Source of the DNA: an uncultured Bacteroidales bacterium
Lineage (GTDB): Bacteria > Bacteroidota > Bacteroidia > Bacteroidales > Paludibacteraceae
Assembly (NCBI GenBank): GCA_900318245.1
Contig: ONJT01000023.1
Span: 1 to 33,769 of the forward strand
Direction of reading: 5' to 3'
Length of the DNA stretch: 33,769 nt
Numbering within the stretch: position 1 is the stretch's first letter; every line of letters begins with the position of its first letter. The translations under genes and the position numbers were made by a program. Positions 1 through 33,769 of the stretch are shown one piece after another. A model generated the notes under the pieces. It saw only the letters and a program-made list of their open reading frames with translations, did no database searches and was not told the origin of the DNA.

Positions 1-224
1 TCAAACTCATCGAGCGTATATAGCCCTTGTTCTTGGAGCTTCTCGCGGCATATATACTCGCAATAATCTTTATGAGCGGGCTTTTCTTCCTGTACAGGCT
101 CAATGTCATTCGCCTCGCAGGCTTGAAGAACAGAAGCGAGATCTCGTCCACGGGCGTCGATATTATACTCGCGGCTATTATCATGATAAACAACTTTAGA
201 ATTAAAGAAATTAGGACGGCTCAT
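1..224 (-). CDS. Unknown protein, N-terminal part (runs off the left edge)
   Basis: Open reading frame of 74 complete codons that continues past base 1. It starts at ATG 224-222; an in-frame stop lies three codons upstream, so no earlier start is possible. The protein begins MSRPNFFNSKVVYHDNSREY and goes on with NIDARGRDLASVLQ and a Cys-containing, Glu/Lys-rich stretch. Base and codon use look coding. I do not recognise the family and assign no function. Its beta-like start V-x-Y-x-D-N-S-x-x-Y-x-I resembles the last residues of the restriction-methyltransferase encoded at 1670-4921 on the same strand. The start codon lies only about ten bases after the T-run of a terminator-like hairpin (235-302), with a promoter at 433-463, so expression could be controlled by premature termination. 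Confidence 0.55.
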   Translation of the reverse strand, partial: MSRPNFFNSKVVYHDNSREYNIDARGRDLASVLQACEANDIEPVQEEKPAHKDYCEYICREKLQEQGLYTLDEF

Positions 225-234
225 AATGCTTCAT

Positions 235-302
235 AAAAAAAGCACGAGTGAACGGGGCGAGAAGTGAATTCGGCGTTCATCAACAAACCCCGCTCACCGT
301 GC
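235..302 (-). terminator. Terminator-like hairpin in the leader of the 1-224 gene
   Basis: On the minus strand the arm at 302-288 pairs with 257-242 (about 15 bp with one bulge and one wobble), followed by seven T (241-235). It either ends a roughly 190-nt transcript from the promoter at 433-463 or acts as an attenuator for the gene starting at 224. Confidence 0.6.
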
Positions 303-432
303 CAAAACACGATTAGCAGGGCACATGCTCTTTGTTGATAACTTTGCCGAATTTCTTCTCGAAGAATATGCCTTGCGCTATTACGCTACAAAATATTTTC
401 TCCGTTTTTATGTCTTGGAGCCTAAGACGCCG

Positions 433-463
433 CAAAAGTACTGCTTTTTTGCGACATATGCAA
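433..463 (-). promoter_or_regulatory. Bacteroidota-type promoter
   Basis: Minus strand TTG (463-461), 20 bases, then TACTTTTG (440-433). The upstream element is extended to TTTGCATATGT. It points toward the terminator-like leader and the gene at 1-224. Confidence 0.65.
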
Positions 464-492
464 ATAAAAGAGGTTTTTTTTATAAAAAATGT

Positions 493-615
493 CCGAATAG
501 CATTCGGACGGAATAGACAAAATAGATCAAGATATCCGAATAGCATTCGGACGGAATAGACAAAATAAATCAAGATATCCGAATAGCATTCGGACGGAAT
601 AGACAAAATAAATCA
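493..615 (-). repeat. Three tandem 43-bp REP-like palindromic units
   Basis: Units begin at 493, 536 and 579; the third is cut short at 615. They are almost identical. Each holds the hairpin CCGAAT-AGC-ATTCGG followed by GGAATAGACAAAATA on the plus strand. The last bases overlap the stop codon of the RAYT transposase gene (613-615). The array lies directly downstream of that gene, and a related copy lies inside it, so these are the likely targets of the transposase. Confidence 0.85.
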
Positions 616-1608
616 GAGGCGGGATATTTCCTCTGCCATCGCGTTGAGCGCGACGCAGTCAGCGCGGGAGACGTGCTTCTTATTGGGGTCATACTCCCAA
701 GGGCTGAGGATGAGGACGCGCCCTGCGGCGACGGCGTCAAAGAGGCCTGCCGAAGGTTTGTAATAATCGCGGAAGCCGTTATCGGCGAGGAGGATAACGG
801 GGCGTTCCTCCGCAAGGAGGACGGTCAACACCTCTTTCTCCTTATCCGAGATAAAAGGCGAGACCATAACGGTGCCTTCTCGGGCGGCGAGCACACAGCC
901 GTTCATGTAGTCGCGGAGGGGCTGGTCGTTGCCATGTGCCGCTTCTTCCAGCATTGTGCGACGAACATGGACGGGCGCGTAGCGAGCCGCTTGCAGGAGA
1001 GCGATATTGCCCACTGCGGCGTAGGTGCGGTTAGCTATCTCGATGCCTTCTTGCACGCGGAAATAGCCGGGTTTGAGACGTTTCGTGGCGAGACGTTGCG
1101 GGTTCATCTTGACGTACTGCATCATAGCATCCAGTTGCCCGCGGCGAGACATGGTGCGGATAAAGGGGAATTCGGAGAAGACAGGTGAAAGGCTTTGTTT
1201 ATTATCCCTATTTTGTTTGTTTTCCCGAATGGCATTCGGGCTAATTGACAAAATATTATTATATTCGCGGCCGACTTTCTTGGCAGCTTGCCAAAAGCCG
1301 CGAATGACAGATTTGATACTATACGGCATCTCCTGCTGTACGTATAGGATAAAATGCACATGATCCGGCATGAGGCAATATTGCAGCAGGCGAATTTGAG
1401 GGCGATAATTGGGGATAGAACCGATTATATAAACGATCTCTTTACCGAAATCCGTCCGCTCGACGAAAGCTTGCGTAGGATCGTTATCCGGGACAACAAG
1501 GGAGCCCAACAATGGCTCACGGGAAGGGATGGTTAACGTCACATGGTAGATACCCACGCCTTTCCATGCCGTTTCCGGTTCTTGCCAATGCCACTTGTCG
1601 CTTGTCAT
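613..1608 (-). CDS. REP-associated tyrosine transposase (IS200-like Y1) with extra C-terminal domain
   Basis: 331 residues, start at 1608. The first 200 residues match the Y1_Tnp/RAYT family: GIYHVTLTIPSREPL near the start, the metal-binding HUH motif PDHVHF (His83, His85) and a candidate nucleophile Tyr165 in QYVKMNP. Such proteins nick single-stranded palindromes and are domesticated or mobile partners of REP repeats. Residues about 236-330 form an additional domain with GTVMVSPFIS, NGF, a KP step, GRVLILSPW and SRADCVALN; this pattern resembles Rossmann-like SLOG/DprA proteins, which I infer from motif order only. Residues 124-128 (PNAIR) are encoded by an in-frame copy of the REP palindrome. 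A promoter lies at 1631-1661. Tandem REP units overlap the stop codon. The transposase call is firm; the C-terminal domain call is tentative. Confidence 0.85.
   Translation of the reverse strand: MTSDKWHWQEPETAWKGVGIYHVTLTIPSREPLLGSLVVPDNDPTQAFVERTDFGKEIVYIIGSIPNYRPQIRLLQYCLMPDHVHFILYVQQEMPYSIKSVIRGFWQAAKKVGREYNNILSISPNAIRENKQNRDNKQSLSPVFSEFPFIRTMSRRGQLDAMMQYVKMNPQRLATKRLKPGYFRVQEGIEIANRTYAAVGNIALLQAARYAPVHVRRTMLEEAAHGNDQPLRDYMNGCVLAAREGTVMVSPFISDKEKEVLTVLLAEERPVILLADNGFRDYYKPSAGLFDAVAAGRVLILSPWEYDPNKKHVSRADCVALNAMAEEISRL
1224..1254 (-). repeat. REP-like palindrome inside the transposase gene
   Basis: CCCGAAT-GGC-ATTCGGG, followed on the plus strand by an A/T-rich tail with GACAAAATA. It matches the tandem units at 493-615 in hairpin, tail and orientation. 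It is read in frame as PNAIR within a linker of the transposase. Confidence 0.7.
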
Positions 1609-1612
1609 ATAA

Positions 1613-1628
1613 GGAATGCTAATTCGGG
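1613..1628. repeat. Degenerate REP-like copy upstream of the transposase
   Basis: GGAATGCTAATTCGGG on the plus strand is the REP palindrome with one extra base and one changed end. It lies between the -7 element and the start codon of the transposase, so it would form part of its leader. Confidence 0.45.
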
Positions 1629-1630
1629 TA

Positions 1631-1661
1631 CAAAATTAGTACTTTTTCCGAATATATGCAA
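1631..1661 (-). promoter_or_regulatory. Promoter of the RAYT transposase
   Basis: Minus strand TTG (1661-1659), 20 bases, TAATTTTG (1638-1631). The upstream box is TTGCATATAT. The start codon is at 1608. Confidence 0.65.
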
Positions 1662-1669
1662 GCGAAAAG

Positions 1670-4600
1670 TTATTTTTTTATCGTGTAGTTCTTACTATTG
1701 TCGTTGTAAGTCACGTTTCCTCCGATAAAATTGACGACGGACGCACCTTGAGCGGTCTTTTCTTGAAGTTGGTGCTCTAATTCAGCGACTTTGTTTTTAT
1801 ACTCCTCTAACTGAGCAGCAGGGTCATCAATAGTTTTCATTATGCGGGCGGTCTCCATCAGTACGGCTATTATCTTGCGATAATGCTCCACATCGTCGTA
1901 CTCCAGTCTACGTCCTTTGCGGTCCTTGAGCCATTTTTGTGCAGGCTGATATCCACCGATATAGAACTCCCATGCTTCCGTGGGAATGCCTTCAAAGCAT
2001 TGCTCGTCATTGATCCACACATTTCCGGAATAGCCGTCGTCCTTGTTCCATTCCCAGCGCAGGTAGTCCACCATCATAGAGCCTTGTTGCTCAAAGCGAA
2101 CGGGCGATTCGGGGACGTTGTGCATAAGGTGGAGTTCGCGGAGAGCGTTACCACAGGAACGGAAATGCTCGAACTCATCGGCATTCTTCGGGTACGGAAT
2201 ACGCGGGAAGTCCACCTTCAGAAACTCCTTGTACTTCTCGCGATAGGCAGGAGAATGGAGGACACCGTAGATATAATCAAAGATGTCTTCGGGAGAGGTC
2301 TCGTGTTTGATAAAATCGTTGATTTTAGCCCAAATTGATTCGTCTAAGTTGGGGCGGCGTTCGGACTCGAAAGAGCCATCTTCGGGATAGAGATATAGGG
2401 GGAAGACGGAGGTAATCTCGGATGTCTTATTAGAAACATAACTTGACTCTATTATGCCTTCCGATATAAAAACATGTTGATATGTATCTCCAACTCTGAC
2501 TTGCTTACACAATGATAGTCCAATATTTGTGTGGCCCACAAAATGTCGCATTACTTTACATACGGGCCATCCCATAAAGCCTCGAGATTGTCCTGTATAG
2601 TATAAATATCTCTTGTCGAATAAACGATAGTTTATGGGAGCTACAAGCTCCCGTCTCATCCCACTTGAAATAATATCGTCTTTTGCCCATTGGTATCTCC
2701 AATCACGTACGTCTTCTGGTAAGTGATACTTTTGGTAAAATTCAGATTTTTCTAGATTAACAATATCACAAGCAGCAGTATAAGCATCGTCTATTTTACG
2801 ATGAATACATAATTCATCACGCTTAGTTACTATGCCTGTTCCATTTAATTTCATTAATTCATTTATAGAGAAGCCTTCATTATATATATTCTCTCCGTCA
2901 ACATCTTTAGGAGCGAAGAAGTAATACGGTGTTGTTAATGAGAGTCTTTGAAATGGAAATGAGGTTAAGTCGTTGATAGACAAACATTCATACTTGCTTT
3001 TACGAAGACCTAACAAATCTGTATAATATACTTCCGCTAATTCTCCTTTTTTCTTTTGACCGGTTTTGATGAAGATATTTATAGAGGTACCCACCATGAT
3101 ATCAAAGACATTTTCATCTTTTGAACCATCCGGTGCCGTCTCTTTCTTTTTACTATTACCATGCAAATTGATGATATATATTTTATCAAAACTCTGCAAT
3201 AGATGCCACCTCATTCCTCGGAAAGTAGGATTGTCAAGGAAACCATTGTTGCAGATATACGCCAAAACGCCTTCGTTATTGCGATCTACGTAGTACTGCC
3301 CTAAACGGATAAATTTGCAGTAGTCATCGTTGATCCACTTGGAGTTCTTTTCCTGCAGAGGTTGAATGCCACCTGGCTCTTTCTTATAATCCTCCATGAG
3401 TTTCATGATCCACTCGCCCTTGTTTTGGCTTTCGCCCGAGTAAGGTGGGTTGCCCATAACAATCATTACGGGGGCTTCTTTTTTAATATTAGAGGCGGCA
3501 TTTGCTTCTTCAGCCAAATATAGGCCAAAGAGTGTGTTGGCATCCGGGTTCGCTTCTTCGAGAGAGTTCGTAAGGTAAACGCGAAGGCGTTGCTGAGATG
3601 GGATACCTATTTCCATGTCCAGTTTAAGATGGGCAATTGTATAAGGAGCCATCATCAACTCAAAGCCGTGCAAACGGGGTAATAGGTGTTCCGGCACATA
3701 ACTATCCCATGCACCCAGTTGACCACCTAAGTCACGCTTGATTTGTCGAACGGTCTCGGCTAAGAAAGTACCAGTACCCGTGGCAGGATCAAGGACTTGT
3801 ACGCGATGCTTGAGTACCTTCTCTTTGCGGTGTTTGAGGTCTTGCTCTATCTCGTGCTCTACTTCTACCTTAGAGGTGTCAGCAAGTCCCATCGGAAGGT
3901 TAAACTCCGAGCGCAGGATGTCATCCACCGCGCGAACGATGAATTCCACTACGGGCTGAGGGGTATAGTACACACCGCACTGCTTCTTGGCAGCTGGGTC
4001 ATATTGGAACAAGAAATCCTCATAGAAATGGAGCATGGGATCTGTCTGCTGGGTGCTTTTACCAAAGCCCTGCATGATTTTCTCCATATCGGTCGCTGCA
4101 AACGCGGAAACAAGATCGTCCACTATCCATGCTATTCGTTCATCCAAGTCATAACCAGCTATTTGCTGGAATATCTTGCGCAGGAAAGGATTCGACTTAG
4201 GGATGAGGTTAGCAGCTTCTGCACGGGTGAAATCGTCCGGAGTGTTATCGTGTAGGCGCGCGGCAAACATGCCGTACGCGATAGTTTGCGCATAGATATC
4301 CGCAAACGTTTTTGGGGTTATATCATGGATAAGCACCTGACGGAAAGCATCCATATAACTGGTGAGTTCCGTCTTATTGTCGCCATCTTGAATAAGTGCT
4401 TTTTCGATGATATCGCGCAGCAAGCGCGCCTTACCTGCCATTATCTGAGCGAGTTTGCTCGCGGATGTAATGCGCTGCACTTGTGCATCGCGTATATGCT
4501 CCATAAGACCGATAAAACGGTCAGGCTCAGAGAGACGAATCTTATTGCCTTGTATCTCTGCGAGACGCACTGACTGCACCCACTCGCCGTGTTCGTAGAG

Positions 4601-4921
4601 GTGGAAATCGAGGTAGTCGGTAAAGATGATGGTGTCCAGCGAAGCCTTGTAGCGATCAAACTGCTCTTTGTTTTTCTTGCGGCCATCCAGGTCCCCGTCT
4701 TCGAGATCTTTCGCCTCAACATAAGCGACCGCGAGATTTTGACGCAGGATAGTCATATCCGGCGCACCGCAGTCAATGTGACTTTGCTCGTTTACTACTT
4801 TATATTTTGTACATTCTTCAATGAGTTGCTTCAACGCAGGACGAAAAGAATGTTCCGTTGTGATGCCAGTTTGAAATTGGCGGTTAAGGTCTTGAATGTA
4901 AGCCTTTATCGGATCTATCAT
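1670..4921 (-). CDS. Single-chain restriction endonuclease-adenine methyltransferase (type IIG/ISP-like)
   Basis: 1083 residues. The N-terminus carries a PD-(D/E)xK nuclease signature: PD at 54-55 and EAK at 69-71. A methyltransferase core follows: GVYYTPQPVVEFIV (316-329, motif X region), the AdoMet site DPATGTGTF (378-386) and the catalytic NPPY (491-494), which implies N6-adenine methylation. The remainder, about residues 600-1000, is the likely target-recognition part. No helicase block is present, so it is shorter than classical type ISP enzymes (about 1600 aa) and nearer to type IIG. The DNA for residues about 617-834 (2420-3070) is clearly AT-richer than the rest, as expected if the recognition region was exchanged. 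The C-terminus has a short coiled-coil-like stretch and the tail VTYNDNSKNYTIKK. A small reading frame and a promoter with an overlapping palindrome lie directly upstream. The specificity cannot be read from the sequence. Confidence 0.88.
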   Translation of the reverse strand: MIDPIKAYIQDLNRQFQTGITTEHSFRPALKQLIEECTKYKVVNEQSHIDCGAPDMTILRQNLAVAYVEAKDLEDGDLDGRKKNKEQFDRYKASLDTIIFTDYLDFHLYEHGEWVQSVRLAEIQGNKIRLSEPDRFIGLMEHIRDAQVQRITSASKLAQIMAGKARLLRDIIEKALIQDGDNKTELTSYMDAFRQVLIHDITPKTFADIYAQTIAYGMFAARLHDNTPDDFTRAEAANLIPKSNPFLRKIFQQIAGYDLDERIAWIVDDLVSAFAATDMEKIMQGFGKSTQQTDPMLHFYEDFLFQYDPAAKKQCGVYYTPQPVVEFIVRAVDDILRSEFNLPMGLADTSKVEVEHEIEQDLKHRKEKVLKHRVQVLDPATGTGTFLAETVRQIKRDLGGQLGAWDSYVPEHLLPRLHGFELMMAPYTIAHLKLDMEIGIPSQQRLRVYLTNSLEEANPDANTLFGLYLAEEANAASNIKKEAPVMIVMGNPPYSGESQNKGEWIMKLMEDYKKEPGGIQPLQEKNSKWINDDYCKFIRLGQYYVDRNNEGVLAYICNNGFLDNPTFRGMRWHLLQSFDKIYIINLHGNSKKKETAPDGSKDENVFDIMVGTSINIFIKTGQKKKGELAEVYYTDLLGLRKSKYECLSINDLTSFPFQRLSLTTPYYFFAPKDVDGENIYNEGFSINELMKLNGTGIVTKRDELCIHRKIDDAYTAACDIVNLEKSEFYQKYHLPEDVRDWRYQWAKDDIISSGMRRELVAPINYRLFDKRYLYYTGQSRGFMGWPVCKVMRHFVGHTNIGLSLCKQVRVGDTYQHVFISEGIIESSYVSNKTSEITSVFPLYLYPEDGSFESERRPNLDESIWAKINDFIKHETSPEDIFDYIYGVLHSPAYREKYKEFLKVDFPRIPYPKNADEFEHFRSCGNALRELHLMHNVPESPVRFEQQGSMMVDYLRWEWNKDDGYSGNVWINDEQCFEGIPTEAWEFYIGGYQPAQKWLKDRKGRRLEYDDVEHYRKIIAVLMETARIMKTIDDPAAQLEEYKNKVAELEHQLQEKTAQGASVVNFIGGNVTYNDNSKNYTIKK

Positions 4922-4925
4922 GGCA

Positions 4926-5069
4926 TCAGCGGTTTAGGGTTGGTAAACTATGATGCCATGCACCGTTCTTGTGCAGGAAGAATAATCCTAAGAATGCAAG
5001 CGAGACGTGCTTTGCGACATTTCCCTTACTGGGGGGGGTAAAATTGAACATTTGATTTTGTGTTGTCAT
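4926..5069 (-). CDS. Possible 47-residue leader protein ahead of the restriction-modification gene
   Basis: ATG at 5069 lies about 15 bases after the probable transcription start, and the TGA at 4926-4928 ends four bases before the restriction-methyltransferase ATG. The product starts MTTQNQMFNFTPPSKG and contains a hydrophobic stretch, SLAFLGLFFL. I know no family. Position argues for a translated leader coupled to the enzyme gene; composition is not strongly coding. A run of eight G on the plus strand (5031-5038) falls within it and could make its frame variable. It may not be a gene at all. Confidence 0.35.
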   Translation of the reverse strand: MTTQNQMFNFTPPSKGNVAKHVSLAFLGLFFLHKNGAWHHSLPTLNR

Positions 5070-5078
5070 AGTGTCAAA

Positions 5079-5098
5079 ACCTTTGCGGGTGCAAAGGT
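5079..5098. promoter_or_regulatory. Perfect inverted repeat over the restriction-modification promoter
   Basis: ACCTTTGC-GGGT-GCAAAGGT: 8-bp arms and a 4-base spacer. It covers the -7 element (5092-5099) and the probable transcription start. It looks like an operator, or arose by mirroring the -7 box. Confidence 0.45.
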
Positions 5099-5122
5099 AC
5101 GGAAAAAAAATAACATACACAA
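5092..5122 (-). promoter_or_regulatory. Promoter of the restriction-modification unit
   Basis: Minus strand TTG (5122-5120), 20 bases, TACCTTTG (5099-5092). The leader to the 47-codon frame is very short. Confidence 0.7.
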
Positions 5123-5130
5123 GGAAAAAG

Positions 5131-5154
5131 AAAAAAAATCGGCATGCAATGCCG
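5131..5154 (-). terminator. Orphan minus-strand terminator
   Basis: Hairpin CGGCAT-GCA-ATGCCG (5140-5154) followed on the minus strand by eight T (5138-5131). No minus-strand gene is visible upstream of it. It would insulate the restriction-modification promoter from antisense reading out of the glyA region. Confidence 0.5.
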
Positions 5155-5454
5155 GATCAATGGACGAAACTCCCCTAAACAAAGAAGAAACAAAAAAAAG
5201 TAAGGAAAAACGCGCGGGCGCTTGCATATTTGCAATTTTTGTAGTACTTCGGCACGCCCCTTCCCTTCGGGTGGGTTCCCTCCGAAATTACGTTCGCGTC
5301 TTGCGGTGCATATGCAAGGTAGAGCGATAAATTTTAGCAGGGCTGTGCCCTATGTTCCGTGCCCGTTCCCTCCGTGTGCAAGCCCCCGAGTGCGCAACCA
5401 TACCCGTAACAATAGAATAAAATTCTATTTTGCCAAAATTTTTCGCTCTAACTC
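5155..5454. other. Gene-free stretch upstream of glyA
   Basis: No convincing reading frame or RNA gene is seen in these 300 bases. They hold a promoter-like segment at 5222-5252 that resembles the glyA promoter, another GCATATGC motif near 5308, and low-complexity A-rich sequence at the left end. Confidence 0.4.
5222..5252 (+). promoter_or_regulatory. Decayed duplicate of the glyA promoter
   Basis: TTGCATATTTGCAATTTTTG and the following GTAGTAC match the glyA promoter with one change, and the spacing is the same. The -7 box here is TACTTCGG rather than TACCTTTG, so it is probably inactive. Confidence 0.4.
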
Positions 5455-5485
5455 TTGCATATGTGCAATTTTTGTAGTACCTTTG
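5455..5485 (+). promoter_or_regulatory. glyA promoter
   Basis: TTG (5455-5457), 20 bases, TACCTTTG (5478-5485). The upstream box is extended to TTGCATATGTGCAA. The start codon is at 5514. Confidence 0.75.
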
Positions 5486-5513
5486 CCTCGCAAAATTGAT
5501 AAATCATTTTACT

Positions 5514-6794
5514 ATGAATCGTGACACAGAGATTTTTGACGTCATCCGCCGGGAGCGGGAGCGTCAGACCAAAGGTATCGAACTGATCGCCAGTGAGAAC
5601 TTCGTGAGTGACCAGGTGATGGAGGCAATGGGCAGCGTGCTGACCAACAAGTACGCCGAGGGCTATCCCGGTCACCGCTACTACGGCGGGTGCGAGGTAG
5701 TGGACATCGCGGAGGATATCGCCCGCGACCGTCTCAAACGCCTCTATGACGCCGAGTACGTGAACGTACAGCCGCACAGCGGTGCGCAAGCGAACATGGC
5801 GGTATTCATGGCGTGCCTGAAAGCCGGCGACACCTTCATGGGACTCAACCTCAGTCATGGCGGTCACCTCAGCCACGGTTCGGCCGTGAACTTCTCGGGC
5901 CTTATGTTCAACGCTATCGGCTACGACCTGGACGAAGCGACGGGTCGCGTGAACTACGACGACCTGGAGCTCAAAGCCCGCACGCATAAGCCGAAGCTGA
6001 TCATCGCCGGCGCGAGTGCGTACAGCCGCGAATGGGACTACGCCCGTATCCGCCGCGTAGCCGATGAGATAGGCGCGATATTCATGGTCGACATGGCCCA
6101 CCCCGCCGGCCTGATCGCAGCCGGTCTGCTGGACAACCCGCTGAAGTACGCGCATATCGTGACCTCGACGACCCATAAGACCCTGCGCGGTCCGCGCGGA
6201 GGTATCATCCTCATGGGCAAGGACTTCGACAATCCTTGGGGCAAGACCACGCCGAAAGGTGAGATCAAGAAGATGAGTGCGCTGCTCGACTCCGCCGTTT
6301 TCCCGGGCACGCAGGGCGGTCCGCTCGAGCACGTGATAGCCGCCAAAGCGGTGGCCTTCGGCGAAGCGCTGAGTCCGGAGTTCAAGACCTATCAGCAGCA
6401 AGTGAAGCGCAATGCCTCCGTGATGGCCCAGGCCTTCATCGACAAGGGCTATAAGGTGATCTCCGGCGGTACGGATAACCACTCGATGCTCATCGACCTG
6501 CGCACGAAATTCCCGGACCTGACGGGTAAGGTAGCGGAGCAAGCGCTCGTGAGCGCCGACATCACGACGAACAAGAACATGGTGCCGTTCGACAGCCGCT
6601 CGGCCTTCCAGACCTCCGGTCTGCGCTTCGGTACACCGGCTATCACCACCCGCGGTCTGAAAGAAGACCGGATGCCGTGGATAGTGGACCTCATCGACCG
6701 CGTGCTACTCGACCCGACCAGCGAAGCGGTCATCGCCGCGGTACGCGAAGAAGTGAACCGCGAGATGACGAAACATCCGCTGTTTGCATGGTAA
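5514..6794 (+). CDS. glyA: Serine hydroxymethyltransferase
   Basis: 426 residues, the usual bacterial length. This PLP enzyme interconverts serine plus tetrahydrofolate with glycine plus 5,10-methylenetetrahydrofolate, the main entry of one-carbon units. Visible signatures are [11 protein letters not shown] (20-30), [10 protein letters not shown] (50-59), [10 protein letters not shown] (191-200, with the PLP-contacting Asp and His) and the Schiff-base Lys222 in [15 protein letters not shown] place the start at MNRDTEIF rather than six codons upstream because family members begin there and the promoter is close. It is monocistronic: a heptad array follows the stop codon, then a bidirectional hairpin shared with the convergent AraC-type gene. 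Confidence 0.98.
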
Positions 6795-6828
6795 GGTGAA
6801 AGGTGAAAGGTGAAAGGTGAAAGGTGAA
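6794..6828 (+). repeat. Heptad array AGGTGAA x5
   Basis: Five perfect tandem copies directly after the glyA stop codon; the first copy begins with its last base. There is no C on the plus strand. Confidence 0.95.
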
Positions 6829-6834
6829 AAAAAT

Positions 6835-6865
6835 AATCCTCCGCGAGTTGCGGAGGATTTATTTT
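6835..6865. terminator. Bidirectional terminator between glyA and the AraC-type gene
   Basis: A perfect 10-bp stem (6835-6844 with 6850-6859) and a 5-base loop, with T-rich sequence to the right and A-rich sequence to the left. It serves both convergent genes. Confidence 0.85.
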
Positions 6866-7721
6866 AGCTCTTACGTTCTTTACGGAACTTATTCGGCGTG
6901 AGGCCGGTATGCTTCTTCGTATACTGGCAGAAGAAACTGGCGTTCGGGAACTCCATCTGCTCGGCGATCTTATGAATAGGCATCGTCGTTTCGCGCAGCA
7001 GGTGCTTGAGTTCGGCGATCGTCACGTCCGCAATCCATTCGCTGGCGGACTTACCGCTGCGCTCCTTGCATATCTCCGACAGGTACTTGGGCGTGATACC
7101 GATCTGCTCGGCATACCATTGTACCTCGCGTTTATGCGGGTTCTCGCGCAGCATGTTGGTGAACGTATGGAAGGTATAATCACCGGAGTTAGCCGCCAGA
7201 CGCGTCACGTTCAGATCATCCGTCGGGATCGTATTATCCAAATAATGGAGAATCTCCAAGGTTGCGCCGCGCGCCATGAGTTTCAGGATCTGGCGAAGAT
7301 AGTCATCCAACGGCTCGCTCATCTGCAAGGTCAGCAGGTGGAAATAGGTCTCGCAGAACTCTTTCGACACCTCGTTGAGTTTGAACAACGGATGGGCCTT
7401 CAGGTACTCCTGTTTCTGCCACCAGAGCGGTTCCACACGCATCAGTTCGTACATCAACTCCTCGAATAGCTTATTCGGGATAGCAAGCTCCAGGAACTCG
7501 AAGTCCTCGGAGAACTCGTACGGACCCAGTTCGGTCGCACGGGGAATACGGATGAGCAACTCATCCTGATTCACGCGCAGCATTTTGCCGTGAAAGAAAA
7601 CATCGATGTGCCCTTTCTTACAGTACACCATCGTCGTGGATGTCTCAGAAAGGGTCTCGCGGAACTGACGGAAACCTGCTACCTCATCGGTCAAGAACAG
7701 GTATTCGTTGTGCAAAATCAT
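6864..7721 (-). CDS. AraC-family transcriptional regulator
   Basis: 285 residues. The C-terminal 100 residues form the two helix-turn-helix AraC/XylS domain: an ITPKYLSEICKERSGKSASEWI segment in two parts, then IHKIAEQMEFPNASFFCQYTK and the closing GLTPNKFRK signature. The first 160 residues are the cupin-like sensing part seen in Bacteroidota regulators (MVYCKKGHIDVFFHGKM region); the ligand is unknown. Its own promoter lies at 7755-7785, back to back with that of the DUF4837 lipoprotein, so it may act on that intergenic region. Targets are not visible in the window. The gene ends at the hairpin shared with glyA. Confidence 0.93.
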   Translation of the reverse strand: MILHNEYLFLTDEVAGFRQFRETLSETSTTMVYCKKGHIDVFFHGKMLRVNQDELLIRIPRATELGPYEFSEDFEFLELAIPNKLFEELMYELMRVEPLWWQKQEYLKAHPLFKLNEVSKEFCETYFHLLTLQMSEPLDDYLRQILKLMARGATLEILHYLDNTIPTDDLNVTRLAANSGDYTFHTFTNMLRENPHKREVQWYAEQIGITPKYLSEICKERSGKSASEWIADVTIAELKHLLRETTMPIHKIAEQMEFPNASFFCQYTKKHTGLTPNKFRKERKS

Positions 7722-7754
7722 AGTACTTTACGGTATTAATTATCAATTTCGGGG

Positions 7755-7785
7755 CAAAAGTACAACAAAAATCGCATATATGCAA
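7755..7785 (-). promoter_or_regulatory. Promoter of the AraC-type gene
   Basis: Minus strand TTG (7785-7783), 20 bases, TACTTTTG (7762-7755). The upstream box is TTGCATATATGC. Confidence 0.7.
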
Positions 7786-7803
7786 ATTTTTTAGCAACTT
7801 TTT

Positions 7804-7834
7804 TTGTTTTTTTTGAGAAATATATGTAACTTTG
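7804..7834 (+). promoter_or_regulatory. Promoter of the DUF4837 lipoprotein gene
   Basis: TTG (7804-7806), 20 bases, TAACTTTG (7827-7834). The start codon is at 7856. It is divergent from the AraC-type promoter 18 bases away. Confidence 0.65.
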
Positions 7835-7855
7835 CACCCAAATTAGAACAAAGTC

Positions 7856-8872
7856 ATGAAAAAAGCTCTCTTTTATGCGTTCATCGCATTGGTATGCGTA
7901 GCGTGCGGCAAAAACGATCGTTTGCTCACTTCCGCTACGGGTTCTATCTACGAGTGTCTGGTGGTAGCTCCGTCGGGCGAAGTGTCCCATTCGGTGAGTC
8001 AGACCATGGGTGCCGACATGTATGGTCTGCCGCAGATGGAGCCGGTGTTCTCCGTTTCGAGTGTGGCTCCTTCGCAGTTCGACGACTTCTTCAAGTCCAC
8101 GCGTAACATCCTGCTCATTGATATCAACGAGCATCAATACACCCAGGTCAAGGCCCAGCAGAGCCGCGACGTATGGTCCAAGCCTCAGGCGGTGATGCGC
8201 ATCCAGGCGCCGAGTGCGGAAGCGTTTCTGGCTTATTGGACTACCCAGGGCGAAACGATCCGCGAGTGGTTCGTGCGCGAAGAGTTAGCGCGCCAGATCC
8301 GTTTCTATCGCGCGAGTACGAATAAGGAAGCGCGCGCGCACCTGAACAAGCGCGGGTATGACCTATGGGTGCCCGAGGACTTCATGCTGATCATGGATAC
8401 GACGCTGGTGCTCAACGGACAGGATATCCACGTGCTCTGGACCTGCAACAACAAAGGTCCGATGCGCAAGGACGTGCTCGTATATGACTATCCGTATACG
8501 GCGCAGGAGCAGTTCTCCGGCGAGTCGATCATCGAGATGCGCAATGAGATAGAAGGCCGGATCATCACCGCGCAAGTGCCGGGCAGCCATATGGGCACGG
8601 AGTACAAGCACTTCCCGCCGGTAAGCCGTCAGGTAGCTGCGCTGCGCGACACGACGGGTGGCTTCTACGGTATCGAGACACGGGGTCTATGGAAGATGCT
8701 GGACGGCGAAGCGATGGGCGGACCGTTCGTGAGCCTCACGCGTCTCGACCCAGTGAACGGACGCGTGGTGACCGCCGAGGCGTTCCTCTTCGCCGCCGGA
8801 CAAAAGAAACGCAATGCGTTGCGGCAGATTGAGGCCATTCTCTATACGCTCGCTATGCCGAATGAAAGATGA
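7856..8872 (+). CDS. DUF4837 family lipoprotein
   Basis: 338 residues. A type II signal peptide is clear: MKKALFYAFIALVCVACG with the lipobox cysteine at 17, so the protein should be anchored in the outer or inner membrane. The body fits the Bacteroidota family DUF4837: an early GSIYECLVV segment, a WSKPQAVMRIQAPS strand, GYDLWVPEDFMLIMD, RKDVLVYDYPY and the closing TRGLWKM/MGGPFVS part. No biochemical function is known to me. The last residues and the stop codon are encoded by a heptad repeat array, so the C-terminus was probably remade by repeat insertion. It is divergent from the AraC-type regulator. Confidence 0.85.
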   Translation: MKKALFYAFIALVCVACGKNDRLLTSATGSIYECLVVAPSGEVSHSVSQTMGADMYGLPQMEPVFSVSSVAPSQFDDFFKSTRNILLIDINEHQYTQVKAQQSRDVWSKPQAVMRIQAPSAEAFLAYWTTQGETIREWFVREELARQIRFYRASTNKEARAHLNKRGYDLWVPEDFMLIMDTTLVLNGQDIHVLWTCNNKGPMRKDVLVYDYPYTAQEQFSGESIIEMRNEIEGRIITAQVPGSHMGTEYKHFPPVSRQVAALRDTTGGFYGIETRGLWKMLDGEAMGGPFVSLTRLDPVNGRVVTAEAFLFAAGQKKRNALRQIEAILYTLAMPNER

Positions 8873-8895
8873 AAGGTGAAAGGTGAAAGGTGAAA
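8861..8895 (+). repeat. Heptad array of TGAAA type, overlapping a stop codon
   Basis: AATGAAA, GATGAAA, then GGTGAAA x3, decaying to GAATGAAA. The TGA stop of the DUF4837 gene (8870-8872) is part of the array. The unit is a rotation of the one after glyA. Confidence 0.9.
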
Positions 8896-8906
8896 GAATG
8901 AAAGAG

Positions 8907-9578
8907 TTAAAGCGTGAGGGATTTCCAGCGCTTTAGGCCGTAGAGGCAGTTCATGCACCAGAAGACATACTGCGCAGCCATGCAGTAGTCGCCGGCGCGC
9001 AGCCACAAAGCGACGCTGAGCACATCAATCGCCAACCAGATAAACCAGTGCTCGCGATAGACGAGAATCATCAGTACCTGTGCCACCAGCGCAGGTACTG
9101 TCGTATAGGCGTCCAAGTACGGCTGCGTGTCATCCGTCCAAGTCGCCAACCCCCATCCTACCAAGGCCGACGCACATATTGTCGCCCCGATAATAGAAAC
9201 CAATACCGCCGGTGTCAAAGCCCGCGGCATGACGGTCTGCGTCTCGGCCTTCATGCGGCTGCGCCACGCGAAGATGCCGTACACCATCGTACCGAAATAG
9301 TAGGCATTGATGGCGATCGTGCCGTAGAAACGCTGCGTCCAGCACAGATAGGTGAACGTCAGTACCTGACCGAAACCAAAGGCATACGTCCATATTTTGC
9401 CTTGCGCCGCGAGACATACGGAGCAGACACCGAGACAGCCTGAGATCAGGCTGATAGGGGTTAGGGGGTTAGAGGTTAGAGGGTTAGAGGTTAGAAAGTT
9501 TGTCACGCAGTAAGTGACCACTTGTACCAGCAGTCCGAAAGCGATGAAACTAATATCAAAGATTTTACTGCGCGTCAT
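8907..9578 (-). CDS. pnuC: PnuC-type nicotinamide riboside/mononucleotide transporter
   Basis: 223 residues from ATG 9578, chosen because MTRSKIFDIS is followed at once by the first membrane segment; a longer start at 9596 is possible. It is an integral membrane protein with about seven hydrophobic helices. PnuC signatures are YAFGFGQVLTFTYLCW, YFGTMVYGIFAWR and WFIWLAIDVLSVALW near the C-terminus. It takes up an NAD precursor, probably nicotinamide riboside. It overlaps the end of the Ig-like lipoprotein gene by 14 bases and is last in the pheS unit. Residues about 29-40 (the loop after helix 1) are encoded by an in-frame tandem repeat giving LTSNPLTSNP. Confidence 0.88.
   Translation of the reverse strand: MTRSKIFDISFIAFGLLVQVVTYCVTNFLTSNPLTSNPLTPISLISGCLGVCSVCLAAQGKIWTYAFGFGQVLTFTYLCWTQRFYGTIAINAYYFGTMVYGIFAWRSRMKAETQTVMPRALTPAVLVSIIGATICASALVGWGLATWTDDTQPYLDAYTTVPALVAQVLMILVYREHWFIWLAIDVLSVALWLRAGDYCMAAQYVFWCMNCLYGLKRWKSLTL
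9457..9493 (+). repeat. GGTTAGA array inside pnuC
   Basis: Alternating 7- and 8-base units, making a 15-base period that keeps the pnuC frame open on the other strand. Its right part, 32 bases ending GGTTAGAAAG, is identical to the array in the P-loop gene near 14454-14486. No C on the plus strand. Confidence 0.9.
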
Positions 9579-11259
9579 ACGTCCAGGTCTCCTCAAAGTC
9601 CCAATTGGACTTCGTCTGTATCTTCGTCGGGTTGGTATAGACCTTCTCCGGCTGGCGTTTGTCGTCCCAACTACCCGTCGTCCACTTGCCGTCGCCGTTC
9701 TCGTCCTTATACATCCTCAGGAAATACGCATCGGGTTTGAGGAAGCGGAAGAGGGCACCATCGGGTTCGGCCGACTGCTCACGCAGCACTTTCTCTTGTC
9801 CGTTCAGCACCTGAATACGCATGCTCGGGTCGAAGGGTTCAAGCTTCACGCGGATGGTCGAGTAGTCCTCCGGGGTCTTGAGTTTGAGCGAATAAGTGCC
9901 GGCGATGTGCGTGATGCCGTACACGTCCGTCAACGCAGCGCTGTCGAGGCATAACTCGTATTTCTTGCCGGGCTCGAGCCGAGCGATGAACTGCAGGTGC
10001 AGCGGCAGCGTGTCGTGCGGCGCGATGGTGAAGGGCACTACATAGACGTTCGTGTCTTTGTCCTTGCGCTCGTACAGGTGAATGGCCTCCTCGCGGATAA
10101 GCGCCAGCGGCGTGGCTGCCGTGAGACGTAAGGTGTCGTATATCTCGAAGTTCTTCGACGCATTGGTCTTGATCCCCAGACGTCTGTTGCGGCGGTTGCG
10201 CTCCAGTGCCTCTTGCGCCTTTGCCGACAGCCGCGGTGCGCGCCAGCGGGCCAGGACCGTGTCAGTAGCCCACTCTAAATGGAACAAGCTATCCGTGCGG
10301 CGGTACCGCACCTCGAAATAGAGCGAGTCCGGCCGGATGGACGCGCTGTCCAGCAACCAAATCATCACCGTGTCGCGGTGTTGCGAGAAATAGGTGTTGT
10401 AGTTCAGACTGTCCGCGAGCGGCCGAATGGCCGGCAGACTGTCCGGAGCGGTGGAGAAAGCGATGCGGATACGATGCTGCTCCTCGCGCGTGGTGCGCTG
10501 CAGATAGAGCCGTTGCTGCTGGGGTTGGAACAGGTACAAGGTGTCGTTATGCGCCGGCAGACTGTCCTGCACCGTCGTATCAGGCGGCGTCACCGTGATG
10601 GTCTGCGGTGCGAACGCGATCGACTCACCCGGCGTGAGGCGGTTGTCGCGACTCACATCATCCACGGCGTAGAGACGGTAGGTCCCCGCGTGCATGTTGC
10701 TGATGCGGTAGAAACCCGCCGAGTCCGTACGCGCGATGCGCAGGAAAGGATGCTTGGTGAAAGCCGTGTCGGAGAGGTCCTCGTGGATGCCGACGATGAT
10801 ACCCTTCTTCGGCTTGAGGTTCTCGGCGTCCAGCACGAAACCCGTCGTCTCCAAGGTGTCAATAGTCGGACCGGTCGAGAAGCCGAAACTATAACCGTGG
10901 ATGGGGTTTTTCTCCGTATAGTCGCATATCGCGTCGCCGAAGTCGAGGGTGTAGGTGGTGCTGTCGCGCAGCGTGTCGGCAAACTGCACCAGCACGCGCT
11001 TCCCGCGCGCCTTGACGTCGGGCGGGCGCTGCTGCGGAGGAGACATCAGCAGGTTCGCGCTGATGTTATCCAGTTGAATATACTCATTGAAAGTGATCTC
11101 GATACGCCGGCCCGTGAAGTTCACGGTGCCGTTCTCCGGCACCGACTTGACAGCCATAGGCGGGATAGAGTCTTTCGGTCCTCCCTGCGGTCCTACACCG
11201 CGGTTCGCACACCCCACCAGCACCAAGGCCGTCAGCACTATCGACAGGCTCTTGCGCAT
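9565..11259 (-). CDS. Ig-like (Big_5/SbsA-type) domain lipoprotein
   Basis: 564 residues. The signal peptide and lipobox are clear: MRKSLSIVLTALVLVGCAN, Cys17. Directly after comes GPQGGPKDSIPP, then an Ig-like fold (RRIEITFNEYIQLDNIS, TYTLDFGDAICDYTEKNP) typical of the Bacteroidota cell-surface family with a bacterial Ig-like N-terminal domain. A middle region (about 140-190) looks like a carboxypeptidase-regulatory strand set with DSAGFYRISNMHAGTYRLYAVDD, and the C-terminus holds MYKDENGDGKWTTG. It is probably an envelope protein; its role is unknown. It begins 9 bases after the pheS stop codon and overlaps pnuC by 14 bases, so all three are likely cotranscribed. Confidence 0.82.
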   Translation of the reverse strand: MRKSLSIVLTALVLVGCANRGVGPQGGPKDSIPPMAVKSVPENGTVNFTGRRIEITFNEYIQLDNISANLLMSPPQQRPPDVKARGKRVLVQFADTLRDSTTYTLDFGDAICDYTEKNPIHGYSFGFSTGPTIDTLETTGFVLDAENLKPKKGIIVGIHEDLSDTAFTKHPFLRIARTDSAGFYRISNMHAGTYRLYAVDDVSRDNRLTPGESIAFAPQTITVTPPDTTVQDSLPAHNDTLYLFQPQQQRLYLQRTTREEQHRIRIAFSTAPDSLPAIRPLADSLNYNTYFSQHRDTVMIWLLDSASIRPDSLYFEVRYRRTDSLFHLEWATDTVLARWRAPRLSAKAQEALERNRRNRRLGIKTNASKNFEIYDTLRLTAATPLALIREEAIHLYERKDKDTNVYVVPFTIAPHDTLPLHLQFIARLEPGKKYELCLDSAALTDVYGITHIAGTYSLKLKTPEDYSTIRVKLEPFDPSMRIQVLNGQEKVLREQSAEPDGALFRFLKPDAYFLRMYKDENGDGKWTTGSWDDKRQPEKVYTNPTKIQTKSNWDFEETWTYDAQ

Positions 11260-11268
11260 GAGAAAAGA

Positions 11269-12309
11269 TTAACAACTCTCGAACTGACGAAGGAAGCGCA
11301 CATCGTTCTCCGAGAACAGACGCAGGTCCTTCACACGGTACTTGAGGTTCGTGATACGCTCGACACCCATACCGAACGCAAAACCGCTGTATTCCTTGCT
11401 GTCGATACCGCAAGCCTCCAGCACGTTCGGGTCCACCATACCGCAGCCCAGGATCTCCACCCAGCCGGTACCCTTGCAGAACGAGCAACCTACGCCGCCG
11501 CAGATATTACAACTGATGTCCATCTCGGCACTCGGCTCCGTGAACGGGAAATAACTCGGGCGCAGACGGATCTTCGTCTCCGGACCGAACATCTCCTTAC
11601 TGAAGTATAATAAGGCCTCGCGCAGATCGGCGAACGAAACATTCTTGTCGATATAGAGTCCTTCTACCTGGTGGAAGAAACAGTGCGCACGGGCCGAGAT
11701 AGCCTCATTGCGGTACACGCGACCCGGGCAGAGCACGCGGATCGGCGGCTTTTGGCTGGTCATGACGCGAGTCTGAACGGAACTCGTATGCGAGCGCAGC
11801 AGCACGTCGGTCGGTTTCTGCACGCCCACTTCTTTCTCGATGAAGAAGGTGTCCTGCATGTCACGCGCCGGGTGCTCCGGGGCGAAGTTCAGCATACCAT
11901 AGACGTGCTTGTCGTCCTCGACCTCCGGTCCTTGCGCGATGGTGAAACCGATGCGGGAGAAGATATCTTCTATCTCTTCGCGCACCAAGGACAGCGGATG
12001 ACGCGTACCGAGCGCGATAGGATCCGGCGTGCGGGTGAGGTCTAACTTATCCGCCTCCGCCGCTTTCTCTTCGAACTGCTCACGCAACTCGTTGATGCGG
12101 GCCTCCGTCTCTTGACGCAACTGGTTGAGCAACTGGCCCAACTCACGCTTCTGATCGTTCGGCACGTTACGGAACTCGTTAAACAGCGCCGTGATCTCGC
12201 CTTTCTTACTGAGGTACTTGATACGCAGCGCCTCCAACTCCTCGGCGTTATTCGCCTTCAACTCGCCCACCTGCGCAAGCAAAGATTGTATATTTTCCTT
12301 CAAAGCCAT
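11269..12309 (-). CDS. pheS: Phenylalanyl-tRNA synthetase alpha subunit
   Basis: 346 residues, the usual length. It charges tRNA-Phe together with PheT, which is not in the window. Residues 1-90 are the coiled-coil tRNA-binding arm. The class II core follows: HPLSLVREEIEDIFSRIGF, motif 2 around PGRVYRNEAISARAHCFFHQVEG, PSYFPFTEPSAEMDI and motif 3 GFAFGMGVERI. A Cys cluster CNICGGVGCSFCKGTGW is likely a zinc-binding knuckle. It is first in an operon with the Ig-like lipoprotein and pnuC. The leader between the promoter (12364-12394) and the ATG contains a heptad array. Confidence 0.97.
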   Translation of the reverse strand: MALKENIQSLLAQVGELKANNAEELEALRIKYLSKKGEITALFNEFRNVPNDQKRELGQLLNQLRQETEARINELREQFEEKAAEADKLDLTRTPDPIALGTRHPLSLVREEIEDIFSRIGFTIAQGPEVEDDKHVYGMLNFAPEHPARDMQDTFFIEKEVGVQKPTDVLLRSHTSSVQTRVMTSQKPPIRVLCPGRVYRNEAISARAHCFFHQVEGLYIDKNVSFADLREALLYFSKEMFGPETKIRLRPSYFPFTEPSAEMDISCNICGGVGCSFCKGTGWVEILGCGMVDPNVLEACGIDSKEYSGFAFGMGVERITNLKYRVKDLRLFSENDVRFLRQFESC

Positions 12310-12317
12310 AAAATCAA

Positions 12318-12345
12318 TGATGATTGATGATTGCTAATTGATGAT
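12318..12345 (+). repeat. Heptad array TGATGAT in the pheS leader
   Basis: TGATGAT x2, TGCTAAT, TGATGAT on the plus strand. One unit has a C. It lies 8 bases upstream of the pheS start codon and so would be transcribed into the ribosome-entry region. Confidence 0.75.
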
Positions 12346-12363
12346 TTTTTACAAAAATCGCTG

Positions 12364-12394
12364 CAAAATTACTACAAAAAAATGACATACGCAA
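12364..12394 (-). promoter_or_regulatory. pheS promoter
   Basis: Minus strand TTG (12394-12392), 20 bases, TAATTTTG (12371-12364). The TTG box is extended to TTGCGTATGT and lies within the terminator hairpin of mtaB. Confidence 0.7.
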
Positions 12395-12403
12395 GCGTAT
12401 GCC
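12376..12403 (-). terminator. mtaB terminator, overlapping the pheS promoter
   Basis: CATACGC-AA-GCGTATG (12386-12101+300, that is 12386-12401) followed on the minus strand by seven T (12382-12376). It is about 35 bases past the mtaB stop codon. Confidence 0.75.
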
Positions 12404-12435
12404 ATTATTTCTTGTGATTTTTTGCTCTGCAGGCC

Positions 12436-13728
12436 TTAAATCGTGACTTGCTCGAAGGTGTTGACGCGGGATTTGTCGTACGGTCGGGAGAGTTTGATGT
12501 AGTTCTCCGTGAAGCCGAACATCAGGCCTTCTTTCTTCGCGGACTCCCAGAGCACGGTAGCCGTTTCGCCCTTATGCTCCGCATAAAACGCTTCGGTCTT
12601 ACGCGCGGAGATAGCGTGCAGTTCTTTGCTCCGGCGTTCGCGTTCACGTTGCGGCACGACTTCCAGATCCATCTCGAGCATGCGCGTGTTGGCGCGCTCC
12701 GAATAAGTGAACACATGCAGTTGACTCACCGGCAGCGACTCGATGAACTCCACGTACTCGCGCCAGCACTCTGCCGTCTCGCCGCGCACACCGACCATAC
12801 AGTCCACGCCGATGAAGGCATTCGGCATGACAGATTTGATATGCGCTACGCGCTCGGCAAACAGTTCGCGGGTGTACCGGCGTCCCATAATCTTCAGCAC
12901 CGTGTTACTACCGCTCTGCAGCGGTATATGGAAGTGCGGCGCAAAATGGCGGCTGTTCGTCACGAAATCGATGATCTCATCGCTCAGCAGGTTCGGTTCG
13001 CAACTCGATATGCGGATACGATAATCCGCAATTGGTGTATGGTGTACGGTGTAAGGTGTAAGGTTGTCCAGCGCCCGCAGCAGGTCGATAAAGGTCTCGC
13101 CGGTAGAGCGGCCGAAATCGCCTATATTGACGCCGGAGAGGATGATCTCCTTCGCGCCGCCTTCGATGGCTTCCTGCGCCTGCTTGACGAGCGACGCGAT
13201 AGACGGATTGCGGCTCTTGCCGCGCGCCAGAGGGATAGTGCAATAGGAGCAGAAATAGTTGCAGCCGTCCTGCACCTTCAAAAAGCACCGCGTGCGGTCG
13301 TCTTTGCTGTAAGCAAAATGGAAGTCATCGACTTCGCGGATGGGAGAAATCGAGATATTGGAGATTGGAGATTGGAGATTGGAGATTGGAGATTCCAACC
13401 TCTCTACGAACTCGTCGAGGTGGAATTTCTCTTCCTGTCCGAGGACATAGTCCACGCCTTCGATATGCGCGATCTCGCCCGGCTGCAGTTGAGCGTAGCA
13501 GCCCGTGACGATGAGGATGGCATTGGGGTTCTGGCGCCGGATACGATGAATCATCTGGCGGTCCTTATGGTCCGCCGCGTCGGTCACCGAACAGGTGTTG
13601 ATGATGCAGATATCCGCCTGCTCGCCGCGCTGAGCCCGCGTGTGACCACGCGCAATAAGTGCCTTACCCAAGGCACTGCTCTCCGCGAAATTGAGTTTGC
13701 ACCCTAATGTGGTAAATGCGAATAACAT
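12436..13728 (-). CDS. mtaB: tRNA (N6-threonylcarbamoyladenosine37-C2)-methylthiotransferase
   Basis: 430 residues from ATG 13728; MLFAFTTLGCKLN is the family start. This radical-SAM enzyme adds a methylthio group to t6A37 of ANN-decoding tRNAs. The N-terminal domain has Cys10, Cys46 and Cys77 for the auxiliary cluster; the radical-SAM triad is Cys156, Cys160, Cys163 in CNYFCSYC. A C-terminal TRAM-like end is consistent. The start overlaps the P-loop gene by 25 bases, so they are cotranscribed downstream of dnaA. Two in-frame heptad arrays make extra loops: residues about 111-130 (SPISNLQSPISN) between the two main domains, and about 221-232 (TPYTVHHTP) in a surface loop. Copy-number change by one in either would shift the frame. 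Confidence 0.95.
   Translation of the reverse strand: MLFAFTTLGCKLNFAESSALGKALIARGHTRAQRGEQADICIINTCSVTDAADHKDRQMIHRIRRQNPNAILIVTGCYAQLQPGEIAHIEGVDYVLGQEEKFHLDEFVERLESPISNLQSPISNISISPIREVDDFHFAYSKDDRTRCFLKVQDGCNYFCSYCTIPLARGKSRNPSIASLVKQAQEAIEGGAKEIILSGVNIGDFGRSTGETFIDLLRALDNLTPYTVHHTPIADYRIRISSCEPNLLSDEIIDFVTNSRHFAPHFHIPLQSGSNTVLKIMGRRYTRELFAERVAHIKSVMPNAFIGVDCMVGVRGETAECWREYVEFIESLPVSQLHVFTYSERANTRMLEMDLEVVPQRERERRSKELHAISARKTEAFYAEHKGETATVLWESAKKEGLMFGFTENYIKLSRPYDKSRVNTFEQVTI
13039..13066 (+). repeat. Heptad array GGTGTAA-type inside mtaB
   Basis: ATGGTGT, ACGGTGT, AAGGTGT, AAGGTTG, with a further partial unit TTGGTGT to the left. It encodes a TPYTVHHTP loop on the other strand. It is nearly C-free on the plus strand (one C). 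Confidence 0.8.
13357..13391 (+). repeat. Heptad array ATTGGAG x5 inside mtaB
   Basis: Five perfect copies. They are read on the minus strand as SPISNLQSPISN. No C on the plus strand. 35 bases is not a multiple of three. Confidence 0.95.
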
Positions 13729-14570
13729 ACTTCCGCCGCGTCGGTATTCGGTAAACAATCGAGGAAATAGACGGGTGTGGACTCCAGCAGCGTGGCGATG
13801 GTCTCATAGAGTTGGTCCATCATCTGCGGCAGGATCTTCAGTCCACTCACCGACGAGAGGATATACGGATAAGCTTGCGTCGGCCGCAAGAGGCGAATGG
13901 CGTTCTCGGGCGCTTGCGCCAACTGCACAAGGGCCATCACCTGCGCTTGGTCGTTCTTATAACACGGCGTCTTACCGCTCCAGGGCGAACCGTATACGAC
14001 CACTTTTCCGTCCTCATGCACCCGCACGATAGGATTATCGTCATTCAGCCGCTCGGCATCCGCAAAGGCTTTCAGCCACTGCTCCGCATGCGTGCTCTTG
14101 CCTGTTCCAGACTTGCCGAGGAACATATAGCCCTTGCCTTCGCGAACGATCACCGCCGAGTGGAAAAGCAAGGTACTATGCCCCGCTGTAGCAAAGGCAT
14201 AAAGGAGCATGAGCGTGTTGTCAATCGCAAAACGCGTCGGCTCGCCGTAGAAAACCGCCTGCTGCATGTTCGCATCGCAGCGGAACGCACCAACCACCTC
14301 GCCGTCCCTGCTCTGCGAGAAGCGGAACAACCACTCCTCTTCGCGACGGTACATCTCGATGCGCGGCATGTCGTCGTCCGAGCGGTCCGTATAGATATTC
14401 TCCCAGCCTTCAGAAGAAGGCAAGCCTTCTTCGCTAATGCGAAGAGAGAATAAGAGGTTAGAGGTTAGAGGGTTAGAGGTTAGAAAGGGCGCGTAGTTCG
14501 GACACCACGCGAGGATGTCGCGCGTCGTGTCGATACCAAAAATATGTTCGGCTACGCGGAAATAAAGCAT
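13704..14570 (-). CDS. HprK/PEPCK-like P-loop kinase-fold protein
   Basis: 288 residues from ATG 14570, placed one base after the dnaA stop codon; a longer start at 14642 would lie within dnaA. The Walker A motif LGKSGTGKSTHAEQW (151-165) after FHSAVIVREGKGYMF, followed by LNDDNPIV and YGSPWSGK, is the arrangement of HPr-kinase/phosphoenolpyruvate-carboxykinase-like proteins of Bacteroidota. The substrate is unknown; a serine kinase role is inference. Residues 29-39 (FLTSNPLTSNL) come from a tandem repeat identical to one in pnuC, and residues about 42-52 come from two adjacent palindromes (14413-14444), so the N-terminal linker is built of repeats. It overlaps mtaB by 25 bases. Confidence 0.75.
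   Translation of the reverse strand: MLYFRVAEHIFGIDTTRDILAWCPNYAPFLTSNPLTSNLLFSLRISEEGLPSSEGWENIYTDRSDDDMPRIEMYRREEEWLFRFSQSRDGEVVGAFRCDANMQQAVFYGEPTRFAIDNTLMLLYAFATAGHSTLLFHSAVIVREGKGYMFLGKSGTGKSTHAEQWLKAFADAERLNDDNPIVRVHEDGKVVVYGSPWSGKTPCYKNDQAQVMALVQLAQAPENAIRLLRPTQAYPYILSSVSGLKILPQMMDQLYETIATLLESTPVYFLDCLPNTDAAEVCYSHLPH
14413..14444. repeat. Two overlapping short palindromes in the P-loop gene
   Basis: GAAGAAGGC-AA-GCCTTCTTC (14413-14432) and CTTCGC-TAAT-GCGAAG (14429-14444). They lie 9 bases from the heptad array that follows. Confidence 0.8.
14454..14482 (+). repeat. GAGGTTA array inside the P-loop gene
   Basis: Units GAGGTTA x2, GAGGGTTA, GAGGTTA, then GAAAG. The 32 bases up to 14487 are identical to the array in pnuC. 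No C on the plus strand. Confidence 0.9.
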
Positions 14571-14571
14571 A

Positions 14572-15936
14572 TTAATGATGCAGCGCAGACTGCAGTTGTG
14601 CGATATGCTGACGCAGTACCGGATCTTCCTCCAGCATCGCATTCACGTACGAGACAGAGTGCAGGATCGTGGCGTGCGTGCGGTGTCCCAGGCGGAAACC
14701 GATTTCGGTCAACGAACTCTGCGTGAGTTTCTTGCACAGGTAAGCCGTAACGTGACGCGCCTGACTGATCTCCTTCGAGCGGTTCGAGGAGATGATCGCT
14801 TTCTGCGAGACGTTATAGTGCTTCGAGACCTCTTCCAGCACGTCATCCACCGTTGTGCGGTGCGGATGAACGGCTACGATATGACTCACTACCTGCTCCG
14901 TCAACGCCAGGTCGATCTCTTGGTCCGTCAAGGTCGAGTGCGCCAAGAGCGAAGCTAAGATACCCTCGAGGTCACGCACCGAGTCTTGCACATTCTGCGC
15001 AATGAAATCTACGATCTCGTCACTCAGCGTGATACCGTCGCGACGCATCTTCGACAGCAAGATATCCCGGCGCAACTGGAAATCCGGACGCGAGATCTCG
15101 GCCGCCAGACCCCACTTGAAACGGGTCAACAGACGCTCCTCGATATCCTTTAACTCGATAGGAGGTCTATCAGAAGTGAGGATGAGCTGTTTGCGGCTCT
15201 GCTGCAGATAGTTGAAGATGTGGAAGAATGTATCCTGGGTTCCTTTCAAGCCGGCGAAATACTGGATGTCATCTACGATGAGTACATCCACCGACTGATA
15301 GAAATTGAGGAAATCCGGAATACGATTGTCCTTCCGCGCATCTTGGTACTGCAGCTTGAACGTGTTTGCACTCACGTAGAGCACACGTGCTTGCGGGAAG
15401 AGCGCCTGCACCTGGTGACCGATCGCACAAGCAAGATGGGTCTTACCTACTCCGCTGCCACCGTAGATGAACAGCGGGTTGAAAGCGGTATAACCCGGCT
15501 GCTTGGCGATGGCCAAACCAGCTGTGCGGGCTAACTTATTCGGTGCGCCGGCGACGAACGAGTCAAAGGTATAAAGCTCGTTTAACGAAGGCAGATCGTT
15601 ATTGCTCTGCGCCGGCTGCTGAATCGGACGTGCGTTGACGGGCGAACCGGCAGAAGGTAAGGTAGTACCCGCTCCGGAAGTGGAATCCACTAACACGCGG
15701 TATTCCAGGCGCGTGCCTTGCCCGAACACACGTATGATCGCGGCCGATAATAAGGGAATGTAGTTCTCCTCGATGTACTCCGCCACGAATTGCGATTTGA
15801 CCTGCAACACCAACGTACCCTCCGCGTAGCGTAAGGGCACAATGGGAGCGAACCAAGTCTGGTACGCAGTCGACGTCAAGTTGTCAGCCAAAATGGTCTG
15901 GCACTGAGCCCATTGTTGTTGAATCGTAGGTGTCAT
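14572..15936 (-). CDS. dnaA: Chromosomal replication initiator protein DnaA
   Basis: 454 residues. It opens the replication origin by ATP-dependent assembly on DnaA boxes. Domain I is residues 1-85, then a short linker (88-115) and the AAA+ domain: LFIYGGSGVGKTHLA (Walker A, 155-169), VLIVDDIQYF (Walker B, 218-227), LTSDRPP (sensor I) and ERLLTRFKWGL. Domain IV ends with the DNA-binding signature, here GHRTHATILHSV (417-428). The family norm is G-G-R-D-H-[ST]-T-V-L-H, so the base-contacting Asp is Thr here. The promoter is at 15956-15986. The P-loop gene and mtaB follow without gaps. The sequence upstream is AT-rich with repeated GTAAGTTGC-like words. Confidence 0.97.
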   Translation of the reverse strand: MTPTIQQQWAQCQTILADNLTSTAYQTWFAPIVPLRYAEGTLVLQVKSQFVAEYIEENYIPLLSAAIIRVFGQGTRLEYRVLVDSTSGAGTTLPSAGSPVNARPIQQPAQSNNDLPSLNELYTFDSFVAGAPNKLARTAGLAIAKQPGYTAFNPLFIYGGSGVGKTHLACAIGHQVQALFPQARVLYVSANTFKLQYQDARKDNRIPDFLNFYQSVDVLIVDDIQYFAGLKGTQDTFFHIFNYLQQSRKQLILTSDRPPIELKDIEERLLTRFKWGLAAEISRPDFQLRRDILLSKMRRDGITLSDEIVDFIAQNVQDSVRDLEGILASLLAHSTLTDQEIDLALTEQVVSHIVAVHPHRTTVDDVLEEVSKHYNVSQKAIISSNRSKEISQARHVTAYLCKKLTQSSLTEIGFRLGHRTHATILHSVSYVNAMLEEDPVLRQHIAQLQSALHH

Positions 15937-15955
15937 TTTTTGTCAAAAGCGAGTG

Positions 15956-15986
15956 CAAAGGTACTACATTTTTTTGAATTGACCAA
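15956..15986 (-). promoter_or_regulatory. dnaA promoter
   Basis: Minus strand TTG (15986-15984), 20 bases, TACCTTTG (15963-15956). The leader to the ATG is about 15 bases. Confidence 0.7.
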
Positions 15987-16150
15987 ATTTTGCCTTTTTG
16001 TCCCAAATTGCTAAAACACGTAAGTTGCGCTTTTTCAAGCACTTATGCGTAACATTCTGATTTTCAGCAACTTAGCTATAGTTATTAACATGTAACTTAT
16101 TGATTTACAGCAAGTTGCATTTTTGCAAGATGAAAATGCATTTTTTTGTT
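15987..16150. other. AT-rich region upstream of dnaA with repeated GCAACTTA-like words
   Basis: No gene is seen. Related words occur at about 16019 (CGTAAGTTGCGC), 16039 (GCACTTATGCGTAAC), 16067 (GCAACTTAGC), 16092 (GTAACTTATT) and 16108 (CAGCAAGTTGCATT), in both orientations. No perfect DnaA box (TTATNCACA) was found; the closest is TTATTAACA near 16082. It may be a regulatory region of dnaA or part of an origin. Confidence 0.35.
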
Positions 16151-16191
16151 AAAAACTTACGCAACGCCGTATTTTTCAGGGCGTTGCGTAA
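16151..16191 (-). terminator. Terminator downstream of the MCE-protein gene
   Basis: A perfect 12-bp stem, TTACGCAACGCC with GGCGTTGCGTAA (16157-16168 and 16180-16191), then five T on the minus strand (16155-16151). It ends the amidase-MCE unit. Confidence 0.75.
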
Positions 16192-16261
16192 AAGTGCATT
16201 TTTTTGCTATTTAGAAAATCTACAAATAAGAAAATGTCTTATTTCTCGCGTGTGGAACGCA

Positions 16262-17176
16262 TTATTTATCTTTTTTTCCGAATATCGAGAAGTGTACATA
16301 CCGTTTCGGATGTGCCTTCAAATCGGTGAGCAAACTGTCTGCAGAAATGACAGTAGCATCGATGTGGTTATAGAGCGATTTGTTGTAGATCAGCTGTCCG
16401 ATAGTGCCTTCCTGCGAGCGCACGTCGCTCACGAGTCCGTTGACGTTCTCCACCGTCTTATCCACGCGCGCTACGGTGGCCTTCAGGTCCGCCTGCTTGA
16501 TGTCCGCGACGATGACATTGAGGTTCGCGATTGCCGTGTCGGCGTTGTTGACGATCGTCGGCACTTGGGTCTTCATCATATGCTTGAGGTTCGCCGAGAC
16601 GGACGTCAGGTCACCGGAGATACGGTCGACATTCTCCAGCGAGTGCTTGATATGCTCGCCTTCCACCTGCGTGCGTAGGGCCGCTACGAGCGAATCGACT
16701 TCCTGCACCGCCTCATCCACGTGCGCCAAGAGCTCGCCTTGCAGGCTCTCTATCAGTCCCGGCACATAAGTCGTCGGCAGGAAAGAACCTTTAGCGATTG
16801 GTGATTGGTCATTGGTGATTGGTGAATCCGGAAACTGCAGCTCTATGGCCATACCGCCGAGCATACCGTCCGCTATCAGCGCCATCTTCGTACCTTGCGG
16901 CAGAGCGATATCCTTGTGGATAGAGATATCAACGAGAAAGGCGCTGTCGCGGGTGAAGTCATAGTGCAGGCGGTCCACCTGGCCCACCTTATGACCGCGG
17001 ATATACACCGCCGCCTGTTCCTCCAAACCGTGCAGGTGGCTGAACGTACCGTGGTAGCCGTTTGTAGGCGAGAAGATGTTCACGCCCTTGAGAAAGTTAA
17101 AACCAAAAAACAAAAGGAAAAGACACACGGTGGCTAAGATGCCCACCTTTATCTCTCGTGCATACTTGATATTCAT
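16262..17176 (-). CDS. MlaD/MCE family lipid-transport protein
   Basis: 304 residues. An N-terminal membrane anchor (ILATVCLFLLFFGFNFLKG, 13-31) is followed by one MCE domain: about residues 38-115, with VYIRGHKVGQVDRL and MALIADGMLGGMAIEL. The C-terminal 180 residues are helical with repeated heptads around LENVDRISGDLTSVSANL, as in periplasmic MCE proteins that bridge the envelope and bind lipids for ABC-type transporters. The permease and ATPase are not in the window. The start overlaps the amidase stop codon as TAATG. Residues about 116-127 (SPITNDQSPIAK) are encoded by a heptad array placed just after the MCE domain. Confidence 0.9.
   Translation of the reverse strand: MNIKYAREIKVGILATVCLFLLFFGFNFLKGVNIFSPTNGYHGTFSHLHGLEEQAAVYIRGHKVGQVDRLHYDFTRDSAFLVDISIHKDIALPQGTKMALIADGMLGGMAIELQFPDSPITNDQSPIAKGSFLPTTYVPGLIESLQGELLAHVDEAVQEVDSLVAALRTQVEGEHIKHSLENVDRISGDLTSVSANLKHMMKTQVPTIVNNADTAIANLNVIVADIKQADLKATVARVDKTVENVNGLVSDVRSQEGTIGQLIYNKSLYNHIDATVISADSLLTDLKAHPKRYVHFSIFGKKDK
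16797..16824 (+). repeat. Heptad array ATTGGTG x4 inside the MCE-protein gene
   Basis: Three perfect copies and one ATTGGTC (the only C). It is read on the minus strand in the same codon phase as the mtaB array, giving SPITNDQSPI. Confidence 0.9.
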
Positions 17177-18282
17177 TATTCAGTCCATTTTGTGATCCAA
17201 CAATCCGGGAAGAGTTGTTTCAATTCTTGCTGCTTCGCCGCCACCTTCTCGCGGTCGGTGTCGATGATGGCGTAGTATTTATACCAGTCGCCTACCTTCC
17301 TGCTCTCGCACGCTACGCCTTTTAACTGCGGATCGGACGCATCGAGCGGCGCGCGCGAAGCGCTTACCTGCAGCGCGTAATAGGTCTGCGGAGAGGTCGG
17401 AGCCTCCTGCGTACTCGGAGTATTCTGAGTATTCTGAGTATTCTGATTAATCAGCGTGTCCGGCTTAGCCGGTTCCTCCTTAGGAGCCTTTGGCTCATCA
17501 TTAGAAACCTCAGGTTTCTCCACTTTCTTGACTTCCTGCCGGTGCGTATAAGCCGCGAAGGCGTTGACGAGGGCGGTGGCCATATTATCCATCGTCGATT
17601 CGGCATTCAGGTATTTCTCCTCTTCGGCGTTGGAGATGAAGCCCATCTCGAATAGGACAGCCGGGCAGGCGGTCTTGAGCAGCACCCAGAACGAAGCCTG
17701 TTGTACGCCGCGGTCGGAGCGGTTGAGGTGGCCGACGAAATGCTTCTGCACCTGCGTCGCGAACTGCAGCGACTGATCCATGAAGTTATTCTGCATCAAC
17801 TCGAACATGATATAGGAGTCGATGGAGTTGGGGTCAAAACCCTGATAGGTGGTCTTGTAGTCCGACTCGAGTTTCATCACGGCGTTCTCGCGCATCGCTA
17901 CATCGAGGTTCTTCTCCGCCTTCTCCGTTCCGAGGATAAAGGTCTCCACGCCTCTTGCCGTCTTATTTTCCGCAGAATTGGTATGGATAGAGATGAAGAG
18001 GTCGGCATTGTTCTTGTTCGCGATGTCGGCACGTGTCTGAAGAGGAATAAACACATCCGTCGAGCGGGTATAGACGATGTTCAGATCGGGGTACTGCTCT
18101 TTGAGCAGTGCGCCCACTTTGAGCACGAGCGACAGGTTCAGGTCTTTCTCTTGCGAGAACTTACCTACCGCACCCGCGTCTTTTCCGCCGTGCCCGGCAT
18201 CGAGCACCACCGTGTACCCTTTCGCCGCCATCACCGACATCGTGCATAGAAGAGCCAATATGATCGTCAGCGTTTTGCGCAT
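17176..18282 (-). CDS. N-acetylmuramoyl-L-alanine amidase with SPOR domain
   Basis: 368 residues from ATG 18282 (MRKTLTIILALL, a signal peptide ending near Ala20); the upstream Met at 18321 lies in the promoter. It is a zinc amidase of the Amidase_3 family that cleaves the peptide stem from muramic acid in the periplasm. Signatures are VVLDAGHGGKDAGAVG with His31, EKDLNL with Glu45, LFISIHTNSAE and CPAVLFEMGFISN with the catalytic Glu. The last 70 residues form a SPOR domain (YYALQVSASRAPL to WITKWTE), which targets denuded glycan at the septum. The linker between them is built of a NTQNTQNT repeat and a run of palindromes. It is first in a two-gene unit with the MCE protein; its stop overlaps that start by one base. 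Confidence 0.95.
   Translation of the reverse strand: MRKTLTIILALLCTMSVMAAKGYTVVLDAGHGGKDAGAVGKFSQEKDLNLSLVLKVGALLKEQYPDLNIVYTRSTDVFIPLQTRADIANKNNADLFISIHTNSAENKTARGVETFILGTEKAEKNLDVAMRENAVMKLESDYKTTYQGFDPNSIDSYIMFELMQNNFMDQSLQFATQVQKHFVGHLNRSDRGVQQASFWVLLKTACPAVLFEMGFISNAEEEKYLNAESTMDNMATALVNAFAAYTHRQEVKKVEKPEVSNDEPKAPKEEPAKPDTLINQNTQNTQNTPSTQEAPTSPQTYYALQVSASRAPLDASDPQLKGVACESRKVGDWYKYYAIIDTDREKVAAKQQELKQLFPDCWITKWTE
17418..17444 (+). repeat. 9-bp repeat GAGTATTCT x3 in the amidase linker
   Basis: Three perfect copies encode NTQNTQNT on the minus strand. Unlike the heptad arrays it contains C on both strands and stays in frame at any copy number. Confidence 0.9.
17443..17519. repeat. Run of five adjoining short palindromes in the amidase linker
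   Basis: CTGATTAATCAG (17443-17454); CCGGC-TTA-GCCGG (17460-17472); CTCC-TTA-GGAG (17476-17486); GAGCC-TTT-GGCTC (17484-17496); AGAAACCT-C-AGGTTTCT (17503-17519). They code for a Pro/Lys/Glu-rich spacer between the amidase and SPOR domains. Confidence 0.8.
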
Positions 18283-18310
18283 AATAATGCAAATTAAACC
18301 AAACCGACTG

Positions 18311-18341
18311 CAAAGGTACAAATTTTATGCCACATATGCAA
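18311..18341 (-). promoter_or_regulatory. Amidase promoter
   Basis: Minus strand TTG (18341-18339), 20 bases, TACCTTTG (18318-18311). The upstream box is TTTGCATATGT. Confidence 0.75.
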
Positions 18342-18368
18342 ACGGCAATCTTTTTTAGCAAGTAAAAT

Positions 18369-18382
18369 CTCGCTAAAGCGAG
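18369..18382. repeat. Short palindrome between divergent promoters
   Basis: CTCGCT-AA-AGCGAG, between the amidase and rel promoters. It is of the same form as the palindromes in the rel and amidase linkers. Confidence 0.55.
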
Positions 18383-18410
18383 CTTAGACTGATTTTTTTT
18401 GCTAAAAATC

Positions 18411-18441
18411 TTGCACATTTCAAAAATTTGTTGTAATTTTG
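18411..18441 (+). promoter_or_regulatory. rel promoter
   Basis: TTG (18411-18413), 20 bases, TAATTTTG (18434-18441). The start codon is at 18461. Confidence 0.7.
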
Positions 18442-18460
18442 CACGGTATTTTGGGTACGT

Positions 18461-20731
18461 ATGCAGAAAAGTGAGTTTACACAGGCCGAAGAAGAGATGA
18501 TTCAGCGCGAGTTTGAAGCGCTGTTGGACGACTATTCGCACACGCCGCACCGCCAGAAGGTGGAGCTAATTACGCATGCGTTTAACTTTGCGCATCGCGC
18601 GCACTACGGTGTGCGTCGCCTGAGCGGCGAACCGTATATCATGCACCCCCTGGCCGTCGCGCGTATCTGCGTGAAAGAGATCGGTTTGGGAAGCACGAGT
18701 ATCTGTTCGGCGCTGCTGCACGACGTAGTGGAAGACACGGACTACAGCGTAGAGGACATCCGCGGTCTGTTCGGCGACAAGATCGCGCAGATAGTGGACG
18801 GATTGACGAAGATCAGCGGCGCTGTGTTCGGCGAGCAGGCGAGCGAGCAGGCGGAGAACTTCCGCAAGCTTCTTCTGACAATCAGCGATGACATCCGCGT
18901 GGTGCTGATCAAGATCGCCGACCGCTTGCATAACATGCGTACATTAGGAGCTCAGCCGAAAGACAAGCAATACAAGATAGCCGGCGAGACGCAGTATATC
19001 TACGCTCCTCTGGCGCACCGTCTGGGTCTGTTCCCCATCAAGACGGAGCTCGAGGACCTGAGTTTCAAATACGAGCACCCCGAGACCTGGCAGGAGATAC
19101 ACGATAAGTTAGAGACCATCAAGGAGCACCAGTTGGCAAGTTTCGAGCAGTTCGCTCAGCCTATCCGCGACCGGTTGACGAGTATGGGTTATCAATACAC
19201 GCTCAAGGCCCGCATCAAGTCCGTCTATTCGATCTGGAAGAAGATGATGAAGCAGCAGTGCGCCTTCGAGGACGTATATGACCTGCTGGCGGTTCGTATC
19301 ATCTTCACGCCGAACGAGTCAATGAGCGAGAAAGACCAGTGCTGGATGATCTACTCCGCCATCACGGAGATCTACCGTCCTCACCCGGAGCGTATCCGCG
19401 ACTGGATCTCCACGCCGAAAGCCAACGGCTACGAGGCGCTTCACGTGACGGTGATGGGCAAAGACGGCCAGTGGATAGAAGTGCAGATACGCACCGACCG
19501 GATGAACGAGATAGCGGAACGCGGATATGCCGCGCACTGGAAATACAAGACCGGCGAGTCGGACGACAGCGAACTCGACAAGTGGCTGCGCGAGATCAAA
19601 GAGATACTCGCCCACCCCGAGAAAGACTCAATGGAGTTCCTGAGCACGTTCAAACTCAACCTCTTCGCGCAGGAAGTGTTTGTCTTCACGCCGAAAGGCG
19701 AGATCAAGACCATGCCGCTCGGTTCGACCGCCCTCGACTTCGCCTTTATGCTTCACTCCGAACTGGGCGAACACTGTATCGGCGCCAAAGTGAACCATGC
19801 GCTCGTGCCGCTGTCCTACCGTCTCAAAGGCGGTGACCAGATAGAGATCCTCACCTCCAACAGCCAACATCCGCAGAAAGAATGGATGGACATGGTGACG
19901 ACCGCCAAAGCCCGCAACGGCTTGCAACAGTATTTCCACCGCGAGGAACGCCGGTATATCAAGCACGGCGAGCGGCTCGTAGAGGATGCAATCAAGATGG
20001 ATCCGGAGTTGAACGCGAACCACGACACAGCTTTGGCACGATTGTTGAGCTACTACCAGATGACGCAACCCACCGAGTTGTACGCAGAGGTAGGTCAAGG
20101 CGCTATCCGGCTGGATAACATTCACGAGATCGTCTATCCCAAGCGCGGGTGGAAATCGTATATACCCTTCCTCGGAAGGAATGATAAAACAAGCGCGGCT
20201 AAGCCGCTCAATGATACGCCTGCGGCGTCTAATGATAAAGAGCAGCCCGCGGAGAAGCCGAAGAAGAAAGTGCCGCATGCGGTGGTACTGACGGATGATG
20301 AGTTAGGGAAGAAATTTGTGCTCAGCAACTGCTGCCATCCTATCCCGGGCGATGAAGTGCTGGGATACCTGGACGAGAAAGGACTGATGCATATCCATAA
20401 GATCGACTGCCCGGAGGCGAACCTGTTGAAGACCAGTTACGGCAAGCGGATCTACTCCGCGACCTGGAACACCCACCGCGTGCAGTCCTTCGTAGAGACG
20501 ATCGAACTAAAAGGAATTGATAAGTTTGGTGTGTTCATCCACGTGCTGCAAACCATCACGACGGATTTCCACATCAACATGCGGTCCATCAATGTGTCCA
20601 GCGAAGACGGTATCTTCAAAGGCACAATGGAAATCTATGTCTATGATCGCAAAGAGTTGGACGACCTCCTGAAGGCCCTCCGCAAGATCGAAGACATCAA
20701 AGAAGTGAAACGAGTAACTGTTGAAAGTTGA
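18461..20731 (+). CDS. Bifunctional (p)ppGpp synthetase/hydrolase (Rel/SpoT type)
   Basis: 756 residues, full length. It makes and degrades the stringent-response alarmones. The HD hydrolase domain looks intact (His45, His62, His87-Asp88, Glu91-Asp92 in ALLHDVVEDT). The synthetase domain follows with RIKSVYSIWKK, RIRDWISTPKANGYEALH and WIEVQIRT; the basic R-x-R-D form is that of bifunctional Rel rather than RelA. A TGS domain (EVFVFTPKGEIKTMPLGSTALDFA) and a C-terminal ACT domain complete it. A charged linker around residues 570-605, before the zinc-finger/ACT part, is encoded by several short palindromes. The final VES and the stop codon come from a heptad array. It probably leads a long plus-strand operon. 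Confidence 0.96.
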   Translation: MQKSEFTQAEEEMIQREFEALLDDYSHTPHRQKVELITHAFNFAHRAHYGVRRLSGEPYIMHPLAVARICVKEIGLGSTSICSALLHDVVEDTDYSVEDIRGLFGDKIAQIVDGLTKISGAVFGEQASEQAENFRKLLLTISDDIRVVLIKIADRLHNMRTLGAQPKDKQYKIAGETQYIYAPLAHRLGLFPIKTELEDLSFKYEHPETWQEIHDKLETIKEHQLASFEQFAQPIRDRLTSMGYQYTLKARIKSVYSIWKKMMKQQCAFEDVYDLLAVRIIFTPNESMSEKDQCWMIYSAITEIYRPHPERIRDWISTPKANGYEALHVTVMGKDGQWIEVQIRTDRMNEIAERGYAAHWKYKTGESDDSELDKWLREIKEILAHPEKDSMEFLSTFKLNLFAQEVFVFTPKGEIKTMPLGSTALDFAFMLHSELGEHCIGAKVNHALVPLSYRLKGGDQIEILTSNSQHPQKEWMDMVTTAKARNGLQQYFHREERRYIKHGERLVEDAIKMDPELNANHDTALARLLSYYQMTQPTELYAEVGQGAIRLDNIHEIVYPKRGWKSYIPFLGRNDKTSAAKPLNDTPAASNDKEQPAEKPKKKVPHAVVLTDDELGKKFVLSNCCHPIPGDEVLGYLDEKGLMHIHKIDCPEANLLKTSYGKRIYSATWNTHRVQSFVETIELKGIDKFGVFIHVLQTITTDFHINMRSINVSSEDGIFKGTMEIYVYDRKELDDLLKALRKIEDIKEVKRVTVES
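20166..20228. repeat. Three short palindromes in the rel linker
   Basis: CCTTCC-TC-GGAAGG (20166-20179), GCGGC-TAA-GCCGC (20195-20207) and ACGCC-TGC-GGCGT (20216-20228). They are interspersed with AATGATA words (20180, 20209, 20231). Confidence 0.75.
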
Positions 20732-20763
20732 AAGGTGAAAGTTGAAAGAGTGAAAGTTTAAAG
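20721..20763 (+). repeat. Heptad array TTGAAAG at the rel 3' end
   Basis: TTGAAAG x2, GTGAAAG, TTGAAAG, AGTGAAAG, TTTAAAG. The TGA stop of rel (20729-20731) is part of it. No C on the plus strand. It is a relative of the arrays after glyA and the DUF4837 gene. Confidence 0.9.
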
Positions 20764-20788
20764 TTTTTAAAGTTAAATATATGAAAAT

Positions 20789-21868
20789 ATGAAAAAGATT
20801 TTGAGTACTCTCTGCATGGCTCTCGTAGCAGTAGCCATGATGGCACAACAGCCTGTAATTACGTTTGAGAAGACCGAACATGACTTCGGCAAGATCAATG
20901 AAGGCGACGGACGTGTGAGCGTCGAGTTCGTATTCAAGAACGAAGGCATGGCTCCTCTTGTATTGAGCAATGTTCGCGCCAGTTGCGGTTGCACCACTCC
21001 GTCGTGGACCAAAGAGCCGGTAGAACCGGGTCAGAGCGGAAAGATCACCGTGACCTATAACCCCAACGGCCGTCCGGGACGCTTTCAGAAGACCGTGACC
21101 ATCACGTCAAACGCTTCGGAACCTACCAAGAAAGTGTATATCAAAGGTGAGGTGATCCCGAAACAAGCCAAGCCGGTGAACAAATACACGCTGGCGGTTG
21201 GTGAACTGAACATGAAGACCAAAGTGCTGGACCTCGGCGTCATCAAGAAAGGCGAGAGCAAGGTCGGTGAGTTAGAATACACCAACCTCAAGAGCGCAGA
21301 CCATAACGTAGACCTCGCGGTTAACCAAGCCGAGTCGCTCCTGGCTTACCAGGTCACGCTGCCGACCGTCAAACCGAACGAGATCGGTAAGTTCGTCTTC
21401 GCTATCGACACGAAGAAGACCCGTCTCTACGGACCGGTTGAGGCACTTGCGTACGTAGTCATCGACGGCAAGAAAGAGATCAGCGAGGCCTTCCAGTTGA
21501 CCATCAAAGCCGACATCGTAGAGGACTTCTCGGCACTGAGCGTAGAGGCAAAGCAGAACGCACCGATCCTCGAGACCGCCGCAGAGTTCGACCTCGGCAA
21601 AGTGGCAGCCGGCAAGACGATCAAGCACCAGCTCCCGATCAAGAACAGCGGTCTGAACCCGCTCGAGGTACGCCGCGTCTACAGCGCTGACAAGAACATC
21701 CGCACCAAGGCACCGAAAGCCATCAAGTCGGGTAAGAAAGGCGCTGCGACCGTAGAGATCGACACCAAGGGCCTGCAAGCAGGTACGTACAGCCGCGAGC
21801 TGATCGTCATCAGCAACGACTATAGCAACTCGAGAAAGAAAGTAACGATCAAGTGGACCGTTGAATGA
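20789..21868 (+). CDS. Secreted DUF1573 domain protein
   Basis: 359 residues with a signal peptide, MKKILSTLCMALVAVAMMAQ. The DUF1573 domain is directly visible: PVITFEKTEHDFGKINEGDG, then VSVEFVFKNEGMAPLVLSNVRASCGCTTPSW and YNPNGRPGRFQKTVTITSN. Two further Ig/ASH-like repeats follow (VLDLGVIKKGESKV and AEFDLGKVAAGKTIKHQ). Such proteins are common in the Bacteroidota envelope; the function is unknown. Its stop codon overlaps the meaB start as ATGA, so translation is probably coupled. Confidence 0.9.
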   Translation: MKKILSTLCMALVAVAMMAQQPVITFEKTEHDFGKINEGDGRVSVEFVFKNEGMAPLVLSNVRASCGCTTPSWTKEPVEPGQSGKITVTYNPNGRPGRFQKTVTITSNASEPTKKVYIKGEVIPKQAKPVNKYTLAVGELNMKTKVLDLGVIKKGESKVGELEYTNLKSADHNVDLAVNQAESLLAYQVTLPTVKPNEIGKFVFAIDTKKTRLYGPVEALAYVVIDGKKEISEAFQLTIKADIVEDFSALSVEAKQNAPILETAAEFDLGKVAAGKTIKHQLPIKNSGLNPLEVRRVYSADKNIRTKAPKAIKSGKKGAATVEIDTKGLQAGTYSRELIVISNDYSNSRKKVTIKWTVE

Positions 21869-22956
21869 TAGACCATCCGGAAAATAGTGCTGAGTACAAA
21901 GGACTGACGGTAAACGCAGGCGTAGAGAACCTGCCGTCCGTCAACCCGTACGCGACCTTCCGACGCAAGAAGACCGTGCTGAGTCCCGAAGAATACTTCG
22001 AGGGCATCCGTCGTGGCGACATGACGGTACTCAGTCAGGCGGTGACGCTCGTAGAGAGCAACCTGCTGGCGGATCAGGAGGTGGCGCAGAAAGTGATTGA
22101 GCTCTGCCTACCCTACGCCGGCAACTCCATCCGGGTCGGAATCACGGGTGTGCCCGGCGCCGGCAAGTCCACCTTCATCGAAGCCCTGGGAAGCGAGCTG
22201 TGCGACGCAGGAAAGAAACTCGCCGTGCTGGCTATCGACCCTTCGTCCGAACGCAGCAAAGGCTCTATCCTCGGCGATAAGACGCGTATGAACGAACTGT
22301 CCGTCAAGTCGAACGCCTTCATCCGCCCCAGCCCGAGTGCAGGTTCGCTCGGCGGCGTGGCACGCAAGACGCGCGAGACGATCGTGCTCTGCGAAGCAGC
22401 GGGTTTCGACACCATCCTTCTGGAGACCGTCGGTGTGGGTCAGTCGGAAACGGCGGCGCACTCGATGGTGGACTATTTCCTGCTGCTCCAAGTGACGGGT
22501 ACCGGCGACGAACTGCAAGGTATCAAGCGCGGTATCATGGAGATGGCGGACGGCATCGCGATCAATAAATGCGACGGTAATAATATAGAACGTGCGCGCG
22601 CCGCGCGTGTGAGCTTCAAGAACGCCTTGATGCTCTTCCCGCCCCCCGCATCCGGCTGGACACCGGACGCTATATGCTGCTCGTCCATCGACCACAGCGG
22701 CGTGATGGAGGTATGGAAGAACATCGAAGACTATATCGCCTTCACCAAGCAGAACGGCTTCTTCGACGCCCACCGCACCGAGCAGGCCAAATACTGGATG
22801 TACGAGACCATCAACCAGGCCCTGTTGGACGGATTCTATAAGAACGAGAAGATGGAGCACCAGATCGAAGTAGCAGAACGCCAGGTGCTCAATAACGAGA
22901 TAAGCAGTTTTATCGCTGCACATAATTTATTAACTGCTTATGGCAGGAACAAGTAA
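21865..22956 (+). CDS. meaB: Methylmalonyl-CoA mutase-associated GTPase MeaB
   Basis: 363 residues. This G3E-family GTPase protects and loads the B12-dependent methylmalonyl-CoA mutase, used for propionate/succinate metabolism in Bacteroidales. The P-loop GVPGAGKST (95-103), the DPSSERSKGSILGDKTRM segment, ETVGVGQSE and NKCDG are all visible. It overlaps the DUF1573 stop codon by 4 bases and the dnaB start by 17 bases. The mutase genes are not in the window. Confidence 0.95.
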   Translation: MIDHPENSAEYKGLTVNAGVENLPSVNPYATFRRKKTVLSPEEYFEGIRRGDMTVLSQAVTLVESNLLADQEVAQKVIELCLPYAGNSIRVGITGVPGAGKSTFIEALGSELCDAGKKLAVLAIDPSSERSKGSILGDKTRMNELSVKSNAFIRPSPSAGSLGGVARKTRETIVLCEAAGFDTILLETVGVGQSETAAHSMVDYFLLLQVTGTGDELQGIKRGIMEMADGIAINKCDGNNIERARAARVSFKNALMLFPPPASGWTPDAICCSSIDHSGVMEVWKNIEDYIAFTKQNGFFDAHRTEQAKYWMYETINQALLDGFYKNEKMEHQIEVAERQVLNNEISSFIAAHNLLTAYGRNK

Positions 22957-24460
22957 AAATAGCAAACGTACCCCGCAGACGACAATCATCAAGGTCGGCG
23001 CGAATGAGTTGGGCAAGTTACCCCCTCAGGCACCCGAACTCGAGGATTCGGTGCTTGGTGCGCTGATGATAGAGAAAGATGCGTACGGCACGGTAGCAGA
23101 CCTGCTGCGTCCGGAGGTGTTCTATAAAGACCAGAACCGTATGATCTTTGAAGCTATCCGTGAGTTGGCCGCCAAAGACCAACCTATCGACGCGCTGTCG
23201 GTAGGCGAGAAACTGCGCAGTCTCGGCACGCTGGAGAAAGCCGGCGGCGTGGTCTATATAGCCGAGCTGACGCGCCGCGTCGCTTCGACGGCACACCTTC
23301 GTTACCACGCGCAGGTGATTGCACAGAAAGCTACCGCCCGCGACCTCATCGCCATGGCGGCGCAGATAGAGGAGAAGGGCTTCGACGAGACGCAAGACGT
23401 AGAGGAGTTGATGCAGGAAGCGGAAGCCGGGATCTTCGAGATCAGCCAACGCAGCCAGAAACGCGACGTGACGCAGATAGACCCCGTCATCGAGGAAGCT
23501 TTCGCGCGCATGGAGAAAGCCTCTAAGAACGACGGTTCGATATCCGGTATTCCGTCGGGCTTCCATGCCCTGGATAAGATCACCTCAGGTTGGCAGACAC
23601 CGGACCTGATCATCATCGCGGCCCGTCCGGCGATGGGTAAGACCGCCTTCGTGCTCTCGATGGCAAAGAATATGGCAGTGGACCGTAATATCCCCGTAGC
23701 CATCTTCTCGCTCGAGATGAGTAATGTCCAACTCGTCAACCGTCTGATCATGAACGTGTGCGAGTTGGAGGGCGATAAGATCAAGACCGGTAAGATGACC
23801 AAAGAGGATGCACGGCGACTGAACACGAAGATCAACATCATGAAGGGCAAACCGCTCTACTTGGACGACACCCCTTCGCTCTCGATCTTCGAGCTGCGCT
23901 CCAAAGCCCGCAAACTGGTGCGCGAGCACGGCGTGAAGATGATCATCATCGACTACCTGCAACTGATGAACGCCCAGGGTTCGTCCTTCGGCAGCCGTGA
24001 GCAAGAGGTAAGTATTATCTCGCGAAGCCTCAAGGCCCTCGCCAAAGAGTTGGACATCCCCATCATCGCGCTCTCGCAGCTCAACCGTGGTGTCGAGGCG
24101 CGTCAAGGCGTAGAAGGCAAGACGCCGCAGCTGGCAGACCTTCGTGAGTCGGGTGCTATCGAGCAAGACGCCGACCTCGTATGTTTCATCCACCGTCCGG
24201 AGTATTACCACCTCTACAACGACGACAAGACGGGTAAGGACCTTCGCGGCCTGGCACAGATCATCGTCGCCAAGCACCGTAACGGTGCCACCGATAGTAT
24301 ATGGCTTCGGTTCCGCGGCAAATACGCGAAGTTCCAGAACGAGGACGAGGCCATCGATGCCGACGAGATGAACAGCGGCGCGACCTTAGAACCGGAGACG
24401 GTTTCTATTCAGTCGAGCATGAACAGTTTAGGAGAAGATATCAGTCAATTTATGCTGTAA
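22940..24460 (+). CDS. dnaB: Replicative DNA helicase DnaB
   Basis: 506 residues. It is the hexameric 5'-3' helicase at the fork. The N-terminal domain starts at PPQAPELEDSVLGALMIEKDA. The RecA-like domain has the Walker A ARPAMGKTAF (about 231-240), the FSLEMSNVQLVNR motif, the Walker B IIIDYLQLM and the arginine-finger/LADLRESGAIEQDAD region. No intein is present. It starts inside meaB (17-base overlap). A heptad array separates it from asnS. Confidence 0.97.
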   Translation: MAGTSKNSKRTPQTTIIKVGANELGKLPPQAPELEDSVLGALMIEKDAYGTVADLLRPEVFYKDQNRMIFEAIRELAAKDQPIDALSVGEKLRSLGTLEKAGGVVYIAELTRRVASTAHLRYHAQVIAQKATARDLIAMAAQIEEKGFDETQDVEELMQEAEAGIFEISQRSQKRDVTQIDPVIEEAFARMEKASKNDGSISGIPSGFHALDKITSGWQTPDLIIIAARPAMGKTAFVLSMAKNMAVDRNIPVAIFSLEMSNVQLVNRLIMNVCELEGDKIKTGKMTKEDARRLNTKINIMKGKPLYLDDTPSLSIFELRSKARKLVREHGVKMIIIDYLQLMNAQGSSFGSREQEVSIISRSLKALAKELDIPIIALSQLNRGVEARQGVEGKTPQLADLRESGAIEQDADLVCFIHRPEYYHLYNDDKTGKDLRGLAQIIVAKHRNGATDSIWLRFRGKYAKFQNEDEAIDADEMNSGATLEPETVSIQSSMNSLGEDISQFML

Positions 24461-24467
24461 ATTGACA

Positions 24468-24495
24468 TTTTAGATTTGAGATTTAAGATTTTAGA
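24468..24495 (+). repeat. Heptad array TTTTAGA between dnaB and asnS
   Basis: TTTTAGA, TTTGAGA, TTTAAGA, TTTTAGA. It ends 4 bases before the asnS ATG. No C on the plus strand. Confidence 0.85.
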
Positions 24496-24499
24496 TTTT

Positions 24500-25897
24500 A
24501 TGCAAAGAACAGTTATCATAGATGCTTTGAAGCGAACGGATTTCGGCGCGACGATCAATGTGCGCGGATGGGTTCGCAGCCGTCGTGGCAACAAACAGGT
24601 TTCGTTTATCGCCCTCAACGATGGTTCTACCATCAAGAACATCCAGATCGTCGTAGACCTCGAGAAGTTCGACGAGGAGCGTCTCAAACCCGTCACCACC
24701 GGTGCTTGTATCTCCGCCACCGGTGTGCTGGTAGAGAGTCAGGGAGCGGGTCAAGCCGTAGAGATACAACTGACGGACTTAGAAGTATACGGCACTGCCG
24801 ATCCGGAGAAATATCCGCTGCAGAAGAAGGGGCTTAGTATGGAGTTCCTGCGCACCATCGCGCATCTCCGTCCCCGCACCAACACCTTCGGCGCCGTCTT
24901 CCGCATTCGTCACAACATGGCGATGGCCATCCACACCTATTTCCATGAGCACGGCTATTTCTATTTCCATACGCCGCTCATCACCGCCAGCGACTGCGAA
25001 GGTGCCGGCCAGATGTTCCAGGTAACAACCAAGAACCTCTATAACCTCAAGAAAGACGAGAACGGACAAATCGACTACTCCGACGATTTCTTCGGAAAAC
25101 AGACAGCTCTCACCGTCAGCGGACAACTCGAAGGGGAACTCGGAGCCATGGCTTTGGGCAAGATTTACACCTTCGGTCCTACTTTCCGCGCGGAGAACAG
25201 CAACACGCCGCGTCACCTTGCGGAGTTCTGGATGATAGAACCCGAAGTGGCGTTTATCCAGAAAGACGAACTGATGGACCTCGAGGAGGACTTCATCAAA
25301 TACTGCGTTCGCTGGGCGCTTGACCACTGCATGGATGACCTGGAGTTCCTCAACCAGTTTGTGGACAAAGGTCTCATCGAGCGTCTGAAATCGGTCGTTG
25401 ACACCGAGTTTGTACGCCTTCCCTACACCGAAGGTATCAACATCCTGCAGGAGGCCATCAAGAACGGCAAGAAGTTCGAGTTCCCGTGCAACTGGGGCGA
25501 TGACCTGAGTTCGGAGCACGAGCGCTTCCTCGTAGAGGAACACTTCAAGAAACCCGTCATTATGACCGACTATCCGAAGGATATCAAGGCCTTCTACATG
25601 AAGATCAACGAGGACGGCAAGACCGTACAAGGCACCGACGTGCTCTTCCCGCAGATCGGCGAGATCATCGGCGGTAGCGTCCGTGAGGAGAGTCTGGAAT
25701 TACTGAACGCCGAGATAGAGCGTCGTCACATCCCGATGAAAGACATGTGGTGGTACCTCGACACCCGTCGTTTCGGTGCTGCTCCGCACGCAGGCTTCGG
25801 ACTCGGCTTCGAGCGCTTGATGCTCTTCGTGACCGGCATGCAGAACATACGCGACGTCATACCTTTCCCGCGTACGCCGAAAACAGCTGAATTCTAA
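24500..25897 (+). CDS. asnS: Asparaginyl-tRNA synthetase
   Basis: 465 residues from ATG 24500. The frame is open to 24476, but [16 protein letters not shown] matches the family start and the bases before it are a repeat array. The N-terminal OB-fold anticodon domain includes [21 protein letters not shown]-type sequence. The class II core shows motif 2 ([21 protein letters not shown] region) and motif 3 ([12 protein letters not shown]). It charges tRNA-Asn directly. Confidence 0.96.
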
Positions 25898-25939
25898 TTC
25901 ACAACAATATTAACCATAAAAACACTAACAAACAATCGT

Positions 25940-28900
25940 ATGAGAAAAGTACTGCTACTTTGCATGTTGTGTCTGGCGACAAGTCTCGCTTTCGCACAAG
26001 GGCAACAGCAACAACCACCTCAACTGCAGGTGGGAGACACCATTACGGTGAACAAAGATGCGACTCATTATCTGACGGGAGAGAAGATCTCCAATTGGGT
26101 ATATCGCGTCTCACATCGTATCCGACAAATCGGATCGAAGCAATGGAAAGATGGCATCTTAATCCGCGGTATCAACTCATGGCTGGCACCGACATCCGTC
26201 ACCAAAGTAGGCGAACAACGTCCGGTTGTAGCGGAGCAGCCTAAAGAGGAAGCACCCGTGGTAGCGGAGCAGCCTAAAGAGGAAGCACCCGCGGTAGCGG
26301 AGCAGCCTAAAGAGGAAGCACCCGTTGTTGCTGAGCAGCCTAAAGAGGAATTGCCTGTACAAAAAGTGTATGTTCAGACATCACTCAAGGGACGAGTAAT
26401 TGCCAACAACACCAACGAGCCAATTGTCGGTGCCAAAGTGACCCTCGCAAACCAGAACATCTCGACCACAACGAATGCGGACGGTGAGTTTATGCTCAGT
26501 TACCTGGAGCCGACGGACGAAGAGGTGATCGTTGAGGCAGACGGCTATGTGGCTGCGCTCGAGTTGGTCAACCTGCAAGAGAACCAACTCAATGAGATGG
26601 AGGATGTGCTGATGGGACCGGACGTCGTAGCGCTGGCTCATGATGAGATCCTGCTGAACCTGACGGAAGAGGAGATGACGGACGATGAAGGACGCTCGCA
26701 GGCCCAAGCATCCTCGTCTTCGGCTTCGACGGATGTGTTCAACGCCACGACCTCTTTCGCATGGTCCAGTGCGCGTTACCGCAACCGTGGCTACCAATCG
26801 AACGTAGAGAACTACTACATCGAGGGTCTGAGCTTCAACTCGCAGGAACGCGGTAACTTCAACTTCTCTGCTATGGGAGGTCTGAACGACGCCAGCCGTT
26901 ACAAAGAGGTGCTCAACCCGATGGAGGCCACCAACTTCACCTTCGGAGGTATTGCCGGTTCGACCAACTACCTGATGGGTGCGAACCTGTACGCCGCCGG
27001 ATGGAAAGTAGGTGTGGCGGGCACGAACCGTAACTACAAAGCGCGTCTGAACGCGACCTACGCCAGCGGCGTCATGTCCAACGGCTGGTCCGTCATCGCA
27101 CAGCTCGCTTACCGCTTCTCCCCGTACATCGACAACAAGGGTATCATCGGCGAAGGTATCAAGTACTACTCGCTCGGCTATTTTCTGTCGGTACAGAAGA
27201 TGTGGGAGAATGCCGCGCTGAAACTCATCACCTTCGGTGCTCCGACAGAGCGCGGGCAGAATGCCGCTGTGACGCAAGAGGTGTATGACCTCACCGGCTC
27301 GAACAACTACAACCCCTATTGGGGCTACCAGAACGGACAGGTTCGTAACTCGCGCATCGTGAAGTCGTACGACCCGACGTTCATCGCTTCCTTCGAGTAC
27401 AAGATCGATGAGAACCAGCGCCTCCATGCAGCTGCCGGCTACCACTATTCGCTCTACTCGAACTCCGCGATCAACTTCTACAACGCACCGGACCCGCGTC
27501 CGGACTACTACCGCAACCTGCCGTCGTTCATGTGGGACGGACAGATCGCGAACCCGAACGCGAACGCCAAGCACACGGAGGATCAACTCTACGACGAGAA
27601 CGGCAAACACTACCCTTGGGGTCTGTTTATTGGCGAAGACCTGAACGGTCATAACCTCGGTTCCGGTTTTATCGGCGACGACGGCAACCTCGTTGGTCCG
27701 TCTGTGGACAAAGACGCATACAACAGCCTCGTCAACCTCTGGAAGACGCGTGACAACAAGACCACGCAGATCGATTGGGAGTCTATCTATGCTGCCAACT
27801 ACGCGAACAACGCAAGCGATGCCGCACGCGACACGATCACGTCGGCTCGTTATATCCTGGAGCGCCGTCACAATGACCTCCAAGAGGCTACCGCTTCGTT
27901 TACCTATTTCAACGATCAGTATGACCACTTGAAGATGACGCTCGGCTTGGAAGGTAAGTTCGCGCAAGGTATCCACTATAAGTCGATTGATGATCTGCTG
28001 GGCGGAAACCAATGGATAGACTTGGACGCATTCGCTGAGCGCGACATCAAAGAGTTGGCAAACAACACCGGCTTCACGCAGGAAGATATTGCCATACTCA
28101 TACAGAACGACCTGTATCACCCCAACAAGCAAATTCATCAAGGAGAGCGCTTCGGATACGACTATCGTATGAATATGGGGCATGCCAAGGCTTGGTTCCA
28201 GAACGAGTGGAACTTCAACGAGGTGGATCTGTACTACGCGCTGGCGGTAGACTACAACTCGATGCAGCGTACGACGCGTATGTTCAACGGCCGTCAGGCG
28301 TACCTGGGTACCTTGGCATTCCAACGTGGTACAATATGGAAATACCTGGGTCACGATACACAACAATACTTTGAAGTTCGTCCTATGTATTACGGCGACA
28401 CCCACCACTTCGTGGATCCGTCGTTTAAGTTAGGCGCGACCTATAAGATCAACGGTCGTAACCGTTTGAAACTGAATGCTCTCGCACAGACGCGTGCACC
28501 GTACGCTCGCGATGCATATATCTCGCAACGTGTGCACGATCGCGTTGTAGATAATATCTATACGCACGATGCAGCAAAGAACCTCGCGGACTTCTACGCA
28601 GCCAGTGAGCGCGTTGTATCGGCAGACCTCACCTATGAGTTCAACTACCCGATCGTACGCGGACGTGTCACCGGTTTCTACACCCGCTCATGGAACGGTA
28701 CGGAGCTGAACAGTTACTATGACGATGAGTCACGCACCTTCGTGAACCAAGCTATCACAGGCATCGGCAAACAGCATGTAGGCTGCGAAGCGGCGATTGC
28801 TGTCAAACTCGGCACCTACTTCACCCTCACCGGTGTGGCATCGATAGGCGACTACCGTTATACCAACGACGCTACGGCATTGACTTCGGCCGAGAACGGT

Positions 28901-29611
28901 ATGCCGATGGCGCAAAAAGATATCACCAAAGAGCTCATCTACGAGGTGCGGGACAAAGTTCTCCTGAAAGGCTTACACCTCTCTACCGGCCCGCAAGCGA
29001 ACGCCAGCTTGAAGCTCTCGTTCTTCCACCCGAAGATGTGGTTTGCTGATGTGACGGTTAGTTACCATGACTGGAACTACATGTCGGTTGCTCCGAGCCG
29101 CCGCATGCAAGGTCTGTTCACCGGTATACGTACCGACGGAACTCCGGTCAACGGTTATTTCGGAGACGCGTATGCTAACGCTATCCAGACCACGGACGAC
29201 AAACAGATACGCTACACGATGGACGCGAACGGAGATGTGACGTACGAGAATGCAGTGCTGGATGCCAACGGTGTGCCGGTACTCAAATATCCGTACAACC
29301 TTATGACGATGCAAGAGTCCTTGGCTGCTACCAACCCGCTCAACCGCTTCATCATCGATGCATCGGTAGGTAAACTGATCTATCTGCCGAAACGTCAGTC
29401 TGTCTCGATTAACCTCAGTGTATCGAACTTGACGAACAACACGCATTTCAAAACAGGCGGTTACCAGCAGGCTCGTCTGCCGCGCGGTGTGCTACAAAAA
29501 GAACCGGACTACCACAACTCCGTCATCACTGCCAACGCTTGGAAATACCCGTCTAAGTACTACTACGCTTGGGGCGTGAACTTCTTCTTATCTGTAACCT
29601 ATAAATTCTAA
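25940..29611 (+). CDS. TonB-dependent outer-membrane receptor with unusual N-terminal domain
   Basis: 1223 residues. Signal peptide MRKVLLLCMLCLATSLAFAQ. Residues about 31-93 (QVGDTITVNKDATHYLTGEK to LAPTSVTKV) look like a small SH3-like surface domain, an inference from pattern. Four 11-residue repeats (VVAEQPKEEAP type, 96-139) form a spacer. A carboxypeptidase-regulatory-like domain follows (KGRVIANNTNEPIVGAKVTL), then a plug-like region around YRNRGYQSNVENYYIEGLSFN and GGLNDASRYKE, and a long beta-barrel ending in the aromatic SVTYKF. It probably imports or binds an unknown substrate with the lipoprotein encoded 6 bases downstream. It is not a classical SusC (no SusC signature noted), and the partner is not SusD-like. 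Confidence 0.85.
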   Translation: MRKVLLLCMLCLATSLAFAQGQQQQPPQLQVGDTITVNKDATHYLTGEKISNWVYRVSHRIRQIGSKQWKDGILIRGINSWLAPTSVTKVGEQRPVVAEQPKEEAPVVAEQPKEEAPAVAEQPKEEAPVVAEQPKEELPVQKVYVQTSLKGRVIANNTNEPIVGAKVTLANQNISTTTNADGEFMLSYLEPTDEEVIVEADGYVAALELVNLQENQLNEMEDVLMGPDVVALAHDEILLNLTEEEMTDDEGRSQAQASSSSASTDVFNATTSFAWSSARYRNRGYQSNVENYYIEGLSFNSQERGNFNFSAMGGLNDASRYKEVLNPMEATNFTFGGIAGSTNYLMGANLYAAGWKVGVAGTNRNYKARLNATYASGVMSNGWSVIAQLAYRFSPYIDNKGIIGEGIKYYSLGYFLSVQKMWENAALKLITFGAPTERGQNAAVTQEVYDLTGSNNYNPYWGYQNGQVRNSRIVKSYDPTFIASFEYKIDENQRLHAAAGYHYSLYSNSAINFYNAPDPRPDYYRNLPSFMWDGQIANPNANAKHTEDQLYDENGKHYPWGLFIGEDLNGHNLGSGFIGDDGNLVGPSVDKDAYNSLVNLWKTRDNKTTQIDWESIYAANYANNASDAARDTITSARYILERRHNDLQEATASFTYFNDQYDHLKMTLGLEGKFAQGIHYKSIDDLLGGNQWIDLDAFAERDIKELANNTGFTQEDIAILIQNDLYHPNKQIHQGERFGYDYRMNMGHAKAWFQNEWNFNEVDLYYALAVDYNSMQRTTRMFNGRQAYLGTLAFQRGTIWKYLGHDTQQYFEVRPMYYGDTHHFVDPSFKLGATYKINGRNRLKLNALAQTRAPYARDAYISQRVHDRVVDNIYTHDAAKNLADFYAASERVVSADLTYEFNYPIVRGRVTGFYTRSWNGTELNSYYDDESRTFVNQAITGIGKQHVGCEAAIAVKLGTYFTLTGVASIGDYRYTNDATALTSAENGMPMAQKDITKELIYEVRDKVLLKGLHLSTGPQANASLKLSFFHPKMWFADVTVSYHDWNYMSVAPSRRMQGLFTGIRTDGTPVNGYFGDAYANAIQTTDDKQIRYTMDANGDVTYENAVLDANGVPVLKYPYNLMTMQESLAATNPLNRFIIDASVGKLIYLPKRQSVSINLSVSNLTNNTHFKTGGYQQARLPRGVLQKEPDYHNSVITANAWKYPSKYYYAWGVNFFLSVTYKF
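26225..26356 (+). repeat. Four 33-bp in-frame repeats in the TonB receptor
   Basis: Each encodes VVAEQPKEEAP with small changes (third copy AVAEQ, fourth EELP). The copy number can change without a frameshift. Confidence 0.95.
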
Positions 29612-29616
29612 CAACA

Positions 29617-30939
29617 ATGAGAAAGTCCATATATACATACGCAATGTGGCTGGTATTACCGCTCATTGCCCTTATGACCTCTTGTGAGCCGTACGCCATT
29701 CCTGAGAATACGATTTTCTTCCCGTCCGACACGACGACGGAAGGAGAGGCTAATCTGCATAAATGGCTGGACGAGAACAACCCCGAGGGATGGAAAATAT
29801 TCACGTTGGATGATTTCGTGGATACCTTCATGACGGAGGAAGGTAACTTCCTGAGCGACACATGCCCGTATCGTACGCGTTCTACCAACGGGAACGGCAT
29901 CTATCTCTTCTCGGTGGACACCCTTCCGACAAACGGTAGAGGTATTTATATCCGCGGCCGTGTCACCACAGACGATTATGCCGGAAACTTCTACAAAGCG
30001 ATGGTTATTCAGCAGATCGTGAACGGTGAACAACAGAACCTGCGTATCTCGGTCGATATCGGCTCGAGCGGCGGTTTGTTCCAGCTCGGTCAAGAGATCA
30101 TCATCCGTTGTAACGGCTTCGCTGTGGGACGTTATGCGAACCAACCGCAACTCTGCGTGCCTGCGTATAACGATAATGCGTACGCGAACAAAGCGAACGA
30201 GAAAGTGGGATGGGCACCGGGCCGTATCCAGGGTTCGAAATTCCGCCTCGCAACAAAACTGATCGGTACTCCGGATCCTTCGCTGCTCCAATACGACGAG
30301 ATTACACTCGATGAACTGTTCGACAAGATACCTCGCAAACCGGCTATGACCAAAGAGGACATGAAGAAAGTGCGTCATTTTGACGGTCGTCTCGTTCGCC
30401 TGCAGAAAGTGCACTTCTCCGGTGAATATTACACGCAGGACGGCGAATTAGTCAATTGTGTGTACCAACATCCGGATTCGTCGGAATATGCCAACGTATT
30501 TGCTCCTACTACCCAAAACGTCGGCTACCCGCAGAGCCGTGTATTGTTCAACAAATCGAACAATAAGGACAAAGCAATTTGCTGCTCATGCTCCGAGTAC
30601 GCGAAGTTCGCTTATTTCTTCATACCGGGTGCACAAGAGGATAGCGTCAAAGCAGTTACCAACTGTAAACGCTGGGAAGGAACCGTAGCCGGTATCGTAG
30701 GATGGTATGCGGACAATGCTGCCTATATCCCGCCGAAGAGCGACCTCAAGGGATCGGAGTGGTCTGTCACTCCGCGTGGTATTCCGGGCATTGGTATTCC
30801 TGATATCCAACTCAAGAGTAACTTCCCGATGCCGGGTATCCCTATCGGAACTGAATGGGTACCGCAGGAGTTCGACCCGGTGTTCTACTTGGACTACTAC
30901 TATCCTCAAACGATATTAGTTCTGACGAGTAATCCATGA
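29617..30939 (+). CDS. DUF5689-type lipoprotein
   Basis: 440 residues. The N-terminal membrane segment ends in the lipobox LIALMTSC (Cys23), so it is a surface or periplasmic lipoprotein. The body, with IYIRGRVTTDDYAGNFYKAMVIQ, LRISVDIGSSGGLFQLGQEI and IRCNGFAVGRY, fits the Bacteroidota DUF5689 family, an OB-like fold that is often paired with TonB receptors. Here it follows one by 6 bases and is likely the partner of that receptor. A Cys-rich patch, AICCSCSEY, is notable. Its stop overlaps cvpA as ATGA. Confidence 0.82.
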   Translation: MRKSIYTYAMWLVLPLIALMTSCEPYAIPENTIFFPSDTTTEGEANLHKWLDENNPEGWKIFTLDDFVDTFMTEEGNFLSDTCPYRTRSTNGNGIYLFSVDTLPTNGRGIYIRGRVTTDDYAGNFYKAMVIQQIVNGEQQNLRISVDIGSSGGLFQLGQEIIIRCNGFAVGRYANQPQLCVPAYNDNAYANKANEKVGWAPGRIQGSKFRLATKLIGTPDPSLLQYDEITLDELFDKIPRKPAMTKEDMKKVRHFDGRLVRLQKVHFSGEYYTQDGELVNCVYQHPDSSEYANVFAPTTQNVGYPQSRVLFNKSNNKDKAICCSCSEYAKFAYFFIPGAQEDSVKAVTNCKRWEGTVAGIVGWYADNAAYIPPKSDLKGSEWSVTPRGIPGIGIPDIQLKSNFPMPGIPIGTEWVPQEFDPVFYLDYYYPQTILVLTSNP

Positions 30940-31412
30940 ACTGGCTGGATGTCCTTATCCTTCTGCCGCTTCTTATAGGCCTCGTCAGAGGCTTGATGCG
31001 CGGGCTTATCTCCGAGATCATCGCCTTCGTGGTGGTGATTCTCGGAGTGCTCGGCTCGCGGTTTGCTGCGCCCTCCGCCTCGAAGTGTTTGCTGCAGTGG
31101 TTTCAATGGCCGGAAGGTGTGTGCGACATCGTGGCTTACGCGCTGATTTTCTTAGCGATAGCCATCCTCCTTTCTATCGCCGCCAAACTGCTGACACGCC
31201 TCTTGAGAGCCATTCATTTGGGATGGGCCAACCGTCTCCTCGGAGGACTCTTCGGCGTACTCAAATACGGCATCATTGTGCTCTTCGCCGTCTTTGTTAT
31301 GGATAAGACCGACGAAGCCTTCCATTGGCAGGAGAACGAACCTGTTGTCAAGACATCCGTCCTCTACCCGCACGCCGTCAAAGCCGTAGGTTGGATAATA
31401 AGTAAGACCTAA
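30936..31412 (+). CDS. cvpA: CvpA family membrane protein
   Basis: 158 residues, four hydrophobic helices. The start MNWLDVLILLPLLIGLVRGLMRGLISE is typical of the family: N-x-x-D followed by G-x-x-R-G-hydrophobic. The second half has GWANRLLGGLFGVLKYGIIV. Members are needed for colicin V production in E. coli and for bile or stress resistance elsewhere; the molecular role is not settled. It overlaps the previous gene by 4 bases. Confidence 0.9.
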   Translation: MNWLDVLILLPLLIGLVRGLMRGLISEIIAFVVVILGVLGSRFAAPSASKCLLQWFQWPEGVCDIVAYALIFLAIAILLSIAAKLLTRLLRAIHLGWANRLLGGLFGVLKYGIIVLFAVFVMDKTDEAFHWQENEPVVKTSVLYPHAVKAVGWIISKT

Positions 31413-31454
31413 ATAGGGGTTAAGTCGGGGTAATATCGTATCCTACCCATCCTT

Positions 31455-31475
31455 ATAATATACTACGTATATTAT
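31455..31475. repeat. Palindrome between cvpA and folK
   Basis: ATAATATAC-TAC-GTATATTAT: 9-bp arms, 3-base loop, all A/T-rich. It could be a weak terminator or an operator for folK. Confidence 0.5.
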
Positions 31476-31489
31476 CCTGTGATTTTGAA

Positions 31490-31963
31490 ATGGTATATTT
31501 TTTATCCTTAGGAAGTAATCTCGGCGAACGCGAGCAGACGCTTCGCCAGGCGATGCAACTGATCGAGCAGCAAATAGGACCTATCCTACGTTGCTCTTCT
31601 TTTTATTATTCCGAGCCCTGGGGCTTTGATTCTCCCAATACCTTCTGTAACCTCTGCTGCGCTGTAGAAACAACGATTCCTCCCTTAGAAGTGCTGCATA
31701 CCACACAAGCCATCGAATGCGCCTTAGGCCGAACGCACAAAAGCACCGCCTACGCCACACAGGCTTCCTCTACTCCACGCTACGCGGATCGTACCATCGA
31801 TATCGATCTGATACGTGCCTTCGACGAGCATGGACAGGAAGTCATGTGTCAAATAGAAGATCCGGATACCCCGGCAAGTACACCTTTACTCGTTCTTCCC
31901 CACCCTTTATGGCAGCAACGAGACTTTGTAATGGTCCCCTTAGCGGAAATAATGAAGATCTGA
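31490..31963 (+). CDS. folK: 2-amino-4-hydroxy-6-hydroxymethyldihydropteridine pyrophosphokinase
   Basis: 157 residues. It transfers pyrophosphate from ATP to the pterin in folate synthesis. It shows FLSLGSNLGER at the start, the family central FYYSEPWGF, RYADRTIDIDLI (substrate and Mg binding) and LPHPLWQQRDFVMVPLAEI at the C-terminus. It starts 77 bases after cvpA; no strong promoter is seen, although TGATTTTG just before the ATG is one base from a -7 box. A weak hairpin CGGGA-CCATC-TCCCG (31976-31990) follows the stop codon. Confidence 0.95.
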   Translation: MVYFLSLGSNLGEREQTLRQAMQLIEQQIGPILRCSSFYYSEPWGFDSPNTFCNLCCAVETTIPPLEVLHTTQAIECALGRTHKSTAYATQASSTPRYADRTIDIDLIRAFDEHGQEVMCQIEDPDTPASTPLLVLPHPLWQQRDFVMVPLAEIMKI

Positions 31964-32058
31964 ACAGTACCATCACGGGACCATCTCCCGAGAACCTTAC
32001 TTTTAGAACACTTTATGAGGCCCTGAATTATATTTTTTTAAAAAAGTTGCACGAAAAT

Positions 32059-32089
32059 TTGCACAATTCAAAAAAAAGCAGTACCTTTG
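32059..32089 (+). promoter_or_regulatory. Promoter of the tRNA-His locus
   Basis: TTG (32059-32061), 20 bases, TACCTTTG (32082-32089). Box TTGCACAATT. Confidence 0.7.
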
Positions 32090-32119
32090 CACCCGCTTTC
32101 GTAAAAACGAAGCATACAT

Positions 32120-32175
32120 GGTGGTCTTAGCTCAGTTGGTAGAGCATCGGATTGTGGTTCCGAGTGTCGTGGGTT
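32120..32175 (+). tRNA. Truncated tRNA-His (anticodon GTG), lacking the 3' part
   Basis: The 5' acceptor strand with the extra G of tRNA-His (32120), the D-arm TAGCTCAGTTGGTAGAGC, the anticodon arm TCGGA-TTGTGGT-TCCGA and the first T-stem strand GTGGG are all present. The expected TTCGA-NT-CCCAT and the acceptor 3' strand AGACCAC are replaced by unrelated sequence from about 32176 on. The integrase gene downstream suggests that an element interrupted the gene here. The 3' half was not found in the rest of the window. Confidence 0.8.
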
Positions 32176-32192
32176 TTATGGGAAAAACGACA
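32165..32192. other. Putative attachment-site junction
   Basis: TGTCGT and ACGACA form an inverted pair 16 bases apart, centred on the point where the tRNA sequence stops (about 32176). Such arms are expected of a tyrosine-recombinase core site. Inference only. Confidence 0.4.
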
Positions 32193-32273
32193 TAAACGCC
32201 ACAAAATCAGTAACTTAGGGCGAAATTTGGCAACAAGCTCAGCCAAAATCTAGCCAGCAAGTCATATAGCTTA

Positions 32274-32305
32274 GGAGGTTGATTTTCACAATCAATCTCC
32301 TTTTT
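32274..32305 (+). terminator. Terminator-like hairpin directly before the integrase start
   Basis: GGAGGTTGATT pairs with AATCAATCTCC (11 bp, one G-T) around a 5-base loop, followed by five T. The integrase ATG comes five bases later. The stem hides an AGGAGG sequence. Confidence 0.65.
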
Positions 32306-32310
32306 AAAAA

Positions 32311-33546
32311 ATGACTTTTACCCATGATTTTTCCCCCACGGAATTGCCCTATTCTCCCGCAATTTTGAAACACTTACCCCAAGCCGGATGGCGCATTGAT
32401 TACTACGCATACAACCCTGCTACGGGTGAAAGAGAACGTGTGCGTATGTGCCTTAATGACATGAAGAAACGCTTCCGTACTACTGCGGAATTTCGCACGT
32501 ATGCAAACAAAATGGTCTGCGCTATCAACGCCAAACTTTTCTCCGGATGGACTCCCTTCATGGAGACCCAAAACGTGCGCAACTATGAGACTATCCATGA
32601 CGTGATGGATAAGTACATCAAAGAGAAAACGCGTGATAAACTCGCTCCCGATTCTCTCAAAAATTACAAGAGCGTAAACGCGCTGCTCCTCAAATGGCTC
32701 AAGAGCAAAAAATGCGATGAACTGGAGATGAAGAACTTCACCAAGACGCTTGCCATTCAGTTCATGGATTGGGTATATAATGACTATACCTATACAGGAC
32801 CGAAAGAAGGCTCTGCCCGCAAGTATGGCAAGGCGCTCCAACACGAGGAAAAGCATATCGGTGCCAATCGATATAACAACATCCTCAAGCAGATCCGCGC
32901 ATTCTTCTCTTGGGCGCTACAGAAGGAATACTGCACGATGAATCCTTTCGTGGATATCAAGCTCAAGAAGAAGGAAGAAAAGAAGCGCACACTGGCTTCT
33001 GCAGAAGACCGTAAGAAGATACGTGAGTACTTCATGGAGAAGAACCCGCGCTACATGATAGTGTGCGAGCTTGTTTTCAATGCTCTCATCCGTCCGGTTG
33101 AGATCAGCCGTATCAAGGTTGGGCAGGTTGACCTTGCTAACAAGGTGATCCACCTCGACGCCGGACAAACCAAGAACGGCTATGCGCGTGACTGCGTGCT
33201 CTCTAATGAACTGATACAGATTCTGGCCGATACACTCGCTCCCGGCTATCCTAATGATTACTTCTTAATCGGACCTAAATTTGCTCCGGGCAAAGAAGCA
33301 ATCACCACGAAGATGTATCAAAAGGAATGGCAGAAAATGCGCTACAAGACCGGCATTGATCAGACCATCCAGCTCTACTCGCTCCGCGATGGCGGCTTGA
33401 CCGGACTCTTTGACAATGGCTTGGATGCGAAGACTGTCATGAAGGCTGCAGATCACCACGACCTGAACATCACCACAAGATATGTCCGCAAACATGCCGA
33501 CAAAGACCTTGTAGAGAAACTGAACACCCACGCTGTGGAGTTCTAA
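32311..33546 (+). CDS. Tyrosine recombinase (integrase) of an integrated element
   Basis: 411 residues. An N-terminal arm-type region and a SAM-like core-binding domain (about 95-210) precede the catalytic domain. Catalytic residues I can place are Arg261 (ALIRPVEISRI), Lys288 (GQTKNGYARD), Arg359 in YSLRDGG, His382 or His383 in DHHDLNITTRYVR and the nucleophile Tyr391. The usual H-x-x-R reads S-L-R-D, a variant seen in some Bacteroidota phage-type integrases. It sits next to a truncated tRNA-His, the presumed integration site, and reads into the element. A terminator-like hairpin lies directly before the ATG. Confidence 0.92.
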   Translation: MTFTHDFSPTELPYSPAILKHLPQAGWRIDYYAYNPATGERERVRMCLNDMKKRFRTTAEFRTYANKMVCAINAKLFSGWTPFMETQNVRNYETIHDVMDKYIKEKTRDKLAPDSLKNYKSVNALLLKWLKSKKCDELEMKNFTKTLAIQFMDWVYNDYTYTGPKEGSARKYGKALQHEEKHIGANRYNNILKQIRAFFSWALQKEYCTMNPFVDIKLKKKEEKKRTLASAEDRKKIREYFMEKNPRYMIVCELVFNALIRPVEISRIKVGQVDLANKVIHLDAGQTKNGYARDCVLSNELIQILADTLAPGYPNDYFLIGPKFAPGKEAITTKMYQKEWQKMRYKTGIDQTIQLYSLRDGGLTGLFDNGLDAKTVMKAADHHDLNITTRYVRKHADKDLVEKLNTHAVEF

Positions 33547-33556
33547 GAGCAATGGC

Positions 33557-33577
33557 GGTCGAGGTTAATCCTCGACC
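33557..33577. terminator. Hairpin between the integrase and the convergent gene
   Basis: GGTCGAGG-TTAAT-CCTCGACC, a perfect 8-bp stem. The stop codon of the convergent gene (33565-33567) lies in its loop. There is no T-run on the plus strand, so it may work weakly in both directions. Confidence 0.55.
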
Positions 33578-33769
33578 AGCCAAAACTCCCCTTTCATCAG
33601 CTCTGACATACCATTTTCCGTGAAGTTGGCGGTTATCTTCTCGCAGATATACCGCTGACCATGGATGATAAACAGTGAGCGAACATTGGGAATGTCCTTC
33701 GCAAGGAAGCTAAACTTATATTTCTTATTGGAAGCGATAGCGTGCGTCCTGCCATTGGTGCCAATGATC
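33565..33769 (-). CDS. Unknown protein of the integrated element, C-terminal part
   Basis: 68 codons open from the right edge to a TAA at 33565-33567. The visible sequence runs from IIGTNGRTHAIASNKKYKFS through PNVRSLFIIHGQRYICEKIT to FTENGMSELMKGEFWLVED. Composition looks coding. A closing Y-I-C-E-K-(I/L)-T-A-x-F-T-E-N-G-M pattern reminds me of hypothetical proteins in Bacteroides prophages and mobile elements, but I cannot name the family. It is convergent with the integrase. Confidence 0.6.
   Translation of the reverse strand, partial: IIGTNGRTHAIASNKKYKFSFLAKDIPNVRSLFIIHGQRYICEKITANFTENGMSELMKGEFWLVED

What the first reader, a model, noticed from the sequence alone, without database searches (positions are those of the whole stretch)
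6794..24495. Ten heptanucleotide tandem arrays of differing sequence across 18 kb
Arrays of 4-6 heptads lie at 6794, 8861, 9457, 12318, 13039, 13357, 14454, 16797, 20721 and 24468. Units include AGGTGAA, GGTTAGA, TGATGAT, GGTGTAA, ATTGGAG, ATTGGTG, TTGAAAG and TTTTAGA. The unit length is constant while the sequence varies, which points to one process (for example slippage at a fixed step, or a dedicated repeat-adding element) rather than copies of one mobile sequence. Heptanucleotide STRR repeats are known in some cyanobacteria; I know no description for Bacteroidales.
Basis: partly seen in the sequence, partly recalled or inferred. Interest (0 to 1): 0.85.

Follow-up and report, generated by a model that had tools for sequence, protein, structure and literature searches.

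The report
Short tandem arrays that overwrite each other
This bacterium's genome is sprinkled with small tandem arrays, mostly of 7 bases, at gene ends and inside genes, and between close relatives they are gained, lost or replaced by other arrays, which looks like short patches of array DNA being copied from place to place.

Summary
In detail: ten period-7 arrays lie where stated, far above chance, each with at most one C on the + strand. Period 7 peaks in a 785-kb sample of the genome (87 of 267 arrays, 0 of 23 in a Markov control). Periods 8, 9 and 11 also occur, and two of eleven species sampled are mainly period 11.

Against G071, the closest held relative by PnuC (96% identical over 26.7 kb), six arrays keep place and unit, two are absent, two are replaced by arrays of another unit between unchanged flanks. 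G071 has one more array, which overwrites part of pheS. Exact empty sites exist. Local slippage alone cannot make the swaps. Arrays share irregular blocks of 20 or more bases, more often within than between genomes.

Best reading: existing arrays serve as templates for short-patch ectopic replacement, slippage homogenises them, and selection keeps those that do not break genes. No RVT_1 reverse transcriptase was found in this genome, 92% complete. Heptamer arrays are known in bacteria; my searches listed nothing on unit swapping or species-specific period.

The parts
6793..6829 (+). (AAGGTGA)5.3 array starting at the stop codon of glyA, just before a terminator-like hairpin
   Evidence: G071 has about 13 units of GGTGTAC/AGTGTAA-type here, G132 an exact empty site
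8862..8925 (+). (ATGAAAG/GTGAAAG) array at the stop codon of ORF 7856-8872 (DUF4837), part of a 56-base insert
   Evidence: absent in G071 and G132; the left flank ATGAAAG resembles the unit
9455..9495 (+). (GGTTAGA/GGGTTAGA) array inside pnuC, read as LTSNPLTSNPLT on the - strand
   Evidence: other species of the genus carry other arrays at this place; one search names the family (NMN_transporter)
12318..12346 (+). (TGATGAT) array just upstream of pheS
   Evidence: identical in G071
13034..13064 (+). (GGTGTAA) array inside the mtaB-like gene (TPYTVHHTP)
   Evidence: 21 bases (3 units) longer in G071; shorter without a heptad array in most relatives
13357..13394 (+). (ATTGGAG)5.4 array inside the mtaB-like gene (SPISNLQSPISN)
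   Evidence: G018, G003 and G015 have other 7-base units at the same place, G004 has none
14453..14484 (+). (AGAGGTT) array inside ORF 13704-14642, sharing 32 bases with the pnuC array
   Evidence: G071 has an AGATTGA-type array here; G003 has non-repetitive coding sequence
16796..16825 (+). (GATTGGT) array inside the MlaD-domain gene 16262-17176
   Evidence: same unit in G071, 3 bases longer
20720..20765 (+). (GTTGAAA) array at the stop codon of the RelA/SpoT gene
   Evidence: absent in G071 and G132, present in G152
24462..24500 (+). (ATTTTAG/TTGAGAT) array filling the gap from the dnaB-like ORF to the asnS-like ORF
   Evidence: identical in G071
12040..12090 (+). site in pheS without an array here; in G071 about 31 bases are replaced by an ATTTACC/ATTTGGTC array
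   Evidence: G000 and G132 keep FEEKAAEADK, G071 reads LNDQMVNDQMVNH

Best explanation
The arrays form a pool of short tandem repeats that copies itself. A stretch of an existing array, tens of bases, is used as a template (or as a short single strand) and is written into another place where a few bases match, overwriting or adding roughly 20 to 100 bases. Unequal slippage then adds, removes and homogenises units. Because new arrays come from old ones, period and unit are inherited by the pool, drift between species, and replace each other at sites that tolerate change: after stop codons and in variable parts of proteins. Shown: gains or losses, unit swaps, overwriting of coding sequence, whole-unit length change, sharing of irregular blocks. 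Inferred: that the copying is by microhomology-primed short-patch replacement (as in short-patch double illegitimate recombination or replication template switching), its direction, and that selection on reading frames filters the result.
For: Period-7 excess in 785 kb. G000 against G071, 96.4% identical over 26,698 aligned bases: of ten arrays 2 identical, 4 with the same unit but changed, 2 with the unit swapped (glyA, ORF 13704), 2 absent (8862, relA), plus one array in pheS only in G071 that replaces coding sequence kept in G000 and G132. The 300 bases on either side of the two swapped arrays are 98-99% identical, so no long divergent tract was imported there. Irregular shared blocks: 32 bases between window 9467 and 14456, whose 29-base core occurs in 3 of 178 genus genomes; 26 bases between the G071 glyA array and C18:6126 of G000; a 23-mer from the G071 pheS array at 76 places in 45 of 178 genomes, reversed control 0; besides pheS I read four distinct loci of it, with flanks unrelated by eye. 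Array pairs on different pieces or more than 10 kb apart share irregular blocks of 20 bases or more in 43 of 27,989 pairs within genomes and 34 of 118,730 between genomes. Dominant period differs by species: G011 and G013 together 21 of period 11 and 3 of period 7; eight other relatives 19 and 145. mtaB +21 bases = 3 units. At the array sites inside genes the net length changes are multiples of 3 (21, 9, 9, 3).
Against: No event was seen with donor and target before and after; donor and direction are inferred from shared sequence. Microhomology is visible at the 8862 site (ATGAAAG) but was not tested statistically. The block-sharing excess beats Markov nulls of order 4, and of order 5 at 26 bases or more (0 of 60 replicates), but not order 6 (5 of 60) or 7 (57 of 60), which largely memorise the arrays. 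Own-genome enrichment of pnuC-loop units is weak: two of seven loops (G060, G089) share no 12-mer with their own small genome sample, and the units of the G000 loop are commoner per 100 kb in the samples of G006, G014 and G089 than in G000. Blocks are also shared between species, so import from outside is possible. The relA array is shared with G152 but not with the closer G071, and the 300 bases downstream of it are only 92.3% identical to G071, so allele exchange is possible there.
Confidence: 0.55

Rival explanations
1. Plain replication slippage: each array grows from a chance local seed, then units drift by mutation and homogenisation; variable loops and gene ends are only the places where this is tolerated.
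For: Whole-unit length change at mtaB (+21); seed-like ATGAAAG beside the 8862 insert; many different units in one genome; block sharing is matched by order-6 and order-7 Markov nulls; tolerance explains the sites.
Against: Unit swaps between unchanged flanks at about 4% divergence, replacement of unique coding sequence in pheS and apparently in ORF 13704, irregular blocks shared by distant loci, species with period 11 instead of 7.
Confidence: 0.2
2. A dedicated repeat-adding enzyme (telomerase-like reverse transcriptase or other templated polymerase) writes units from an RNA or DNA template, whose change alters the species vocabulary and period.
For: Species-specific period and units; strand asymmetry, 73 of 86 period-7 units lack C or lack G against 32% of random genomic heptads; one 23-mer in 45 of 178 genomes; the two samples with the highest array density, G015 and G018 (the latter only 16 kb), do have an RVT_1 gene.
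Against: No RVT_1 match in G000 (91.9% complete), nor in G014 and G006, which also carry many arrays; 5 of 19 genomes have one, and G008 with three had no array of 2.8 copies or more in 20 kb. The 33 different period-7 units in the G000 table would need many templates.
Confidence: 0.08
3. Alleles with different arrays move between species by homologous recombination of the unique flanks (allele exchange); the arrays themselves do nothing.
For: relA array shared with G152 but not with the closer G071, with a 92.3% identical stretch next to it; blocks shared between species.
Against: Flanks of the two swapped arrays are 98-99% identical within 300 bases on each side; does not create arrays or explain the same block at unrelated loci.
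Confidence: 0.12
4. The arrays are kept for a function, for example stop-codon insulation, translational coupling or protein-binding sites near gene ends.
For: 27 of 35 gap arrays lie within 20 bases of a stop codon; in tandem gaps the G-rich strand is sense in 22 of 26; a role in translation was proposed for TAACTGA in Beggiatoaceae (PMC4679880, abstract and section 10 read).
Against: Arrays differ, come and go between relatives at the same genes; gaps are short, so closeness to stops is partly forced and was not tested against random placement; units change freely.
Confidence: 0.05

Closest known systems
Short tandemly repeated repetitive (STRR) heptanucleotides of cyanobacteria (name recalled; three heptanucleotides of Calothrix are cited in PMC4692102, passage seen)
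   Same: Several different 7-base units in tandem in one genome
   Different: Here many arrays are inside coding sequences, and unit swap at orthologous sites and species with period 11 are seen; whether cyanobacteria show this was not tested
TAACTGA direct repeats of Beggiatoaceae, Cyanobacteria and Bacteroidota (PMC4679880; abstract and section 10 read)
   Same: 7-base units, mostly intergenic, patchy distribution, relatives lacking the arrays, indels in 7-base steps between two Cyanothece strains, other heptamers mixed in
   Different: That study follows one unit, often near start codons; here many units, mostly at gene ends and inside genes, and units replaced at fixed sites
G-rich heptamer repeats of Xanthomonas and Nostoc (PMC4692102; abstract and passages read)
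   Same: Over-represented period-7 arrays, strand-asymmetric
   Different: None of the consensus units here holds GGG (two of the ten window arrays hold GGG at 8-base units), so G-quadruplexes are not the common factor
Short-patch double illegitimate recombination in Acinetobacter (recalled; paper not held under the DOI I tried)
   Same: Short intragenomic segments replace local sequence at microhomologies
   Different: Not known to me to spread tandem arrays; not shown here experimentally
Phase-variable heptanucleotide tracts such as hmw of Haemophilus influenzae (search listing only)
   Same: 7-base units that change in copy number
   Different: Not tied to a few surface genes; units themselves are replaced

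Membership tests
Bacterial heptameric simple sequence repeats / STRR | Tandem copies of 7-base units over-represented in the genome | tested here: met
   87 of 267 arrays in 785 kb, 0 of 23 in the control
Bacterial heptameric simple sequence repeats / STRR | Mainly intergenic | tested here: inconclusive
   35 of 77 in gaps that are about 9% of sequence; the other 42 overlap called ORFs, some of which may be false
TAACTGA repeats | Unit TAACTGA | tested here: not met
   TAACTGA, in any rotation or strand, is not among the 33 consensus units of period 7 in 785 kb
G-quadruplex heptamers | Runs of three or more G in each unit | tested here: not met
   None of the 33 consensus units of the own table holds GGG
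Reverse-transcriptase repeat-adding element | RVT_1 gene in the genome | tested here: not met
   0 matches in G000; 5 of 19 genomes of the genus positive; 3 of 14 control genomes ring
Short-patch double illegitimate recombination (definition recalled) | Local sequence replaced by a short segment without long flanking homology | tested here: met
   pheS in G071; ORF 13704, where G003 and others have non-repetitive sequence of similar length
Short-patch double illegitimate recombination (definition recalled) | Segment of ectopic intragenomic origin | tested here: inconclusive
   Shared irregular blocks within the genome, but also between species
Short-patch double illegitimate recombination (definition recalled) | Microhomology at both joints and dependence on single-stranded DNA | not testable with these tools
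   Needs recent events and mutants

The most novel reading that the evidence does not exclude
A machine-less form of mobile DNA: a genus-wide pool of tandem arrays that propagates by templating its own copies, so that period (7 in most species sampled, 11 in others) and unit sequence are inherited traits of the pool and arrays compete to overwrite each other at fixed sites, including variable stretches of essential proteins, making protein sequence there interchangeable.
Probability: 0.3. Interest if true: 0.8.

Novelty: new variant of a known kind. Interest (0 to 1): 0.62.

Why it matters
Heptamer arrays are known to be over-represented in many bacterial genomes, and the papers I read offer no mechanism for their origin (PMC4679880 abstract: 'no mechanism is evident'). 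Here a genus with 178 held genomes shows presence, absence and swap at orthologous sites, and species whose arrays have another period. That makes the origin question testable: donors can be sought, rates measured, and a mutational process that overwrites short stretches of genes with low-complexity peptide becomes visible. It also warns annotators that peptides such as SPISNLQSPISN and LTSNPLTSNPLT can be recent DNA patches.

Tried and rejected
Replication-strand orientation: all ten window arrays are C-poor on +, but on C38 and C21 both orientations occur within a few kb, so a pure leading-strand rule is rejected; gene orientation in tandem gaps correlates better. Reverse transcriptase: rejected for this genome only. 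Selection for units open on one strand and closed on the other: 61 of 86 against 53.7 expected from base composition alone, so mostly a consequence of lacking C or G. Species-specific concerted evolution of the pnuC loop: only weak. Synteny with 15 relatives in stretches of 20 kb or less: only mtaB with ORF 13704 stays together, in 7 of 15, and dnaA, MlaD-domain and amidase genes in G004, so orthologous arrays had to be sought gene by gene. Markov nulls of order 6-7 not exceeded. The short-patch recombination, 2007 simple-repeat and 2008 cyanobacterial papers are not held under the DOIs that I recalled; searches gave no text on short-patch recombination. One search ignored the strand of some loci and was redone; one search failed on a script error and was redone.
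Full report
What is there. Ten arrays of 7-base units lie in the window at the stated places; 5 long exact period-7 runs are seen where 0.1 are expected. The window is all of contig 36 of a 2.26 Mb genome of 56 contigs, 91.9% complete. In 785 kb of this genome period 7 is the largest class (87 of 267), with smaller classes at 8, 9, 11, 12 and 15. Units are strand-asymmetric: 73 of 86 period-7 units lack C or lack G, against 32% of random heptads.

Where they sit. In the window four arrays begin at or next to a stop codon (glyA, the DUF4837 gene, the RelA/SpoT gene, the dnaB-like ORF), five are in frame inside genes (pnuC, mtaB twice, ORF 13704, the MlaD-domain gene), one is upstream of pheS. 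Over the contigs examined 35 of 77 period-7 arrays are in gaps between called ORFs, which are about 9% of the sequence; 27 of the 35 lie within 20 bases of a stop codon, and in tandem gaps the G-rich strand is sense in 22 of 26. ORFs were called by length only. A G-free strand cannot hold TGA or TAG, so it mostly reads through, while the C-free strand usually stops in all frames; this fits tolerance rather than design, because base composition alone predicts nearly the same (61 of 86 against 53.7).

Relatives. Of 178 genus genomes (ours included) 44 matched PnuC at 1e-90, and 30 loci were returned. My pattern parsed the loop in 22 of the 30. By eye eight of these have clear arrays with seven different units at the same place (G000 and G071 share one): ACCAATT, CTCTCAA, CCTTTCA, CATCATA, AACTATC and CCTCCAG among them; others have 8-base-like, irregular or no repeats. 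In mtaB the first variable stretch has different arrays in G000, G018, G003 and G015 and none in G004; 14 of 16 sequences were parsed. After glyA, 3 of 16 genomes have arrays, all different. No structure was predicted; 'loop' is inferred from length variation.

Short time scale. G071 is 96.4% identical over 26,698 aligned bases. Six of the ten arrays are in place with the same unit (12318 and 24462 identical; 9455, 13034, 13357 and 16796 changed), two have another unit between unchanged flanks (6793 and 14453), two are absent (8862 and 20720). G132 has an exact empty site at 6793 and lacks the 8862 insert. In pheS, G071 alone of the three has an array in place of about 31 bases of coding sequence. 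Nine gaps of 9 bases or more are in that alignment: six at these eleven sites (the pheS site was added after it was seen), one a 33-base coding repeat at 26235, one an 11-base change at 31410, one the end of homology at 32174. The gaps at 20721 and 20771 belong to one place. At relA the array is shared with G152, not with G071 or G132, and the next 300 bases are 92.3% identical to G071 against 96.4% overall, so allele exchange may have acted there.

Copying. The arrays at 9467 and 14456 share 32 bases including an odd 8-base unit; the 29-base core occurs in 3 of 178 genus genomes, at two places only in ours. G071 keeps the pnuC copy with one substitution but has another array at the second site, so the second copy is probably younger. 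The pheS array of G071 holds a 23-mer found at 76 places in 45 of 178 genomes, none for the reversed control; besides pheS I read five of these places, of which G000 C20 and G071 C37 are the same locus, which leaves four distinct loci with unrelated flanks. Pairs of arrays share irregular blocks of at least 20 bases about five times more often within than between genomes (43 of 27,989 against 34 of 118,730; without the two period-11 species 37 of 27,482 against 34 of 95,796). Markov controls of order 4, and of order 5 at 26 bases, are exceeded; order 6 and 7 are not.

Species-specific period. Counting arrays of at least 2.8 copies, G013 has 7 of period 11 and none of period 7 in 93 kb; G011 has 14 and 3 in 140 kb (plus 10 of period 8). 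Eight other relatives have 19 and 145. Samples are 48 to 140 kb per relative; ten further relatives were sampled with 14 to 20 kb only and are not in this count.

Mechanism. I favour ectopic short-patch replacement templated by existing arrays, followed by slippage. It explains swaps with intact flanks, overwriting, shared irregular blocks and inheritance of period, and needs no reverse transcriptase: none was found in this genome, in G006 or in G014, though the array-densest samples, G015 and G018, do have one. Joints were not tested for microhomology beyond inspection, and imports from other cells cannot be told from copying within the genome. Assembly error is unlikely because most arrays are shorter than a usual read and reading frames stay open across them (inference; reads were not available).

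Known or not. Over-representation of heptamers in bacterial genomes, their presence in Bacteroidota, relatives without the arrays and 7-base indels are in print (PMC4692102 abstract and passages; PMC4679880 abstract and section 10). My searches of one open-access library listed no title or abstract on unit swapping or species-specific period; I judged by the listings, and that library lacks most subscription journals.

Noticed in passing
window 26228-26350: 33-base coding repeat (AEQPKEEAPVV) in the large ORF 25940-29611 (outer-membrane-receptor-like by eye); G071 has 66 bases, two units, more.
   Followed up: partly
window 492-615: 43-base unit repeated 2.9 times near the contig start, overlapping ORFs on the - strand.
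   Followed up: no
L074 (C22) 6551-6646; C38 153484-153589; C21 151018-151116; C10 11394-11478: Two arrays facing each other, (AAAGGTG)n then a short spacer then a (TTTCAATTTTCA)-type array, at four loci, two of them sharing 35 irregular bases; perhaps a hairpin-like composite.
   Followed up: partly
L250 (G002 relA 3' end) and L284 (G083 pnuC loop): A palindromic element of the type CCCTTCCCTGCAGGGAGGGGGTGGGGGT, or a variant of it, sits at the same sites that hold arrays in other species.
   Followed up: no
own genome, many places: Separate families of period 9 (TATTCGGAG) and 11 (TTGACTGTCGG, CCTTTGAGCAC) with their own vocabularies.
   Followed up: partly
window 31410: An 11-base difference (TAAATAGGGGT more in G071), one period-11 unit long.
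   Followed up: no
window 32174-33769: Homology to G071 ends at 32173, before a tyrosine-recombinase-like ORF 32311-33546 (named by eye, not searched).
   Followed up: no
genus-wide: Gene order around mtaB is poorly kept among species with about 80% identical MtaB, within the 20 kb fetched.
   Followed up: no
G552 and G403 (same class, one genus): The reversed control AGGTTAG x4 had 55 and 2 matches in these two genomes, another array-bearing lineage.
   Followed up: no
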